64,000 bases of DNA, from the NCBI RefSeq assembly GCF_008087665.1, contig NZ_CP042912.1, positions 4,588,001 through 4,652,000 on the forward strand. The letters are read 5' to 3'. Of the stretch, positions 1-64,000 are shown piece by piece. The position numbers and the translations under genes are program-made. How positions within the stretch are numbered: position 1 is the stretch's first letter; each line of letters begins with the position of its first letter. The stretch comes from Mariniblastus fucicola (GTDB lineage: Bacteria; Planctomycetota; Planctomycetia; Pirellulales; Pirellulaceae). The notes under the pieces were generated by a model. That model was not told the origin of the DNA and did no database searches. It saw only the letters and a program-made list of their open reading frames with translations.

Positions 1-92
1 AAAGCGATGACAGCGCAAAAAAATAACGTGAAAGCGACAACAGATTTGCTTCTGTTTGCCGCCACCACGTTTGCTGACCGGAACGATGTGGA

Positions 93-551
93 CTATTCGT
101 CCTCAGCACGGAACCACGGAGTCAGTGCGACGTCATAGGCACAGAGTTCTGAATCGCTAAAGTACAAATCGATCTCCCGCTTCGAAGCTTCGACTCCATC
201 GGACGCGTGAACCAGATTCATTTGACGGCTGCTGCTAAAGTCACCGCGGATGGTTCCGGGAGCGGCCTCAAGGCCGTTGGTGGCTCCCAGCATTTCACGC
301 ACGACGCGGATCACGTCCAGTCCCTGAACGACCATCGCAACGACGGGGGCTCCGGTGATGAACGCTTCCAAACCTGGATACCAAGGTTTCTCACAATGCT
401 CTGCATAGTGCTGTTTGGCCAGATCCGGTGAGATCTGAATGAGCTTCATGGCGACGATATCAATCGCCTTAGCTTCAAAACGCGAAATAATGGTTCCGAT
501 CAGCCGTCGCTGGACGCAGTCGGGTTTGAGCAAAACAAGGGATCGTTCCAT
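93..551 (-). CDS. ndk: Nucleoside diphosphate kinase
   Basis: This enzyme moves the terminal phosphate from ATP to other (d)NDPs through a phosphohistidine, balancing cytoplasmic nucleotide pools. The 152-residue product has the usual single-domain length for the family. It opens with the conserved SLVLLKPD strand and carries the active-site stretch NLVHASDG, with the phosphorylated His at about residue 115; most homologues read NxxHGSDS. The upstream IRGDF motif is also present. The gene is transcribed away from korA, and the two share an intergenic region of about 325 bp. No convincing Shine-Dalgarno sequence precedes the ATG. Family assignment is secure. Confidence 0.96.
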   Translation of the reverse strand: MERSLVLLKPDCVQRRLIGTIISRFEAKAIDIVAMKLIQISPDLAKQHYAEHCEKPWYPGLEAFITGAPVVAMVVQGLDVIRVVREMLGATNGLEAAPGTIRGDFSSSRQMNLVHASDGVEASKREIDLYFSDSELCAYDVALTPWFRAEDE

Positions 552-876
552 TGGGATTTCGACCTGAAAGTTGGGTTTAAAGAGTTTGAAATTTAACGCG
601 GGAGCGGGATTCTAGCAGAGAAATCCCCCTTCCGAAATTGGATGCTTAGGGTTTAATATAGCGTCAAAAGCCAGCTTCGGCGGACCACGGTGGCAAGCTT
701 TCACTCACGAAACCTGCTCAAATGCCGCACCCTCTGAAATTGTTGCTGAACGAAACCTGCACTGGCCGCCGAATGCACTCTTGAGACCCTGGCTAATAAT
801 TATCAATCCATGAGTCGCTTCGCGCACGAACTGTCTGCATTAAAGATCCCCCATTGGCTTTGTTGCCACCCAAACA
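552..876. other. Intergenic region between divergent ndk and korA
   Basis: This stretch separates the divergent starts of ndk and korA and must hold both promoters, but I cannot assign -35/-10 boxes with confidence. No gene-like reading frame is present. The 13-mer GCGTCAAAAGCCA at 661-673 recurs at 25785-25797 in another intergenic region, so it may belong to a dispersed element. Confidence 0.5.
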
Positions 877-2742
877 ATGATTCTCCCAACCGATCAGTTT
901 CCCCCAACTCAAAAACCGTCTGAGTCCGTTTCCGGCGTTACCGTTCGTCTCGCTGGCGATTCAGGCGATGGCATGCAACTGTTGGGAACCCAGCTGACCA
1001 ACACGTCCGCACTTTCTGGAAACGACGTTGCAACGTTCCCGGACTTCCCGGCTGAGATTCGTGCCCCGCGCGGAACGCGAGCCGGAGTCAGCGGATTCCA
1101 GGTTCAGTTTTCGGCCGAGGAAATTTTCACTCCCGGCGACGGGCTCGATGCACTCGTGTGCATGAATCCCGCAGCGCTGATCACGAACATTTCCGATCTG
1201 AAAAAGTCCGGTATTCTGATTGTGAATTCGGACAGCTTCGACGCCAAAGATTTGAAGCTTGCCAAGCTTGAAGTCAGCCCACTCGAAGACGGCACGACGG
1301 ATCCGTATCGCACCATCCATGTGCCGATGACGAAACTGACACGCGGCGCCGTTGAGTCCACCGGTTTGTCGACCAAGTTCGCGGATCGTTGCAAGAACTT
1401 TTTCGCGATGGGTTTGGTGTTTTGGTTGTTCGGCCGCGACGTGGAACCGACGCTGCGTTTTATCGACAACAAGTTTGGCAAGAAAGCTCCTGAAGTTGCC
1501 GAAGCCAACCGGTTGGCGTTGAAGGCTGGATGGAACTATGGCGAAACGACTGAAGATTTCGCTTCGACCTATCAGGTTTCTGCTGCTGAACTTCCGTCGG
1601 GAACTTACAAGAACGTGATGGGCAATCAGGCTCTGGCGTGGGGCCTGGTCGCGGCGGCGAAGCTTAGCGAGAAAGAGCTGTTTCTCGGTTCTTACCCAAT
1701 TACGCCAGCCAGCGACATTCTGCACGAGCTTTCCAAGCACAAGAATTTTGGCGTGCGTACTTTTCAGGCCGAAGATGAAATTGCAGCCGTCTGCTCCGCG
1801 ATTGGCGCGGCATTCGGCGGCTCGATGGCGGTCACGACCAGCAGTGGACCGGGCATCGCGCTCAAGGGCGAAGGCATGGGGTTGGCGTTGATGTTGGAAT
1901 TGCCGATGATCATCATCGACGTACAACGCGGCGGCCCAAGTACAGGATTGCCCACCAAGACGGAACAGTCCGACCTGCTGATGGCGATGCACGGTCGAAA
2001 CGGTGAGTCTCCGTTGCCAGTGATTGCAGCCTGCAGTCCTGCCGATTGCTTTCAGGCTGCGATCGAGGCATGGCAAGTTGCGACGAAGTACATGGTGCCC
2101 GTGATGATTCTTTCCGACGGCTACATTGCCAACGGAGCCGAACCGTGGCGGATTCCGGAAGTGGACTCGCTTCCAAAAATTCCTGTCTCGCATCCGTCGG
2201 GCCAGAAGCTCAGCGGTGAACCGTTCTTGCCGTACAAGCGAGACGAAAATCTTGCTCGCCCGTGGGCCATTCCTGGCACCGAAGGCTTGATGCATCGCGT
2301 TGGCGGACTGGAGAAAGAAGACGGGACCGGAAACGTGAGCTACGACCCGGACAACCATCAGCACATGGTCGAAACCCGCGCCAGAAAAATCGCCATGGCG
2401 GCTGACTTCATCGACGAACTTGATGTCGATGGCCCTGAGAATGGCACGCTGGTTCTGAGTTGGGGCGGAACCTATGGCTCATGTCGAACGGCTGTAAAAA
2501 CCTGCCAGGCGAACGGCAAATCGGTTGCTCACGCTCATCTTCGCTGGATCAACCCGTTCCCGAAAAACCTTGGCGAAATCCTCAAGCGTTACGACAACGT
2601 TTTGATTCCGGAACTCAACACCGGTCAGCTTCGATTGCTGATTCGCAACGAGTTCATGGTCGACGCGAAGGGCTTCAACAAGATCAAAGGCAAGCCATTC
2701 GCGGTCAGTGAACTGGTCGAAGCCATCGAAGCGATTGCCTGA
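877..2742 (+). CDS. korA: 2-oxoacid:ferredoxin oxidoreductase, fused gamma/alpha subunit (KorA type)
   Basis: Together with the beta subunit downstream, this makes a thiamine-dependent enzyme that oxidatively decarboxylates a 2-oxoacid, most likely 2-oxoglutarate, to its acyl-CoA and reduces ferredoxin. The 621-residue chain has an N-terminal gamma domain (about residues 20-215), with the GDSGDG and FPxFPAEIRAP motifs. The alpha domain (about 245-620) carries YPITPASDI and the TSSGPGIALKGEGMG stretch. No 4Fe-4S ferredoxin domain is fused to it, as in other two-subunit KorAB enzymes. It lies about 100 bp upstream of korB and is surely cotranscribed. Substrate choice between 2-oxoglutarate and pyruvate is inferred from the architecture. 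Confidence 0.93.
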   Translation: MILPTDQFPPTQKPSESVSGVTVRLAGDSGDGMQLLGTQLTNTSALSGNDVATFPDFPAEIRAPRGTRAGVSGFQVQFSAEEIFTPGDGLDALVCMNPAALITNISDLKKSGILIVNSDSFDAKDLKLAKLEVSPLEDGTTDPYRTIHVPMTKLTRGAVESTGLSTKFADRCKNFFAMGLVFWLFGRDVEPTLRFIDNKFGKKAPEVAEANRLALKAGWNYGETTEDFASTYQVSAAELPSGTYKNVMGNQALAWGLVAAAKLSEKELFLGSYPITPASDILHELSKHKNFGVRTFQAEDEIAAVCSAIGAAFGGSMAVTTSSGPGIALKGEGMGLALMLELPMIIIDVQRGGPSTGLPTKTEQSDLLMAMHGRNGESPLPVIAACSPADCFQAAIEAWQVATKYMVPVMILSDGYIANGAEPWRIPEVDSLPKIPVSHPSGQKLSGEPFLPYKRDENLARPWAIPGTEGLMHRVGGLEKEDGTGNVSYDPDNHQHMVETRARKIAMAADFIDELDVDGPENGTLVLSWGGTYGSCRTAVKTCQANGKSVAHAHLRWINPFPKNLGEILKRYDNVLIPELNTGQLRLLIRNEFMVDAKGFNKIKGKPFAVSELVEAIEAIA

Positions 2743-2839
2743 GTGAAACTTCTTGCTCGTGACGACTCAAGCCGTCGCATATCCATTTACCGTCGCATTT
2801 TCGCCGCGGCACAAGCTGCAACATCAACAAAGCAACATC

Positions 2840-3850
2840 ATGTCAACTGAACTGCCTGTCCTCAAAGCCAAAGATTTCGAATCCGATCAGGACGTCCGCT
2901 GGTGCCCTGGCTGTGGCGACTATTCGATTCTCGCCCAGATGAAGAAAGTGCTTGCCGATATCGGCGCCAAGCAGGAATCAACCGTGTTCGTTTCCGGTAT
3001 CGGTTGCTCAAGCCGCTTTCCGTACTACATGAACACGTACGGAATGCACAGCATCCATGGTCGTGCTCCTGCGTTCGCGACCGGGCTCAAATCGACGCGA
3101 CCGGAACTCGACGTGTGGGTGATCACCGGCGATGGCGACGCGCTTTCGATTGGCGGCAACCACTTGATGCACGTCATCCGTCGTAACCTTGACATCAACA
3201 TCGTTCTGTTTAACAACAGCATCTACGGATTGACCAAGGGACAATATTCGCCGACTTCGAAAATCGGCAAGGTCACCAAGAGCACGCCCCGCGGTTCGAT
3301 CGACCATCCGTTGAATCCTCTGTCCATTGCGTTGGCCGCAGAAGGCACGTTCGTCGCCCGCAGTGTGGATTCGCATATCAAGCACCTTGTTGCGACGCTC
3401 AAACGAGCCTCGGAGCACAAAGGAACTTCGTTTGTTGAGGTTTACCAGAACTGCAACGTTTTCAACGACGGGATCTGGGAATACGCGAAATCGAAAAAGA
3501 CCAAGGACGAGACGACGGTTGTGCTCGAGCATGGCAAGCCATTGGTATTCGCCAACGGCAAAAAAGGCATTCGCCTCAACGGTTTCGAACCGGAAGTGGT
3601 CGAGCTTGACGGCAACGTGTCGGTTGACGATTTGTTGTTCCATGACGAAAAATCGACTCAGCCTCATCTTGCAAACGTGCTGGCCCGGATGCGTCATCCT
3701 GAGTTCCCGGAACCGATCGGTGTTTTCCGTGCGGTCGAACGTCAAACATACGACGAAGGCATCAACCAGCAGGTGGTTGACGCTCGGGAAGAGCAGGGCG
3801 ACGGAGATTTGGCCAAACTGTTTGCGTCTGGCGACACCTGGACGGTTTAG
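2840..3850 (+). CDS. korB: 2-oxoacid:ferredoxin oxidoreductase beta subunit (KorB type)
   Basis: This is the catalytic thiamine pyrophosphate and 4Fe-4S subunit of the KorAB enzyme. The N-terminal WCPGCGDYSIL motif and the later GIGCSS provide cluster cysteines. GDGDALSIGGNH at about residues 98-109 is the TPP/Mg site, and YGLTKGQYSPT follows. I start at the ATG at 2840, giving 336 residues, because the open frame upstream begins only with a TTG at 2753 and adds 29 residues unlike the family. The gene follows korA closely. A pyruvate-using enzyme of the same family is the main alternative. Confidence 0.94.
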   Translation: MSTELPVLKAKDFESDQDVRWCPGCGDYSILAQMKKVLADIGAKQESTVFVSGIGCSSRFPYYMNTYGMHSIHGRAPAFATGLKSTRPELDVWVITGDGDALSIGGNHLMHVIRRNLDINIVLFNNSIYGLTKGQYSPTSKIGKVTKSTPRGSIDHPLNPLSIALAAEGTFVARSVDSHIKHLVATLKRASEHKGTSFVEVYQNCNVFNDGIWEYAKSKKTKDETTVVLEHGKPLVFANGKKGIRLNGFEPEVVELDGNVSVDDLLFHDEKSTQPHLANVLARMRHPEFPEPIGVFRAVERQTYDEGINQQVVDAREEQGDGDLAKLFASGDTWTV

Positions 3851-3873
3851 TTCGGTCAGCGTTTCAGCTGCAC

Positions 3874-3965
3874 CGGACTGCCTGAGCAGTTCAATCAGTC
3901 TCGGACTATTTGAGCGGCCAGTCTGTCCCAGACTGTTTGAGTAGGTCAGTCTGTCCCAGGCTGAC
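3874..3965. repeat. Palindromic tandem repeat cluster
   Basis: Three imperfect units of 27-28 bp start at 3874, 3902 and 3929, and a fourth partial unit starts at 3957. Each begins close to CGGACTnnnTGAG, and units 2 and 3 end in CAGTCTGTCC. The unit joints form hairpins: CAGTCTG-TCC-CAGACTG at 3919-3935, and a 9-bp stem with one wobble pair at 3945-3965. A related inverted half, GTCCGGGACAGGCT, lies at 4005-4018. There are no spacers, so this is not a CRISPR array. It looks like a small dispersed intergenic repeat. Confidence 0.75.
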
Positions 3966-4035
3966 AACCATCTCTCAACCAAATATCATCCTCCTAAAAC
4001 TTGAGTCCGGGACAGGCTCGCCTAAGCCCAACGCC

Positions 4036-5208
4036 GTGCCGATCTATCTCGACAACGCAGCGACCAGCTTTCCCAAACCGGAACCGGTTTACGCTGCGAT
4101 CGATCGAGCCAACCGCGAATACGCCGTTTCAGCAGGGCGAGGGCGATACCAACGAGCCAACGATCTGCAACGTCTGTTGGCTCAGACTCGAACGGCCATC
4201 GCCGACAGGATCAACGCGGAATCTGCAAACGAAGTCGCTTTCGCATTCAGTGGAACCGACGCCCTGTCCACAGCAATCCTCGGATATCTTAAACCGGGAG
4301 ACCACGCGATCGCGTCTTCGGCTGACCACACTTCGGTGCTCAGACCGCTTTGGAATCTGCAACACCACCACGGAGTCGAACTGACCGTTGTCGGTTGTGA
4401 CGAACACGGCGTTGTTGATGCTCGCGACATCGAAGTGGCTTGCCAGCCGAACACGAAAATGGTTTGCCTCACACACGCCAGCAACGTCACCGGAGTGCTT
4501 CAACCAGTGAAGGAAGCCGGACACATCTGTCGCTCAAAAGAGGTCGCCTTTCTGGTCGACGCGGCCCAAACGATTGGCCATCACCCAATCGACGTGCAAC
4601 AAATCCAGTGTCAATTTCTGGCGGCTCCCGGACATAAAGCTCTTCTCGGACCGCTGGGGACTGGATTCCTGTACGTCGACGGCACGGTCGCTGACGATTG
4701 TTCTCCGCTCCGCTTCGGTGGCACCGGTTCGACTGGCAACGAGATCGAACAGCCGCAAGCGATGCCGCAAAAGTTCGAATCGGGAAACCTCAACGTCCCG
4801 GGAATTGCCGGACTGAAGGCGGCTTTAAACTGGCAACCGCCAACTGGCAATTCCGCGGCGGATTCAGAACAGGGCAGCTCGCTTTCGGTCCTCAGCCAAC
4901 AGCTGGCCGATCGACTTCGGCAAATCGCGGGAGTCATCACTTACGGTCCGGCCGAAGTGCAGACGCCCACGATCTCTTTCAACATTGAAGGACTTGATTG
5001 CCAAACGGCTGGCATGCTGCTCGACAGCCAGTTCGAAATCGAGTGCCGTACAGGCTTGCATTGTGCTCCGCTGATCCACGAAAAAATAGGCTCGACTCCG
5101 TTCGGAGGAACCGTGCGTTTCAGTCCTGGCATTTTTACGACGCAAGTCGAAATCGATCAGGCAGTGGTTGCCGTGGAGTCAATTGTTCGCGAGTTGGGAG
5201 TTAGCTAA
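4036..5208 (+). CDS. Class V aminotransferase, cysteine desulfurase-like
   Basis: This is a PLP enzyme of the SufS/NifS-like fold. The protein opens with IYLDNAATSFPKP, as the family usually does. VDAAQTIGHH contains the cofactor-binding Asp, APGHKALLGPLGTG contains the Schiff-base Lys, and CRTGLHCAP near residue 345 supplies the candidate sulfur-accepting Cys. I use the GTG at 4036, giving 390 residues. The only earlier in-frame start is a TTG at 3910 inside the repeat cluster, and it would add 42 unrelated residues. The stop overlaps the start of the aldolase gene (TAATG), so the two are translationally coupled. Cysteine desulfurase or selenocysteine lyase activity is likely but unproven. 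Confidence 0.85.
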   Translation: MPIYLDNAATSFPKPEPVYAAIDRANREYAVSAGRGRYQRANDLQRLLAQTRTAIADRINAESANEVAFAFSGTDALSTAILGYLKPGDHAIASSADHTSVLRPLWNLQHHHGVELTVVGCDEHGVVDARDIEVACQPNTKMVCLTHASNVTGVLQPVKEAGHICRSKEVAFLVDAAQTIGHHPIDVQQIQCQFLAAPGHKALLGPLGTGFLYVDGTVADDCSPLRFGGTGSTGNEIEQPQAMPQKFESGNLNVPGIAGLKAALNWQPPTGNSAADSEQGSSLSVLSQQLADRLRQIAGVITYGPAEVQTPTISFNIEGLDCQTAGMLLDSQFEIECRTGLHCAPLIHEKIGSTPFGGTVRFSPGIFTTQVEIDQAVVAVESIVRELGVS

Positions 5209-5954
5209 TGAGTCATTTTCCAAACGAACGAACGTTGATGTGCGAGGTCGGGCGTCGCATGTATGCACGTGAGTTCGTCGCGGCGCATGAAGGCAACCTT
5301 TCAATTCGGCTTCCTGATGGAAACGTTTTGTGCACGCCAACGATGCGTTGCAAAGGCTTCCTGGAACCTGATGAGCTTTGCGTTATCGATCTGGAGATGA
5401 ATCAACTTTCTGGCGCTCGCAAAGCAACCAGCGAGATTCGTTTGCACCTGGAGATCTTTCGACAGCGACCCGATATCCGTGCTGTCGTCCATTCACATGC
5501 TCCTCACGCGACGGCTTTTGCAATCGCCAATCGACCTTTTCCCTGCGGCGTGCTGGCCGAGCCGGAGTTATTTCTTGGCGAAGTCGGATTGGCTCCATTC
5601 GAAGTCCCGGGCACCGACGCATTTGCTCAATCGGTGACTCCTTTTGTCAAACACACCAATGCGATCCTGTTGGCGAATCACGGAGTGGTCACATACGCCG
5701 AAGATCTTGAGAAAGCACTTTGGATGACCGAAATTTTGGACTCGGCGTGCAAGACGATTCTGCTTTCGATGTCGATCGGCGGACCGCAGCAGCTTTCGCA
5801 AAAGCAGAGCAGGGCGTTGGCTCAGGCGCGAGCCCGCTACGGATTTGCTGACGCGCGTCCACTCGACGATCCCGATGTGGATGTGAGAAGCAACCTGTTG
5901 TTTGGCGGACAGAACGCCGCAAACGGATTTGACGACGACTATTTCGGAACCTGA
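5208..5954 (+). CDS. Class II aldolase/adducin family protein
   Basis: This 248-residue protein is of the L-fuculose-1-phosphate aldolase / ribulose-phosphate epimerase fold. These are zinc enzymes that make or break carbon-carbon bonds in phosphorylated sugars. Visible motifs are the GNLSIR phosphate loop near residue 30, the HSHAPHATAFA metal-binding pair near residue 95 and the later NHGVVTYAEDLEKA with the third His. It overlaps the stop of the upstream aminotransferase by one base. The substrate cannot be read from the sequence. Fuculose-phosphate aldolase or a methylthioribulose-phosphate-type dehydratase are both possible. Confidence 0.85.
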   Translation: MSHFPNERTLMCEVGRRMYAREFVAAHEGNLSIRLPDGNVLCTPTMRCKGFLEPDELCVIDLEMNQLSGARKATSEIRLHLEIFRQRPDIRAVVHSHAPHATAFAIANRPFPCGVLAEPELFLGEVGLAPFEVPGTDAFAQSVTPFVKHTNAILLANHGVVTYAEDLEKALWMTEILDSACKTILLSMSIGGPQQLSQKQSRALAQARARYGFADARPLDDPDVDVRSNLLFGGQNAANGFDDDYFGT

Positions 5955-6113
5955 TTCGCCAAACGGACAGTTAACCTCAATAGACGAAGCACGGTTCTGC
6001 TTTCCAGCGATGAATCAGGAGCAACCAGCCAGACCGCAGCATGATGCGAAATTCCCAGGCATCGCGGCTCACAAACTTTAAACTTTTAGACGCGGCGGCG
6101 ACGTGAATTTGCC

Positions 6114-8570
6114 ATGGAGCAAGCACTGAATTCTGATTTGACTCAAACTTTGCCACCGCATTTGCTTGAGCGGACACGCGTTGTTCAGGAAGGAGACCGC
6201 CAAGGCAAATTCGTGCTTTACTGGATGAGAACCGCAGTGCGCGCGGACGAGAATCCTGCGATCGATGTCGCCATCCTGCTGGCCAAAGAACTTGATTTAC
6301 CGCTGTTGGTTTATCAAGCGATTTCGCAGCACTATCAATATGCCTCCGACCGACACCACACTTTTATGCTCGAAGGAGCACGCGACGTTCAGCAGCAATT
6401 TCGTGAACGTGGCATTTCCTACGCGTTTCATCTCGCGACACCGGACGATGACCAACCGCATTTGATCACGCTTGGCCGCGACGCTGCCGTCGTCGTTACC
6501 GAAGAAATGCCAGTCGATCCGCCGCGACGATTTTTGCGGGCACTTTCCGGCCAGATCGAAACGTTGACTCTCTGCGTCGACACGGCCTGCATCGTTCCCA
6601 TGCAGTTGGTTCAAAAAGCTCACACGCGAGCGTTCGAGTTTCGTTCCGCGACTCGTGAGCTGTATGAATCACGGCTGGGCCGACCGTGGCCAGCGATCGA
6701 AGACTCTACGAACCGGGACCGGCCAAAGCAATTCGATCTTGAAGATCTACCGTTCGAGCCAGTCGACCTTCAGGCACGCCGGCTGAGTGAGCTGGTTGCA
6801 GCGTGTGCTATCGATCATTCAGTTGGCCCAATTCAGGACACCGTTGGCGGATCGAAAGCGGGCTATGAGCGTTGGGTTCAGTTCCGCGAACACGGAATGT
6901 CGCGATACGCCAGGCAGCGCAATAACGCTTTGCTTGACGGAGTCAGCCGCATGTCGGCTTACCTTCACTACGGCATGGTTTCGCCGTTTCGAATCGCTCG
7001 AGAAACCGCACAGGTCTGCAATGCCGGTAGCGAAAAGTATCTTGATGAGCTTTTGATATGGCGTGAGATGGCCTACGGATTCTGTTTTCATCGCAGCGAC
7101 CACGACCAATGGTCCGCGATTCCGAATTGGGCTCAGGAGACGCTCGAAGAACACCTACGTGACCCACGCGAATCCATTTACTCGTGGGAGGAACTGGCGC
7201 GGGCACAGACTGACGACGCGCTTTGGAACGCGGCTCAACGGTCGTTGCTGCGACAGGGCGAGCTGCACAACAACGTGCGTATGACTTGGGGCAAAGCGAT
7301 TCTGAATTGGACCGAAACGCCGCAACGGGCGCTAGAGTTCATGATCGATTTGAACCACCGCTACGCGCTCGACGGGCGCGATCCGGCATCGTATGGCGGA
7401 CTGCTCTGGTGCATTGGTCAGTTCGATCGTCCATTCAAGCCCGCTTCGAAAATTTTTGGAACCGTCCGTTCACGCAGCACTTCCGATCACGCAAAACGGT
7501 TGGACGTCGCAAAGTTTCACCAGAAGGTTTCGGCGCTTCGATTCGACCCCGTGCCTCGTGTCGCGGTGATAGGAGCCGGAATTTCCGGACTGTTTGCGGC
7601 ACGAACGCTCGCCGACCATGGCGTGCCGGTGACTGTTTTTGACAAAGGACGCGGCGTCGGTGGGAGAATGTCAACGCGGCGTATCGACGGCGTCCAACGT
7701 TTCGACCACGGAGCACAATATTTCACGGTTCGTGATGCCCGCTTTCGTCGCTACGTTGATTCATGGATCGAGCAGGGCATTGTCGGACGTTGGCCGAACC
7801 CGGAATGCGAAGCCTCGCACCAAATCGCGGTTTTCAACAATGGTGAGAAATCGATCAAGCAGGATTCGAACGAGCGATTCGTCGGCCAGCCAGGCATGAA
7901 CAGCATTTGCAAACATCTGGCCAGCGGGCTGGATGTGCAAACGTCGACTCGCGTCGGGCGAATTGAAGCTCGTGAATCAGCAATGCGACTGTTCAGAGAT
8001 GACGGTGATTTGCTGGGGCGATTTGATCGGCTGATTGTTTCCGCGCCGGCGAAACAGACGGCAGAGTTGCTGCGGCAGTATCCAGAGATTTGCGGGGCGA
8101 TTCGCAATATCAGGATGAATCCGTGTTGGGCCGTGATGGCTTCTTTCACTGAACCGATCGCCGACGATTGGGTCGGAGCATTCGTTCATGAGTCGATTTT
8201 GACGTGGGTGTCACGCAACAGCAGCAAACCAGCGAGGCAGAAACAGAGCGAAGATTTGGTGCTGCATTTGGGACACGAATGGACGGCCGAAAATTGGGAT
8301 AGGGATCCTGAAGAGGTCGCGGAAATCGCCCTCGATGCGTTTTGGAAATGTTCTGCCATCGCCGCTCGATCCCCAACGTTACTTCGAGCCCACCGCTGGA
8401 AGTTTGCGATCCCTGAAAACCCGGCTCAATCAAGATGCTTTTTCGACCCACAAGCCGGAATCGCGGCGTGCGGCGATTGGGCGGGAGGCCCGCGAGTTGA
8501 AGGAGCCTTTCTCAGCGGCATGTCGGCTGCCGGACGTATCCTGAATTCGATCGGGCGATTGAAGTATTGA
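6114..8570 (+). CDS. Class II CPD photolyase fused to a renalase-like FAD oxidoreductase
   Basis: This 818-residue protein joins two flavoproteins. Residues about 20-470 are a class II deoxyribodipyrimidine photolyase, which uses FADH- and light to split cyclobutane pyrimidine dimers. Class II hallmarks are the LWNAAQ stretch, RMTWGKAILNWT, ALDGRDPASYGGLLW and the RLDVAKF ending. Residues about 480-815 are a second FAD enzyme opening with VAVIGAGISG and KGRGVGGRMSTRR, typical of renalase/amine-oxidase-like proteins. It ends with the second FAD contact, GDWAGGPRVEGAFLSG. The join falls immediately after the normal end of the photolyase, with no stop codon or frameshift between. The role of the second half is unknown; it could supply reduced flavin or act on a separate substrate. 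Confidence 0.88.
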   Translation: MEQALNSDLTQTLPPHLLERTRVVQEGDRQGKFVLYWMRTAVRADENPAIDVAILLAKELDLPLLVYQAISQHYQYASDRHHTFMLEGARDVQQQFRERGISYAFHLATPDDDQPHLITLGRDAAVVVTEEMPVDPPRRFLRALSGQIETLTLCVDTACIVPMQLVQKAHTRAFEFRSATRELYESRLGRPWPAIEDSTNRDRPKQFDLEDLPFEPVDLQARRLSELVAACAIDHSVGPIQDTVGGSKAGYERWVQFREHGMSRYARQRNNALLDGVSRMSAYLHYGMVSPFRIARETAQVCNAGSEKYLDELLIWREMAYGFCFHRSDHDQWSAIPNWAQETLEEHLRDPRESIYSWEELARAQTDDALWNAAQRSLLRQGELHNNVRMTWGKAILNWTETPQRALEFMIDLNHRYALDGRDPASYGGLLWCIGQFDRPFKPASKIFGTVRSRSTSDHAKRLDVAKFHQKVSALRFDPVPRVAVIGAGISGLFAARTLADHGVPVTVFDKGRGVGGRMSTRRIDGVQRFDHGAQYFTVRDARFRRYVDSWIEQGIVGRWPNPECEASHQIAVFNNGEKSIKQDSNERFVGQPGMNSICKHLASGLDVQTSTRVGRIEARESAMRLFRDDGDLLGRFDRLIVSAPAKQTAELLRQYPEICGAIRNIRMNPCWAVMASFTEPIADDWVGAFVHESILTWVSRNSSKPARQKQSEDLVLHLGHEWTAENWDRDPEEVAEIALDAFWKCSAIAARSPTLLRAHRWKFAIPENPAQSRCFFDPQAGIAACGDWAGGPRVEGAFLSGMSAAGRILNSIGRLKY

Positions 8571-8717
8571 AGCAGGGCTGGACTTCTGACGCGATGAAGT
8601 CTCAGCCGATTCGTCAGCGTGATCGTGCCGGAGTCCGCCAGAATTTTATTGCCTGGCCTGGAGCGACGTGGACCAACACAAGAAAGCAGCCATTTCAAAC
8701 TGAACGTCGCGGCACAA

Positions 8718-10862
8718 CTACGGCGTAAACTCAGGGACCAAGGACTGGATCAACGGCGTTCGCCAAGCATTTCCATTGGGATCATAGATGCCAAATCCAG
8801 CACCGAACTCCCAATACGTGAATGGAATTTCCAGCGTCTCCGACCAATCACGCACAGCCGTCGTCCAGCGAACTCGCGAGTCAATATCGGCCGGATTGTA
8901 GGCCCCGAATTCGCCCAGATGAATCGGAACTCCGTGCGTGATTGACCAAATCTGGGCCTGCAGAAACGCATTGGCGATCGCGTCTTCTTCCGATGCCAAA
9001 AGCGGCACCGTGACGTCGTTTCCGTTGAGCGTTGCGTTGCTGAGCTGGAACTGCGGTTGGGCATCCGGCGTCAGGTTCTGAATCGTGATATCACTGATCG
9101 GCAATGAGGAACTGAATTCGAACGAGTACTCGTTCGTGCCGCTCGTCGTTTGAAAGTCTTCAACGAAAACCTCAACGTCATCTGAATCGCGAAGCGAAAC
9201 CCTCAGAGACATGGCCGCGTCGATCGTGAACTTCAGGGTGTCGGTGTCTGCAACGGGAGTCGTCGCATGGAATCGGGCGCCTGCCCATCCTTCGGTATAC
9301 TCGATTCCCAGCGAACCAATCGTCGGTGTGAAAGTCGTGTTCCATGACCAGCTCTGCCAACGGCTGCCAAAGCTTACTCGATCGTTGATCCACAGCGTTC
9401 CAACCGGCGGCGACGGGTCTACCCATTCGGCCCCTTGATGTGTAAACGCGAACGGTTCGTAGAAGTGAAACGTTCCCACGAGATACGGATCGTCGGGAGG
9501 ATCAAGATTCAACAAGCCACCGATGCTGTTGTACGAAACGCCCCCGACAAGCACCTTTCGTGTCGCATTGGTTTCGCGAATTTTCGCCAGTGCCACTGCG
9601 AGATAGTCGCCCCAAAGCGCAGGATTCGTGTTGAACGCGGCGTGCGGCTCGTTGAGAACCTCGAAGTAAACCGATTTCGGCTGTCCAGAATATCGAGTCG
9701 CGATTTGCTCCCACATGGCAATCGCCCGCGGCGTTTCTGTAACCGGGTTGGCGTTGAGTTCGTCATAGTGGTGCACGTTGACAATAATCTTCAGCCCTCT
9801 TGACACCGCCTGATCGACGCACCAGTCGACTCTTGAAAAGAACGTTTCATCGATCGCATATGGGGCGGTTTGCGAAGTGTGGTGCGTCCATGAAATTGGC
9901 AATCGTATATGGTCCATGCCCGACTCGACAACCAAATCAAAGAAGCGTTCTTCGACTGACAACCCCCAGGCACCTTCGTTTGGCGCCTCAAGCATGTTGC
10001 CGAAGTTTACGCCCCGATTAAATCCGATGCCGGGTCGTTCCGAAGAACTGGGCTGAATCAACTTCAATGGAAAGAAACCAGAGAGGTGGTTTCTGGCGAT
10101 GCTCACATCTGTCGCGTTGACGCGTCCATCGCGGTCAACGTCATACTGATTCTCGATGTCGACATTAAAGAAACCCGACAGGTTTGAGCGGACAGCGCTA
10201 ACGTCGTCCGCGTCGACACGAGCGTCCACGTCCGAGTTCATGGTTTCGCCGACCGCGTTGCCAAAATAGAACACATCGTCTGCCGCAAGCTTCGTCGTCG
10301 TATTGCCGAGCACACGAATCTGCAACCACGTCAACTTGATCGATGAGTCTGGCCAAATGATCGTCACACGATCGGATCCTTCGACTCCAGCACCAAAATC
10401 TGTCTCGATAGATACTGGAGCCGGAGCCAAACTCCAGCTATCAGAATCATCCTCGTTTCCGACCTTGAACTCAAAGTCATCGACATCGACTTCGCCGTTG
10501 AGGGATTCGAAGTCGACAACGATCCCGTTGATTCCGAGCAAGTAACTGGAATAGTTGATCTTGGTGGCTGTGGCTCCGTCGAACAATGGTTCCTTGTCAG
10601 GCGCGATCGCATCGTAATCGCTGAGGTCATCAAAGCTGCAATTGTTGTAGAACAGGTATCGACCTTTGACCGTGACTTCCGCGTTCGACATCATTCGGCT
10701 TCCGCGCGGAATCGCCATCGGGCGCAGTCCGGCTTGCTTGACTTCTTTTTTTGCAACGACCGTGGAACGCTGGGCGGATGCGATCTCTGTGGAGCTGAAA
10801 AATAAGCAGAGCATGGAGCAGATGACTGAGAGACGTATGCTTTTTGTCGCCAGAACTGACAT
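8718..10862 (-). CDS. Secreted GH5-family glycoside hydrolase with dockerin-like repeats
   Basis: This 714-residue exported enzyme probably hydrolyses a beta-glucan or mannan. A signal peptide occupies residues 1-30. A beta-rich domain of about 170 residues follows, then two calcium-binding dockerin-like repeats (about 220-275, DVDRDGRVNATDV), then the GH5 barrel from about 285. The catalytic acid/base is Glu405 in YFEVLNEP and the nucleophile is Glu651 in HLGEFGAYN. These two residues lie 246 apart because a beta-sandwich-like insert of about 120 residues sits between THQGAEWVDPSPP and the last barrel strands. It is transcribed away from the PEP-CTERM gene. The exact substrate cannot be told from sequence. 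Confidence 0.86.
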   Translation of the reverse strand: MSVLATKSIRLSVICSMLCLFFSSTEIASAQRSTVVAKKEVKQAGLRPMAIPRGSRMMSNAEVTVKGRYLFYNNCSFDDLSDYDAIAPDKEPLFDGATATKINYSSYLLGINGIVVDFESLNGEVDVDDFEFKVGNEDDSDSWSLAPAPVSIETDFGAGVEGSDRVTIIWPDSSIKLTWLQIRVLGNTTTKLAADDVFYFGNAVGETMNSDVDARVDADDVSAVRSNLSGFFNVDIENQYDVDRDGRVNATDVSIARNHLSGFFPLKLIQPSSSERPGIGFNRGVNFGNMLEAPNEGAWGLSVEERFFDLVVESGMDHIRLPISWTHHTSQTAPYAIDETFFSRVDWCVDQAVSRGLKIIVNVHHYDELNANPVTETPRAIAMWEQIATRYSGQPKSVYFEVLNEPHAAFNTNPALWGDYLAVALAKIRETNATRKVLVGGVSYNSIGGLLNLDPPDDPYLVGTFHFYEPFAFTHQGAEWVDPSPPVGTLWINDRVSFGSRWQSWSWNTTFTPTIGSLGIEYTEGWAGARFHATTPVADTDTLKFTIDAAMSLRVSLRDSDDVEVFVEDFQTTSGTNEYSFEFSSSLPISDITIQNLTPDAQPQFQLSNATLNGNDVTVPLLASEEDAIANAFLQAQIWSITHGVPIHLGEFGAYNPADIDSRVRWTTAVRDWSETLEIPFTYWEFGAGFGIYDPNGNAWRTPLIQSLVPEFTP

Positions 10863-11080
10863 TGTTTCACCTCAATCAAAATTGACATTATCGTCACAGC
10901 TCGAACCTTCAGCCAGCAAGTGTACCAGCCCAGCATGCTTTTCTGCCTTGTTCGGGAAAATCTGATTGTTGGATGGCCAACCCTAATTTACTATCTGTTA
11001 TCCAGGACTCTCGATAGATTTGAGGGTGCTCCCACCATTTCCTCAGTTCTTATCCACACATTCGTAACGGCGATCTATTC

Positions 11081-11713
11081 ATGCGTAACATCATGCGATT
11101 CATGGCACTGGCGGCACTTTCCGTCTCTTTGTTCAGTGCCGAGGCCAAAGCTCAACAAGTTAATTTGACCTTTGGAACCGACAACAACATTAATTTGATC
11201 GAGAACCTGGCTGATCAACGAGTTGATTTTTTCATCAACGACATTGCCGGCAAGAACTACGACGTCTTTGAACTTTGGATTCAAATTGGCGATGGCGGCA
11301 CGGTCATTGGCGGAAGCGACACCGGTCCGCGTCTAACGGGCGTTGACCTCGGACCAGGCACGATCTTCGAAGGCGGAGTTCGCGGTGGCGGATTGGAAGC
11401 CAGTCAAACTGATTTGCTGTGGGCTGACTACATCGATTCAGCGGTCGCAACCGACGACGGCCTTGGTGGAACACTAATTTTTGATACGACTGGGTTCCTC
11501 GCCGGCACGACCATCGACATCCGCTTTGAGGGAATCGACATTGGCGGAGACATCTTTAACACCAACTTCCGCAACGGGATTGATAACGTTGACGAAATTG
11601 TCGCCCCGTCTTCAAATGGTGTCATCCGGGTCATAAGCGCTGTTCCGGAACCAGCAAGCTCGGTCGTCATCCTCGCGGTTGCAGGACTGATCGGCGTCCG
11701 TCGACGTCGCTAG
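11081..11713 (+). CDS. PEP-CTERM sorting-domain protein
   Basis: This 210-residue exported protein has a signal peptide (about residues 1-24, cutting after AEAKA). Its C-terminus is a sorting tag: VPEPASS, a hydrophobic stretch and a final RRRR. Such tags are recognised by exosortase-type enzymes and lead to surface anchoring or release into matrix. The middle is a beta-rich, Asp/Gly-rich region with no domain I recognise. Its gene stands alone, with a strong terminator just downstream. No exosortase gene lies in this window. The cargo function is unknown. Confidence 0.85.
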   Translation: MRNIMRFMALAALSVSLFSAEAKAQQVNLTFGTDNNINLIENLADQRVDFFINDIAGKNYDVFELWIQIGDGGTVIGGSDTGPRLTGVDLGPGTIFEGGVRGGGLEASQTDLLWADYIDSAVATDDGLGGTLIFDTTGFLAGTTIDIRFEGIDIGGDIFNTNFRNGIDNVDEIVAPSSNGVIRVISAVPEPASSVVILAVAGLIGVRRRR

Positions 11714-11767
11714 TCACGATTGGCGAATCAGTAGCAGCCAGCGACGCTGCACCCTTTGACAAAACAG

Positions 11768-11800
11768 CCTTCCTGAATTCAACTTCAGGAAGGTTTTTTT
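11768..11800 (+). terminator. Rho-independent terminator after the PEP-CTERM gene
   Basis: A perfect 10-bp stem, CCTTCCTGAA (11768-11777) with TTCAGGAAGG (11784-11793), encloses a 6-base loop and is followed by seven T residues. It lies 55 bp past the PEP-CTERM stop and ends 36 bp before the next start. Confidence 0.92.
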
Positions 11801-11836
11801 CGTTGTTCGCCAACCCATAAATTGCAGGGCACCGCC

Positions 11837-12811
11837 ATGCCGCTGGTCAAAAGAATCCTCGTTGCCGGAGGCGCCGGCTTTCTCGGCTCTCATCTTTGCG
11901 AACGGCTCGTCGAACAGAAGCACGATGTCATTTGCCTGGACAACTTTTTCACCAGTCAAAAATCCAACGTTGTCCACCTGCTCGACAACCCAAACTTTGA
12001 GCTGATTCGACACGACATCGTTTCCCCGATCTTGTTGGAAGTGGACGAGATCTACAATCTTGCCTGTCCCGCAGCACCCGGTCACTACCAGTACAATCCC
12101 ATCAAGACGATGAAGATCAGCATTCAGGGCTCGATCAATCTTCTGGGCATGGCCAAACGTTGCAACGCCAAGATTTTTCAGGCTTCGACCAGCGAAGTTT
12201 ACGGTGACCCGGAAGTTCATCCACAGCCCGAATCCTATCGTGGTTGCGTGAATCCAATCGGGATTCGTGCCTGTTACGACGAGGGAAAGCGTGCTGCAGA
12301 GACGCTGTTTTTTGACTACCACCGCATGCACAAAACGAACATTCGAGTTTGCCGAATCTTCAACACTTACGGTCCTCGCATGCATCCGTTCGACGGACGC
12401 GTGGTTAGCAATTTCATTCGTCAGGCACTTGGCGGCGAAGACATCACGATTTTTGGCGACGGTTCCCAGACGAGATCTTTCTGTTATCGCGATGATCTGG
12501 TCGAAGGTTTTCTTCGGTTGATGAATGCTCCTGACGACATCGTCGGACCAATCAACCTTGGCAATCCGGGCGAGTATTCGATCCTTGAGCTGGCTGAGCT
12601 GATTATCGAGATCGTTGGCAGCAAGTCCAAACTGGTCCATCGCGAGCTTCCTCCGGACGACCCAACGCGAAGACAGCCGGACATCACGTTGGCTAGAAAA
12701 CATCTTGATTGGGAACCGAAAGTACCTCTTCGGGAAGGCCTGGAGAAAACGATCGAATGGTTCCGGACTATCGAGATGGAACACTATCGCCCGCCGACTC
12801 CAAACTTCTAG
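11837..12811 (+). CDS. UDP-glucuronate decarboxylase-like NAD-dependent epimerase/dehydratase
   Basis: This extended short-chain dehydrogenase most closely resembles UDP-xylose synthase, which oxidises and decarboxylates UDP-glucuronate to UDP-xylose for polysaccharide synthesis. The NAD-binding [10 protein letters not shown] lies at about residues 10-19, the [10 protein letters not shown] stretch follows, and the catalytic YDEGKR has Tyr near residue 147. [10 protein letters not shown] and the later RQPDI motif are also typical. I use the ATG at 11837, giving 324 residues; a TTG lies five codons upstream. It starts just after the terminator and ends 8 bp before the SolA-like gene. dTDP-glucose dehydratase is a less likely reading. 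Confidence 0.88.
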
Positions 12812-12819
12812 CGAATCGA

Positions 12820-13977
12820 ATGTCATCCTTGAAGCACTACGACCTGATCGTGATCGGTTTTGGCGGTGTCGGCAGCGCGACGCTGTACCACGCTGCGAAG
12901 AAGGGCTGGACTACGCTAGGCATCGACCAGTTTGGCCCGGCTCACAACAAAGGCAGCTCGCACGGTCAGACGCGGATCATCCGCAAAGCCTACTTTGAGC
13001 ACCCGAACTACGTGCCGTTGGCGGAAGAAGCGTTCGAACGGTGGGACGAACTCAACAAACGCCACCGGACGCGACCAGAGACCAAGCCACTTTTCGAGCA
13101 GGCGGGCGTGCTGCAAATTGGCCGACCAGAAAGTGAGGTCATTAACGGCGTGTTGCGGAGCGCGAAAGAGCACGATTTAAAGCTGGAGCAATTTACGCCA
13201 GAGCAGATTCACCATCGCCTTCCCATTCTCAACGTTCAGCCGGATCACATCGGATTGTTCGAACCTGAAGCCGGATTCCTCCGCGTAGAACACTGCGTCG
13301 CAGCACATTTGGCTCAGGCGAAAAAACGCGGGGCTGAACTGATCAGCGACTGCACGGTCGTCGACTGGAACGCTTCAGAAAGCGGCCTTGAAGTTCGAAC
13401 AGAAAATGGAACGTTTCGTGCTGACCGACTGGCCATTTGTGCCGGAGCGTGGTCAGCTCGATTCTTGCCCGGAATTAACATTGAACTGAACGTCATCTCC
13501 AAACAGCAGAATTGGTATCAGATCGACCGGATTGAACAAAAGTACGTAAACGACTTTCCGGTTGTGTTCATCGAAGAGGACGATGGCGAGCAGTTTTATT
13601 GTATTCCGGAACTGGATTCCCACGGCATGAAAGTTTGTCGTCACACGGGAGGCGACGTTGTGGAGGACGCCGACGGACTCGATCGGAAAGTCGACCAGGA
13701 CGATCTGAACCGAAATGAAGCTTTCATGGATCTCCGCTTGCACCACAGCAAACATCGACTCGTGCATAGCTCGACTTGCATGTACACCATGTCGGCAGAC
13801 GGACACTTCATCATCGACAGGCATCCGCAACACGCTAACGTCGCCTTCGCAACCGGTCTTTCGGGACACGGTTTCAAATTCACGCCAGTGCTGGGGCATC
13901 GGATGGTTGAGATGCTCGACGGGCAGTGCGACTCGCAAATAGACTTTCTTTCGCTCGATCGTTTTCGACAAGTGTAA
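12820..13977 (+). CDS. SolA-like FAD-dependent amine oxidase (sarcosine/N-methyltryptophan oxidase family)
   Basis: This 385-residue flavoprotein belongs to the monomeric sarcosine oxidase family, which oxidises N-methyl amino acids and releases hydrogen peroxide. It begins YDLIVIGFGGVGSATLYHAAKKG, a dinucleotide fold. SSHGQTRIIRKAYFEHPNYVPL, the family's FAD and substrate loop, follows, and GLSGHGFKFTPVLG lies near the C-terminus. The start is the ATG at 12820, 8 bp after the UXS-like gene. An open frame reaching back to 12709 overlaps that gene and is not coding. In most relatives a Cys holds the FAD covalently; I did not confirm which residue does so here. Confidence 0.87.
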   Translation: MSSLKHYDLIVIGFGGVGSATLYHAAKKGWTTLGIDQFGPAHNKGSSHGQTRIIRKAYFEHPNYVPLAEEAFERWDELNKRHRTRPETKPLFEQAGVLQIGRPESEVINGVLRSAKEHDLKLEQFTPEQIHHRLPILNVQPDHIGLFEPEAGFLRVEHCVAAHLAQAKKRGAELISDCTVVDWNASESGLEVRTENGTFRADRLAICAGAWSARFLPGINIELNVISKQQNWYQIDRIEQKYVNDFPVVFIEEDDGEQFYCIPELDSHGMKVCRHTGGDVVEDADGLDRKVDQDDLNRNEAFMDLRLHHSKHRLVHSSTCMYTMSADGHFIIDRHPQHANVAFATGLSGHGFKFTPVLGHRMVEMLDGQCDSQIDFLSLDRFRQV

Positions 13978-14088
13978 CTATCGCGCGAAGCCCCGTTTCG
14001 AATCGGCACGTCGAATTGCGGTAATCAGCGCACAGAGTTAAAACATGCGTTCAAGAAAAACTCGGCTTGGTGAAAGCGAAAGCAGGAC

Positions 14089-15480
<1,392 letters not shown>

Positions 15481-15959
15481 GCTGGCCGGGACGAGCCGCG
15501 AACCGGATCGTTTGCTGGGGTTTAGCTGAGACTCTTTCGGGCGTCCGCACCTGTTGGATGCCAGATTCCGCTCTCTGGGCAAAAATCGACGGTCAAACCC
15601 TGGACTGATGGGCGTCGACTTCTGATTGATGTCGGCTCAGCGAAGGCATCGACGCAGAGATGCTCGGCAGGCGGAGATACGGGATGGGCTGCGGCCTGTG
15701 ACGCTTAATCGGTTTCTGCCGACCGTTTCGTTATGGACATCTGGTCAGATAACACCGCAACCGCGCTCACCCTAACCGGGGAAATCCCCAGAGTTGTTGG
15801 CGATTGCGATTGAATTCGGACGGCATTTGAACAAAATCAAATTGAAACAAGCCGAGGTTCAAGTAGATTATTCTGTGGGCATCTTCCACTTCCACCTCGG
15901 TACGCGGTGAGCAAGTTCGTCCGAAGTCCCCAACCAGTAGGCAATTTAAGGAACTGAAC
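15481..15959. other. Intergenic region upstream of the M10 protease gene
   Basis: About 480 bp separate sthA from the M10/RTX protease gene on the same strand. I find no gene-like frame, RNA gene or clear terminator hairpin with a T-run. The last bases carry an AAGGA element about 7 bp before the protease ATG. The protease promoter must lie here but was not identified. Confidence 0.5.
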
Positions 15960-18665
15960 ATGGGCCGTCCAGTCGTTGAACACTTCAACACAAACATCTT
16001 TCTCAACTCCGTTATCAATGGGGAAGACCTCTTCTCGACCATTGATCCAGACGGGGATGTGATCTCCTTTTTTAGAGTCGAAGATTACCAGGACGATCCG
16101 ACCGGCGGGTTCTTTCGTCTCAACGGCGTCGCGATCCCCAACGGTACTCAGTTTCGCGTTGAAGCCGAAGATCTTCCGTTTCTGGAGTACGTCAGCGGTT
16201 CGCGCATTGGCTGGGAAGGCTTCCGCGTCATCGCAGTAGATGTGAATGGCGAGTTTTCGACAGCCGCCGATTCCGGTCGCCTGTACACGGTTCGAGAAAA
16301 CGTCACGAAACCGAGAGTTCAGAACTTGCCGTTCGATGCGCTTGCTGATGAAGCAACTGCAGTCGCGTCATTCATCAAGGGCTACGATCCTGACGGCTAC
16401 CCGATTACACAATTCTACATTCGGGATCGCAGCGTTGATTTGGGCTTCCTGACGCTTGACGGTGAAGCACTTGCTCAGGGCGAGTACCATTTAATCAAAA
16501 CGGAAGAGCTCGAAGGGCTCTACTACAACACAACCGGAGCGACGTCTTCTGAGAAGTTCGACATCTTCGCTTACGACGGCGAGCTTTGGAGCGAGCGCGG
16601 CAGCTACGATGTTGGAACGACTGCCAACGTCAACCGTCCCGTCGCCCAGTTCACTCGAGGCGATGTAAATTCCCGCGACATCATCGCGATCGAGCCACTG
16701 GCAAACATCACCGACGATGATGGCAACTCGATCAAGTGGTATGAATTCTGGAACACCAGCCCGCACGCGGTGCATGGCGACCTGCTTCTCGATGGTGTGG
16801 TCCAACCTCGCAAGGAATGGATTCGCGTCGAAGCAGATCAGCTCGACGATCTGGAGTTTCTGGCTCCTGATCGCGACTTTGTTCAGCAGATCCGGTATCG
16901 CGGTTACGACGGAAAATACCAAAGCGGAAACGGAACGATCTCGATCACGACGACTTACGTTCCGCCACCGATTCCACCTAGCATTGAAGCAGTCGTTCCC
17001 AAAGTGGACGTTCGTCAGCTTCAGACTTTCGAAGTCGACTCACTTTTCACCGTTAACGAGCCAGGCCTTCCTGCGACAGAGTTTCAGATTTTTGACGGTA
17101 ATTCCGACTCCTTCTCGGGCGAGTTCCTGCTCTTCAATTCTCCGCTTGCCACGGACGTTGTTCACACGTTGACCCCAGCGGAATTTTCAGTCGTTGATTA
17201 CATTTCAGGTCCCTACATTGTTCGTTCCAACGAAGGCATTTACGCTCGTGTCGGAAACGGCGACTGGAGCCCTTGGGCTCGAATTGAAATGCACACGGAA
17301 CCTGAGTTCGACCAGGCCTTTTTCACCAATCAGGTGAATCCAGTCAGTTGGGTTCCGATTCTCAATCAGGGAACCGAGGTCACGCGACTGACTTACAGCT
17401 TCATGCAAAACTTTCCTGACTACGAAACGGGAGAAGCGGTCAACAACGACGATCCACCAGAGCAGTTCTCGCAGTTGACGCCCATCCAGCGAAACGCCGT
17501 TCACATGGGATTCGAAAATCTCGAGCAATTCGCGAACGTTGAGTTTGTCCAAGTTTCTGACACATCCACCAACGAGCTTGGCCAGCGCGGCGGCCTCTTG
17601 CGAATTGGCAACTACTTTGTTGAAGACTCAACTGCTGGTGCGTTTGCGTTCTTCCCATCAACGGCTCCGCAAGGTGGCGACATTTGGTTGAATCTCGGTT
17701 CAATCTCCACAACGGACATGAGCCAGGGGACTTATTCGTACACAGCGTTCATACACGAGGTTGGCCACGCGATGGGGCTGAAGCACCCGCACGGCGGAAA
17801 CTCTGCGTATCAGCCGGGTGGTCAGGAAGCGGCTCCATGGCTTCCTGATTCAACGGATGATCAGCGTTTCTCAGTCATGACTTACACGTTTGGTCCTGCG
17901 TTCGCGTGGACGTACCAAATTTACGACATCTACAACCTGCAGACTCTGTATGGTGCGAACATGTCGTACAACACTGGTGACGATGTCTATAGCTACGATT
18001 CGCTCGGCGGCAGCCCGGATGCCCTACAGGCGATTTGGGATGCTGGCGGAAATGACACGCTTTCTGCTGAAGGGGTCACGACGGCGTCACTGCTTGACTT
18101 GCGTGCGGGTCAGCTAAGCAACCTTGGCAGCTTTACGACCAACATCGGGATCGCATTTAATGTCGACATTGAAAACGCAATTGGCGGCGACGCAAGCGAT
18201 GTCATCACAGGCAATCATGTCGACAACGTGCTTGACGGAGGCCTGGGCAATGACACTATTTGGGGCGGTAGCGGAAACGACTTCATGACCGGCGGAGCTG
18301 GTAGTGACACGTTTGTCTTCGGAGTTGCCGATCAGAACGACACCATCGACGAGCAACGCCTCGCAGGTCGCGACACCATTCGACTCGCCAATTTCCCTCA
18401 GCTCGATAGCCTGGAAGAAGACATTCGTTTCAGTTTCGAAGGCCGTGACTTGATCATCGACTTGAGACTTGATGGTCAGGACGTGAGCGATGGAACGCTT
18501 CGCATCGTCAATCAGACGTGGGGAGGCTCTCGCATCGAATCGCTGGAACTGAACGGGACACTGATCGACCTGTCGGACCTGTCGCAACAGGTCACCGCCG
18601 GGAATGACACGTTCCGAATCACCGAAACGACCAGCAACTTCGGCAACCTGGCTGTACCAGTTTAG
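15960..18665 (+). CDS. Secreted M10 (serralysin-type) metalloprotease with RTX repeats
   Basis: This 901-residue protein looks like an exported zinc protease. The zinc site HEVGHAMGLKHP lies at about residues 598-609, and the Met-turn SVMTY comes about 40 residues later. The RTX calcium-binding stretch GGLGNDTIWGGSGNDFMTGG is near residues 760-785. The first 450 residues hold about four copies of a beta-rich unit of roughly 110 residues, each containing a phrase like GxFxLxGxxIxxGxxxxVxxxDLxxLxY. These are probably adhesive modules. There is no N-terminal signal peptide, as expected for type I secretion. AAGGA precedes the ATG by about 7 bp. The substrate is unknown, and no type I exporter is in the window. 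Confidence 0.87.
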   Translation: MGRPVVEHFNTNIFLNSVINGEDLFSTIDPDGDVISFFRVEDYQDDPTGGFFRLNGVAIPNGTQFRVEAEDLPFLEYVSGSRIGWEGFRVIAVDVNGEFSTAADSGRLYTVRENVTKPRVQNLPFDALADEATAVASFIKGYDPDGYPITQFYIRDRSVDLGFLTLDGEALAQGEYHLIKTEELEGLYYNTTGATSSEKFDIFAYDGELWSERGSYDVGTTANVNRPVAQFTRGDVNSRDIIAIEPLANITDDDGNSIKWYEFWNTSPHAVHGDLLLDGVVQPRKEWIRVEADQLDDLEFLAPDRDFVQQIRYRGYDGKYQSGNGTISITTTYVPPPIPPSIEAVVPKVDVRQLQTFEVDSLFTVNEPGLPATEFQIFDGNSDSFSGEFLLFNSPLATDVVHTLTPAEFSVVDYISGPYIVRSNEGIYARVGNGDWSPWARIEMHTEPEFDQAFFTNQVNPVSWVPILNQGTEVTRLTYSFMQNFPDYETGEAVNNDDPPEQFSQLTPIQRNAVHMGFENLEQFANVEFVQVSDTSTNELGQRGGLLRIGNYFVEDSTAGAFAFFPSTAPQGGDIWLNLGSISTTDMSQGTYSYTAFIHEVGHAMGLKHPHGGNSAYQPGGQEAAPWLPDSTDDQRFSVMTYTFGPAFAWTYQIYDIYNLQTLYGANMSYNTGDDVYSYDSLGGSPDALQAIWDAGGNDTLSAEGVTTASLLDLRAGQLSNLGSFTTNIGIAFNVDIENAIGGDASDVITGNHVDNVLDGGLGNDTIWGGSGNDFMTGGAGSDTFVFGVADQNDTIDEQRLAGRDTIRLANFPQLDSLEEDIRFSFEGRDLIIDLRLDGQDVSDGTLRIVNQTWGGSRIESLELNGTLIDLSDLSQQVTAGNDTFRITETTSNFGNLAVPV

Positions 18666-18692
18666 GTTTCCGAGAACGATCGAAAAGCGAAA

Positions 18693-18720
18693 GGCTCGCC
18701 CCCTCAGGCGAGTCTTTTTT
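18693..18720 (+). terminator. Rho-independent terminator after the M10 protease gene
   Basis: GGCTCGCC pairs with GGCGAGTC (one G-T wobble) across the short loop CCCTCA, and six T residues follow. It starts 28 bp after the protease stop. Confidence 0.88.
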
Positions 18721-18756
18721 CGTTTCTCAGAGCCAATAATCCCTGCTGCGTGGGGC

Positions 18757-19566
18757 CTACGCGTCTTCGACGGGAGGCTGTGGCACGTTCTTTAGGTCCA
18801 GCTTTTCAACGTCCGGAGTCGTTGGGATATTCATTTTCGGGGCCGCAGGGGTCACCGGATCAACTTCGTTGATCGGCGCGACGACTGGTTCCTGTTCTGA
18901 CGATCCTGAATCAGATGAGCCGCCTGGAACCTCTGGTTCGTAGACTTTCCATTCATACTTGCACGTCGGACATTCGTAAGTCTTCGATCCCAACACGTTG
19001 ACAACGCGGACTTTGGCTTTGGTCGGAGGACAGGACTTTTTCCAAGGCAGTCGAACCGGCGGAATGCAAATTTCCTCTTGCTTGACTTCGTAGCACTCCT
19101 TCTTCTCGGTCGACTTCTCAACTTTCAGATCGCAGAAATCACAGTCGCACTGCGGACAAACCGTTTTGGATCGAATCAGCTTTCGACGCGGCATCGGCGT
19201 CTTACAACTGCACGGCTTTCGACCACAACCGCAAGCCACTCTGGATACCGGGGCGGCGACAGGAGCAGGGACGACTTCCGGAAGCATCTCCGTCGAAATC
19301 AGAATGTCAGAGGTTACAGTTTCCCGTCCACCGGTCGCGGCAAGACACGCTTCGCAGTTGCAAGGCTTCTTGGGCTTAATCGTGGAAGCAAGCTTCTTTA
19401 CCGGGAACAGTTTTCCTTTTAGACATCCAGAGCATTTTGCGTTTCCGCATCCACACGATTGGCTGACGATCTGAGCCTGCAGACGGGATGTGTCGGCCTG
19501 CGTCGACATGAAAAATGTGAATACGAGGCAGAACGCAATTATGATTTTTGAAGATTGATTCATCAT
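18757..19566 (-). CDS. Cys-rich exported protein of unknown function
   Basis: This product of about 269 residues has an N-terminal signal sequence (NQSSKIIIAFCLVFTFFMSTQA). Repeated Cys clusters follow: CGCGNAKCSGC, CNCEAC, CGCGRKPCSC, CPQCDCDFC and a final CPTCKYEW. These look like small metal-binding knuckles or disulfide-rich modules. The C-terminal 60 residues are Pro/Glu-rich and have no Cys. Two adjacent ATG codons lie at 19566 and 19563, and a GGAAG element fits the second slightly better. The open frame upstream runs into the porin gene on the same strand and is not coding. I do not recognise a named family; similar Cys-rich secreted proteins are common in planctomycetes. Confidence 0.72.
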   Translation of the reverse strand: MMNQSSKIIIAFCLVFTFFMSTQADTSRLQAQIVSQSCGCGNAKCSGCLKGKLFPVKKLASTIKPKKPCNCEACLAATGGRETVTSDILISTEMLPEVVPAPVAAPVSRVACGCGRKPCSCKTPMPRRKLIRSKTVCPQCDCDFCDLKVEKSTEKKECYEVKQEEICIPPVRLPWKKSCPPTKAKVRVVNVLGSKTYECPTCKYEWKVYEPEVPGGSSDSGSSEQEPVVAPINEVDPVTPAAPKMNIPTTPDVEKLDLKNVPQPPVEDA

Positions 19567-19633
19567 TTCTTCCGATTCGAATCCGTGAAAAAACGGCAGT
19601 ATGGTTTGACGGTAGTTCTTGAGACGGCGGACT

Positions 19634-21175
19634 CTAAAAGTCGACCATGAAGCGGACACCGACGGCGTTGTACTCACCACCGACGTCCGTCGTCGCCGGA
19701 CGATTGATCTCGCCGAGAATGTAGTTGAACTGCATTCGGGCGTAGGGATTCCAGTACCAGTTGGTCGCGAAAGTAAGCGAGTCTCCCTGGCCTCCGATGA
19801 TGTCCTGATCCGTGAGGTCAGCCCACGAGTAACGAACTGCAGTTTGCCAGGCACCAAGACCACGTTTTACGTCGCCTTCACAGTCACGAACAGAAAAGAA
19901 GTTTTCGAATGGCTTAAGCCTTCCAAGCACGCCTCGCTCACGATTCCACGGCATATGCTCACCGGTCAGCATGTAGGCTGCCTGAACGTAGCCGCCATCA
20001 AAGCGAAGGTTCTCGCCGATCGCATCCACACGGTTCACGCCCACAGTCATGTATTCACCTGAAAGTTGAAACGCTCCCGCATTGAAGACGGCCTCAAGTC
20101 CCAGCAGATTGTTGGTGTCGGCTCCGAGAATTCGGCCCGTATCCAGCCAGCGATTCTTGTGACGCGATTCGGCTCGAGTCCGATAGCGAGCAGCATTGTC
20201 CGCAGTCGCTGTGCTTCCATCCGGCCAACCGTAGGATCCGGAAACACCGAGATGCAGATAGCCACGACCGCCGGACGTTTCATCGTACCAGGGAGTCAAC
20301 GCCAGTCGTCCGGCAATCTCGGGCTGATAGTGATCGCTGATGAAGCCGATGCCTTCCTGAGTCAATTCCTGATGCCATGCTCCGAATCGCCAGTTCGCTG
20401 TTTTGCTTTTATTGAAACCGTTGGACGAGATTCCGATACGGCGGGAGTCCTGGTTGAAAGCTTCAACGATATATGGTCGCTCAATAAAAATGTTGTAGCG
20501 ACTGCTATTGAGGTGATCGTAGCCGTAGGGGCGTTTGTGATTACCGATCAGAATGGTGTTAAACAGAGGGGTGTCGCGAAATCCGATGTATGCGTCCCGG
20601 TATGATGGATCGTTGCCTCCGGCAAATTCACCTTCGTACTTGTAGAACATGGTGTCATTCAGATCACCGCTAACTCCAATTCGCATCCGGCGAAACGCGA
20701 CACGATCCTCCGGATCTTCTCCTTCCAAAGCAGCGATTCCGTCTTCCGCATCCGGAAACGACCACCAGTCAAGATGGAGTCGTCCGAAGATCTTCATCTT
20801 TGGTTTTTTGTGTCCGCTGATGACGAAGCCGGGAATTTGACTATCAATATCTTCGATCGAATCGCCCTGAACTTTGACAGAAGACTCGATCGCGGTTAGG
20901 CGCTTGTCGAAGGCGGTATCGGACTTCCGAGAATCGTTGGCACGCTCATCATCAAGCTTCTCTTTGAGGTCGTATTCCAGCTCTTCCAACCGAGCTTTCA
21001 TCTCCTCAATCTGTTCCGCGAGCGAGGCCTCTTCCTGCCCCGCGGTACCATCATCCTGCAACTTCCGAAACGTCACGGGATACGCGTTGAAGTCCTGTGC
21101 GGTTGCATTTGACGTGAACGCCATTGCGGCCAAAGCAGCAACGGCAACGACGTAGTTTGAAATTATTCTGGGCAT
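19634..21175 (-). CDS. OprP/OprO-like outer-membrane porin
   Basis: This 513-residue outer-membrane beta-barrel is of the phosphate-selective porin O/P family. A signal peptide covers residues 1-26 (TSNATAQ). A coiled coil follows at about residues 45-85 (EEMKARLEELEYDLKEKL), as in trimeric porins. The barrel then begins with KIFGRLHLDWW and ends in the aromatic C-terminal strand VRFMVDF, the usual BAM recognition signal. GEFAGGNDPSYRDAYIGF is a typical family stretch. Ion selectivity cannot be read directly. It lies 67 bp upstream of the Cys-rich gene on the same strand, so the two may be cotranscribed. Confidence 0.87.
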   Translation of the reverse strand: MPRIISNYVVAVAALAAMAFTSNATAQDFNAYPVTFRKLQDDGTAGQEEASLAEQIEEMKARLEELEYDLKEKLDDERANDSRKSDTAFDKRLTAIESSVKVQGDSIEDIDSQIPGFVISGHKKPKMKIFGRLHLDWWSFPDAEDGIAALEGEDPEDRVAFRRMRIGVSGDLNDTMFYKYEGEFAGGNDPSYRDAYIGFRDTPLFNTILIGNHKRPYGYDHLNSSRYNIFIERPYIVEAFNQDSRRIGISSNGFNKSKTANWRFGAWHQELTQEGIGFISDHYQPEIAGRLALTPWYDETSGGRGYLHLGVSGSYGWPDGSTATADNAARYRTRAESRHKNRWLDTGRILGADTNNLLGLEAVFNAGAFQLSGEYMTVGVNRVDAIGENLRFDGGYVQAAYMLTGEHMPWNRERGVLGRLKPFENFFSVRDCEGDVKRGLGAWQTAVRYSWADLTDQDIIGGQGDSLTFATNWYWNPYARMQFNYILGEINRPATTDVGGEYNAVGVRFMVDF

Positions 21176-21521
21176 TACACCGACCGATTAATGCGAAAAT
21201 GGTGACACTTTGAGTATTTCGGACGGCTCCGGTTTCCAAGACAATTTAGAACGACAAGAATTATCAATTCCCGGAGAATGATCGGTCTCGACCATCAAAA
21301 GTGGCAGATTTTAAACCGGCAAGACGACGCAACCCGAAAACTCTAACGGGACGACCCATTTCAATCCTTCAGCCCGCACTTTGCCAATTTGACGATTTCT
21401 ACTGCAATTTTGCCTGACCGAAAAAGTCAACCAAAGCTGTCGGTTCACAGCATGTTCTCCAGAACAACGTTGGACTAACATGGGAGCATCAACCCTGACA
21501 TGACCTGACCGAAAGATTCTC
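21176..21521. other. Divergent promoter region between porin and DUF1080 genes
   Basis: About 345 bp separate two divergently transcribed genes for exported proteins. No gene-like frame or strong hairpin is visible, and I could not place promoter boxes with confidence. Confidence 0.4.
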
Positions 21522-23033
21522 ATGCTTCGATTCCTCGCACTGGCTTTACTGCTGGCGGGCTCAAACTGCTTCGCCAACGACTGGATTGAACTCAGCCAAG
21601 GCGATTCCCTTGATGGCTGGAAACAAGTCGGAGGTGAAGCAACTTTCGTTGTCAAAGATGGGGTCATCACCGGCACTACGGGTCCGGGAGATAACTCATT
21701 TCTAACGACGGGACCTTACTCCGATTTCGAGCTTGAATTCGAAGTTAAATGTGATCCGGAATTAAACTCTGGTGTTCAGATTCGCAGCCACCAATACGCC
21801 AAAGATTCGCCCCAGGAATCCAAACCCACGCGAATTCGAAAAACCGGCGAGACGTTTGGCTATCAATGCGAAATCCGCAGTGATGCGCAGGGCGATCACG
21901 GCTGTGCCGGGAATTTTTGGGATGAAGCTCGTCGCACAAGATGGCTGGACGATTCCATCGACGGGGCTGAAAAGCAGAAGGCGTACCGGCCTGGAGAGTG
22001 GAATCAGTTCCGTGTTCTTGCGAGGGGAAGTCACATTCAAAGCTTCATCAACGGAGTCGCTGTCGCCAATTTCAACGATGGCCGGGACGCATCGGGATTT
22101 ATTGGACTGCAGGTTCACAAGATCAAGCAAGGCACCGGTCCATTCAGCGTTTCGTGGCGAAATGTGAGAGTGCGTGAATTGCCCAAGGCCAAGCCTCTAT
22201 TGTTGGTCAGTGCTTCGTACGGCAAGAACATGATCGCGATCTGCGAGCTCGATGGGACGGTCGTATGGAAACACGAAACCGCTGGTCCGACAGAAGGACA
22301 CGCGGGACACCACGAAATTCAAATGCTTCCCAACGGCAATATTCTCTATCACGACGACTGGGATGTGGTCAAGGAAATGAAACTCGACGGCACGGAAGTC
22401 TGGAAGTACGCCAGCTCCAATGTTCATGCCTTTACGCGGTTGGCGGATGGCAACACGATGATCGCAGAGTCAGGTCGCCAGCGGATCATCGTGGTCGACG
22501 CGGAAGGAAGCATCGTCAATTCCACGCCACTCGGAGATCAGGGACGGGGTCACACGCGACAGGCAGAAGTTCTTTCCAATGGCAACTATCTGGTTTGTGC
22601 AGAACAGCCCGGTGTGGTCACGGAGTACGACGTCGAAGGTAACATCGTTTGGGAATACGAAATCGGAACTCGCGTTTACGGTGCGATTCGTCTGAGAAAT
22701 GGCAACACGTTAATCTGTTCGGGCAGCGGCAATTCAGTCGTTGAAGTTTCACCCGAAAAGAAAGTTGTTTGGGAGATCAAAGGCACAGTGCCCGAAACCA
22801 ACATTGATTTGAAATGGACCGCGTGCGTTAAGGAGTTGCCTGACGGGCAGATTGTCATCGACAATTGTCACGCCGGACCTGACAATCCGCAGTTAATCAA
22901 GCTCGACGCCAATCGAAAAGTCGTCTGGAACTTCAACCAGTTTGATTTGGTCGGCAACGGAATGGCTTGCTTTGACTACATCAATGGCGAACAAGCAGCC
23001 AAAGTCCGAGAAATCATAGCAGGGTTGAAATAG
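21522..23033 (+). CDS. Exported DUF1080 (3-keto-disaccharide hydrolase) and beta-propeller protein
   Basis: This 503-residue protein has a signal peptide at residues 1-19 (ending CFA). A DUF1080 jelly-roll domain spans about 20-225 (DWIELSQGDSLDGWKQVGGEATF, NSGVQIRSH). DUF1080 domains bind carbohydrate, and some hydrolyse 3-keto-glycosides. A C-terminal propeller of about 275 residues follows, with repeating blades ending in VVWKHE, EVWKYA, IVWEYE and VVWEIKG, similar to PQQ-like or arylsulfotransferase-type propellers. It stands alone and converges on the class III aminotransferase gene. The role is probably in breakdown of polysaccharide or glycoside, but the substrate is unknown. Confidence 0.82.
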   Translation: MLRFLALALLLAGSNCFANDWIELSQGDSLDGWKQVGGEATFVVKDGVITGTTGPGDNSFLTTGPYSDFELEFEVKCDPELNSGVQIRSHQYAKDSPQESKPTRIRKTGETFGYQCEIRSDAQGDHGCAGNFWDEARRTRWLDDSIDGAEKQKAYRPGEWNQFRVLARGSHIQSFINGVAVANFNDGRDASGFIGLQVHKIKQGTGPFSVSWRNVRVRELPKAKPLLLVSASYGKNMIAICELDGTVVWKHETAGPTEGHAGHHEIQMLPNGNILYHDDWDVVKEMKLDGTEVWKYASSNVHAFTRLADGNTMIAESGRQRIIVVDAEGSIVNSTPLGDQGRGHTRQAEVLSNGNYLVCAEQPGVVTEYDVEGNIVWEYEIGTRVYGAIRLRNGNTLICSGSGNSVVEVSPEKKVVWEIKGTVPETNIDLKWTACVKELPDGQIVIDNCHAGPDNPQLIKLDANRKVVWNFNQFDLVGNGMACFDYINGEQAAKVREIIAGLK

Positions 23034-23057
23034 GTGGCCTTCATTCCTGAAGGTCAC
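23034..23057. terminator. Hairpin between convergent genes
   Basis: GTGGCCTTCA and TGAAGGTCAC form a 10-bp stem with one G-T wobble around the loop TTCC. It lies exactly between the stops of the converging DUF1080 and aminotransferase genes. There is no strong T-run on either side, so its strength as a terminator is uncertain. Confidence 0.55.
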
Positions 23058-24376
23058 GTTTGCGACTTCAGCTTTTGAAAACCGGCAGCCAAACTTTCAA
23101 CCAGTTGATCAACTTCGTCTTTACCCAACACGGTTGAGAGCGCGGCGGAACAGGTGCCAATCATCATGAAACCATGGTGATAGAGATGGTCGACCAGAAA
23201 GTTAATCTTCTGGACTTCGTCAGCATCCTGCCAGGCCGAGCGATACTCAGTCGGCGTTTTTGATTTGAGATACACGCGGAACATTGATCCGGCTCCAGTG
23301 ACGCAAGCTTCGGTTCCAGTCGAGTGAATCGCCGCTTCGATCTCCTTGCGAGCATAGTTGCCCAGCAGATTCAGCTGCTCAACCGCGGCTCGATCAAATC
23401 GTTCCATCGCGACCAGACCGCCCGTCATCGTGATTGGATTCGCGGAGAAAGTACCGGAAAACGGAAACGGCAGACGGTCTTTCGTTGGATCCAAACAGGC
23501 CATGAATTCGTCTTTCCCAGCCAGCGCACCAACCGGAAACCCGCCGCCGATGATCTTTCCCAGAGACGTCAAGTCTGGCTGAACGTTTGGATACCAGTCG
23601 CAGGCTCCGCCGTATCCCATGCGGAACGAGATGACTTCGTCCAAAGCAAACAAAGCACCGTTCTCTGTCGTCCACGCCCGGATGGCTTCCATGAATTCCG
23701 GCGTAGCGGGAACCAGACCGGCACGATGCGGAAGAGGATCAATCATCACGCACGCCAGTTCGTCTTTGTGCTGATTCAGCAGGTCGATTGTTTGATCAAC
23801 GTTGTTAAACGGAACGATGACGACATCTTCGAGAGCACGCTGCGGCGTTCCTCTGGCCAACGGAACACTTGCAGGACTATCTGCCAAGCCCCAGTTTTCT
23901 GGCTTCGACTTTTGACTGACTTCTGCATAGTCGTACGTGCCATGGTAGGCACCTTCCGACTTGGCAATCTTTGGCCGACCGGTAATCGCACGTGCTGCTT
24001 TGATCATCGCCATCACGGCTTCGGTTCCGGAGTTCATAAACCGAATTTTCTCGAAGCTCTGGTTGCGGCTACAGAGGTGTTGAGCAAATCGCAACTCCGA
24101 TTCGGTTGCCATCGAAAACGCAGTCCCGCGTTGCAACTGTTCAGTGACCGCGCTGACGATCGCGGGATGAGCGTGACCATGAATCAGCGATGCCGTATTG
24201 TTGGCAAAATCTATACGAACCGTTCCGTCGATGTCGGTGACATGGCAACCGGTTCCGGCCGTGGCATAGTCCGGATGTGGCTTGCGGCAGATCATGTTGC
24301 GGCTAACCCCGCCGGGCAGAACTTTGATCGCCTCCGCGTACAGCGAACGACTTTTTGAATGGGTTTCCTCGCTCAT
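23054..24376 (-). CDS. Class III aminotransferase, glutamate-1-semialdehyde aminomutase-like
   Basis: This 440-residue PLP enzyme resembles glutamate-1-semialdehyde 2,1-aminomutase. LPGGVSRNM near the N-terminus, MNSGTEAVMAMIKAARAITGR, EGAYHGTYDY and SLGKIIGGGFPVGALAGK, with the PLP-binding Lys near residue 268, are visible. I start at the ATG at 24376; a TTG two codons upstream is less likely. Many such proteins outside heme pathways are aspartate-aminotransferase-family enzymes of unknown substrate, and no other heme gene is nearby. I therefore give no gene symbol. The 3' end overlaps the convergent hairpin. Confidence 0.82.
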   Translation of the reverse strand: MSEETHSKSRSLYAEAIKVLPGGVSRNMICRKPHPDYATAGTGCHVTDIDGTVRIDFANNTASLIHGHAHPAIVSAVTEQLQRGTAFSMATESELRFAQHLCSRNQSFEKIRFMNSGTEAVMAMIKAARAITGRPKIAKSEGAYHGTYDYAEVSQKSKPENWGLADSPASVPLARGTPQRALEDVVIVPFNNVDQTIDLLNQHKDELACVMIDPLPHRAGLVPATPEFMEAIRAWTTENGALFALDEVISFRMGYGGACDWYPNVQPDLTSLGKIIGGGFPVGALAGKDEFMACLDPTKDRLPFPFSGTFSANPITMTGGLVAMERFDRAAVEQLNLLGNYARKEIEAAIHSTGTEACVTGAGSMFRVYLKSKTPTEYRSAWQDADEVQKINFLVDHLYHHGFMMIGTCSAALSTVLGKDEVDQLVESLAAGFQKLKSQT

Positions 24377-24681
24377 TGGCAAACTCGTCGTGACTAAATT
24401 CCGTCTGGCTCTATGGCGGAGACAGGAGCCAAGTCAAAATCTAAAAGTGAATTCGAATCGTCGAGAGATTCGGCAGAGCTGAGGTTTCTCAAGCACCTGA
24501 AATTCGCAGCGGCGCCAAACAACTTGCTCGCTGAAGAAGGCATCGTTTTTATCAGAAGGGCTCTGCAGCGACTACGCTCGCACAGCGAAAATCTGCCTTT
24601 CAGTCCGCAATTTGCACTATTTTCGCCGGCGGATCATCAGCTTGGACGGCAGGAAGTGCCTTCCAACAAATCGCCCTGATC
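24377..24681. other. Intergenic region, no confident gene
   Basis: About 305 bp lie between the aminotransferase start and the end of the phosphatase/cytochrome gene. A plus-strand open frame of 88 codons (24413-24679) is present, but it has no recognisable domain and no credible ribosome site. I do not call it. Confidence 0.4.
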
Positions 24682-25635
24682 CTAATCGCGAAAATTTGCG
24701 TGGCAGGAGCGACACTCGTTCCCGATTTCTGTCACCATTTTGTCGGCAAGAGAAATGGGCTCGGCCGACATGGTTTTGCCGTAAAGGAATGTATGCAGCT
24801 GGAACGCATTCTGCTGAGATGTCTTCAGAAGTTCGGCGTATTCCTGACCGCGCCCCGAATCCACTCTCATCAGTTCCGCGAACTGCTCAGCCAAAAGCAG
24901 AGCTTCGTGGGAAGCATCGAGGTCCGGATGGGATTCAAGTTGCTGCCATTTGTTTTTTGAAAATCGCTTCAGTGCATCAAAGTGTTTTTCGGCCGCAACC
25001 ATGGATTGAACTTCTGGAGGCGTCGGCACCGTCGGCGAAAACTCGACCTCCAGGCTGCAGAGCGAATCCTCGTCATATTCAGATGCACCAGCCACAGATT
25101 GATAGAGCCCCTGATAGCGATCACTCGTGCCAGCCAGCTTCAGAAACTCTTCGCCTTTCTCTTTGGGCATATTCCCCAAACCAATGCTGGCCATAGCGGC
25201 GGCAGCAGGACTTCGATGGTGCCCATGATGGCAGTGAATGTAAACCGGACCCTCGAGTTCAATCAAAGCCTTGCAAAGCTTTTGAGCATGCTCGTCGCTG
25301 ACCCCGTCGTATCCGTGTGGCAAATGAACGTATCGCAAACCATGTTGTTCTGCCAATTCAACTTCTGGTTTGGCACCGTCAACCGAGATGACGGTTCGAA
25401 CGCCCATCTCCGTCAGCTTGGCAAAACCAGCTTCGCCTTCTGGCTGACCTCCAGAGTAGAGACCGTCGGAGACTTTCCAACAGTTCGGCAGTTCTTCCGC
25501 CGCAACCATCTCGAACACAGTTTCACTAACCGCATCGTTTCGGTGCACGAGTTTTTTGGGCGGAGCAACAACCAGCACCACTACAGAAACCATGAGAGCA
25601 GCAAGTATTGCGATGACGCCAAGTGTTCGGTTCAC
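24682..25635 (-). CDS. Membrane-anchored dual-specificity phosphatase fused to a cytochrome c'-like domain
   Basis: This 317-residue protein starts with a membrane anchor (residues about 5-24). A cysteine-phosphatase domain (about 50-190) follows, with the CX5R loop HCHHGHHRS: nucleophile Cys135 and Arg141. The last 110 residues are a helical region ending in CRSCHANFRD, a heme c attachment motif placed at the very C-terminus as in cytochrome c'. Both halves would face the periplasm. I use the GTG at 25635 because AGAGGA lies 6 bp upstream. The frame continues 28 codons further to an ATG without a ribosome site. Joining a phosphatase-type fold to heme c is unusual. Confidence 0.8.
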   Translation of the reverse strand: MNRTLGVIAILAALMVSVVVLVVAPPKKLVHRNDAVSETVFEMVAAEELPNCWKVSDGLYSGGQPEGEAGFAKLTEMGVRTVISVDGAKPEVELAEQHGLRYVHLPHGYDGVSDEHAQKLCKALIELEGPVYIHCHHGHHRSPAAAAMASIGLGNMPKEKGEEFLKLAGTSDRYQGLYQSVAGASEYDEDSLCSLEVEFSPTVPTPPEVQSMVAAEKHFDALKRFSKNKWQQLESHPDLDASHEALLLAEQFAELMRVDSGRGQEYAELLKTSQQNAFQLHTFLYGKTMSAEPISLADKMVTEIGNECRSCHANFRD

Positions 25636-25880
25636 GTTCGTCCTCTGAAGCGACGCTGTTTTCGGCCATAAGATCAATCCTATCTTAGCGGTGACTTCGG
25701 CTGAATTCACACGGTTCACCGTTTTGTAGCCAAATTGCTACGTGACTTACCCAGTCACAATTCTGACGGGCCAAATCCCAGGTGGCGTCAAAAGCCAAGC
25801 TGAAACCGAGTGCAAATCGTGGCATCCACGCTGCTGAGATTGCTGCGGTGGCGTGCGAAAGAAAATTCGCGAGAAAAAAG

Positions 25881-25969
25881 CGGACGGAGAGGGATTCGAA
25901 CCCCCGGTAGAGTTACCCCCACGCCGGTTTTCAAAACCGGTGCCTTAAACCAAGCTCAGCCATCCGTCC
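25881..25969 (-). tRNA. tRNA-Ser (anticodon UGA)
   Basis: Read on the minus strand, the 89-nt gene begins GGACGGATGGCTGAG and ends in TCCGTCC plus discriminator G. This gives a perfect 7-bp acceptor stem. The anticodon stem CCGGT/ACCGG encloses TTTGAAA, giving anticodon TGA. A long variable arm, as in all class II Ser tRNAs, precedes the GGGTTCGAATCCC T-arm. CCA is not encoded; a T-run follows the 3' end and may terminate transcription. Confidence 0.95.
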
Positions 25970-26337
25970 GGGATGTCGCAGTGTCAATTTGACCTCACCA
26001 AAAGGCTTAAACAAGGTCGACTGCTGTTCAGTTCCAGTTTGCCTTCTGCGTCTGATTCCGGCAAGATCAAAACGCCAAAAATCGCAGAGCTGCCCTGTGG
26101 AACAACTGAGGCGAAATCTTAGCAAAATCGGCGATCCAGACAAGCCATGTCCGGCCTTCTTGCTGATCTCGCACCGGAACGGACAGGGGCCGAAGAATCC
26201 GCACTCAGAACAGGGCAGGGCGATGCAGCAAATCGACATCGCCACTGCAAAGCTGGACAACGGTCGAATTGGACAAAATGCCGTTATGGCTCGCAAAATC
26301 GGCTCAAGGCCAGCACGCCGTTCCGACCGTCATCCAA
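25970..26337. other. Intergenic region between tRNA-Ser and the rhodanese gene
   Basis: About 370 bp with open frames on both strands, none with a recognisable domain, ribosome site or signal peptide. I see no attachment-site duplication of the tRNA 3' end here, and nothing that suggests a mobile element. Confidence 0.4.
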
Positions 26338-26829
26338 TTAGCGTACTGCTTCATACTTACGCGGAACGCGATTCCACACGCTATAGGTATGCACCCGGTT
26401 GGTTGCCTTGCCATCGGTTGTCGTTAAAGGCAGTTCGTTCTTACACCAATCCAGAATACTGCCTTTATAGTTCCAGGAGTTCCAACCCTTTTTCTTGAGC
26501 TGGTTTGCATAGCTGGCACTGCGTACTCCGGAGGTGCAATAGACGATGACCGCTTTTCCCTGATGCTGCTTGATTTCTTTCTCAAATTTGACTTTTGTAA
26601 TCGCACCCTTGATGACCGAGACTTTGGTTTCGGCAACCGAACGAACATCGACGATCACAAATTTATCTTTCTTGGTTTTGTCGCCCTGAAGCTGCCGGAT
26701 TTGATTTACCTTGACGACCGGAGCGGTCTGGATTTGTTTCGCATCCTGAGCGGAAACAATCGAATGTGATCCGAAGACCATCCACATCGCGACGATGACA
26801 ACCAAACTGTGGGTTCTTGAAAGCTGCAT
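26338..26829 (-). CDS. Exported single-domain rhodanese
   Basis: This 163-residue sulfurtransferase has a signal peptide (residues 1-25, ending IVSAQ), so it should act in the periplasm. The rhodanese domain carries VIVDVRSVAE and the active loop YCTSGVRS, with the persulfide-carrying Cys near residue 110. A conserved SILDWCKNELP-type ending follows. Rhodaneses move sulfane sulfur between thiols, cyanide, sulfite and thiosulfate. I start at the ATG at 26829, because the longer open frame adds 42 residues before an obvious signal peptide. It ends the run of sulfur genes on this strand. Confidence 0.85.
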   Translation of the reverse strand: MQLSRTHSLVVIVAMWMVFGSHSIVSAQDAKQIQTAPVVKVNQIRQLQGDKTKKDKFVIVDVRSVAETKVSVIKGAITKVKFEKEIKQHQGKAVIVYCTSGVRSASYANQLKKKGWNSWNYKGSILDWCKNELPLTTTDGKATNRVHTYSVWNRVPRKYEAVR

Positions 26830-27009
26830 TGAATTAAGTCCAAAACTAAAAGTATGATTCAAGGAAACGTTCCTTGCGATTCCATGTGATTTAATAACGT
26901 TCGTCCCGAAACCAGACCGCCTGACACCGTGCCCAAACAGTCTATCTGTCGCCACGTTTGATGTCAGGCAAACATATGGCGGAGCGTGTTTTTTTGAACA
27001 GACCTGGCA

Positions 27010-28680
27010 CTATGACTTCTCTTTCAGTTGGCCCGAGTTTTGAACCAGCCGAAAGCCGCCGCTGAGATTGGTCACGTCAAATTTGTGCTGCTGCAATAGC
27101 CGCGTGGCCATGTATCCGCGCAATCCGACGTGGCAATAGACGACGATCCGACGATCGCGAGGCAACTCGGCGAGGTTTTCGCGAAGCACTTCGAGAGGAA
27201 TGTTGCGAGCGTTTGGCAGATGGCCCCGAGCAAACTCCTGCTCTGAGCGAACGTCCAATAATTCGCTCTCGTTTGACTCCGAGATCGTGAGCTCGTCCCC
27301 CATGTGAACCACCGGGTGGTCGCCTCGCAGGACGCCCGATGCGACGAACCCCGCCATGTTAACCGGATCCTTGGCCGAACCAAACTGAGGAGCATAGCAA
27401 AGTTCGACTTCTTCGAGATCGTAGACCGACATGCCAGCCTGAATTGCCATCGAGATTACGTCGATCCGCTTGTCGACTCCGTTTGTGCCGACGGCTTGAG
27501 CTCCCAAAATACGTCCGTCGACTGAATCAAACAGCAACTTCAAAGTCATCTGTGTCGCGCCCGGAAAGTAACCGGCGTGGTCTTTCGGATGGATGTAGAT
27601 CTTCCTGAAAGCATGCCCCGACCGTCGCAACTGCTTTTCATTCTGACCCGTCATCGCAGCCGTCTGCCCAAACACGCCGACAACCGAAGTGCCTTGAGTC
27701 CCCCGGTATTTTGAACTGCGACCGCAAATGTGATCGGCGGCAATGCGGCCCTGGCGATTCGCCGGTCCAGCCAACGGAATTTGCGTCGGCTCGCCCGTTA
27801 CAAAATCACTCACTTCCGCCACATCGCCCACGGCGTAAATGTTCGGATCGTTTGTCTGCATGTGTTCGTTGGTGATGATCCCGCCGCGTGAACCAATCTC
27901 AAGTCCTGCGTCGACCGCCAGTTTGTTTACTGGCCGGACACCGATGCAAACCACGGCGAAACAGGCAGGCAACGTTCGCCCGGAATCCAGTTTTACAATC
28001 AAGTTGTTTTCATTCTGCGGACAACTGGCAAACTCTATCGCCGAATCGTTCAGCTGTAGCTTGACGCCTTTTTCACGCAGATGGTCTTCGAGCGGACGCA
28101 CCATCTCCATGTCCCAAGGGCTCAGGATTTGGCCACCCAATTCAACCAGCGTGACATCGAGTCCGCGGCGAATCAGATTCTCAGCGACCTCGACTCCAAT
28201 GAACCCTGCTCCGACAATTACCGCTCGTCGGCTGCATTGTGTCGTTACGAGATCGTGCATCCGGTCAGCGTCGCACAGGTCACGCAATTCCAGTACATGT
28301 GCGCCCTCAATTCCTGGAATTGGTGGGCGAAAGGGCGCTGCACCGGTGGAAAGAATCAGCCTGTCGTACGATTCGCAATACGTTTCGCCCGTCCCCAGGT
28401 TCTTGACTGACACTGACCGAGCATCACGATCAATACCGACGACTTCGTGGCGCGTCCGCACGTCGAGCCGATGTCGTTGTCGAAGCATCGCAGCCGGAGC
28501 CACCAGCAGTTTGCTTCGCGACTCAATTTCGCCGCCGACGTAATACGGAAGCCCACAGTTGGCAAACGAAGGTTCTGTGCCGCGCTCGATCAGTATGATC
28601 TCCGCATCCTCGTCCAGTCGTCTGGCTCGTGCCGCAGCGGAGGCTCCACCTGCCACAGCGCCTACAATCACAATTTTCAT
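27010..28680 (-). CDS. CoA-disulfide (persulfide) reductase fused to rhodanese
   Basis: This 556-residue NAD(P)H flavoprotein belongs to the CoADR-RHD family, which reduces CoA disulfide, CoA persulfide or polysulfide. FAD binds at VIVGAVAGGASAAARARRLDE. The single redox Cys lies in FANCGLPYYVGG near residue 43, and NAD binds near VIVGAGFIGVEVAENL. A C-terminal rhodanese domain (about 460-550) has DVRSEQEFARGH and the active loop YCHVGLRG. In Enterococcus a CoA-persulfide reductase of this type is part of a sulfide-stress regulon. Here a palindrome at 28814-28833 resembling the two near the arsR gene lies 134 bp upstream. The gene follows cydB after about 230 bp. Confidence 0.9.
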   Translation of the reverse strand: MKIVIVGAVAGGASAAARARRLDEDAEIILIERGTEPSFANCGLPYYVGGEIESRSKLLVAPAAMLRQRHRLDVRTRHEVVGIDRDARSVSVKNLGTGETYCESYDRLILSTGAAPFRPPIPGIEGAHVLELRDLCDADRMHDLVTTQCSRRAVIVGAGFIGVEVAENLIRRGLDVTLVELGGQILSPWDMEMVRPLEDHLREKGVKLQLNDSAIEFASCPQNENNLIVKLDSGRTLPACFAVVCIGVRPVNKLAVDAGLEIGSRGGIITNEHMQTNDPNIYAVGDVAEVSDFVTGEPTQIPLAGPANRQGRIAADHICGRSSKYRGTQGTSVVGVFGQTAAMTGQNEKQLRRSGHAFRKIYIHPKDHAGYFPGATQMTLKLLFDSVDGRILGAQAVGTNGVDKRIDVISMAIQAGMSVYDLEEVELCYAPQFGSAKDPVNMAGFVASGVLRGDHPVVHMGDELTISESNESELLDVRSEQEFARGHLPNARNIPLEVLRENLAELPRDRRIVVYCHVGLRGYMATRLLQQHKFDVTNLSGGFRLVQNSGQLKEKS

Positions 28681-28813
28681 ATTTATCTACTTCGGATTGT
28701 CATGGTACGGAATGCTTTCGCTGCTTTTGAACAACGAAGGCATCTCACATGCGACATCGTTTCAAAAACGACCAGGATTGGAGCCCGGACGAGTCTGCCC
28801 TTCAACTGTCTTT

Positions 28814-28833
28814 ATATCGAAATATCGACATAT
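28814..28833. promoter_or_regulatory. Candidate ArsR-family operator upstream of the CoA-disulfide reductase gene
   Basis: The minus-strand reading fits ATATnTCGAnnnnTCGATAT and matches the site at 39455-39474 at 15 of 20 positions. It lies 134 bp upstream of the reductase start. It is the weakest of the three similar sites because it is only partly palindromic. Confidence 0.5.
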
Positions 28834-28909
28834 TACAATTCCAGTTTCACAGAAAATCGACACGAGGACGATTTTTAGACGTCTTGTCACGACGGGCAAT
28901 TCGCAGCTA

Positions 28910-29911
28910 TCAACTTTCGGTGACAGGATGTCGAAAGGTCCAATAGACGATTGCTGTATAGGATGCGATCAGGGGAACGCCGATCATCGCGATGATGCAC
29001 ATCAGCCACAGCGTCCCCTGGCTTGACGCGGCGTTGTAGATGTCGAGAGACGTGGATTCGCTGGTTGAGTAGACCATGTTTGGAAACGTGGAAACAGAAT
29101 ACAGGCCTACCAAGCAGGCAATGTTGATGCTGGACGAGGCAAACGCCTGAGCATATTTTTCCGCCATGATGGCGCGTGGAATATTGGCAACGCACAGCAC
29201 GTTGAGGATCACGATCGGAATCGCCCACGGAGCCTGTTTGATGTTGTCAACAACATGCTCATTTTCGATCAATGTCATCATCGAAACGAGAATGTAGGCA
29301 ATCAGAAACACTCCCCAAGTATGCCACAACCAACCCTTGAGCCGCTCGCGAACATCGCCCGTCGTCTTCAGGAACAAAAACATCGCGCCGTGCATTGCGA
29401 AGACTGTCGTCGCCAGAAAACCGGTCGCCAATGTGTACGGCGTGAACAGCCCGATCAAATCACCCGTGTAGGTGCCTCTTTCGTCGATCGGAAATCCCTG
29501 GATCAAGTTTCCGGCAGCGACACCAAATACGATGGTCGCACCGAGACTTGAAATCGTGAATCCACAGTCCCAAAACAGTTTCCAAAACCGGCTTTCGACT
29601 TTGCTGTAGAAATCAATGCTTACCGCGCGGAGGATCAGGCAAAACAACAGCAACATGATCGGCAGATACATCGCCGACAGGATCGTCGCATAGGCTTCCG
29701 GAAAAGCAGCAAACAACGCTCCTCCGAAAGTCACCAACCAGACTTCGTTACCATCCCAAAGAGGACCGATGGCTTTGATTGCCAGTCCACGTTCTTTTTC
29801 GCCGCCAAGAATCGGATGGATAATGCCGACGCCGAGATCGAAGCCGTCAAGGATCGCGTAGCCAGCCAGCAGCACGCCGAGCAGGATGAACCAGATCAGA
29901 TTCAAATCCAT
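28910..29911 (-). CDS. cydB: Cytochrome bd ubiquinol oxidase subunit II
   Basis: This 333-residue inner-membrane subunit pairs with CydA to form a quinol oxidase that reduces oxygen to water. The N-terminus LNLIWFILLGVLLAGYAILDGFDLGVGI and the GPLWDGNEVWLVTFGGALFAAFPEAYA stretch are family signatures. About eight membrane segments follow. It starts one base after the cydA stop, so the two are a single transcription and translation unit. I see no small cydX gene directly downstream. Confidence 0.95.
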   Translation of the reverse strand: MDLNLIWFILLGVLLAGYAILDGFDLGVGIIHPILGGEKERGLAIKAIGPLWDGNEVWLVTFGGALFAAFPEAYATILSAMYLPIMLLLFCLILRAVSIDFYSKVESRFWKLFWDCGFTISSLGATIVFGVAAGNLIQGFPIDERGTYTGDLIGLFTPYTLATGFLATTVFAMHGAMFLFLKTTGDVRERLKGWLWHTWGVFLIAYILVSMMTLIENEHVVDNIKQAPWAIPIVILNVLCVANIPRAIMAEKYAQAFASSSINIACLVGLYSVSTFPNMVYSTSESTSLDIYNAASSQGTLWLMCIIAMIGVPLIASYTAIVYWTFRHPVTES

Positions 29912-29912
29912 T

Positions 29913-31424
29913 TTAGCTTCCCTCCGTGAGTGAGTGGTGACCGGTCAGGGCTTCCGCGAGGTCATCGTTGCCGGATTTTGAAGAGTCGTCTTTATGGGGC
30001 GGCCCGGCCTGAATTTTTCGATTCAAGACGAACAACCACAGAATCCCAAGCAGAAAATAGATGGCTCCGAACATGATGATCGACGTCAGAACCTGCTCCG
30101 AAGTGATCGCTTTCGAAACCGCGTCGTTGGTTCGCAAGCCAAGCTCACTTTCGTAGATAAACTGTCCGCTTTCGTCCTCCACTCGCACGCCGCTTTCGTC
30201 GACCTTGAGAGGAGCCTGAACAATCCAGGGCTGTCGACCGACTTCTGTCGCGACCCAACCGGCTTCGTTTCCGGCAATCGCTGGCACAATCGAAATCACG
30301 AACAGCCACATCACCCAGCGTTTGTCAAACAGCGTTCCGCGCCACAGCCAAAACGTCGAAAGCACCATCAGTCCCGTCAGACTAACGCCAGTCCCGATCA
30401 TGATGTGATAGGCGAAGTACGGAATTTTCACCGGCGGCCGGTCTTCTGGTTTGAACTTGTCCAACCCGATAACGTCTTCGTTGAAATCTTCGTGCACGAG
30501 GAAACTGAGTGCTCCGGGGACTTCAACATTCATATCGATCGACTCGGTCTCCTCGTTTGGAATGCCGACCAGACTCATTCCTGCTGGCCCGGTTTCAAAA
30601 TGGCCTTCGAATGCAGCCAGTTTCGCGGGCTGGTGCTCGTACACCATCTTGGCTTGGAAGTGACCGCTGACGAACATCGCCAGACAGCTAAACAGACACA
30701 GAAACAATCCGCCGGTAAGCGACTTCTTCGCGAACTCTTCGTGTTTGCCGCGGATCAGGTACCAGGCTGAAATGCTCAGCACCAAACAAGCGCCCATAAT
30801 GAAGCAGCCCAGCCAAACATGGATCAGGCGATGCATGGTTGAGGGATTGAAAACCATCGCCCAAAAGTCAACGATCTCTGCCCGCATGATCGGTTGACCG
30901 TCGACGAACCAGGGCTCACCGTTGCGAGTCATCTGCACGATTTCGTGGCCGGCCGGAGTTTGCTGCCAACTGTTGGCAATTGTGATCCAGACGCTGCTGA
31001 AGATCGAACCGAGAGCGACCATGCAGGCTGCGAAAAAGTGGAACGCCGGGCTGACTCGGTCGTGCCCGTAGACCAGGATGGCGAGGAATCCGGATTCGAG
31101 AAAAAACGCAAAGATGCCTTCGGCGGCCAACGCCGATCCGAACACATCACCGACGAAACGGGAGTACATCGCCCAATTGGTTCCGAACTCGAACTCCATA
31201 ACGATACCGGTGGCGACACCGATCGCAAAGTTGACACCAAAGATCCCGGTCCAGAACCTCGCGGCGTCCATGTAGATCTGTTCTTTCTTCCACAAAAACA
31301 TGCCCTCGAGCCAGGCGATGATAACGCCCAGGCCGATCGTGAGCGGCGGGAAGAGATAGTGAAACATGATGGTCAGTGCGAATTGAATTCGCGACAACAT
31401 GACCACGTCCATTTCAGCCAACAT
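29913..31424 (-). CDS. cydA: Cytochrome bd ubiquinol oxidase subunit I
   Basis: This is the heme-bearing subunit of cytochrome bd. It has an early heme-ligand His in [41 protein letters not shown], and [15 protein letters not shown] near the C-terminal half. I choose the ATG at 31424 ([16 protein letters not shown]), which matches the usual N-terminus and gives 503 residues. An ATG at 31451 and a TTG at 31487 lie further inside the preceding gene. The start overlaps the end of the methyltransferase gene by 11 bp. Cytochrome bd is known in E. coli to resist sulfide inhibition, which fits its place among sulfide-oxidation genes. Confidence 0.95.
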
Positions 31425-32019
31425 CGGTTTCTCGTTTCCGAAAAAGAACATATGCCAATTCAACCAATTTGCCGCTTGGGTGTTCAAAGCGAACCGGTTC
31501 TTCGTTGGGCCAATCCCATCGCGAATCAGGAAACGTAAGTTTCATGTCTTCGAGACCGCAATGAAACGGTGGCCCATTGGGACCTTCAACTTGAGCAAAC
31601 AAAGCGAACAGTTTTCCATCGGGTTTGAGCCATTGGAAAACGGCTTGCTCGTACTGCAATCGCGACTCGGGGCCAATCGCACAAAGGCAGGTTTGTTCGT
31701 AGACAGCGTCGACTTTCTGCGGAGGCTGAAAGTCAAACATGCTCCCTTGAACGACCCTCGAATTTTCTTCGAAGCCAACAAGTCGCTTTCTCAGATTCTT
31801 AACCGGTTCGCTCGCCAGGTCGATGGCTGTGACATTAAAGCCCTCCTGAGCCAGCTTGACGACTTCGTGACCGCGGCCGCACCCCGGAACGATGATGGAA
31901 CACGGCTGCAGCTGTCCGGAATCCATCCAATGGTCCAAGGCGGGATGAACTGAGCCGCGATCCCAGCCAGTTTTTCCGTCCCGGTAGCAGGCATTCCAAA
32001 ATGTTGCGTCGTCGTTCAT
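31414..32019 (-). CDS. TPMT-family SAM-dependent methyltransferase
   Basis: This 201-residue enzyme resembles thiopurine S-methyltransferase and its bacterial relatives, which methylate thiols, and in some bacteria selenium or tellurium species. Family marks are [14 protein letters not shown], the SAM site [35 protein letters not shown] and the [11 protein letters not shown] stretch. It overlaps the DUF202 gene upstream by 4 bp (ATGA) and cydA downstream by 11 bp, so the three are coupled. In this setting methylation of hydrogen sulfide or a small thiol is an attractive guess, but the substrate is not visible in the sequence. Confidence 0.87.
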
Positions 32020-32468
32020 TTCCCAGGTGGTCCTTCAGCATTCAACTCGATGCCGAGACTCGAAAAATCGATAAACAGCAAGTACATCGCCAGCGCGACT
32101 CCAACCAAAGCGGCTCCGTAGGATACGAAAACGACCAGGGTGGAAGCTGCGAACCGATTGTCGGATTGTCCAATGCGGCGAAAGTATTTGTGATAGTGGT
32201 AGGGAGCGGCCGCAGTCGTGACCACGCCAAGACAAACCAACAGGACGCCAATCACCGTCGCTTTGACGATCAGCAACACGCTGGTGTTTACGCCGAGCGA
32301 TTGCATGACCAGGGCAAAACGGGCAATGACGAACCCGAATGCCATCAATGCCAAGCCCGTTCGAATCCACGCCAGGACCGTCCGTTCCGCTGCCATTTGG
32401 ACGCGCGGGTCGTCTTCGAGAATTCGCTTGCTCTTGCCGCCGTCGTTGTCCTGATTCTCTGCTGCCAC
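32016..32468 (-). CDS. DUF202 (YidH-like) membrane protein
   Basis: This 150-residue protein has the DUF202 signature RTVLAWIRTGLALMAFG near residue 29 and three membrane segments (about 35-52, 65-87, 105-135). The function of DUF202 proteins is unknown. Related small membrane proteins often sit near oxidases or stress genes. It begins the tightly overlapping group DUF202-methyltransferase-cydA-cydB, with the 4-bp overlap ATGA. A gap of about 125 bp separates it from the heme lipoprotein gene upstream. Confidence 0.85.
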   Translation of the reverse strand: MAAENQDNDGGKSKRILEDDPRVQMAAERTVLAWIRTGLALMAFGFVIARFALVMQSLGVNTSVLLIVKATVIGVLLVCLGVVTTAAAPYHYHKYFRRIGQSDNRFAASTLVVFVSYGAALVGVALAMYLLFIDFSSLGIELNAEGPPGK

Positions 32469-32593
32469 AATCGTCTCCTTTTCGTTGGCTCAACTCGATC
32501 GCGTTCAGGACCTCAGCTAAAAACTATTGTGAGTTGAACTGTAGAACGATCTGGTTTGACGAACTGTACAGGCGACCCCCTGTTAGTTGCAAG

Positions 32594-33214
32594 TTACCCC
32601 TGAGGTTTGGGAACTTCGATCCAGAAGTATCCTCGCAAGTCTCCGGCCGTAAATCCGGTCGCCTGATCGTTGGGATAGTTGGTCTCGATCGCTTCTGCAA
32701 CGTCCGCTGCAAGATACTCGGGAGCTCCATGGCACTTGATACAGGCGTCCATCAAACGAATCGGCAACAGAACACCAAGCCCATTCTCTGCCAGTTCAAC
32801 GTTGACTTCTTTCTCAACACGCTGCTCTACAAAATCTGTAGCCCACTCGGGTGGAACATTTTCGTCGTTTCGCAACAGGAAAGACGTTCTGCCAATCTTC
32901 AGCTTCATCTCCTCGCTGATCGATTTTGCAATCTCAGGAGCACGGTTTTTGCAAACTTCGATCGACTTGGCGACTCCATCTTTCGCGACCGAGTCAGTGA
33001 GCTCACCGATCAGCGACTGAAAAAGCTTGTCCCGTGCAGCAATGGCGGTCTCACGCTGCTGTTGCTGAACCTCAGAAAGTTCAACCAATGCCGCATCAGA
33101 AGCATCGTCCGTCGGCTGAGCCGTTTTTGTGGATTGAGTACAGCCTGCAATCGTGAGCAACGTTGCGGCAGTCGCAAACAGAGTGACGCTCAGTCGCATT
33201 AAAGTTTTGTCCAT
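32594..33214 (-). CDS. DUF3365-family heme c lipoprotein
   Basis: This 206-residue exported protein has a signal ending in the lipobox IAGC, so it is probably a lipid-anchored periplasmic protein. One heme c motif, CIKCH, lies near residue 157, within the DUF3365 (Tll0287-like) fold. KVPEWATDF-type and FTAGDLRGYFW stretches support the fold. Proteins of this type are thought to be redox or gas-sensing heme domains. It follows the SQR gene by about 60 bp on the same strand and could take part in the same electron flow or sense sulfide; this is inference. Confidence 0.83.
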   Translation of the reverse strand: MDKTLMRLSVTLFATAATLLTIAGCTQSTKTAQPTDDASDAALVELSEVQQQQRETAIAARDKLFQSLIGELTDSVAKDGVAKSIEVCKNRAPEIAKSISEEMKLKIGRTSFLLRNDENVPPEWATDFVEQRVEKEVNVELAENGLGVLLPIRLMDACIKCHGAPEYLAADVAEAIETNYPNDQATGFTAGDLRGYFWIEVPKPQG

Positions 33215-33216
33215 AG

Positions 33217-33246
33217 TTATGCTCGACTTTCTTATGCTCGACTTTC
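33217..33246. repeat. Two tandem copies of a 15-bp unit
   Basis: TTATGCTCGACTTTC occurs at 33217-33231 and again at 33232-33246 without mismatch. It lies just upstream of the heme lipoprotein start, in the short gap after the SQR gene. It could affect the ribosome-binding region, which otherwise shows no strong Shine-Dalgarno sequence. Confidence 0.7.
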
Positions 33247-33276
33247 AAAGTCAATTGTCGCGGGTTTGAGTTAACG

Positions 33277-34464
33277 TTAGGCGCGGCCACGCAGCATGCC
33301 ATGCCAATAGAGATTCGGCAGCCCGTACTTTTTTAACATGTACATGCTGAACCGTTCCTGAGACTGATCGAACGGAAATGACTCCATCGGATTCTTGTCA
33401 TAGTCGAATTCGGCAAGCACCATCGTGCTGTAACTTGTCACCAACGGACACGAAGTATATCCGGTGTAGTGCCCGCTAAGCGGCTTGCCATCGATGAGAC
33501 AAAGTATGTTCTCGGACGCGGTCGGAGCCTGCTTTCGTATCGCCGCCCCGGTTTTTGACGTCGGCAGGTTTGAGGTGTCTCCAAGCGCAAAAACGTTGGG
33601 GTAGCGAACGTGCTGAGTCGTATGCTTGTCGACATCCACCCAACCGTCTTCTGCAGCCAACGGACTGTTTTTCACAAAGTCTCGCGGACCCATTCGTGGC
33701 GTCACGTGAAGCATGTCATACTTGATGACGCTCTCTTCGCCAGTATCCAGATGTTCGAACACGGCTTCTTTGGTCTCGGGACGAATCTCCACCAGATTGT
33801 GCTGAAGCCGAACGTCGATGTCTTTTCGTTTGACTCTTTTCTCCAGTGTCGTCGCGTAGGGGTCGACTGCAAAAATCCGTGGCTTGGCGAGTGCAAACAC
33901 GACGTTGCACTGATCGCGAATTCCCTGTTTTCGAAAATAGTCTTCTGCGAGATAGCAAATTTTCTGAGGAGCCCCGCCACACTTGACTGGAGTGTCAGGA
34001 TGCGTGAAAAGTGCAGTTCCACCTTTGAAATTGCGGATCGTTTCCCAGGTCGTTTCTACAGTGTCATAGCTGTAGTTGCTACAGATCCCGTGTTTGCCAA
34101 CGATGTCCTTGGTCAGTCCCTTTGTCTCTGACCAGTTCAACTGCAGGCCAGGACAAACGACCAGATAATCGTAAGGAACCGATTCGCCTCCGACGGTCTT
34201 GACCGTGTTGTTTTCAGGATCGAAAGACTCAACCGCGTCTTTCATCCACGTCGCGCCGTGAGGAATAAAGTCAGCTTGCTCGCGTTCCGATTCCTCTTTC
34301 GGAAACACTCCGCCGCCAATCAAAGTCCACAGAGGCTGATAGTAATGCTTTTCGCTCGGTTCAATGATTGTGACATCGAGCTCCGAACGCGAGTTAAGCA
34401 AATGCGCGGCTGTCGTGAGACCGGCCGAGCCACCGCCGACGATAACAATTTTTGGATTCGACAT
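33277..34464 (-). CDS. sqr: Sulfide:quinone oxidoreductase, type II (eukaryote-like)
   Basis: This 395-residue membrane-associated flavoprotein oxidises sulfide to sulfane sulfur and passes the electrons to quinone. It begins IVIVGGGSAGLTTAAHLL. The two redox Cys lie in VKCGGAPQKICYLAEDYFRK and GYTSCPLVT, which closely resemble the mitochondrial SQRDL enzyme. The C-terminal region contains the FPFDQSQERFSMYMLKKYGLP stretch and ends LYWHGMLRG, as in that type. The ATG at 34464 is used, with AGGAC upstream; the longer frame adds an unrelated N-terminus. It follows the DUF1641 gene by about 75 bp, a pairing seen in other bacteria. Quinol made here can be reoxidised by the cytochrome bd encoded about 3 kb downstream. 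Confidence 0.92.
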   Translation of the reverse strand: MSNPKIVIVGGGSAGLTTAAHLLNSRSELDVTIIEPSEKHYYQPLWTLIGGGVFPKEESEREQADFIPHGATWMKDAVESFDPENNTVKTVGGESVPYDYLVVCPGLQLNWSETKGLTKDIVGKHGICSNYSYDTVETTWETIRNFKGGTALFTHPDTPVKCGGAPQKICYLAEDYFRKQGIRDQCNVVFALAKPRIFAVDPYATTLEKRVKRKDIDVRLQHNLVEIRPETKEAVFEHLDTGEESVIKYDMLHVTPRMGPRDFVKNSPLAAEDGWVDVDKHTTQHVRYPNVFALGDTSNLPTSKTGAAIRKQAPTASENILCLIDGKPLSGHYTGYTSCPLVTSYSTMVLAEFDYDKNPMESFPFDQSQERFSMYMLKKYGLPNLYWHGMLRGRA

Positions 34465-34540
34465 TTCAAGTCCTGCAGGTGTGTAGGGATTCGGCCATGT
34501 CATCACGCTGAAGACGGCCGCTGGTTTGCTCTTCCGTGTG

Positions 34541-35194
34541 TTACGGCTTTTCCATGTTCTTGCCGAACTGTTCTCCAAATTTCGCAGCAAATGCAACGGC
34601 CTTTTGAATCTCCGGGTTTCTCATCACGCCCAGCAATCCAAAAATGCCGATTCGCTGTTTCGTAGTGGACAACGCCGACTCCTTTTGAGCTGACGTCAAC
34701 GCGTTGGCGGCATTTCCAACGACTGCGATGGCTTCGTTGCTGAGGATATCAGACTTGAGCAGCTCGCCAATTTTTTCAAGGTCCTGTTTGTCGATCTGCG
34801 CACCCAACCACAACGCCGCCTGCAATCCATTGACGAGACTACGCTCAAGATCGACTCCGTCACCCTCGCAACGCTTTTGAAAGTCGTCGAAAACGTCGCC
34901 CAGTGACGCGATCACGTTCGGGACTTCATCCGCGAGCTTTGCCAAAGCCGCAAGTTGTGGAAGTCGCTGGACAAGCGTCTGAAGCGACTTCATATTCTCA
35001 GGTTCGGTGAGTTGCAACAGCAACCCAAGCAGGCCTTCAACGCGAGGCTCGACTTCAACTCCCTTGTCCGCGGCGCGAGAAATCTTCTCGTCGATTGCGT
35101 CTGCCGAAGTCGCAAAGGCATCTTCAACCGAAACGCCCATTCGCTCAAACAGGACCTGCTCGATCGTCTGAGATTCATTGTCTGTGGTTTTCAT
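34541..35194 (-). CDS. DUF1641-family protein, SQR partner
   Basis: This product of about 217 residues is mostly helical, without membrane segments or signal. The C-terminal RIGIFGLLGVMRNPEIQKAVAFAAKFGEQFG resembles the DUF1641 core (GLLRALRDPEVQ-like). The gene lies directly before the SQR gene, as DUF1641 genes do in other organisms. The product might be a partner that helps SQR associate with the membrane or with an acceptor, but no function is established. I choose the ATG at 35194 because GTGGAG lies 6 bp upstream. An ATG at 35227 overlaps the TauE stop by 4 bp and cannot be excluded. Confidence 0.8.
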   Translation of the reverse strand: MKTTDNESQTIEQVLFERMGVSVEDAFATSADAIDEKISRAADKGVEVEPRVEGLLGLLLQLTEPENMKSLQTLVQRLPQLAALAKLADEVPNVIASLGDVFDDFQKRCEGDGVDLERSLVNGLQAALWLGAQIDKQDLEKIGELLKSDILSNEAIAVVGNAANALTSAQKESALSTTKQRIGIFGLLGVMRNPEIQKAVAFAAKFGEQFGKNMEKP

Positions 35195-35223
35195 TTTCAA
35201 CTCCACTATCGTTTCCTGTTGAG

Positions 35224-36069
35224 TCATGAATCAACTACTTGCGTGATCACCGTGTCGGGCTGCGGGTCGGTCGACTTCAGCAATTCGCTGCCCTCCTTGA
35301 GGATCACAAAGGCGCCGACAAGCACGAGAAAGACTGCGAAGGCCTGCGTCAGCCCACGCTGGTTTAATCGTGAATTAATTTGCTGCCCAAGAAAGCAGCC
35401 AAACAGTCCAACACCAACGAAAATCCCGATCGTCGACCAGTCAACAGACAAGTCATGGGCACTCAGGTAGTGTTGGTATTTAAAGAAACCGACGGCGGAC
35501 TTCATCACAATGATGACCAGACTGGTTCCGATTGCGGTCCTCATCGGGAGCTTTCCAAGGATCAACAGGGCGGGCACGATCAGGAAGCCACCGCCGACTC
35601 CGACAAACCCGGTCAGCACGCCGACCAGCGACCCCTCAAGGAAGATCAAGACGCCCTTGGTGCCATCAATTGAACGTTTCGCACCAACCGATTCTTCGAT
35701 GGTGCTGCTCTTTTTCCCAAACGCCTTTCGGATCATGAATCCCGCTGCCAACAACAGGACCAACCCAAATACGATTAGCTGCAGCGCGTCGCTGGCCATT
35801 CCTCCAAGCCACGCGCCGATGAAAGTGCCGAGCATCGCCGGCAATCCAAACAGAACAACACTTGGCCAATCGACCTGTTTCGCGCGAGCAAACGGTAAAG
35901 CGCCCGCCGCGGAGATTGCGCCGACAATCGCCATGGATTCAGCGATTGAAATCTTGGCGTCGTGTCCGACGAGGTAAACGAGGATCGGAACCATGATGGC
36001 CGATCCACCCGACCCCAGCAGGCCAAGAATCATCCCGACAATTATCGCTCCAACAATTATGGTGGTCAT
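35224..36069 (-). CDS. TauE/SafE-family sulfite (organosulfur) exporter
   Basis: This 281-residue inner-membrane protein has about eight membrane segments. The repeat motif GLLGSGGSAIMVPILVYL lies near the N-terminus, and its paralogous copy GFVGVGGGFLIVPALLIL lies in the second half. TauE proteins of this fold export sulfite or related anions. In the Staphylococcus aureus cst operon a TauE sits with CstB and SQR, just as here. The start is the ATG at 36069, 11 bp after the peroxiredoxin stop; the longer open frame overlaps that gene. Confidence 0.88.
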   Translation of the reverse strand: MTTIIVGAIIVGMILGLLGSGGSAIMVPILVYLVGHDAKISIAESMAIVGAISAAGALPFARAKQVDWPSVVLFGLPAMLGTFIGAWLGGMASDALQLIVFGLVLLLAAGFMIRKAFGKKSSTIEESVGAKRSIDGTKGVLIFLEGSLVGVLTGFVGVGGGFLIVPALLILGKLPMRTAIGTSLVIIVMKSAVGFFKYQHYLSAHDLSVDWSTIGIFVGVGLFGCFLGQQINSRLNQRGLTQAFAVFLVLVGAFVILKEGSELLKSTDPQPDTVITQVVDS

Positions 36070-36080
36070 GGTATCGCCAT

Positions 36081-36827
36081 TCAATCCTGTTGATTCGTCA
36101 ACGCACGAGTGCAAAAATACCAATCTTTACATTCAACATTCCCAGCAATTCGTTCCTGCGCCTGCTGAATCGTTTTCGGCGGCGGCACGATGACATCGTC
36201 TCCCGGTTGCCAACCTTCCGGCGTCGCGATCCCGTGCTGTTCAGAAGCCTGCATCGCTTTGAGCAATCTCAGAAACTCGTCGATATTTCGACCGTTGCTC
36301 ATCGGATAGTAAATCATGGCTCGCATGACTCCTTCCGGGTCGATAAAGAATGTGGTTCGCACGGCGGAGGTGTCACTGGCTCCCGGCATGATCATTCCGT
36401 AGGCCGATGCAACTTCCATCGAAAGGTCATCGATAATCGGGAACGGAATCTCAACTCCGAATTTTTCTTTGATGTTCAGCATCCAGGCGACGTGCGAAAA
36501 TGTACTGTCAATCGACAGCCCCAGCAAATCACAATTAAGCTTCTGAAACTCAGGCCAGGCTTTCGCAAACCCCATGAACTCGGTGGTGCAGACGGGCGTG
36601 AAGTCCGCCGGATGCGAAAACAGGATCAACCAGCGTCCCTTGTAGTCACTCAGCTTCCGGTCACCATGCGTCGTCGGTGCATGAAAGTCCGGAGCCGCCT
36701 CGTTCAATCGTGGAAGCGTCACCCGCGTTCCTGAAAAGTCGTTGCTAAAACTCATCGCTGGACTCGTTAAAACTTCTGAACCAATGCCTTCACCGTGCGT
36801 CTTGCGACGACTGAAATTTCCACACAT
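36081..36827 (-). CDS. 1-Cys peroxiredoxin (Prx6 type)
   Basis: This peroxidase reduces hydrogen peroxide or organic hydroperoxides. The peroxidatic Cys is in HPADFTPVCTTEF near residue 76, DLLGLSIDSTFSHVAWM follows, and the long C-terminal domain of the Prx6 group is present. I start at the ATG at 36827, giving 248 residues, because AGGAGA lies 5 bp upstream. This adds 24 residues (MCGNFSRRKTHGEG...) before the usual beginning MSFSNDF at 36755. The added stretch contains one extra Cys. The gene lies in the sulfur cluster between YeeE and TauE genes, so it may handle peroxides or polysulfides made during sulfide oxidation. Confidence 0.88.
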   Translation of the reverse strand: MCGNFSRRKTHGEGIGSEVLTSPAMSFSNDFSGTRVTLPRLNEAAPDFHAPTTHGDRKLSDYKGRWLILFSHPADFTPVCTTEFMGFAKAWPEFQKLNCDLLGLSIDSTFSHVAWMLNIKEKFGVEIPFPIIDDLSMEVASAYGMIMPGASDTSAVRTTFFIDPEGVMRAMIYYPMSNGRNIDEFLRLLKAMQASEQHGIATPEGWQPGDDVIVPPPKTIQQAQERIAGNVECKDWYFCTRALTNQQD

Positions 36828-36835
36828 GCGGTCTC

Positions 36836-37327
36836 CTAGTGAGGCAGTTTTGACTTCAGCATTGCGTACAGATACATCCCAATCATCGCCCCTGCGAGAG
36901 TCACCCACCCCAGCCAGGCACCGGCACCAATTTGAGCGTAAATTGGACCAGGGCAGGCCCCCGTGATCGCCCAGCCAGCACCAAATAGCATACCGCCGAT
37001 GACAACACCTTTGTGAAATGGCTTGGGTTTGTAAACAATTGGCTCGCCTTCGATCGTCTTTGCGCGCTGTGACTTGATGATCAGCATCGAGATCATGGCG
37101 ACGACGACACCGACGCCAATGATCAGGTACATGTGAGCTTCCTTGAACAGAAACATGTCGTGAACACGCTGCCAACGAACCACCTCGGATTTGGTTAGCA
37201 CGATGCCAAAGTACGTCCCGACCAGCAACGACATTGCCAGTGCGAGCGACGAAACACCGGCCTGCTCATTTGACTTACCCGGCGGCGACGCTTCGGATTT
37301 TATTTTGTTCTCTGATACAGTTGCCAT
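36836..37327 (-). CDS. YeeE/YedE-family half-size transporter (second of pair)
   Basis: This protein of about 163 residues has four membrane segments and the conserved Cys motif FGAGWAITGACPGP. Full-length YeeE (TsuA) of other bacteria imports thiosulfate through cysteines of this kind. Here the transporter is split in two genes, as in other YeeE/YedE pairs. GGAGG lies about 8 bp before the ATG at 37327, which favours this start over a TTG five codons upstream. It begins one base after the stop of the first half gene. Confidence 0.87.
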   Translation of the reverse strand: MATVSENKIKSEASPPGKSNEQAGVSSLALAMSLLVGTYFGIVLTKSEVVRWQRVHDMFLFKEAHMYLIIGVGVVVAMISMLIIKSQRAKTIEGEPIVYKPKPFHKGVVIGGMLFGAGWAITGACPGPIYAQIGAGAWLGWVTLAGAMIGMYLYAMLKSKLPH

Positions 37328-37328
37328 C

Positions 37329-37820
37329 TCAAAATCCTCCAAAGATTAAGCTTCCGAGTCCCCAAGTCACTCCCAGTCCGCCGACGAAAAAGAAAATGGT
37401 GGCGACGAGGCTGGGCCAATTGAGATTCGCGATTCCGGTAATTGAGTGCCCGGACGTGCAGCCTCCCGCGTAACGTGTTCCGAAGCCCACCAGGATACCG
37501 CCCAGCAGCAGTCGCACCACGCCACCGACGCTCGCGAATGATTCAGGCAGGAACTCCACCGGTTCGGCGGAAAGGAAGTTGTTGGCGATGAAGCCGCCGA
37601 TCACGATGCCGATCGCAAACACCAGCGTCCACAATCCTTTACGACGATTAAAGTCGCGGAGATAAGGCAGTTTTGAGTTGGGCGAACACATCGCACCCAC
37701 TTGCTGCAAACTGGTTGAGATACCAAACCCCTGGCCGGCAAGGAAATACAGCATGGGCACCGTCAGCCCCACCAAAATCCCTGACAGCCACCACGGCCAC
37801 GGTTGCATGATGAAATCCAT
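37329..37820 (-). CDS. YeeE/YedE-family half-size transporter (first of pair)
   Basis: This 163-residue inner-membrane protein carries the conserved GFGTRYAGGCTSGHSITGI loop, whose Cys in full-length family members helps pass thiosulfate. Membrane segments lie at about 10-28, 66-85, 100-117 and 135-158. AAGGA precedes the ATG by 6 bp. Paired with the next gene it probably makes one functional transporter. Whether it imports thiosulfate or moves sulfide or sulfite is uncertain. It follows the CstB-like gene by about 160 bp. Confidence 0.87.
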   Translation of the reverse strand: MDFIMQPWPWWLSGILVGLTVPMLYFLAGQGFGISTSLQQVGAMCSPNSKLPYLRDFNRRKGLWTLVFAIGIVIGGFIANNFLSAEPVEFLPESFASVGGVVRLLLGGILVGFGTRYAGGCTSGHSITGIANLNWPSLVATIFFFVGGLGVTWGLGSLIFGGF

Positions 37821-37979
37821 TAGCGTCCTTTCAAAATTGAATCGGCAGCGTAAACAGTAAAGGTCTTTGATGGCGAATTGCCATCCGGTTGCGGGGCCCG
37901 GGGCATGCGACGGCTACATCTGCAGCACACGCATCCCCACCCTGAACGCACTACCAATTGATTGCCACAATGTCGAGTT

Positions 37980-39419
37980 TTAGCACGATTCGCCACAGCC
38001 AACGGATTGCGGCTGTTCGGAAACGACCGGATTGCCTTCCTTTTCCCAACGCACAATTCCACCATCAAGGTTGATGACGTTCTTGATCCCGCTGGCCTGA
38101 GCAATACCGCACGCGACGGCAGAACGCGCTCCAGATCGACAATGGAAAACCACAGGCTTGCTGTCGTCGATCTCCTTTACGCTGTCCAAGATTTTGCCGA
38201 GGAATCGGTGGTCTGCCTGAGGAATATGGCCCTCGTTCCACTCAGCCTGACGCCGAACATCAACCAACAACATATCGCCCCGTTCGATCGCGCCAGCGAC
38301 CTCTTCGGGAGTTTTGTATTCATAGGCTTCCGTCGCCAAACCTGACTTCGCAACTTCATCGCCATCGAAATAGCCAACGATGTTGTCGACACCCATTTCA
38401 CGAAAAACGTGAATCGCATCAGCAAGTTCTGCGCCGCCAGCGATCAGATACAACGGCTTGCTATAGTCGACGTACCAACCAGCGTCGCGAGCGATATACT
38501 TGGTCGGAATGTTCAGCGCCCCAGGAACATGATTTCGGGCGAAGCTCTTCGAAGCCCCGACATCGATCACCATGTGATCCTCAACCGTGGCGGTGAGCTT
38601 GGCGATGTCAATCTTTTTCGGCAAACCCTCGTCGCCGATCACTTTCGGACCGTGCTTGTTGACATGTTTCATGACCGCAAAGTATGGCGGAGCTTCCGGC
38701 TGATCAGACAGCACGTAAGCAACAAACTCGTCTTCAGATTTAAACTGAAGAGCTTCGTTGAAAAGTTTTTCATAACCAACGGTGCTGGACGGAATCGCCC
38801 CCAGCCCTTTACCACAGGCACTACCTGCACCGTGCGAAGGCCAGACCTGCAGAAAGTCAGGCAGTTCGTTGAATCGCTTGATCGAAGCGAACAGATCGCG
38901 AGCCCCAGGCTCCGCCGTTCCCGCCTGGCCAGCAGCCTCTTCGAGCAAATCGGGCCGCCCGATGGAGCCAACGAAGACAAAATCGCCTGTGAAAATTCCC
39001 ATCGGCCGATCTGCTCCACCGCCAGTGTCGGTCAGGATGAACGAGATACTTTCGGGAGTATGGCCCGGCGTGTGCATGACTTTGAATTTGATATTCCCGA
39101 CCGCAAACTCGTTGCCGTCCTTCAGCAACTGATGATCGTAGCCATCCACAAACGTGTACTTCCAGTCAGCTGGTCCTTCATCGGAAACGTAGAGCTTTGC
39201 ACCGATTGCTTCAGCCAATTCACGGCTACCAGAAACATAATCCGCGTGAATATGAGTTTCGGCCGAGCCAACGATCGTCATCCCTTCCCGTTCTGCAACG
39301 TCGAGATACTGGTCGATGTTTCGATCTGGATCGATCAAAATGGCCTCGCCAGTCTTTTGACAACCGACCATGTATGAAGCGTGAGCGAGCGATTTGTCGT
39401 AAAAGTATTTGAGCAACAT
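37980..39419 (-). CDS. CstB-like persulfide dioxygenase-rhodanese
   Basis: This 479-residue enzyme has three domains. Residues 1-235 form a metallo-beta-lactamase-fold persulfide dioxygenase, with THIHADYVSG, the HTPGHTPESISF His and a conserved FTGDFVFVGSIGRPDL Asp supplying iron ligands. Residues about 255-360 form a rhodanese fold whose active loop (LIAGGAEL) has no Cys. Residues about 375-470 form an active rhodanese with the HCRSGARSAV loop. The same order occurs in Staphylococcus aureus CstB, which turns persulfides into thiosulfate. A ribosome site, AAGGGAGAAAG, precedes the ATG at 39419. A palindromic operator lies 36 bp upstream. It is the first enzyme gene behind the arsR-type regulator. 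Confidence 0.9.
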   Translation of the reverse strand: MLLKYFYDKSLAHASYMVGCQKTGEAILIDPDRNIDQYLDVAEREGMTIVGSAETHIHADYVSGSRELAEAIGAKLYVSDEGPADWKYTFVDGYDHQLLKDGNEFAVGNIKFKVMHTPGHTPESISFILTDTGGGADRPMGIFTGDFVFVGSIGRPDLLEEAAGQAGTAEPGARDLFASIKRFNELPDFLQVWPSHGAGSACGKGLGAIPSSTVGYEKLFNEALQFKSEDEFVAYVLSDQPEAPPYFAVMKHVNKHGPKVIGDEGLPKKIDIAKLTATVEDHMVIDVGASKSFARNHVPGALNIPTKYIARDAGWYVDYSKPLYLIAGGAELADAIHVFREMGVDNIVGYFDGDEVAKSGLATEAYEYKTPEEVAGAIERGDMLLVDVRRQAEWNEGHIPQADHRFLGKILDSVKEIDDSKPVVFHCRSGARSAVACGIAQASGIKNVINLDGGIVRWEKEGNPVVSEQPQSVGCGESC

Positions 39420-39454
39420 AGTGCTTTCTCCCTTAAGCGATTCAATATACGTAA

Positions 39455-39474
39455 ATATCTCGAATGATCGATAT
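39455..39474. promoter_or_regulatory. ArsR-family operator upstream of the CstB-like gene
   Basis: ATATCTCGAATGATCGATAT is an imperfect palindrome of the form ATATCn-N8-nGATAT. It lies between the regulator stop and the CstB-like start, 36 bp upstream of the latter. It matches the site at 39833-39852 in length, outer half-sites and the TCGAAT core. Confidence 0.75.
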
Positions 39475-39498
39475 GTGATCCAAAAAAAAGATCGCTTC

Positions 39499-39807
39499 CT
39501 ATCCGAATCGATCCTGAATGCACGACATGATGTCTTGCAGGTGCGGCTCAGAAACCGAATAAAAAACGGTTCGTCCGCTACGTTGACTGCTGAGAAACCC
39601 ACAACGATGCATCAACCGAAGATGATCTGACGTCGTCGGCTGGTTCAAATCGCAATGCTCCGCGATTTCATTGACGGACAATTGCTGCCCGGACAACAGG
39701 AGCTGCACAATTTGCAGTCGGTGCGGATGCGCCAAAGCCTTCAGGCATTCGGCAGCAAGCGACAGCGAATCGAAGTTGAGCTGTTTCGATTTTCTGGGTT
39801 TGTTCAT
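39499..39807 (-). CDS. ArsR/SmtB-family repressor, probable persulfide sensor
   Basis: This 102-residue winged-helix regulator has the family core ALAHPHRLQIVQLLL, the recognition helix NQPTTSDHLRLMHRCGF and the wing RSGRTVFYSV. It has Cys at 21, 52, 69 and 96. There is no CxC of the ArsR metal site. Cys21 at the start of helix 2 and Cys96 in the last helix could pair, as the two sensing cysteines do in BigR and SqrR. AAGGA precedes the ATG at 39807; a longer frame reaches back across the operator and is rejected. It is followed by the CstB-like gene and flanked by two matching palindromes, so it probably represses itself and the sulfur genes. Confidence 0.87.
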   Translation of the reverse strand: MNKPRKSKQLNFDSLSLAAECLKALAHPHRLQIVQLLLSGQQLSVNEIAEHCDLNQPTTSDHLRLMHRCGFLSSQRSGRTVFYSVSEPHLQDIMSCIQDRFG

Positions 39808-39832
39808 CAGTCTTCTTCCTTTCGTTGTAAAT

Positions 39833-39852
39833 ATATCGTCGAATCTCGATAT
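39833..39852. promoter_or_regulatory. ArsR-family operator upstream of the regulator gene
   Basis: ATATCG-TCGAATCT-CGATAT is a perfect 6-bp inverted repeat with an 8-bp spacer. It lies 26 bp upstream of the regulator ATG and about 180 bp upstream of the divergent membrane-protein gene at 40034, so it may control both. Confidence 0.78.
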
Positions 39853-40033
39853 GTCAATTCTGTCTTTTCCCGAAATTGTCATTTTTACCGGAAGAAGTTT
39901 TGCGAGCAGTTCGGGCTGGAGCGTTTGCACTGGTTTATGTCCATTCGATTTTGCGGATAGAATACCGAGCTTCGTTTTCAGCGGCGAAGCTGAATCAATT
40001 TGGAAATTCAACTAGATCGTTCGTACGAAACCA

Positions 40034-40558
40034 GTGCAAAAATACCTAAACCCTCGAATCGGAAACGTAGCGGCCATCTGGGGCGTTGTCGGCGCGTGCT
40101 CAGTGCTCGGCTTTGCCGTCTTTCGAATGATCGGCCATGTGAATGAGGGATTCCAGCATACTCTTGGTTGGCAGCATTACGCGTTGATGGTGCCGTGGCT
40201 GTTTTTCATGCTTTATAGCGAGGGCTATAAGGGGTTTCAGAAAGGTTATTCGCCACGGGTAGCCGCGAGGGCGAATTATCTTCGCGAACGTTCAACGCTG
40301 GTGCGTGCCGTGTTTGCGCCGCTGTTCTGCATGGGCTTCTTTGATTCGACCAGGAAACGAAAGATCGTCATTTGGGTTTTACTGCTGGCAATCACTTCGC
40401 TCGTCGTGATTTTTCAGTTCATCCCGCAGCCTTGGCGCGGCGTATTGGACCTTGGAGTCGTCCTTGGGCTGACCTGGGGAATTTTGGCGACGTTGTATTT
40501 TATGGTCAAGTTTTGGTTCGGCGATGCGGCGGACGCCAATCCGGAAGTCCCCGAGTGA
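40034..40558 (+). CDS. Membrane protein of unknown function
   Basis: This 174-residue protein has four likely membrane segments (about 12-30, 45-62, 108-127, 134-160). An amphipathic, basic loop with KGFQKGYSPRVAARANYLRERSTLVRA lies between the second and third. The start is a GTG. I recognise no domain. It is transcribed away from the arsR gene and shares its upstream region, so it may be part of the same regulon, perhaps as a transporter or accessory factor. It converges on the DUF3500 gene. Confidence 0.65.
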   Translation: MQKYLNPRIGNVAAIWGVVGACSVLGFAVFRMIGHVNEGFQHTLGWQHYALMVPWLFFMLYSEGYKGFQKGYSPRVAARANYLRERSTLVRAVFAPLFCMGFFDSTRKRKIVIWVLLLAITSLVVIFQFIPQPWRGVLDLGVVLGLTWGILATLYFMVKFWFGDAADANPEVPE

Positions 40559-40604
40559 AGAAAGTGCAAAGCTCACCCGGAATTAACGTTCCGCCCACTC
40601 GCAC

Positions 40605-41675
40605 TCACTTCTTCTGTTTTTCCTTTCGCCGCGCCTCAATCAAACCGGCACCATAGTCGTTCGACGGATCACGATACATCGCGTGGATGTGATTCATGGG
40701 AACCCCGCCCAGTCGCTGTGGCGAATACTCCATCAGAATCGAAGGACTCTGGATTCGAAACGAAGCATCGCCTCCGTTTTTGGTCGATCCTTTCCACGAA
40801 ATCCAGGTCTCTGCCAAGTCCGCTTCGATTTTCTCGAGCTCAATTTTCGCATGCGTGGCGTTGAGCACACCGATTCGCTTACCGATCAGTACCTTCAACA
40901 GTTGGAGCTGTTTCTCATCAAGCTCAGTGGCCTTCATTCCTTCAGCCGCCGGTTCGATTTTGGTTGCGCCGGGACCGAAACGGATATCTCCGTAGCGTTC
41001 GGCAATTACGGCTTTCTTTTTCTGATCATCGGTTAGCGATTCGATAAACGCGTAGGCAGCATCTTCTTCGTCGGCAACCTGACGAACCTGCTTTCCTTCC
41101 CACTCAAAATCAATCGGTTGACCGCCGGTCAAAGTAGGCGACATGGTCATCTGATCGCCAACGATCGTAATATTGATCGCCAAATGATGGCCTCCGAATT
41201 GATACATCCACGGACTGGTCGTCGATGGTTCGCCCAGAATGGAGATGAAGTATTCGTCGCTACCGAAGCTGGTTCGTCTTCGAGAGTTCTGTTTCAAAAA
41301 TTCGTCACCGTTCATGTTGTCGATGACCTGCTGGACACCATTTTCACTCAACGTCGCTTTCAACAACTGCATCGCGGCCTGTTGTTGGTTCTCTTTTAAG
41401 TCACCCCACCGCAGCCCGCCACGAGGAACATTTGCAACTGGCAAGTTGGACCAGTTATCCCGTTGGTCGTTGTCCAGAAACGAGTACATCACTTGCTCGT
41501 ACTGAGACTGGTCAACCGATTTCAGAAACGCATTTGCAGCGTCGACAGCTTTGGCAACAACTTCTGCGGGAGTCGCATCCGCCGTAGCCTCTGCGGTTTG
41601 CGCGCAACCAATCGAGGCGATTTGCGCGAACACAACAAGGGCGACGATTCGCAAAATAGATGCTCGAGTAAACAT
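40605..41675 (-). CDS. DUF3500-family exported protein
   Basis: This 356-residue protein has an N-terminal export signal; a Cys at residue 24 (IASIGC) may make it a lipoprotein, though the lipobox is poor. The DUF3500 domain shows WSNLPVANVPRGGLRW, LLKATLSENGVQQV, the Y-FISILGEPSTTSPWMYQFGGHHLAI core and a final MNHIHAMYRDPSNDYG with His residues that could bind metal. The function of DUF3500 is not established. It stands alone and ends near the convergent gene at 40034-40558. Confidence 0.85.
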   Translation of the reverse strand: MFTRASILRIVALVVFAQIASIGCAQTAEATADATPAEVVAKAVDAANAFLKSVDQSQYEQVMYSFLDNDQRDNWSNLPVANVPRGGLRWGDLKENQQQAAMQLLKATLSENGVQQVIDNMNGDEFLKQNSRRRTSFGSDEYFISILGEPSTTSPWMYQFGGHHLAINITIVGDQMTMSPTLTGGQPIDFEWEGKQVRQVADEEDAAYAFIESLTDDQKKKAVIAERYGDIRFGPGATKIEPAAEGMKATELDEKQLQLLKVLIGKRIGVLNATHAKIELEKIEADLAETWISWKGSTKNGGDASFRIQSPSILMEYSPQRLGGVPMNHIHAMYRDPSNDYGAGLIEARRKEKQKK

Positions 41676-41804
41676 AGTGGCTCCGGCTAAACTGACTTCG
41701 GTTGTGAGCGAACATTCTACGAAAAACTGATCACCGTGTTGCGATGCCGATCACGTCGTTTGCGGCAACTTCATGTAGAATGGGCGCAAATGAAAGGATT
41801 ACAC

Positions 41805-44800
41805 ATGAAACCGCATGTTTTGCTCTTAGTTTCTGTTCTGCTTGTTTCCCAGCTTTTAGCCCTCGACGCCATTGCTCAGGAACATCCTTCGCCGCAATTG
41901 CTGACGCAAAAGCTCCTCGCGGAACCTGCAGAGCAATTGTCTGGTGACGTTGAACGTTTGGGCAATCCTGCTCGCGGCGCCATCGCTTTTTATCGCCCAG
42001 CAATGAATTGCGCGAAGTGTCATGACTCGGCGACACGAAGCCTCGGGCCCGATTTGACGAAGAAGCGTGACGTATCGACGCTGCACCTGATCCAGTCCGT
42101 TTTGTCACCGTCATCCGCCATCCATAAAGGATTCGAGACCGTCCGCATCGCGCTCAATGACGGCAGATTGGTGACGGGAATTCTCACTGAGGAATCCGAC
42201 ACAGCCCTGACGGTCGACTCGATCGAACAAGCTGAACCGCAGACGATTCTTAAAAGCGACATCGAAGAATGGGCTCGTTCGAAACAATCCTCCATGCCAA
42301 CCGACCTTGCAAACCAGCTTGCAGACCGACAGCAATTCCTGGACTTGATCAGCTACCTTGCCGCCATCGAAGGCGATGCGGCACTTCAGGAAAATCTCAA
42401 GCCAGCGACAGCAACAATCGCTCCGTTGCCCGAGTACGAATCGCGCGTCGATCATGCCGGGCTGATCCGCAGTTTGAATGAGGATTCGTTCAAGCACGGT
42501 CAGGAAATATATCGGCTGCGCTGTGCCAGTTGCCACGGGACGGTCGAAGAGGAAGGTTCCATGCCCACATCGCTGCGGTTTGCCACAGGCAAATTCAAAC
42601 ATGGGAACGATCCGTTGACGATGTACAAAACGCTGACTCATGGATTCGGCATGATGAATCCGCAGCGTTGGATGGTGCCGCAGCAGAAATACGAAGTCAT
42701 CCACTACATTCGCGAACACTTTTTGAAATCGCACAATTCACAACAACGATTCGAAATCACAGATGCCTATCTTGCGTCGCTGCCGACTGGTGACACTCGC
42801 GGCCCCAAGCCCGTGATGGCTCGACCGTGGACGATGATGGACTATGGCCCAAGCATGTTCAACACGATTGAAATCTCCGACGATGGCTCGAACATCGCCC
42901 AAAAGGGGATCGTCGTTCGGCTGGATTCCGGCCCCGGCGGTGTTGAATCAGGAAGCCACTGGTTGATGTACGAACACGACACGATGCGAGTCGCAGGTGC
43001 CTGGAGCGGTTCGTTTATTGACTGGGAAGGCATTCACTTCAACGGAACTCACGGTCGTCATCCGAAAGCGACAGGCGATGTTCATTTCTCCAGCCCGACA
43101 GCGCCCGGAGTTGGCCGCCCCGGAGCGAATTCGGAAACGCGATTTGTAGACGATCGCGTCGTAGGACGTGACGGAAAACATTACGGCCCGTTGCCGAATG
43201 AGTGGGCAAAATTCCTGGGCATGTATCGTTTCGGCGACCAGTCGATCCTCAAGTATCGTGTGGGAGAAACAGAAATCCTTGAGTCGCCAAGTCTCAGTTT
43301 CGTTGAACAGAACGCAGTATATTCGCGACATTTGAATCTTGGAAAACGCTCCGAGGATCTTTACCTCCAGATCGCGGCCGTCGATGGAGAGGCATCGTTT
43401 GACGGAAACGTCGCGATCGTCGCTAAACCCGACGACTCGGTTCGAACAGCGACGCCGCCTGCGAGTGGACTTGGCTTCAACGGGTCGATGTTTGGCGAAA
43501 TTCCGGCCGGCGATCGTTTCGACATGCACGGGGCGGACTTTTCAATTTACGCGCGAATCAAAACGAAAACCGACGGTACGATTCTGGCCAAAACGAAGAA
43601 CCAGGACGAATGGGTTCCCCAGGGCAAGTCGTTCTTTCTACGTGGTGGCACGCCGACGTTTGACATCGGCTGGGTGGGAGCCGTTCGGGCGAATCGCAAG
43701 GTCAATGATGGACAGTGGCACGATGTGGCGATGACATGGAATGCTTCTTCGAAACTCGTCCAGTTTTATGTCGACGGCGAAGCAGCAGGCAACGGAACGA
43801 TCGGCCCCGAGCGAGTTTTAGATGAGTCAGTTGTTCGAATCGGATTCACCAACGGCAACTTTCCAGCAGATTCATTCTTTGAAGGCGAGATGGAAGACAT
43901 CCGTTTTTATCAACGCGAACTCGATGCCTCAGAACTCAATTCGACTTCGTCCATCAATGAATCAGGGCTTGTCGGTTCCTGGAAGACTCAATCTGAAAGC
44001 CAGTTTCCCGAGGCCGGCGGCGACGCTTCCCTCGACGCTGCGGTTTCTGGTGACGATGCCCCGAAACCACAAAACCGCGGCTTGATCGCTTTCTGTTCGC
44101 TTGAAACGGCGACCTGGACGCACGACGACGCCGGCAATCTGCGTCTGAAGATTGAAGCTGGCGAACCAGTCAACATTGTGATTTCGCAAGCTCGAATTGA
44201 CGACCACAGCGAAGGAATATCACTGCGGACCAAACTGTCACAGACCGCCAGGCCTCAAGACCTGAACCGGCTTACGCGTGGCGGACCAGCGAACTACCCC
44301 GAGATACTCTCTTCGCCAATTTTGCGCGGTGAAGAAGAAGGCCCGTTTGCCGTTGACGTGTTTCAACGACCCACCAGCAATCCGTGGAACTGCCAACTGC
44401 GACTGACAGGGCTGGACTTTTTGCTCGACGGAGAAACGGCCATCGTTTCCGCCTGGGACGGATCGGTTTGGCGAATCACGGGATTCGCCGACCAAAGCAG
44501 CGACTCGCTTTCGTGGCAACGTATCGCTTCGGGGCTGTTTCAACCACTTGGAGTGAAATGCGTGGAAGACCAGATCTTCGTTACGTGTCGCGACCAACTG
44601 GTTCGACTGCACGATTTCAACGGCGACCACGAAGCTGACTTCTACGAGTGCTTCAACAGCGACCATCAGGTCACGGAGCACTTTCATGAGTTCGCGATGG
44701 GCTTGCAAACCGACGACGATGGGAATTTCTATTACGCGAAATCAGCTCGCCACGCGAAGAAAGCCGTCGTGCCGCACCATGGGACGCTTTTGAAAGTCAG

Positions 44801-45674
44801 CCCGGACGGAGCCACAACGGAAATCGTGGCCAACGGATTCCGCGCCGCCAATGGAGTCTGCATCAATGCTGATGGCTCGTTTGTCGTCACCGATCAGGAA
44901 GGACACTGGAACCCAAAGAACAGAATCAACTGGGTTCGGCCCGGCGAATTCTACGGCAACATGTTCGGATATCACGACATTACAGATGAGTCTGATTCGG
45001 CGATGCAGGATCCACTCTGCTGGATTACAAACGCTTTCGATCGATCGCCCGGCGAGTTGCTGTGGGTGACGAGTGACAAGTGGGGACCGTTGAAAGGTTC
45101 GCTGTTGAATTTTTCTTACGGCTATGGAAAAGTCTACGTTGTGCCTCACGAGAAAGTCGGGGGACAAGTGCAGGGCGGGATGTGTGAGTTTCCTCTGCCA
45201 CAGTTTCCAACCGGCGTGATGCGAGGTCGCTTTCATCCTGGCGATGGACAGCTCTATTGTTGCGGCATGTTTGCCTGGGCGGGTAGCCAGCACCAACCTG
45301 GCGGGCTGTATCGAATTCGCTACACCGGAACGCCCGTTCACCTTCCCGTTGGAATCTCTGCGTTACAAGACGGTTTGCGGATTCGATTCAGCGGCAAGCT
45401 TGACGCGTCGTCGGTGTCAGCCGCAAAGAACTTTGCGATCACGACGTGGGACTTGAAACGCAGTAAAAACTACGGCTCTCAGCATTACAACGAAAAGCGA
45501 ATCGAGGTTGGCAAAGCCGAACTGTTGAGCGATGGAACAACGATTAAGTTGACGATCCCGGACCTTGCCCCGACTTGGGGGATGGAGATCGACTATCAAC
45601 TGAAAACTGACGACGGAATTCCGTTTCGCGGCAAGATTCACAACTCGATTTTCCAGCTAGGGGCAGAGGGGTAG
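41805..45674 (+). CDS. Giant exported protein: heme c domains, LamG fold and sugar-dehydrogenase-like propeller
   Basis: This 1,289-residue protein has a signal peptide (ending ALDAIAQ). A first planctomycete-type heme domain with CAKCH is near residue 68, and a second with CASCH is near residue 244. A LamG/concanavalin-like domain (about 560-740, WHDVAMTWNASSKLVQFYVDG) follows. The final 450 residues resemble L-sorbosone/glucose dehydrogenase-type propellers (DGTLLKVSPDG, ANGVCINADGSFVVTDQEGHW). It could oxidise sugars and pass electrons to its own hemes. I use the ATG at 41805, with AAGGA upstream; another ATG lies five codons earlier. Such multi-domain proteins are a planctomycete speciality. 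Confidence 0.84.
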   Translation: MKPHVLLLVSVLLVSQLLALDAIAQEHPSPQLLTQKLLAEPAEQLSGDVERLGNPARGAIAFYRPAMNCAKCHDSATRSLGPDLTKKRDVSTLHLIQSVLSPSSAIHKGFETVRIALNDGRLVTGILTEESDTALTVDSIEQAEPQTILKSDIEEWARSKQSSMPTDLANQLADRQQFLDLISYLAAIEGDAALQENLKPATATIAPLPEYESRVDHAGLIRSLNEDSFKHGQEIYRLRCASCHGTVEEEGSMPTSLRFATGKFKHGNDPLTMYKTLTHGFGMMNPQRWMVPQQKYEVIHYIREHFLKSHNSQQRFEITDAYLASLPTGDTRGPKPVMARPWTMMDYGPSMFNTIEISDDGSNIAQKGIVVRLDSGPGGVESGSHWLMYEHDTMRVAGAWSGSFIDWEGIHFNGTHGRHPKATGDVHFSSPTAPGVGRPGANSETRFVDDRVVGRDGKHYGPLPNEWAKFLGMYRFGDQSILKYRVGETEILESPSLSFVEQNAVYSRHLNLGKRSEDLYLQIAAVDGEASFDGNVAIVAKPDDSVRTATPPASGLGFNGSMFGEIPAGDRFDMHGADFSIYARIKTKTDGTILAKTKNQDEWVPQGKSFFLRGGTPTFDIGWVGAVRANRKVNDGQWHDVAMTWNASSKLVQFYVDGEAAGNGTIGPERVLDESVVRIGFTNGNFPADSFFEGEMEDIRFYQRELDASELNSTSSINESGLVGSWKTQSESQFPEAGGDASLDAAVSGDDAPKPQNRGLIAFCSLETATWTHDDAGNLRLKIEAGEPVNIVISQARIDDHSEGISLRTKLSQTARPQDLNRLTRGGPANYPEILSSPILRGEEEGPFAVDVFQRPTSNPWNCQLRLTGLDFLLDGETAIVSAWDGSVWRITGFADQSSDSLSWQRIASGLFQPLGVKCVEDQIFVTCRDQLVRLHDFNGDHEADFYECFNSDHQVTEHFHEFAMGLQTDDDGNFYYAKSARHAKKAVVPHHGTLLKVSPDGATTEIVANGFRAANGVCINADGSFVVTDQEGHWNPKNRINWVRPGEFYGNMFGYHDITDESDSAMQDPLCWITNAFDRSPGELLWVTSDKWGPLKGSLLNFSYGYGKVYVVPHEKVGGQVQGGMCEFPLPQFPTGVMRGRFHPGDGQLYCCGMFAWAGSQHQPGGLYRIRYTGTPVHLPVGISALQDGLRIRFSGKLDASSVSAAKNFAITTWDLKRSKNYGSQHYNEKRIEVGKAELLSDGTTIKLTIPDLAPTWGMEIDYQLKTDDGIPFRGKIHNSIFQLGAEG

Positions 45675-45761
45675 TGAGCTTTTCGTTGAGCTTTCGTCGA
45701 GCAATGAGCATCGCGGCGTGGTAACCTGTTGGAAACGATTGCCTCGCTTTGGATGTTCGCT

Positions 45762-46808
45762 ATGCCAGACTCAAGGAAAAAGTTTCAGTGCCCACAATGT
45801 CAGGCAACGGCTAAAGTACCGGTTCAACATTTGGGCAAACGAATTAGATGCCCAAAGTGTTCGGCTGTTTTTCGTGCCGGCCCCAAGCTTCCGAAGGAAG
45901 AAGAAATCGTTGCGGAGTTGGACGATGATGTCCCGTCCTACGCAGCCTCTGCTGCGACTGCCGCATCCACGATTCCGCAGAATGCTGGCTTGGATGCTCC
46001 GCTGGACGACTTTGGTTTGTCAACAAGTTCTCCTTACCCGCCGCGATCGCAACCGCAGCAAGTGCTGGCTCCTTCAGCCCGTCCGCGACCGAGCTCACGG
46101 GTAAAGCATGTGAAACGGACTGGCGGCCGACAGGAAGAGATGTCCGACATGGACAACTACTTTCAGTCGACAGGCATATTCCTGATCAGTCTGCCGATCA
46201 TCGCGACGGTGTTGCCGTTGATCGGATTGCAGCTACGTCGACTCGCCAAGCTTGGGGATTTTGCTCCGCTGGCTGCGATGTTCCTTGGCTTGATCGGCGT
46301 CGGAATGATTTGCTATGCCAGACGCAAACAGGGTGATGCACCGATTTTGGGTTCGGCCGCCGGAGTGTTCGTATTACTGTCAGGGATCGGTGGATTCTTT
46401 ATGGTGTCCGCGCTATCGAGTCCGCAGGAACAGGAAAACAGCGGACATTTCGCTGCCGAATTCGATGGCGATGTCGATCGCGCAGTAGCGGAGGTTCGCG
46501 CGGATATTGAGGGACACCGACAGGACGCCAAGGCAAATTGGGACAAGCTCAAAAAGGAACGTGAGCAAGCTCGGCAGATGCATAATCAGATGCATGATCA
46601 GATGCAGCAGCAAGCTGATGACATGAGACGCCAAGCCGCCGAGGCACATCGTAATGCAATGCAGAACATGCCCAGTCCATCAGATTTTTCACCGCCAGAC
46701 TTTTCGGGCGCTCCCCCCGGTTTCTCCACCGGTCCTCCAACGAACAACTTCGGTCGCGGCAATCCCCGTCCCGGGTTTGGGCGATCATCTGGATTTGGCG
46801 GCAGATGA
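45762..46808 (+). CDS. Zinc-ribbon membrane protein of unknown function
   Basis: This 348-residue protein begins with a zinc ribbon (CPQC-x17-CPKC, residues about 10-32). A Pro/Ser-rich linker follows. Three membrane segments span about residues 135-230 (FLISLPIIATVLPLIGLQL, APLAAMFLGLIGVGMICYA, GSAAGVFVLLSGIGGFFMV). A charged, Met/Gln-rich coiled coil and a Pro/Gly-rich tail complete it. The ribbon resembles the MJ0042-type finger common in planctomycete proteins. I start at the ATG at 45762; an ATG three codons upstream is possible. No function can be assigned. Confidence 0.75.
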   Translation: MPDSRKKFQCPQCQATAKVPVQHLGKRIRCPKCSAVFRAGPKLPKEEEIVAELDDDVPSYAASAATAASTIPQNAGLDAPLDDFGLSTSSPYPPRSQPQQVLAPSARPRPSSRVKHVKRTGGRQEEMSDMDNYFQSTGIFLISLPIIATVLPLIGLQLRRLAKLGDFAPLAAMFLGLIGVGMICYARRKQGDAPILGSAAGVFVLLSGIGGFFMVSALSSPQEQENSGHFAAEFDGDVDRAVAEVRADIEGHRQDAKANWDKLKKEREQARQMHNQMHDQMQQQADDMRRQAAEAHRNAMQNMPSPSDFSPPDFSGAPPGFSTGPPTNNFGRGNPRPGFGRSSGFGGR

Positions 46809-47014
46809 GACAAAGCAATGTTTGCGGTCATGAGATTGGCTGAAGGCACGCCTGTGAAATCGTCGAAGGCTGTGGACTGACTTGCTTGCGATTCGCGTTT
46901 GCATTTTTTTCGAGCGGCACGTCGGCAAGATTCCCAATACGGCAGCCGAACATGCGTTGTCCCGGTTTGGTATAGTGGCGGCTCATCTTCTAAAAGCATC
47001 CACTCACACGAATT

Positions 47015-47803
47015 ATGAACCTCGACCTCAAACAAAAAACGGCGATCGTCTGCGGATCCAGCCAGGGAATCGGCTTCGCTGCAGCGGTCGAACTGGCGGA
47101 ACTTGGCGCCAACGTAGTCATGCTGGCAAGAAACAGCGCACGGCTTGCAGAGTCCGTTGCCAAATTGCCAAACCTGGGATCCCAAAACCACTCGTACCTC
47201 GTCGCAGACTTTGCTCAACCTGAACAACTCAAGGAAACGATCACTGGGTGGACGGGTCAGGGGAACGTCGCTGAAATCCTGATCAACAACACCGGAGGGC
47301 CGCCGGGAGGTCTGGCCATTGATGCTCAGACAGATGAGTTTATCTCCGCGTTCACCAATCATCTGATCTGCAATCAAATTTTGGTTCAGGCCCTCGTCCC
47401 GGGAATGAAAGAAAAGTCCTATGGACGAATCGTCAATGTCATCTCGACTTCCGTGAAGCAACCGCTGTCCAATCTGGGCGTTTCGAACACGATTCGTGGC
47501 GCGGTGGGGAATTGGGCCAAGACGTTGGCGAATGAGTTGGGGCAGTTCGGAATTACAGTAAACAACGTTCTGCCAGGAGCAACCAATACGGCTCGGCTGG
47601 AATCGATTTTGAAGACCAAGTCGGAGAAAACTGGCCGAACCTATGAGGACGTCGCGGACGAAATGAAGGCTTCAATTCCTGCCGGAAGATTTGCTGACGC
47701 CGCGGAAGTCGGGTCGGCGATCGCGTTTCTGACTTCGCCGGCAGCAAGCTATATCAACGGCATCAACGTGCCCGTCGACGGCGGAAGAACCAAATGCCTC
47801 TAG
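47015..47803 (+). CDS. Short-chain dehydrogenase/reductase with atypical active site
   Basis: This 262-residue protein has the Rossmann start TAIVCGSSQGIGFAAAVELA, the NNTGGPPGG stretch and a conserved C-terminus (INGINVPVDGGR). The position where most SDRs have YxxxK reads SNTIRGAVGNWAK, so the usual catalytic Tyr-Lys is missing. A small FabG-like subgroup shares this SNTxRA motif. The gene is followed 30 bp later by the aldehyde dehydrogenase gene, suggesting one operon with the RidA gene. The reaction is unknown. Confidence 0.83.
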   Translation: MNLDLKQKTAIVCGSSQGIGFAAAVELAELGANVVMLARNSARLAESVAKLPNLGSQNHSYLVADFAQPEQLKETITGWTGQGNVAEILINNTGGPPGGLAIDAQTDEFISAFTNHLICNQILVQALVPGMKEKSYGRIVNVISTSVKQPLSNLGVSNTIRGAVGNWAKTLANELGQFGITVNNVLPGATNTARLESILKTKSEKTGRTYEDVADEMKASIPAGRFADAAEVGSAIAFLTSPAASYINGINVPVDGGRTKCL

Positions 47804-47833
47804 CGGGCCGACGATGTGACGGCCAGAACGCTT

Positions 47834-49273
47834 ATGAACAAGATTCAAAACTACATCGATGGCAAGATGCTTCCGCCTCAAAGCGGTCTGTGGCTGGACA
47901 ACGTTGAACCTGCGACGGGCAAGTGCTATTCCCTCGTTCCGGACTCCGATAGTCGCGACGTCGGTGCTGCGGTGAAAGCAGCGCGCAGGGCTTTCCCGCC
48001 GTGGTCCTCGACTCACATAACCGAACGTTCTGCGATACTTCATCGGATTGCGGACGTCATCGAATCCAGGCTGGAAACTTTTGCGCAAGCGGAATCGATC
48101 GACAACGGAAAGCCACTCTGGTTGTCCAGATCGGTCGACATCCCTCGCTGCGCCAGCAACTTCAGATTCTTTGCCAATCTCGTTACCAGCACCGAAAGCC
48201 AGTCTCATCATTCGCAGGGTGTCGTGAACTACACGCTGCGGAAACCGTTGGGACCTGTTGCCTGTATTTCGCCCTGGAACCTGCCGCTGTATTTGTTCAC
48301 GTGGAAGATTGCACCCGCACTTGCTGCCGGCAATACAGTCATTGCCAAGCCCTCTGAGGTGACTCCAATGACGGCGTTCATGTTGGGAGAACTTTGTGCC
48401 GAAGCCGGACTTCCGGATGGCGTTCTGAACATCGTTCACGGCAGCGGTTCAAGAACGGGTAACGCCCTGGTCGATCATGATGACATCCAGGCCATTTCTT
48501 TTACCGGCGGTACGGCAACAGGCAAACACATCGCCAGCGTGACGGCATCGAAGCTGAAAAAAATCTCACTGGAGCTTGGCGGCAAGAATCCGAATCTCAT
48601 TTTTGCCGATTGCGACTACGAACTGATGTTGCAGACCACGCTACGCAGCTCGTTCGCCAACCAGGGTCAAATTTGCCTGTGCGGTTCGCGGATTTACATT
48701 CAACGTTCTCTTTACGGAAAGTTCCGTGAAGATTTCGTGGCTCGCGTAAAACAGCTTCGAGTTGGAGACCCCAACGAACCCGATTCCAATCAGGGCGCAA
48801 TCGTTTCACAGCAGCATTTCGAAAAAGTACTCGGCTGCATCGAAACGGCCAAACGCGAAGGCGGCAAAGTTCTCTGTGGTGGTCATCAAGCGAACCTGTC
48901 GGGGCGATGCGAACACGGCTGGTTCATTCACCCGACGGTGATCGAAGGCCTCGCGAATGACTCACAAACCAACCAACAGGAAATTTTCGGACCGGTTGTT
49001 TCCATCGCTCCATTTGACGATGTAGACGACGCCATTGAGAAAGCCAACGAGTCTCAATACGGATTGGCTGCGACGATCTGGACGTCGGACTTAACCGCGG
49101 CACATCGCGTCGCGGACGAGGTTGAGGCCGGGATCGTGTGGATCAACTGCTGGCTGGAACGTGATTTGCGAACTCCGTTTGGCGGCATGAAACAGTCAGG
49201 GCTCGGTCGCGAAGGCGGAATGGAAGCCATGCGGTTTTGGACGGAGCCCAAGAATGTCTGCATTAAATTTTGA
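47834..49273 (+). CDS. Aldehyde dehydrogenase, 2-aminomuconate/hydroxymuconate semialdehyde type
   Basis: This 479-residue NAD-dependent enzyme has the ALDH motifs SPWNLPLYLFTWKIAPALAAGN, SFTGGTATGKHI, LELGGKNP with the general-base Glu, and the catalytic Cys in NQGQICLCGSR. The tail GGMKQSGLGREGG is typical. Among ALDHs it most resembles 2-aminomuconic semialdehyde dehydrogenase, which takes part in tryptophan (kynurenine) breakdown. I prefer the ATG at 47834; a GTG six codons earlier is possible. The neighbouring RidA gene encodes a likely 2-aminomuconate deaminase, which acts on this product. Confidence 0.87.
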   Translation: MNKIQNYIDGKMLPPQSGLWLDNVEPATGKCYSLVPDSDSRDVGAAVKAARRAFPPWSSTHITERSAILHRIADVIESRLETFAQAESIDNGKPLWLSRSVDIPRCASNFRFFANLVTSTESQSHHSQGVVNYTLRKPLGPVACISPWNLPLYLFTWKIAPALAAGNTVIAKPSEVTPMTAFMLGELCAEAGLPDGVLNIVHGSGSRTGNALVDHDDIQAISFTGGTATGKHIASVTASKLKKISLELGGKNPNLIFADCDYELMLQTTLRSSFANQGQICLCGSRIYIQRSLYGKFREDFVARVKQLRVGDPNEPDSNQGAIVSQQHFEKVLGCIETAKREGGKVLCGGHQANLSGRCEHGWFIHPTVIEGLANDSQTNQQEIFGPVVSIAPFDDVDDAIEKANESQYGLAATIWTSDLTAAHRVADEVEAGIVWINCWLERDLRTPFGGMKQSGLGREGGMEAMRFWTEPKNVCIKF

Positions 49274-49288
49274 ATCGCGAGAAACGCC

Positions 49289-49705
49289 TTGAACGAAAAA
49301 CTGAACTCATCGAGTGCCCCCGAACCAATCGGACGTTATCCTCACGCTCGCCGTGTTGGTAACTTGCTGTTTCTTTCGGGTGTTGGTCCGCGGCAGAAAG
49401 GCACGACCATCATCCCCGGCGTCGAACTGGATGCCGCCGGAAACGTCACCAGCTACGACATCGAGGCGCAATGTCGTAGCGTGTTTGAGAACGTCCGGAC
49501 CATCGTCGAGGATGCCGGCTCAAGTTGGATGAACCTGGTCGATGTCACTGTTTTTCTGACCAACATGGACGACGATTTCCAAACCTACAACAAAATTTAC
49601 GCGGAGTACTTCGAGCACAACCAGCCTTGCCGAACGACCGTCGAGGTCAACAAATTGCCGACTCCTATCGCGATTGAATTGAAGTGCATCGCGACCATTG
49701 ATTGA
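49289..49705 (+). CDS. RidA-family protein, probable 2-aminomuconate deaminase
   Basis: This 138-residue protein has the RidA fold with RYPHARRVGNLLFLSGVGPRQKG, FENVRTIVEDAGSSWMNLVDVTVFLTNM and a C-terminal CRTTVEVNKLP stretch. The PHARR...FLSGVGPR signature is that of 2-aminomuconate deaminase in Pseudomonas-type pathways, rather than of the general enamine deaminase RidA. It starts with TTG and lies 15 bp after the aldehyde dehydrogenase gene. The deaminase would convert 2-aminomuconate to 4-oxalocrotonate. Other genes of the pathway are not in the window. Confidence 0.8.
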   Translation: MNEKLNSSSAPEPIGRYPHARRVGNLLFLSGVGPRQKGTTIIPGVELDAAGNVTSYDIEAQCRSVFENVRTIVEDAGSSWMNLVDVTVFLTNMDDDFQTYNKIYAEYFEHNQPCRTTVEVNKLPTPIAIELKCIATID

Positions 49706-49770
49706 TCGGCAGCCGGAACGGGACGCTGTTTCCGGAACACGTTGCCGGAAAGAAAATGGCTCCTACGCAA

Positions 49771-50109
49771 TCAATATTTGACCTGATCTTCCATCATCCT
49801 TCTGGCAGATCGAGCGGCGGATTTCCAGTCACCGTTTCTGGCGGTGCTGATCATCGACTCCAACCAACGGCGTTCGGTTTCGCTGACCGCGAGCGAGCTT
49901 TCAGGATCCACATCGGAGCCTGCACTTAGCCGAACGTCAATCGCTTCCAAACGCTCATCACTTTCTGCCAGGCACGCACCGTAGAGAGCCTTGGAGACCT
50001 CATACGCGTCCGGGCTGACTTCTCCATAGCCGCGAGGGGAAAACAGAAAGACCAGGACTGCAATCATCACTACGCCCAAAACTACAGAGGCAAGTTTACC
50101 GATGCTCAT
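49771..50109 (-). CDS. Small membrane-anchored protein beside a DUF1559 gene
   Basis: This 112-residue protein has one N-terminal membrane segment (about 7-24) and a helical, charged exterior domain rich in Glu and Arg. It has no domain I recognise. The start shares one base with the DUF1559 stop (TAATG), so it is translated by coupling with that gene and may be its partner. A small protein next to a DUF1559 gene is a repeated arrangement in planctomycetes; compare the lipoprotein after the second DUF1559 gene in this window. Confidence 0.72.
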   Translation of the reverse strand: MSIGKLASVVLGVVMIAVLVFLFSPRGYGEVSPDAYEVSKALYGACLAESDERLEAIDVRLSAGSDVDPESSLAVSETERRWLESMISTARNGDWKSAARSARRMMEDQVKY

Positions 50110-51179
50110 TAGTATTCTCCTGCGACTTCGCCTTCGTTCATGCTGCTGAGTTCAGCAAATGTGATCAAGTCGATGTCCTGTTGAAAGAAATGGACAGAAC
50201 CGTCACCAAAGCAAATGTTTCCGCCGCCAGGATGTTCCGAATACATTTGTCCGACATGGTAGGTCGGAAAGTTGATCGGATGGATGATCGGAAAGCCCGT
50301 GATGTCCAACTCGCCTCCGGAAGGCCCGGCGTGCACGAGAACCATCGTCGCCGCGCCGTCAGGACCGTTTTCAGGCGAGCTAAATCGAGGGTGAACGACG
50401 GCCCCGGGGACAACTCCCACCCACGTCTTGTCGCTGAGTTTCGACGAGTGCTCTCCGAGAAAGATCGTGTTGCTGGTCCCGTCGGTAACCTGGGAAATCT
50501 TCGTCTCCGAATTCCTGTAGAACGGGCCGTCCGCGACTCTCGAAACGTCACCGCCAATGTTTACGGTTCGAGTTGCTGCCGTGTAGATATTCGTAAAAAC
50601 TTCGCCGACGATCGCTGATCCCGCCTCCGGCCCCCAAGCCGACTCCTGCCCGTGGCTGGCGACATAGTGAGACCTTCCGAGAATCAAATTGGTGTTGCCA
50701 TCAGGAGAGTACGGGCTTTCGTTTTCGTCAACGACAACAAACGGATCGACATCACCTGAAGAGTCCGGGCAAATGAAAACCGGAATCTGCGATTGAATCA
50801 TCTCTCGATGCATCGGGCTCCAAATCGGCAGATCGTAGCCCAAACCGTTTGCAATATTTCCGGCTTCGATGAAAGGCAGAATGTGTGCACCCCAGCCCCA
50901 ACCTGGTGCCGCGTCCCAGGTAATCGAATCAATCGCGACTCCGGCCGAAACAGTTCCATCGCGGGTTGGCGTCGAAGTATAGCCGGCCGGGAATCGCTGA
51001 TGAGCCGACTCATAGTTCAACAACGCCAACCCAAGCTGTCGGATATTGTTGGCACAACTAACTCGCCTGGCCGCAGCGCGAACTTGCTGAACCGCTGGCA
51101 AAAGCAAACCAATCAAAATCCCGATGATCGCGATGACGACCAACAACTCAACCAACGTGAATCCGCGATTTCTTTTCAT
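50109..51179 (-). CDS. DUF1559 protein with type IV pilin-like N-terminus
   Basis: This 356-residue protein begins [18 protein letters not shown], a prepilin cleavage and transmembrane helix like those of type II secretion pseudopilins. The DUF1559 domain follows ([29 protein letters not shown]), ending in the H-x9-DG-type [11 protein letters not shown]. The start is the ATG at 51179, where GGTGG is seen upstream. The gene runs divergently from mntR, and two MntR-like palindromes lie within 80 bp of its start. Its function is unknown; the family is expanded in planctomycetes, where pseudopilin-like roles in the cell envelope are suspected. Confidence 0.87.
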
Positions 51180-51221
51180 TTCACCACCCAAAACATTGGA
51201 AAAACAGATTAGACACGAAAT

Positions 51222-51259
51222 GTAGCATAGGCTACGGATCAAAATGTAGCATATGCTAC
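51222..51259. promoter_or_regulatory. Pair of MntR-type palindromic operators
   Basis: Two 14-bp palindromes lie 24 bp apart centre to centre: GTAGCATAGGCTAC (51222-51235, one mismatch) and GTAGCATATGCTAC (51246-51259, perfect). The core TAGC-N4-GCTA is the same as in the E. coli MntR box. They lie 40-78 bp upstream of mntR and 43-80 bp upstream of the divergent DUF1559 gene, so either or both may be controlled. Confidence 0.8.
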
Positions 51260-51299
51260 GGTCACGTCAAGAGACATCCACACACTGGTAGCAGGAAAA

Positions 51300-51713
51300 A
51301 TGAGCAACAAGGAAACCGATCGGTCGGAACCGTTCAGCCGCACGCGGGCGCAGCATGCGAACGAGATGGCGGAGGACTATGTGGAGGCCGTTCAGGAACT
51401 GATTGCGACCAAGGGCGAATGCCGCGTTCAGGAATTGGCACGCCACTTCGATGTCAGCCACGTCACGGTCTCTCGAACCGTCGGGCGATTGCAGAAAGAC
51501 GGCTTGCTGGAGACGGCACCTTACAAACCGATTACGCTGACTTCCAAAGGTCAGAAGCTGGCTGAACGGGTCAAGAAACGCCACGAAATCGTGCTGCAGT
51601 TTCTACTTGCTCTCGGTGTCGACAAGAAAACAGCGCAGATCGACAGCGAAGGCATCGAACACCATGTCAGTGAAAAAACGCTCGCCGCGATGAAGAAATT
51701 TCTCAAACGTTAA
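51300..51713 (+). CDS. mntR: MntR-type manganese-responsive regulator (DtxR family)
   Basis: This 137-residue repressor has an N-terminal winged helix (ECRVQELARHFDVSHVTVSRTVGRLQKDGLL). The dimerisation and metal-binding half (about 75-137) carries His and Glu ligands (KKRHEIVLQFL, EGIEHHVSEKT). The RTRAQHANEMAEDYVEAV start is like that of E. coli MntR. In Mn(II)-bound form such proteins repress manganese uptake genes and may activate efflux. Two palindromes with the MntR core lie directly upstream. No mntH or mntABC gene is visible in the window, so its distant targets are unknown. Confidence 0.9.
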   Translation: MSNKETDRSEPFSRTRAQHANEMAEDYVEAVQELIATKGECRVQELARHFDVSHVTVSRTVGRLQKDGLLETAPYKPITLTSKGQKLAERVKKRHEIVLQFLLALGVDKKTAQIDSEGIEHHVSEKTLAAMKKFLKR

Positions 51714-51730
51714 AACGTTGGAGCCCGTCG

Positions 51731-52192
51731 CTACTCGTTGACAACCGGGTTGAACAGAAACCGTTTCAGGAACGGAATGTTGGGAATGGGCACGACTCCA
51801 AATCTTTGCTTCAGAAAGCCATGGGTCGCGGCGCCGCATAGCCCGACGGCTACCGAGGCAAAGAACTGGATCAGAAAGAAAACGGCTGCTTCGCCAGGAT
51901 GCCGAATGTTCATATTGAAGAAACTGAGTGTGAGCAGCAGCAGTGTTCCGATACACAAGATTGAGAACGGCCGAATCCAACCGCGGCCGTAAAATGAAGC
52001 GATCGTCGTGAAAATCGCCAACGCCAACAGCACCACAACCTCGGCGATAATCAATAGAGGCGGAATGGCGATCATGGTTGTCGCCACGCAACAAATCGTT
52101 GTCAGAATCAGCAATCCCCGGAGGCTAAATTGCCACGAACGGCTCTTTTTGACGGGGGCAACGGCGTCGGCAACATCAATCGTCTGGCTCAT
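51731..52192 (-). CDS. Membrane protein with planctomycete-type RGLL motif
   Basis: This 153-residue protein has four membrane segments and begins its first with FSLRGLLILTTICCV, a motif repeatedly seen in planctomycete membrane proteins of unknown role. Two ATG codons lie side by side at 52195 and 52192; GGGAG is 6 bp before the second, so I use it. It converges on mntR with an 18-bp gap. No further function can be assigned. Confidence 0.65.
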   Translation of the reverse strand: MSQTIDVADAVAPVKKSRSWQFSLRGLLILTTICCVATTMIAIPPLLIIAEVVVLLALAIFTTIASFYGRGWIRPFSILCIGTLLLLTLSFFNMNIRHPGEAAVFFLIQFFASVAVGLCGAATHGFLKQRFGVVPIPNIPFLKRFLFNPVVNE

Positions 52193-52322
52193 CATCGTCT
52201 CCCTGACTATTGCATCGAAATTTCAAGTTATGAATTCAAAAATCGCACCACAAGCTGGTTTATTCGCCGACTGGATGATGATCTTGTCAGATTTTTGAAA
52301 CTTCGAAGAAATATAAGTTCAG

Positions 52323-53006
52323 CTAAGAAAGCTTATCGATCGCGACTTCACCGTCGGTATCAAGTTTTTCAAACACAAATTCAATTGCCACCGCAAACAT
52401 GGCACCGGCGATCGTGGCAACGAGATAGACCCAAAGATGGTCCAGCGTTCCGGAAACGACTGCGGGAGCGAGAGAGCGTGCGGGATTCATGGAAGCTCCG
52501 CAAACGGGTCCGGCAAACATGGCCTCCAAACCGACCGTACCGCCGATCGCGATGCCAGCCATAATCCCGGTCTCACGACTGCCAGCACAGACGCGAAGGA
52601 TCACGAACATCAAAATTGCCGTCAAAATGAACTCGAAGATAAAGCTCTGCTGCCAGGATCCAACAGGCAAGGTGCTGCCAAGGTTTTCATGCGTTGGAAA
52701 CATCAAACGAAGTGCAACGCTGGCAACGAAAGCTCCAAAGACTTGAGCAACGATGTACGGCAGAACATGGCGTGTCTCGAATTGCCGCGCGACCCAGAAC
52801 GCAAGCGTGACCGCAGGATTGATGTGCGCCCCGGAGACTTCTCCGATCGCGTAAATCATCGCCATCACGATCAAACCAAACGTCAATGCGACTCCGACGT
52901 GCGACACCGACCCGTGTAAGTTGTTGACGACAACCGCGCCGGTCCCAGCGAACACAAGACAAAACGTTCCGATGGCTTCCGCCAGGTATTTTCGAAGGTC
53001 TTTCAT
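52323..53006 (-). CDS. Aquaporin (MIP family)
   Basis: This 227-residue inner-membrane channel has the two NPA boxes, GAHINPAVTLAF near residue 61 and GASMNPARSLAP near residue 180. It has six membrane spans and the FGLIVMAMIYAIG loop typical of water-specific or broad aquaporins. Length and spacing are full and normal. It lies next to the FetAB genes on the same strand, with 10 bp between it and fetB. The solute selectivity (water or glycerol) is not certain. Confidence 0.93.
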   Translation of the reverse strand: MKDLRKYLAEAIGTFCLVFAGTGAVVVNNLHGSVSHVGVALTFGLIVMAMIYAIGEVSGAHINPAVTLAFWVARQFETRHVLPYIVAQVFGAFVASVALRLMFPTHENLGSTLPVGSWQQSFIFEFILTAILMFVILRVCAGSRETGIMAGIAIGGTVGLEAMFAGPVCGASMNPARSLAPAVVSGTLDHLWVYLVATIAGAMFAVAIEFVFEKLDTDGEVAIDKLS

Positions 53007-53015
53007 CCCGAAAGC

Positions 53016-53810
53016 TTAACGTGAAATGACTTGGTGCCCAAGGAATTGATGGTCTTTGTTGAACAATTGCAAAAATGTTAACACAACGACGCCGACGGTC
53101 CCCAGCGCCGTCGCGGACGCGATCAGGAACATGATCACGATCTGATATTTAACGGCTTGCATCGGATCCATTCCGGAAACAAGCTGACCGGTCATCATCC
53201 CTGGCAAGCTCACCAGCCCGACAATCATCATCGCGTTGATGATTGGCGTCATGCCCGTGCGAATGGAATCGCGAATCGGTTCAATCGCCGCCTCCCAGCG
53301 TGTTGCTCCTGCGGAAAGCATGGATTCAATATAGTCGCGGCGGTTCACCAGCGACTCGGTAAACGCATTAAGCCCCAACGTGATGCCGTTGAGAATATTC
53401 CCCAGCACCATGCCCAACAGCGGAACAGAGTACTGCGGCTGGTACCACTTTTCCGTGCCCTCGAAAACAACAAACAGCGCGAACGCGGTCACAAACCACG
53501 CGCTTGCCCAAATGGAAATGAGGCAATTGAACCAGATGCCGGCATACGTTCGTTTCCCTCGCGTTGCGGCCGTGAAACCGGCGATTAGCGTCATCACACA
53601 TCCGAGCAGCACGACTACGTACCAACGATCGAACCGAAACACCCACTCAAGCACCAAACCGACCAGCAGCAATTGCACGACCGTTCGCACACTGGCGATC
53701 AGCAGCGTCTTTTCCAGCCTAAGACTCAACGCGACCGAGATGGCTCCGTTGATCAGAATTAGCATCGCCGCGAAAGCGACATGCCAGAAAGAGATTTCCA
53801 AATAGCTCAC
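53016..53810 (-). CDS. fetB: FetB-like ABC transporter permease (UPF0014)
   Basis: This 264-residue protein has about seven membrane segments and matches the YbbM/FetB family. FetAB in E. coli exports iron and protects against oxidative stress. The central NAFTESLVNRRDYIESMLSAGATRWEAA and SLPGMMTGQLVSGMDPMQAVKYQ stretches are typical. The start is a GTG that overlaps the fetA stop by 4 bp (GTGA), so translation is coupled. The nearby mntR hints at metal homeostasis, but no MntR-like palindrome was seen at this promoter. Confidence 0.88.
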   Translation of the reverse strand: MSYLEISFWHVAFAAMLILINGAISVALSLRLEKTLLIASVRTVVQLLLVGLVLEWVFRFDRWYVVVLLGCVMTLIAGFTAATRGKRTYAGIWFNCLISIWASAWFVTAFALFVVFEGTEKWYQPQYSVPLLGMVLGNILNGITLGLNAFTESLVNRRDYIESMLSAGATRWEAAIEPIRDSIRTGMTPIINAMMIVGLVSLPGMMTGQLVSGMDPMQAVKYQIVIMFLIASATALGTVGVVVLTFLQLFNKDHQFLGHQVISR

Positions 53811-54460
53811 GTCGTGGACTCCAGCTGATTCATCTCGACCACCCGCTCAGAAACACGTTGAGCCTGTTGCCTGTCATGAGTCACCCACACGGTTGATCGC
53901 GAGGGTTCACCATCGCACCACGCGTCAATCAACGCTTCGGCGGCCGCTGCGGTTTCACCGTCCATGGCAGACGTTGGCTCGTCCAGCAACAACAAACTCG
54001 GGGCCAGTATCAGGGCGCGGACGATCGCTGCAATCTGACGTTCGCCGCCAGAGAGTTCACGCTGTGATTTGGCGAGAAACTTGTCGCCGCGACCTAGCTG
54101 TTGGATCTGTTTCAGTGCCACGGAGCGATCGAAGGTTTTGTCAGCGTGTGCTGCAAACGAAAAGGGCGTTGAGAGAAAGTCTTCGACCGTTCCGTCCGAA
54201 TCGGCACTTCGCTGAGGCACGTACATCACCTCGCCGCGGAACCCGGGGACGCGACTGCCCGAGATTTTCTCACGTTGCCACTCGACGTAGCCTTCGTCTA
54301 CCGACTGCAGCATCGCCAGCGACTTCAACAACAGCGATTTGCCGCTGCCGGAAGGCCCCACGAGCGCGACTCGGTTTCCAGATTCGACCGTCAGCGAGAC
54401 GTTGCGAAAAATCCATGTTCCGTCGAAAGCGATGCCGAGATTGTGGGCGATGAGAGACAT
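53807..54460 (-). CDS. fetA: FetA-like ABC transporter ATP-binding protein
   Basis: This 217-residue ATPase drives the FetB permease. Walker A is LVGPSGSGKSLL (about residues 34-45), the signature is ELSGGERQIAAI and Walker B is LLLLDEPTSAMD. The H-loop is VTHDRQQAQR. I use the ATG at 54460, though a frame 13 codons longer exists. The gene overlaps fetB by 4 bp. The pair is probably a metal exporter, as known for E. coli FetAB, but its substrate here is inferred. Confidence 0.88.
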   Translation of the reverse strand: MSLIAHNLGIAFDGTWIFRNVSLTVESGNRVALVGPSGSGKSLLLKSLAMLQSVDEGYVEWQREKISGSRVPGFRGEVMYVPQRSADSDGTVEDFLSTPFSFAAHADKTFDRSVALKQIQQLGRGDKFLAKSQRELSGGERQIAAIVRALILAPSLLLLDEPTSAMDGETAAAAEALIDAWCDGEPSRSTVWVTHDRQQAQRVSERVVEMNQLESTT

Positions 54461-54533
54461 GTTGTTTCCGATTTGATCGTGCAAAATGCCATGACTCAAA
54501 GCCGTAACCTCACTGCCGCAATCCTGTCGGGCG

Positions 54534-55745
54534 TTAGTTTCCTTTAATGAAAAACGGCATCAGATCCCAACCGTTGGGCATGGAAAGCCCGCTGGCGGCG
54601 CAGGTTTTCTCGCAGTAGTTTTCCGCTGCATCGGGCTCGACGCCATTTCCGGCAATCGTGAAGGGCACATCGCCGTGAGTGTGCGTTTTGGTGCTGAGAT
54701 AGGTCGGATGGTCAGGCGTGACGAGTAAACGGAACTCTTCGCCGGAAGCTTTCAAGTGCTCCAGGATCGGCCCAACAATTTTCCCATCGATCTCTTCGAG
54801 CGATTTGACTTTCTTCTCCAGATCACCTTCGTGAGACGACTCGTCGGGCGCTTCGACGTGCACGCAAACCAGATCGTAATTTGACAGCGCGTCGATCGCG
54901 TACTTTCCTTTTGCCGCGTAGTCCGTATCGGTGTAGCCCGTCGCCCCGGGGACTTCGATGCGATCCCAACCGACCAATGCAGCCAAACCGCGGAGCAAGT
55001 CGACCGCTGTGATCATGGCTCCTTTGACGCCGTGGATCTGTTCAAACGGAGCCAGATTCGGTTTCTGCCCAAGCCCCCACAGCCAAACATTGGAGGCCGT
55101 GGGCTTGGAGTCTGCGGCGCGTTTCTGGTTGACTTCGTGACCCTCGAACCAGTCGTGACTTTGCTGCATCAACTCAACCAACAGATCGCTGCCTGGGCCG
55201 CGAGGAAAGTCTTCCGCAACGGACTTGTCGGTCAGATCGTGAGGCGGCGTGGCACGAGTTTCCTGGCTAAACGGAGCAGGATTGCCTGCGGTTGGGCGGA
55301 ACATCAACAGGTTCCGATAACTGACGCCAGGGATGAACTCCAGCCGCGAATCGGTCACGTTTTCCTGAGCCGTCTGCAGCAGCGTTTTGGCCTCATCGGA
55401 CGAAATATGGCCCGCTGTGAAGCTCTTCATTGTTTGGTCTTCGACGTTGACCAGGTTGCAGCGGATGCACCAGTCGTCTTCTCCCAACTCGATCCCCTGA
55501 GCGGCGGCTTCGAGTGGCGCACGACCGGTGTAATTTTCCAGCGGGCTATAGCCCAACAGGCTCATGTTCGCGACGCTGCTACCGGCCGGAAGATGTTTCG
55601 GCGTGTGGTTGGCGAGTCCGACAATCCCGTCTCGTGCGAGCGAATCCATTGCCGGTGTGTTGGCGGATTCGAGCGGAGTTTTCCCGCCAAGCGATTCCTG
55701 GGGTTCGTCAGCGCAGCCGTCGGGGATGATGATGACGTATTTCAT
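54534..55745 (-). CDS. ApgM-family phosphoglycerate mutase-like protein, possible homoserine kinase
   Basis: This 403-residue protein belongs to the archaeal-type cofactor-independent phosphoglycerate mutase group of the alkaline phosphatase superfamily. It has the metal site YVIIIPDGCADEP, the catalytic Ser in GSSVANMSLLGYSP, HVEAPDESSHEGD and TPDHPTYLSTKTHTHGDVPF. It follows the homoserine dehydrogenase gene by about 190 bp on the same strand. Some ApgM relatives beside threonine genes act as homoserine kinases. No classical thrB is present in this stretch. The role is therefore either glycolytic or threonine-biosynthetic, and the context favours the latter. Confidence 0.85.
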   Translation of the reverse strand: MKYVIIIPDGCADEPQESLGGKTPLESANTPAMDSLARDGIVGLANHTPKHLPAGSSVANMSLLGYSPLENYTGRAPLEAAAQGIELGEDDWCIRCNLVNVEDQTMKSFTAGHISSDEAKTLLQTAQENVTDSRLEFIPGVSYRNLLMFRPTAGNPAPFSQETRATPPHDLTDKSVAEDFPRGPGSDLLVELMQQSHDWFEGHEVNQKRAADSKPTASNVWLWGLGQKPNLAPFEQIHGVKGAMITAVDLLRGLAALVGWDRIEVPGATGYTDTDYAAKGKYAIDALSNYDLVCVHVEAPDESSHEGDLEKKVKSLEEIDGKIVGPILEHLKASGEEFRLLVTPDHPTYLSTKTHTHGDVPFTIAGNGVEPDAAENYCEKTCAASGLSMPNGWDLMPFFIKGN

Positions 55746-55932
55746 GACTTGTAGCCGTTGAGTCGAAAACAGAGAAGCGTTCGCGCAGATTGTATCGGTC
55801 GGTCGCCCCGAGTTACAGGCGGTTGCCGCGGAGAACTGAGCTGATCAAGAACTTGTGAATCGTCGTTCAGCCATGAGCCGCATTCTCTCACGCGGAACCA
55901 GCAAACAGCACTAGATTCAACAGCGCCGAAGG

Positions 55933-57249
55933 CTAATCCAGAATCTTGAAAGTCTCAGCCACGGCGTCGATCGCGTCCACGGACTTCAGTTCTTCGAGCG
56001 CTGTATCGACGGCGGATTGTGAAGTATTCTTCGTCACAATCACGACCGGCACGATACCTTCTTTGGACAGGTCAACATCGTGTTGGTAGACCGACGCGAT
56101 CGAAATCCCGTTTCGTCCAAGCGCCCCTGAGATCTTCGAAAGCACACTCGGCACGTCCTGAACGTTGAACCGAAGATAGTATCGACTGACCAGGCTTCCG
56201 ACGTCCGCCAAGCCAACGCGTTCGTGACCTTTGGCCCACAGCTCAAGCGTTTCGAATGTGATTGAAGTACGTCCAACTGCTGTGTCGATCAAGTCCGCGA
56301 CCACCGCAGAGGCTGTCGGCATCTGACCGGCGCCTTGTCCTTGAAAGAACACCGGGCCAACGGCGTCGCCAACGACTCCGACGGCGTTGTAGTTGGCGCG
56401 AACTTCGGCAAGCGGCTGGCCGATCTTGACGAGCATCGGAGAGACGTCGAGCGCCAAACCGCTTTCGGTTAGCCGGGCAAGGGCGATCAGCTTGATGCGA
56501 TAGCCGAGATGCTTGGCGTACTTGAAATCCACCGCCTGCAAGCCATCAATTCCACGACGCGGAATCTGCGACCAGTCAACGCGAGCCCCAAAAGCCAGAT
56601 GCGCGAGGATCGCCAGTTTCTGGGCCGCGTCCGTTCCATCGACGTCCATCGTCGGATCGGCTTCCGCGTAACCCAGCTGCTGGGCTTCGGCGACGGTGAC
56701 CGAATAGTCGGCTCCTTCGGCGTCCATTTTGGACACGATGAAGTTACAGGTGCCGTTGAGAATTCCCTGCAACGATTCAATCTGATTGGCCGACAGACAC
56801 TGACTGATATTGGCAATGATCGGAATGCCGCCAGCGACAGAAGCCTCGAAAGCGATCGAGCGACCCAACTCCCGGGCGCGATCGAATAACTCGGGACCGT
56901 GTTGGGCAAGGAGAGCTTTGTTGGCCGTGACGACATCCTTGCCGCTTTCAAGCAGCTGCAACATAATCGACTTTGCAGGCTCGATGCCTCCGATCAACTG
57001 CACGACCACGCTGACTTCCGGATCATCGATCACACGTTGCAGATCGTCGGTCAGAACGCCTTCGGGAAGCTCCACATCACGAGCTTTTTCCAGGTCCCGC
57101 ACAACGGCATGAGTCAACCACAGCGTTCGGCCGGCGTGTCGGGCCGTGCGGTCTCCGTGGTCGAGCAATAATCTGGCAACGCCCGCACCGACGGTCCCCA
57201 TTCCGACAATCGCGACTCCCGTTTTTTCCATTTGTGACGTCTCAGACAT
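55933..57249 (-). CDS. hom: Homoserine dehydrogenase with C-terminal ACT domain
   Basis: This 438-residue enzyme reduces aspartate semialdehyde to homoserine, the branch point to threonine and methionine. It has the NAD(P) site VAIVGMGTVGAGVARLL, VTANKALLAQHG, and the substrate stretch GGIPIIANISQCLSANQIESLQGILNGTCNFI. GYAEADPTMDVDGTDAAQKL follows, and an ACT domain (about 365-438, NVQDVPSVLSKISGAL) is likely to sense threonine. I use the ATG at 57249; another at 57231 is possible. The upstream open frame is not coding. Confidence 0.94.
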   Translation of the reverse strand: MSETSQMEKTGVAIVGMGTVGAGVARLLLDHGDRTARHAGRTLWLTHAVVRDLEKARDVELPEGVLTDDLQRVIDDPEVSVVVQLIGGIEPAKSIMLQLLESGKDVVTANKALLAQHGPELFDRARELGRSIAFEASVAGGIPIIANISQCLSANQIESLQGILNGTCNFIVSKMDAEGADYSVTVAEAQQLGYAEADPTMDVDGTDAAQKLAILAHLAFGARVDWSQIPRRGIDGLQAVDFKYAKHLGYRIKLIALARLTESGLALDVSPMLVKIGQPLAEVRANYNAVGVVGDAVGPVFFQGQGAGQMPTASAVVADLIDTAVGRTSITFETLELWAKGHERVGLADVGSLVSRYYLRFNVQDVPSVLSKISGALGRNGISIASVYQHDVDLSKEGIVPVVIVTKNTSQSAVDTALEELKSVDAIDAVAETFKILD

Positions 57250-57389
57250 TGAAGCGGTGATTTCTGGTGATGGGTAACGGTAATCCGTAGATGATGCGAC
57301 GATGCTATCGAGAGGAAACTGGTAGCTCAACCGTGAATTGACATGCTCAGCCAAATTGAAGAAATTTCGAACCGAATCACGAGCCAACC

Positions 57390-57776
57390 ATGATCCCCGC
57401 AAAAATTTTTCTGGCCCTGACCGGTGTGCTTTATCTTGGGCTGGCCCTTTGGTGCACCGTGGATCCAAAAACGACGTCGGAGGAAGTCGGGTTTCAGCTA
57501 CAGCAGGGTTCCGGTCAGTCAGAGTTCGTCACCGTATACGGCGGGCTGGAATTCGCATTGGCGTTGATCCTGCTGATGCCGCTGCTGTGGAGCGACGCCG
57601 TCCGATTTTCGCTGATCAGCTGCCTGACCGTTCATGCGTGTCTGGTTTTGTTTCGAACGATCGCCTATTTTCGGTTTGAAGGAATCGGCTCGTTCACTCA
57701 TCGACTCGCGATCGGTGAATGGGTTATCCTGTTGGTTTCAGTAGCCATACTGCTAACTTTGAAACCACCACGGTAA
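57390..57776 (+). CDS. Small four-helix membrane protein (DUF4345-like)
   Basis: This 128-residue protein has four membrane segments and the sequence [20 protein letters not shown], suggesting a DUF4345-like or similar small membrane family. Its function is unknown. The stop lies 11 bp before leuB, so it is probably cotranscribed with it. Confidence 0.65.
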
Positions 57777-57787
57777 ATGAAAATTTC

Positions 57788-58864
57788 ATGAGCAAACGTA
57801 TCATCGCCGTCCTCCCCGGCGACGGAATCGGAGAAGAAGTTACCGCCGAAGCGGTTCGAGTCATCGAAAAACTGAACGCCGCGACGGATGCCGGCTTTGA
57901 GTGCGTGCACGTGCCTGTGGGCGGAACCGCTTATGATTTGCACGGCACGCCGCTGCCTGAAGATACTCTTTCGACGGCGAGAGACGCTAACGCGATTCTG
58001 TTGGGCGCCGTTGGAGGCCCGAAGTGGGAATCGGCTCCTCGAGAACTTCGACCGGAGCGGGCGCTGCTGGGACTGAGAAGCGAGTTGAGTCTGTTTTCAA
58101 ATCTGCGTCCGGCGATTCTTTATCCCGAACTGGCGGATGCGTCGACGCTGAAACCGGAAGTCGTTTCCGGGCTGGACATCATGATCGTCCGCGAACTTAC
58201 CGGAGGCATCTACTTCGGCGGGCCGCGCGGCATCGAGACCGTCGACGGACAGCGACGCGGATTCAACACAATGGAGTACACCGAATCAGAGATTAAACGA
58301 ATCGCACATTCTGCTTTTCGGGCCGCCATGCAGCGAGACAAAAGGCTCTGTTCGGTCGATAAAGCCAACGTTCTTGAAGTTTCGGAACTATGGCGCGAAG
58401 TCGTCACCAAAATCTCCAGCGAGTATCCGCAAGTCGAACTTTCGCACATGTACGTCGACAATGCCTGCATGCAACTGGTCCGTGCACCGAAACAGTTTGA
58501 CGTTATTCTGACCACCAATATGTTCGGCGACATTCTTTCCGATGCGGCCTCGATGCTGACCGGTTCGATTGGCATGCTGCCGTCGGCGTCACTCAACGCG
58601 GACGGAAAAGGCATGTACGAACCTGTTCACGGTTCGGCGCCGGACATCGCAGGGCAGGGGATCGCAAACCCGCTGGCAACGATCCTTTCGGTCGCCATGA
58701 TGCTTCGCTACACGTTCACCGAGAACGCGATGGCAGACAAAATCGAAGCCGCTGTTCAGCGAGTTCTGGCCAATGGATTGCGAACGGCTGACCTTGCCCG
58801 CGAAGGCGAAACTCCGGTGACGACATCGGAAATGGGACAAGCCGTTTTGGATGAACTTGTTTAG
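57788..58864 (+). CDS. leuB: 3-Isopropylmalate dehydrogenase
   Basis: This 358-residue enzyme oxidises and decarboxylates 3-isopropylmalate in leucine synthesis. It has [17 protein letters not shown], the [13 protein letters not shown] stretch, [13 protein letters not shown] and the metal-binding [39 protein letters not shown] is here present as [16 protein letters not shown]. The start is the ATG at 57788; a longer open frame lies within the preceding gene. It is followed 17 bp later by the small Cys-rich gene. Confidence 0.95.
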
Positions 58865-58881
58865 CGACGAACTGGAACAGC

Positions 58882-59181
58882 ATGACACGACCTTCGATTC
58901 CGCCGTCTGGCGAATGCAAACAGGATCCGGACCGCGAACAGTGTCCGCTGGTCTGTAAGTACAACCACTACGAATCCGAAGAAGACGACCTGACGATCGA
59001 CGCCTGGGAACTGAAGTGCCTTGAATGCGGTTGGCGCGATACGATCGGCACTCGCAGCGACGAACCGGACCCGGACGCAAAACCTGACTTTGATCCGACC
59101 GTCTGTCCGTTCTGCAAAGTCAGTGGACTCAAACCTGGCAAGAATCCTTGTGCCGATTGCGTCAGCGATCAGCCAGGATAG
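58882..59181 (+). CDS. Small Cys-rich putative zinc-binding protein
   Basis: This 99-residue protein has four Cys pairs or near-pairs (CKQDPDREQCPLVC, CLECGW, CPFC and CADC), consistent with two small zinc ribbons. It has no membrane segment. It starts 17 bp after the leuB stop and overlaps the convergent gene by 13 bp at its end. No family is recognised. Confidence 0.62.
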   Translation: MTRPSIPPSGECKQDPDREQCPLVCKYNHYESEEDDLTIDAWELKCLECGWRDTIGTRSDEPDPDAKPDFDPTVCPFCKVSGLKPGKNPCADCVSDQPG

Positions 59182-59741
59182 TTTCCTGATGCCATGCGTG
59201 CTTCGACATCCGCTGGATCGTGCCCGTCAGCGACGAGCTTGAACGCATGTTTGACTTCCGGGTTGAAGTAAACAATGTTGCCCCAGATACACAACCCCAG
59301 CGATGTCGGGATGCAATAGCACGTCACCACATTCAGCATTCCCAAAAAGTGCGACGTGATTCCGAGCGCGTAACTTTTCAAATACAGCCCACGCACTCCG
59401 GCAAAGATTCGCACGATGCCAGCGACAATTGCGACACCGCCGCCAACTCCGTAAATCAGTCCGAACATCATTTGCATCATCTGCTGCTGCTCGGCAGGAA
59501 TCGCCGGCCCGCCTCCGCCTTGCTGATTCATGATCATGTTCGGCATGACGAAGCCCATCGCGATGTATCCGATTCCGAGCAAAATCTCGAGGGAACCTTG
59601 AATGATCATGCAAATGCAAAGCGGTTTCATCTGACGTAGATACGCTCCTCCTGACCCCATCGACATCGGGCCCGGCTGATAGCCTGGGTTGGGCAGAGGA
59701 GTCGTATACGGATTGTCGCCTTTGAACTGGTCGTCGCTCAT
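59169..59741 (-). CDS. Membrane protein of unknown function
   Basis: This 190-residue protein has a Pro/Gly-rich N-terminal tail (about 1-35), as seen in many planctomycete membrane proteins, and then about three to four membrane segments. These include CICMIIQGSLEILLGIGYIAMGF, MFGLIYGVGGGVAIVAGIVRIFAG and FLGMLNVVTCYCIPTSLGLCIWG. The C-terminal VYFNPEVKHAFK motif occurs in similar proteins. Function is unknown. It ends 13 bp inside the convergent Cys-rich gene. Confidence 0.68.
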   Translation of the reverse strand: MSDDQFKGDNPYTTPLPNPGYQPGPMSMGSGGAYLRQMKPLCICMIIQGSLEILLGIGYIAMGFVMPNMIMNQQGGGGPAIPAEQQQMMQMMFGLIYGVGGGVAIVAGIVRIFAGVRGLYLKSYALGITSHFLGMLNVVTCYCIPTSLGLCIWGNIVYFNPEVKHAFKLVADGHDPADVEARMASGNYPG

Positions 59742-59885
59742 ATCAGCCTACACGTAAAAAACACTGGACTCGAATATCGTACCGAAATCCTCTGACGCGT
59801 GTTTCTTCACATTTTCACCCCTACACCATGAGCAAAAGCAAACTAAGATGTCACCTTCCTGTAATTACCTTTGGGGAGGCACGGC

Positions 59886-60992
59886 GTGACAGCAAAGAAG
59901 ACCAAACACCAACAAATTCTGGAATACGTCCGTCAAGCCATCCTTGGGGGGACATACCAGGCCGGTGACCGGTTACCAACTGATGGACAGCTGATGCGAC
60001 AATTCAGCACTTCTCGGCCGACTGTTGCCCGCGCCATGCGGGACCTTGAGATGGAAGGCTACCTCGAACGGCGGGCCGGATCTGGCTCGTTCGTTCGCGT
60101 CCCAGCCCAAACCAAACCCAGCTTAATCGGCATCCTGACTCCCGAAGTCGGCGAACACGAACTGTTCCAACCGATCTGCAGCGAGATTGCACTGCAGTGC
60201 CAAAAGCACAACCTCAGCCTGCTGTGGGCTGACTCGGCGGGCAACGGAGACGGAGCGATTGACCACGAACGAAACGCCTACGATCTCTGCCAGCGATACA
60301 TCAGTCTGGGCGTTGCCGGCGTTTTCTTCACGCCTGTTGAGTTCTCTGAAAAGATGTTGGTTGCGAATCGCGAAATCGCAGAACAACTCGACGCCAACGG
60401 GATCTCTGTCGTTTTGCTCGACCGCGACATCGAACGACTTCCGAAACGAAGTCGTTTTGACCTGGTCGGAATCGATAACTTTCGTGCGGGATGCACGCAA
60501 GCCGATCACATGCTCAATCTGGGCTGCAAGCGGATCGGCTATGTCTCGCGGGAAGTCTCCGCCCCGACGATTGACCTGCGAATTGCCGGGTTTCGGCATG
60601 CCATGTCCATGCGTGGCATCGACGCCAAAAACACACTTGAGTTCTGCGGCGATCTCGAAGATTCCGCGTTCATCAACTCCATTGTCGAACAGTCGCCCGA
60701 AGCGATTATCTGTGCCAACGACACGACAGCCATGATGCTGATGCGATCTCTGCTGCAGCTTGGCATTAAGATCCCTGACGACATTCGCATGATCGGAATT
60801 GATGACGTAAAGATTGCTTCCATGGCGATGGTGCCACTGACAAGCATCCATCAACCCTGCCGCGCGATCGGAAGCGCTGCCGTCAACACGATGGTCCGGC
60901 GAATCGAGAACCGAAAAATGTGCGCTCACGACATTCACGTTGACGTCGAACTGGTCGTCCGCGATTCATGCGGCGCTGCAAAATCTGGCTAG
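59886..60992 (+). CDS. GntR/LacI chimeric transcription regulator
   Basis: This 368-residue regulator has an N-terminal GntR winged helix (about 5-75, ILGGTYQAGDRLPTDGQLMRQFSTSRPTVARAMRDLEMEGYL). A periplasmic-binding-protein-like LacI effector domain follows (about 80-365, IGILTPEV, IICANDTTAMMLMRSLLQLG, IGIDDVKIA). AraR-type regulators with this arrangement respond to sugars. GGGGAGG lies 6 bp before the GTG at 59886. No sugar operon is adjacent. It precedes the second DUF1559 gene by about 500 bp. Confidence 0.88.
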   Translation: MTAKKTKHQQILEYVRQAILGGTYQAGDRLPTDGQLMRQFSTSRPTVARAMRDLEMEGYLERRAGSGSFVRVPAQTKPSLIGILTPEVGEHELFQPICSEIALQCQKHNLSLLWADSAGNGDGAIDHERNAYDLCQRYISLGVAGVFFTPVEFSEKMLVANREIAEQLDANGISVVLLDRDIERLPKRSRFDLVGIDNFRAGCTQADHMLNLGCKRIGYVSREVSAPTIDLRIAGFRHAMSMRGIDAKNTLEFCGDLEDSAFINSIVEQSPEAIICANDTTAMMLMRSLLQLGIKIPDDIRMIGIDDVKIASMAMVPLTSIHQPCRAIGSAAVNTMVRRIENRKMCAHDIHVDVELVVRDSCGAAKSG

Positions 60993-61488
60993 CGGCACCG
61001 CAAAGAATCGGGCCATGCGTGCCCCGCAGTACAGCCAGATTTCAACGGCACTCGGTCCTGAAATGCAGATCGGCGCGTTCGCACCCCCGGTATTGCCAGC
61101 ACTTTCACACGGACACTTGCGAGCCAACTGGCAATAACCAATCTTCAAACCTGAATTGCGGCAACCCAAGCAATCACATTGCAGCTTATTTGCAGGACAC
61201 TTGGTAAATGTGACTAAACTTGCTTCAATACGGCTCGGAGTTGGAAAATGAGCGTTGCTGGTGGCAGAAAACCCTACTCATGGGCCGCGTCATCGGGTAG
61301 ACAGCCACATTCAACGGGCGGTAAGCAGCCTCTATTTACTCTATGGGCAACATTCTCCCCCACTAACAACCTGCAAACACAGCAATTGCTTTGAAAAACA
61401 GATCCCTGCGGAGCATAATCCACCATTGAAAAGCCCTAATCGATATATTTCCAGCGTTCTCTAATTCCATTTTTCGCGAGGAAAGATT
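60993..61488. other. Intergenic region upstream of the second DUF1559 gene
   Basis: About 495 bp with no confident gene. ATTGCCAG (61092-61099) and CTGGCAAT (61128-61135) form an 8-bp inverted repeat around 28 bases. It has no T-run and is perhaps a site for the GntR/LacI-type regulator. A sigma-70-like promoter is at 61391-61419. Confidence 0.45.
61391..61419 (+). promoter_or_regulatory. Candidate sigma-70-type promoter for the DUF1559 gene
   Basis: TTGAAA (61391-61396) and CATAAT (61414-61419) are separated by exactly 17 bp. The start codon lies about 70 bp downstream, preceded by GAGGAAAG. Confidence 0.6.
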
Positions 61489-62538
61489 ATGACGTCTCTA
61501 CAAAAGCGACGTGGCTTCACGCTGGTCGAATTGCTGGTGGTCATTGCGATCATCGGCATTCTGATTGGCATGTTGTTGCCCGCTGTTCAACAGGTTCGTG
61601 AAGCTGCCAGGCGAACCCAATGTCTGAACAATGTCCGACAACTCGGGCTCGCTTGTCTGAACTTCGAATCAGCTCACATGAAGTTCCCAACTTCTGGCTC
61701 GACCCTTGATTCACGCTGGACCGACAATTTCGGTGACAATCCTGCGTACAGTATTGAAACCGCGACCTTTTCGTTTCAGATCCTGCCATTCATTGAGCAG
61801 AACAACCTTCACGCACTCCGAAGCGAATACGGCTGGGGAGGTGCGATTCCTGGCCTGAGCACTCGCGTCGAAGACACTCCAGTCCCTGCATTTATTTGCC
61901 CGTCCCGCGGTGCGCGGATTTGGGGAACGAATGAAGGAGCAACATGGGCCTGCCTCGATTACTCCAGCGTCGGTCGAACATACCCAGGCTGGCACCCAAG
62001 TGACCGAACTCCAGTCGCACCGGACTGGGCTTGGGCCAACGCGAACGGCCAAGCTCAATTTGCCTGGGATGCCGATGAATCGTCCAACCAGTATTGGGCG
62101 GGGATCATCGCCAAGGGTGGAAAGCTCAACGATGGAAATCTTGCACGACACGCGAAAATTGGATTCGGGGCGATCACTGACGGCTCCACGAATGTAATTC
62201 TTCTTATGGAGAAGTCGATTGACGCTACCAAGTACTCTGGCGTTCACTCTCCAGCATGGCAAATCATCGGTGAAGCCTACGGTCAGTTCACGCAGCAAAA
62301 CCACTCGAACAATCGTTACTGCCAACCCCTCAAGGGCGACGGTGACCTTCGAGCTGAACCAAGCTATGGTGCAACGACGATTAACGAGCAGGGGAACGGT
62401 GGTCCTCACCCGGGAACAACAACAGCAGTTCTCGGCGACGGCTCAGCTCACTCGTTCAATACGGACATGAGCTGGAGTGTGCTCTGGGATCTTTCACTTC
62501 GTGCGGACGGTGCGGTCGTAAACCACGACGACTTCTAG
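61489..62538 (+). CDS. DUF1559 protein with type IV pilin-like N-terminus
   Basis: This 349-residue protein begins [36 protein letters not shown], the prepilin-type start. It carries the DUF1559 body, with [16 protein letters not shown] and the C-terminal [18 protein letters not shown] ribosome site, GAGGAAAG, precedes the ATG. It has its own promoter and ends at a strong terminator. The following lipoprotein gene may be its partner. The function is unknown. Confidence 0.9.
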
Positions 62539-62563
62539 TCGTGCAGTCCAATAATTATAACGA

Positions 62564-62598
62564 CCCACTTTCGATTCAGTTCGAAAGTGGGTTTTTTT
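62564..62598 (+). terminator. Rho-independent terminator after the second DUF1559 gene
   Basis: A perfect 11-bp stem, CCCACTTTCGA (62564-62574) with TCGAAAGTGGG (62581-62591), encloses a 6-base loop and is followed by seven T residues. It lies only about 17 bp before the lipoprotein ATG, so some readthrough or attenuation is needed if the lipoprotein is made from the same transcript. Confidence 0.92.
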
Positions 62599-62614
62599 CT
62601 TACGAGGTGAATTC

Positions 62615-63142
62615 ATGAACAAATCAAAATCGATACTGCTATACGTGACTATTGCTGCAATTATGTTTGCCGGTCTTGGCCTGTCTGGATGTGGCGATGG
62701 TGATTCCGTGTCAAACAAAATCAAGGCTGCAAACAAGGGTAACATTCGACGTTTGCGTAATTGCTATGCCATGTACCTGGACCTGAACAGGTACAAGGGC
62801 CCCAAGGACGAAAAGGAGCTCATGGACTTTCTCAAGTCGGACGCGAACGCCGCAAGCCGCTTGGAGAGAATGGGAATCCCAATTGAAGAGCTCGACGACA
62901 TGCTCGTTAGCGAACGCGACGGTCAGCCATTTAAAGTTCGCTGGGGCCTCGACGGAATCAACGACCATGCAATCGTGTTTGAATCCGAAGGTGTGGACGG
63001 CAAATATCTTGTCGCATTCGCCACACCACGCGAGCTTGAGAAAGATGAATACGACGATTACTGGACTGGAAAACTTAAAGGACTCGGGCCTGGAGACATC
63101 CAGAACATGAACGAGGACCAGGAAAGTCAAACGATCGAGTAG
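62615..63142 (+). CDS. Lipoprotein of unknown function
   Basis: This 175-residue protein has a signal peptide ending in the lipobox LSGC. The mature part is charged and helical, with NIRRLRNCYAMYLDLNRYKGPKDEKELMDFL near its start. Small lipoproteins with a similar NRYKGPxDExEL stretch often accompany DUF1559 genes. An AGGTG element precedes the ATG. It ends before a terminator hairpin. Confidence 0.7.
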   Translation: MNKSKSILLYVTIAAIMFAGLGLSGCGDGDSVSNKIKAANKGNIRRLRNCYAMYLDLNRYKGPKDEKELMDFLKSDANAASRLERMGIPIEELDDMLVSERDGQPFKVRWGLDGINDHAIVFESEGVDGKYLVAFATPRELEKDEYDDYWTGKLKGLGPGDIQNMNEDQESQTIE

Positions 63143-63171
63143 ACAGACATACAGACAACGAGGAATCAAGG

Positions 63172-63197
63172 AAGCTGCCCAATTGGGCAGCTTTTTC
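63172..63197 (+). terminator. Rho-independent terminator after the lipoprotein gene
   Basis: A perfect 9-bp stem, AAGCTGCCC (63172-63180) with GGGCAGCTT (63185-63193), surrounds the loop AATT and is followed by TTT. It lies between convergent genes, so it may work weakly from the other side as well. Confidence 0.88.
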
Positions 63198-63204
63198 TAT
63201 TTGG

Positions 63205-64000
63205 TCAGTCGACAGTTCTGTTCTCGAAGATCCGTACTTTTCCATCGTTGACAGCAAAAGCAAGATCGACATCTCCGTCGTTGTCAAAATCTGCAGCCGC
63301 CACACAGGTGGCCGGACCCTCAACGACAACGCCGCTGCTCTGAGGCCACATGCAACTGAACTGAATTCCCGCCTCTTTACTTTCGCCACGCAGGATCCAG
63401 CCAAGTCCGCCATCCATGAATCCGGTCTCGACCTGAGAAGCGAAAAAGTTGTTCGCAATCGCCATGTCATCCACTCCATCCCCATCGAAATCCGCAACGA
63501 CAGTTCCGTTTGCCGGGCTGATCTGTGCAAGCCGCGGTAAACTTTGACGAATGAATCGCCCTTCGTCGTTGATGAAAATCGCGCTTTCAAGTGAGTTCAC
63601 TTCGACAAATGGCTGTTGCGAAATCGACGGCTCGTAGATGTCCGCCAAAGAGGCAATTGCGAAATCATGGTAGGTTTTGAATTTGTCTTCCAGAAACGGC
63701 ATGCAATGAGTACTGCAACTTCTCCCTCGCACGGGTAGTTCAACATCGCCTTCGAACTTTGACTCGACCAAATCGAGCGTTCCATTCTCGTCAAAATCCG
63801 CAAAGTAAATTCGGTGGGGATGCTTCGAGTCGGCATGATACTTCGTATTCAGTCCCTGGTTCGCGGCGATCAGATCGACATCGCCATCTCCATCAAAATC
63901 CGTTGCCAGGATATGATTCCACCAACCTTTGAAGTCGCTCAATCCAAGTTCGCTGGTCTGATCAGAGAACCCTTTCCCCTCTTCGTTCCTGAAGACGGTG
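63205..64000 (-). CDS. FG-GAP/VCBS repeat protein of CRTAC1 type (5' end outside the window)
   Basis: The window holds at least 265 residues of a larger exported protein; the reading frame stays open to the right edge. It shows repeated calcium-binding FG-GAP/VCBS units (DFDGDGDVDLIAANQG, DFDENGTLDLVES, DFDGDGVDDMAIANN, DFDNDGDVDLAFAVNDG). The phrase LGLSDFKGWWN near the edge and the final VRIFENRTVD resemble ASPIC/UnbV-type CRTAC1 proteins. The proteins bind ligands or cells through beta-propellers. The true start, and whether an ASPIC domain exists, cannot be seen. Confidence 0.85.
   Translation of the reverse strand, partial: TVFRNEEGKGFSDQTSELGLSDFKGWWNHILATDFDGDGDVDLIAANQGLNTKYHADSKHPHRIYFADFDENGTLDLVESKFEGDVELPVRGRSCSTHCMPFLEDKFKTYHDFAIASLADIYEPSISQQPFVEVNSLESAIFINDEGRFIRQSLPRLAQISPANGTVVADFDGDGVDDMAIANNFFASQVETGFMDGGLGWILRGESKEAGIQFSCMWPQSSGVVVEGPATCVAAADFDNDGDVDLAFAVNDGKVRIFENRTVD

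Follow-up and report, generated by a model that had tools for sequence, protein, structure and literature searches.

A minus-strand island of 15 genes in the planctomycete Mariniblastus fucicola is likely to constitute a sulfide/persulfide-induced detoxification and respiration set. It lies at 26338-39807 of the window, i.e., the whole stretch of 64,000 nucleotides that we analyzed, and is characterized by its gene content, the homologies and catalytic motifs of its products, operators with conservation in relatives, and the recurrence of its modules in other genomes, all of which are observed. The core of the set is of a known kind, and the switch and some of the extra parts look new. The initial annotation had proposed a coherent sulfide/persulfide detoxification set, an idea that the gene families and their recurrence support. 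What looked like a cluster of sulfur genes can thereby be read as a predicted regulon, whose operator offers a query for planctomycete genomes and whose ArsR is a candidate new sensor subtype. Should the reading prove true, certain planctomycetes would seem equipped for sulfidic interfaces.

Layout and surroundings of the island

Open reading frames (ORFs) and Pfam/NCBIfam profiles bear out all the gene families named in the initial annotation, as well as their placement on a single strand; its count of 14 genes becomes 15 by ORFs, and its range, which ran to 40558, is correct for the island part, the final ~550 bp being an unrelated plus-strand ORF. The features are as follows:

25880-25969, tRNA-Ser, with its 5' side facing the island
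26338..26829, minus strand, rhodanese with an N-terminal hydrophobic stretch (ORF and profiles)
27010..28680, minus strand, CoA-disulfide/persulfide reductase with a C-terminal rhodanese (profiles and PDB alignment)
28910..29911, minus strand, cydB, cytochrome bd subunit II (profile matches)
29913..31412, minus strand, cydA, cytochrome bd subunit I (profile and PDB alignment)
31414..32019, minus strand, TPMT/HOL-type S-methyltransferase (profile and PDB relatives)
32016..32468, minus strand, DUF202 membrane protein (profile match)
32594..33214, minus strand, Tll0287-like (DUF3365) c-type heme lipoprotein (PF11845, CXXCH)
33277..34461, minus strand, sulfide:quinone oxidoreductase (SQR), human SQOR-like (profile matches and PDB alignment)
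34541..35227, minus strand, DUF1641 protein, often adjoining SQR (profile and locus survey)
35224..36069, minus strand, TauE/SafE exporter (PF01925, E 2.6e-46)
36081..36755, minus strand, peroxiredoxin (AhpC-TSA and 1-cysPrx_C; Pfam/NCBIfam)
36836..37327, minus strand, YeeE half, N-terminal part of the Sulf_transp profile (profile match)
37329..37820, minus strand, YeeE half, C-terminal half of the Sulf_transp profile (profile match)
37980..39419, minus strand, CstB-like persulfide dioxygenase with a rhodanese domain (profile and PDB alignment)
39499..39807, minus strand, arsR, ArsR/SmtB regulator (profile matches and alignments)
40034-40558, plus strand, divergent ORF with no family match

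In the order of transcription, which begins with arsR (start at 39807), the products are ArsR, the CstB-like MBL-rhodanese protein, the two YeeE halves, peroxiredoxin, TauE, DUF1641, and SQR, followed by the heme lipoprotein, DUF202, the TPMT-type methyltransferase, CydA, CydB, the CoA-disulfide reductase-rhodanese, and the rhodanese with the hydrophobic stretch. By ORF coordinates, neighboring genes overlap or are separated by at most 229 bp; gaps of 125-229 bp offer space for further promoters. A foreign origin by composition was considered and rejected: the GC content of 51-54% is the same as that of the flanks and thus gives no hint that the island was imported recently. The tRNA-Ser, with its 5' side towards the island, is an unlikely integration point, an argument from orientation only, and Rfam yielded nothing besides this tRNA. 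The divergent ORF has no counterpart in the 43, 80, and 20 related loci examined.

Core enzymes and the reach of the pathway

Among PDB entries, SQR is related to a human-type SQOR (E 3e-125), with which both active-site cysteine positions align; the motifs KCGGAPQK and YTSCPLV match up with those of the human enzyme, and C161 and C338 are invariant in an alignment of 10 rows. We take these aligned cysteines to be the catalytic pair. The dioxygenase is related to 3tp9 (E 9e-148) and 3r2u (E 9e-117), the latter of which, presumably S. aureus CstB, aligns over almost its whole length, in keeping with the parallel to the Staphylococcus cst operon drawn in the initial annotation. Its cysteines in SACGKGLG and HCRSGARS match 3r2u positions 225 and 432 (counted by hand), which we take to be the catalytic C201 and C408 of CstB. 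The PDB relatives of the CoA reductase are 3nta, 3icr, and 8a56 (“Coenzyme A-persulfide reductase”), and its SFANCGLPYY and rhodanese YCHVGLRG segments align with 3nta, the flavoprotein and rhodanese cysteines therein presumably being active-site residues. To judge by its sequence, the rhodanese at 26338..26829 is probably exported. At the cut-offs used, SQR, the dioxygenase, and CydA each have a single match in the 6.57-Mb genome. Sulfide oxidation had been described as complete, a term that goes too far: the island has no visible enzyme for converting sulfite or thiosulfate to sulfate, and the pathway predicted from its genes ends at sulfite or thiosulfate.

A four-cysteine ArsR and its candidate operators

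The regulator of the island belongs to the ArsR/SmtB family and is not a CsoR-type repressor like CstR. ArsR-type switches, namely, BigR and SqrR, are known for such operons; hence, the earlier statement that the regulator family differs holds with respect to Staphylococcus but not in general. What is distinctive of the island ArsR in comparison with BigR/SqrR is the missing cysteine pair: at the two BigR positions it has a Q (in helix 2; invariant in 11 rows) and a G (near the C-terminus). Four other cysteines are conserved among its relatives. Its score against the NCBIfam BigR model is 46.7 (cut-off, 155); the NCBIfam match above cut-off is a metalloregulator subfamily, and CmtR Cd/Pb sensors match weakly.

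A candidate operator, TTGACATATCG-N8-CGATATATT, is found at the promoters of arsR, the dioxygenase, and the CoA-persulfide reductase:

39833..39852, minus strand, predicted operator 1, occupying the arsR promoter spacer from the -35 TTGACA to the -10 TATATT
39455..39474, minus strand, predicted operator 2, between arsR and the dioxygenase gene
28814..28833, minus strand, predicted operator 3, preceding the CoA-persulfide reductase gene

The arsR promoter, with 11/12 sigma-70 matches, alone stands out from a promoter scan that is overall at chance level (11 found versus 8.7 expected). The pattern ATATS-N10-SATAT occurs 3 times in the window against 0.04 expected, a count reached by 0/100 shuffles, and half of the 6 operator sites in the genome (reversed control, 1) are inside the island; the sites at 1176146 and 6518204 were set aside as lying inside long ORFs. 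In a check independent of the island, ATATCG-N8-CGATAT was found at 31 sites in 22 of 60 family genomes (reversed control, 3). With one locus taken per genome, 14/22 directly precede genes for ArsR (12), dioxygenase (1), or rhodanese (1), and 8/22 are not beside such genes. Further, 26 of 27 distinct TTGACATATCG-N8-CGATAT sites in the loci examined, many of them chosen for carrying these very genes, precede ArsR (17), SQR (4), DUF1641 (2), dioxygenase (2), or TauE (1). An exact pattern intended for all three operators gave zero matches, as they have only the palindrome arms in common and vary in the bases between. A matrix scan trained on the three operators is circular, and support comes from the shuffles and the genome and family counts. 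This promoter-operator arrangement is new here and is conserved in relatives before ArsR, SQR, or dioxygenase genes.

The shared operators support co-induction, as predicted from sequence, of arsR, the dioxygenase, and the CoA reductase, and not directly of cydAB: the pattern scan of the window found no operator preceding cydA, whose transcription would start at the dioxygenase promoter, 8 kb upstream, or at a promoter of its own. Control of cydAB by the ArsR-operator switch is a point that we infer.

Conservation of the core and apparent recruitment of the extra modules

The core, comprising ArsR, the CstB-like dioxygenase, TauE, and often DUF1641-SQR, is common to many Pirellulales. SQR was found in 44/246 genomes of the order (E 1e-20) and the dioxygenase in 91/246 (E 1e-40). 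The 43 other SQR loci, which are stretches of unequal length, carry the dioxygenase (29), TauE (29), ArsR (21), DUF1641 (13), and the CoA reductase (8), and neither CydA nor the heme lipoprotein occurs in the stretch surveyed in any of them. The initial annotation had let its reading depend on a gene order conserved in relatives; this is the case for the core order and not for the full one, the set with cydAB, methyltransferase, and heme lipoprotein being found solely in the M. fucicola genome. In a further 20 loci, the dioxygenase gene has no full SQR next to it; 18 of these retain TauE and 4 YeeE, and none has CydA in the stretch surveyed. As SQR is thus optional across the order, the core signal may be persulfide and not sulfide.

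CydA aligns with E. coli bd-I (6rko, E 2e-80) and has the GRQPW motif. This oxidase, called the island's own in the initial annotation, is the sole CydA match of the genome; outside the island are genes for three proteins of the COX1 family, which comprises heme-copper oxidases and NO reductases. By analogy with E. coli, where cytochrome bd is reported to support respiration resistant to sulfide (PMC4815019), the island oxidase is probably sulfide resistant. Linkage of cydAB to SQR or dioxygenase genes is also seen in another genome of the family (G216), in a MAG of Lewinella, and in two members of the Bacilli (Anoxybacillus and Thermoactinomycetaceae); in G216, CydA is 13 kb from the dioxygenase gene, beyond the dioxygenase-locus stretch surveyed and within locus L119. 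CydA was found in 31 other genomes of the order, 23 of which have the dioxygenase as well; only in G216 are the two <15 kb apart, as measured by coordinates with several pairs on different contigs. Across 28 genomes of the genus, SQR and CydA occur together only in M. fucicola; the nearest CydA (87%) is from G296, which has no SQR match and no CoA reductase in the 2 kb after cydB. By a rough estimate, the probability of finding at least 3 CydA among 80 SQR loci by chance is about 0.0006-0.004. In the CydA tree, for which the program warned of long branches, the labelled island rows require 3 changes and the unlabelled G216 row falls in another group. A single sulfide-type CydA clade was rejected, the island-linked rows not forming one group and the label being no more clustered than in shuffles (75/500 as low).

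The PDB relatives of the TPMT/HOL-type enzyme are 3lcc (“putative methyl chloride transferase”) and thiol methyltransferases, making it a putative HS-/thiol methyltransferase; human TPMT is reported to methylate HS- and glutathione persulfide (PMC13089183). Its gene is beside SQR or dioxygenase in 5 of 12 genomes with close relatives (>170 bits), a count that excludes 14 further genomes at 60-85 bits; by coordinates, those of the 14 that also carry SQR or dioxygenase never have it on the same contig. A match in locus L141 was dropped, as its genome was missing from the methyltransferase search result. The added oxidase and methyltransferase pointed out in the initial annotation hence both recur next to sulfide genes elsewhere. 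Of the 12 genomes with a close relative of the heme lipoprotein, 4 likewise have it beside SQR or dioxygenase. Taken together, cydAB, the methyltransferase, and the heme lipoprotein were apparently recruited separately.

Proposed function and its alternatives

In the model that we propose, whose inducer, fluxes, and joint transcription of cydAB we infer, ArsR would at rest sit on the spacer operators of the arsR, dioxygenase, and CoA-persulfide reductase promoters and, as the position of the sites suggests, block polymerase, until it is released by persulfide or a different sulfur species that reacts with thiols. SQR would oxidize sulfide, reducing the quinone pool and loading the sulfur onto a small thiol, e.g., CoA; the CstB-like enzyme would convert the persulfide to sulfite/thiosulfate, the CoA-persulfide reductase and rhodaneses would recycle or move sulfane sulfur, and TauE and YeeE would transport sulfite/thiosulfate across the membrane. 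Cytochrome bd would carry electrons from quinol to oxygen while heme-copper oxidases are blocked by sulfide. Leftover HS- or persulfide might be methylated by the TPMT/HOL-type enzyme, the peroxiredoxin might protect from peroxide, and the heme lipoprotein could act as an extracytoplasmic redox partner or sensor. A tentative extension, which may well not hold, is that Pirellulales share a four-cysteine-ArsR sulfide/persulfide regulon, with sensing unlike that of SqrR/BigR and a spacer operator of the above form, and that the M. fucicola lineage gathered three sulfide outlets, namely, bd-coupled oxidation, S-methylation, and an extracytoplasmic Cys/His heme lipoprotein handling sulfur redox outside the membrane, the regulon reaching as far as a distant ferritin-like gene.

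It is unlikely that the core acts as an operon for persulfide/sulfane-sulfur homeostasis, with cydAB, DUF202, and the methyltransferase as chance neighbors serving low-oxygen, NO, or peroxide stress. The missing CydA in all 43 other SQR loci, its distance from the dioxygenase in the CydA-bearing genomes other than G216, and the lack of an operator before cydA fit such an arrangement, but the separate cydAB linkages in G216, Lewinella, Anoxybacillus, and Thermoactinomycetaceae, their scatter in the CydA tree (with its long-branch warnings), the rough chance estimate, and the methyltransferase's own linkage argue against it. Alternatively, YeeE and the exported rhodanese could import thiosulfate or polysulfide for use, with SQR and the dioxygenase treating internal sulfide, in place of a defense against outside sulfide. 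One characterized YeeE is a thiosulfate importer (PMC13047784, citing that work), and the TauE and YeeE kept in dioxygenase loci without a full SQR are compatible with uptake; yet TauE and cytochrome bd suggest export and resistance, and a TusA/YeeD-type partner is absent among the island proteins scanned, so that we regard this as improbable. Finally, the metalloregulator and CmtR matches of ArsR, with its four cysteines as a thiolate site, raise the prospect of a metal sensor that answers to Cd, Pb, Cu, or As with the sulfur genes as effectors. We consider this very unlikely: no metal exporter or arsenate gene is present among the island proteins scanned, and in relatives the operators precede SQR and dioxygenase genes.

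Comparison with known systems

The S. aureus cst operon comprises CstR, TauE, CstA, CstB, and SQR. The island resembles this operon, whose content is in part described in PMC7315123, in its CstB-like dioxygenase-rhodanese, SQR, TauE, and a regulator gene in front, but has an ArsR in place of the CsoR-type regulator and adds DUF1641, YeeE, peroxiredoxin, CoA-persulfide reductase, bd oxidase, methyltransferase, and heme lipoprotein. With the bigR-type operons of Xylella, Agrobacterium, and Acinetobacter (PMC5823870, PMC7315123), it shares an ArsR-family repressor, a dioxygenase, and TauE or a YeeE/YedE pair; it differs in the absent BigR cysteine pair, a dioxygenase that is CstB-like and not DUF442-ETHE1, and the presence of SQR. 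The 11-gene yrkD cluster of Bacillus licheniformis has SQR, PDO, TauE, and rhodanese, and a single repressor there controls two promoters, one on either side of its own gene (PMC9918477), which is the layout of island operators 1 and 2. YrkD, however, is CstR-like, the cluster involves the NreBC system, and cydA is not mentioned in the text of that report. Among the top-ranked literature matches, which included few subscription papers, there was no planctomycete operon of such make, operator, or cydAB-SQR cluster.

In Acinetobacter baumannii, with FisR/BigR, cydAB is sulfide induced along with SQR/PDO/TauE, and the authors' model has the quinone pool linking SQR and CydAB (PMC7315123). The cydAB locus tags of that organism are distant from the sulfide operon, whereas in M. 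fucicola cydAB is inside the island. Cytochrome bd appears to have been repeatedly recruited to SQR or dioxygenase clusters, which lends genetic support to the model of SQR electrons passing to bd under sulfide.

The heme lipoprotein is like the stand-alone sCache_heme/Tll0287 proteins in its PF11845 domain and CXXCH motif but differs in being linked to sulfide genes, a context now added for the Tll0287 heme family. CXXCH and one more cysteine, a candidate heme axial ligand, are kept in 16/16 rows, one of which is a fragment of the window gene. Fusions of sCache_heme to cytochrome c are described in a preprint from Flavobacteria only (PMC12889525), in contrast to G216, where the domain is fused to a di-heme peroxidase domain.

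Island genes and their relatives

The window is a 64-kb piece of a single-contig genome of 6.57 Mb, and the island within it comprises fifteen minus-strand genes, from arsR at 39807 down to the exported rhodanese at 26338. Matches to Pfam and NCBIfam confirm every gene family named in the initial annotation. In searches of the PDB, SQR groups with the human SQOR type; the CstB-like persulfide dioxygenase-rhodanese (hereafter, the dioxygenase) is related to 3tp9 and 3r2u; the CoA-disulfide/persulfide reductase-rhodanese (the CoA reductase) to 3nta, 3icr, and the CoA-persulfide reductase 8a56; CydA to E. coli bd-I; and the methyltransferase to 3lcc, which we take to be a plant HOL1-type enzyme, and to thiol methyltransferases. 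At the cut-offs applied, SQR, the dioxygenase, and CydA have a single match each in this genome, which encodes three COX1-family proteins elsewhere. The closest named relative that we met is a Mariniblastus MAG, with an SQR identity of 74%.

A conserved core with a variable shell

Among the 246 genomes of the order Pirellulales, SQR is present in 44 (E of 1e-20 or better), the dioxygenase in 91 (1e-40 or better), and CydA in 32 (1e-20 or better). The 43 other SQR loci of the order are stretches of unequal length, some ending at contig ends, which makes the following linkage counts too low: dioxygenase and TauE, 29 each; ArsR, 21; DUF1641, 13; CoA reductase, 8; YeeE, peroxiredoxin, and methyltransferase, 2 each; and exported rhodanese, 1. 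CydA, CydB, the heme lipoprotein, and DUF202 occur at none of these 43. At the 20 dioxygenase loci with no full SQR next to them (a few of the genomes encode SQR elsewhere; L152 includes a partial copy), we found TauE at 18, ArsR at 12, YeeE at 4, the heme lipoprotein at 3, and the methyltransferase at 2. Within the genus (28 genomes), SQR and CydA are each found in 3, both occurring only in the window's genome, and DUF202 adjoins SQR in one (L268) of the two other SQR-bearing genomes. By these order and genus counts, the complete gene set is confined to the window's genome in these samples. We describe the island as a conserved core with a variable shell of extra genes.

Linkage of the extra genes

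The association of the shell genes with the core is not random. Close relatives of the methyltransferase (>170 bits) are present in 12 of the 246 genomes (26 at E 1e-15), and by coordinates 5 of the 12, the window included, have the gene no more than 3 kb from SQR or the dioxygenase. Under a rough model of one random place per genome, such linkage in 4 of the 11 other genomes has a chance of about 4e-7. The heme lipoprotein, likewise present in 12 of 246 genomes, adjoins SQR in the window, and 3 of the 11 others (G164, G216, and G231) have it at most 3 kb from the dioxygenase (chance about 3e-5 under the same model).

One 20-kb stretch of G216, a genome of the same family (Pirellulaceae), carries on one strand ArsR, rhodanese, TauE, the dioxygenase, a DsrE-domain protein, the methyltransferase, a Tll0287-like/di-heme peroxidase fusion, an exported rhodanese, efflux-type genes, two YeeE halves, CydA, and CydB; the order-wide SQR search matched none in this genome. 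In the fusion (L119:5975-7651), the partner of the Tll0287-like heme domain is a CCP_MauG domain of the di-heme cytochrome c peroxidase kind. The efflux-type genes of this stretch (L119:8258-15956), judged by eye to be of the HlyD/MacB/ABC kinds, are close to the methyltransferase, as are similar genes at L183:3493-6649, and G231 has a second ArsR/rhodanese cluster (L114:17200-18860), 6-8 kb from cydAB. A 2026 preprint describes Tll0287-type cytochrome-c fusions from Flavobacteria only (PMC12889525).

Beyond these samples, a survey of named genomes covered the best 80 of 587 SQR loci. Three of these have CydA close to SQR (Lewinella MAG L215, Anoxybacillus voinovskiensis L235, and Thermoactinomycetaceae MAG L260), and another three have the heme lipoprotein there (Portibacter L197, Flavilitoribacter L213, and Pirellula MAG L228); the dioxygenase is found at 57, DUF1641 at 28, peroxiredoxin at 4, the methyltransferase at 2 (one at 24% identity), and DUF202 at 1. 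In the CydA tree, the window, Lewinella, and Bacilli rows are separate, with 3 label changes, and the G216 copy (row L090), unlabelled in that run, falls in yet another group. From these observations we read the bd oxidase as having been recruited repeatedly to SQR or dioxygenase clusters. Against this reading, 23 of the order's 31 other CydA-bearing genomes encode the dioxygenase too, yet G216 is the only one with the two genes within 15 kb.

Candidate operators and the ArsR regulator

Three 20-base imperfect palindromes, all in intergenic gaps, are the candidate operators of the island.

Operator 1, 39833-39852: ahead of arsR
Operator 2, 39455-39474: between arsR and the dioxygenase gene
Operator 3, 28814-28833: shortly after cydB, ahead of the CoA-reductase gene

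The pattern ATATS-N10-SATAT finds precisely these three in the window (0.04 expected) and six sites genome-wide, with one for the reversed control. Two of the three non-island sites lie within ORFs; the third, intergenic (L156:5008-5027, genome position 3247007), is 103 bases from a ferritin-like gene (PF00210), which it faces in the promoter-like frame TTGAT-ATATCG...CGATAT-ATT; this gene may belong to the regulon as an outlying member. Operator 1 occupies the spacer of the top sigma-70 match in 15 kb (TTGACA-16-TATATT, 11/12), in a scan whose overall yield is not above chance. At L158:3435-6113 (genome position about 6518204), we noted ORFs resembling type I-C CRISPR genes, presumably Cas7- and Cas8c-like.

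As a check independent of the island, ATATCG-N8-CGATAT was searched in 60 family genomes; 22 of them carry it, with 31 sites in total, against 3 for the reversed control. With one locus inspected per genome, the site is directly upstream of ArsR in 12, the dioxygenase in 1, and rhodanese in 1 (14 of 22 loci; the other 8 are not so placed). These 14 loci contain 15 sites, of which 12, read in the direction of those genes, are immediately preceded by TTGAC. The form TTGACATATCG-N8-CGATAT has 27 distinct sites in our loci, many of which were chosen for the very genes concerned, and 26 are upstream of ArsR, SQR, DUF1641, the dioxygenase, or TauE. An SQR separate from the ArsR operon can bear its own site (L029, L030, L036, and L041).

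Four cysteines of ArsR are kept in 34, 35, 35, and 35 of 36 aligned rows (the window's included, one gene entered twice). Aligned with BigR (3pqj), the positions of its cysteine pair, Cys42 and Cys108 (PMC5823870), are Q and G, and three members of this ArsR group score far under the NCBIfam BigR cut-off. From these residues and scores, the island ArsR is predicted to be a sensor of a type other than BigR. Judged from context, its inducer is likely persulfide, though metals may serve instead. B. licheniformis YrkD offers a parallel, one repressor controlling a promoter upstream and another downstream of its own gene (PMC9918477), but YrkD is CstR-like and hence of another family, so we regard the shared layout as convergent. 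Control of cydAB by the island switch would depend on read-through or additional promoters.

Proposed sulfide route

We propose that SQR would deliver electrons to the quinone pool and form a small-thiol persulfide, which the CstB-like enzyme would convert to sulfite or thiosulfate; the CoA-persulfide reductase and rhodaneses might handle sulfane sulfur, with TauE/YeeE transporting products. Cytochrome bd would take off quinol electrons while sulfide is present, as reported for E. coli bd in PMC4815019, and an SQR-CydAB link has been put forward in PMC7315123. Residual HS- or persulfide could be the substrate of the methyltransferase; human TPMT acts on both (PMC13089183), but the island protein is closer to HOL/thiol methyltransferases. 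All 16 aligned rows of the heme lipoprotein, one of which is a piece of the window gene itself, retain CXXCH and a further cysteine, and stand-alone relatives are regarded as redox proteins (PMC12889525). The island lends no support to sulfate as the end product, or to the earlier suggestion of complete sulfide oxidation.

Flanking genes

40034-40558, plus strand: membrane-type ORF of 174 aa, divergent from and adjoining arsR
24682-25719, minus strand: protein beyond tRNA-Ser, downstream of the island

Neither has a counterpart among the 143 related loci (43 other SQR loci of the order, 80 from the survey of named genomes, and 20 dioxygenase loci), and the plus-strand ORF is without a family match. 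The minus-strand protein has a hydrophobic N-terminus and, at its C-terminus, a CRSCH heme motif; its dual-specificity-phosphatase/DUF442-like domain weakly matches the Blh sulfurtransferase region, and it could be a further sulfur gene.
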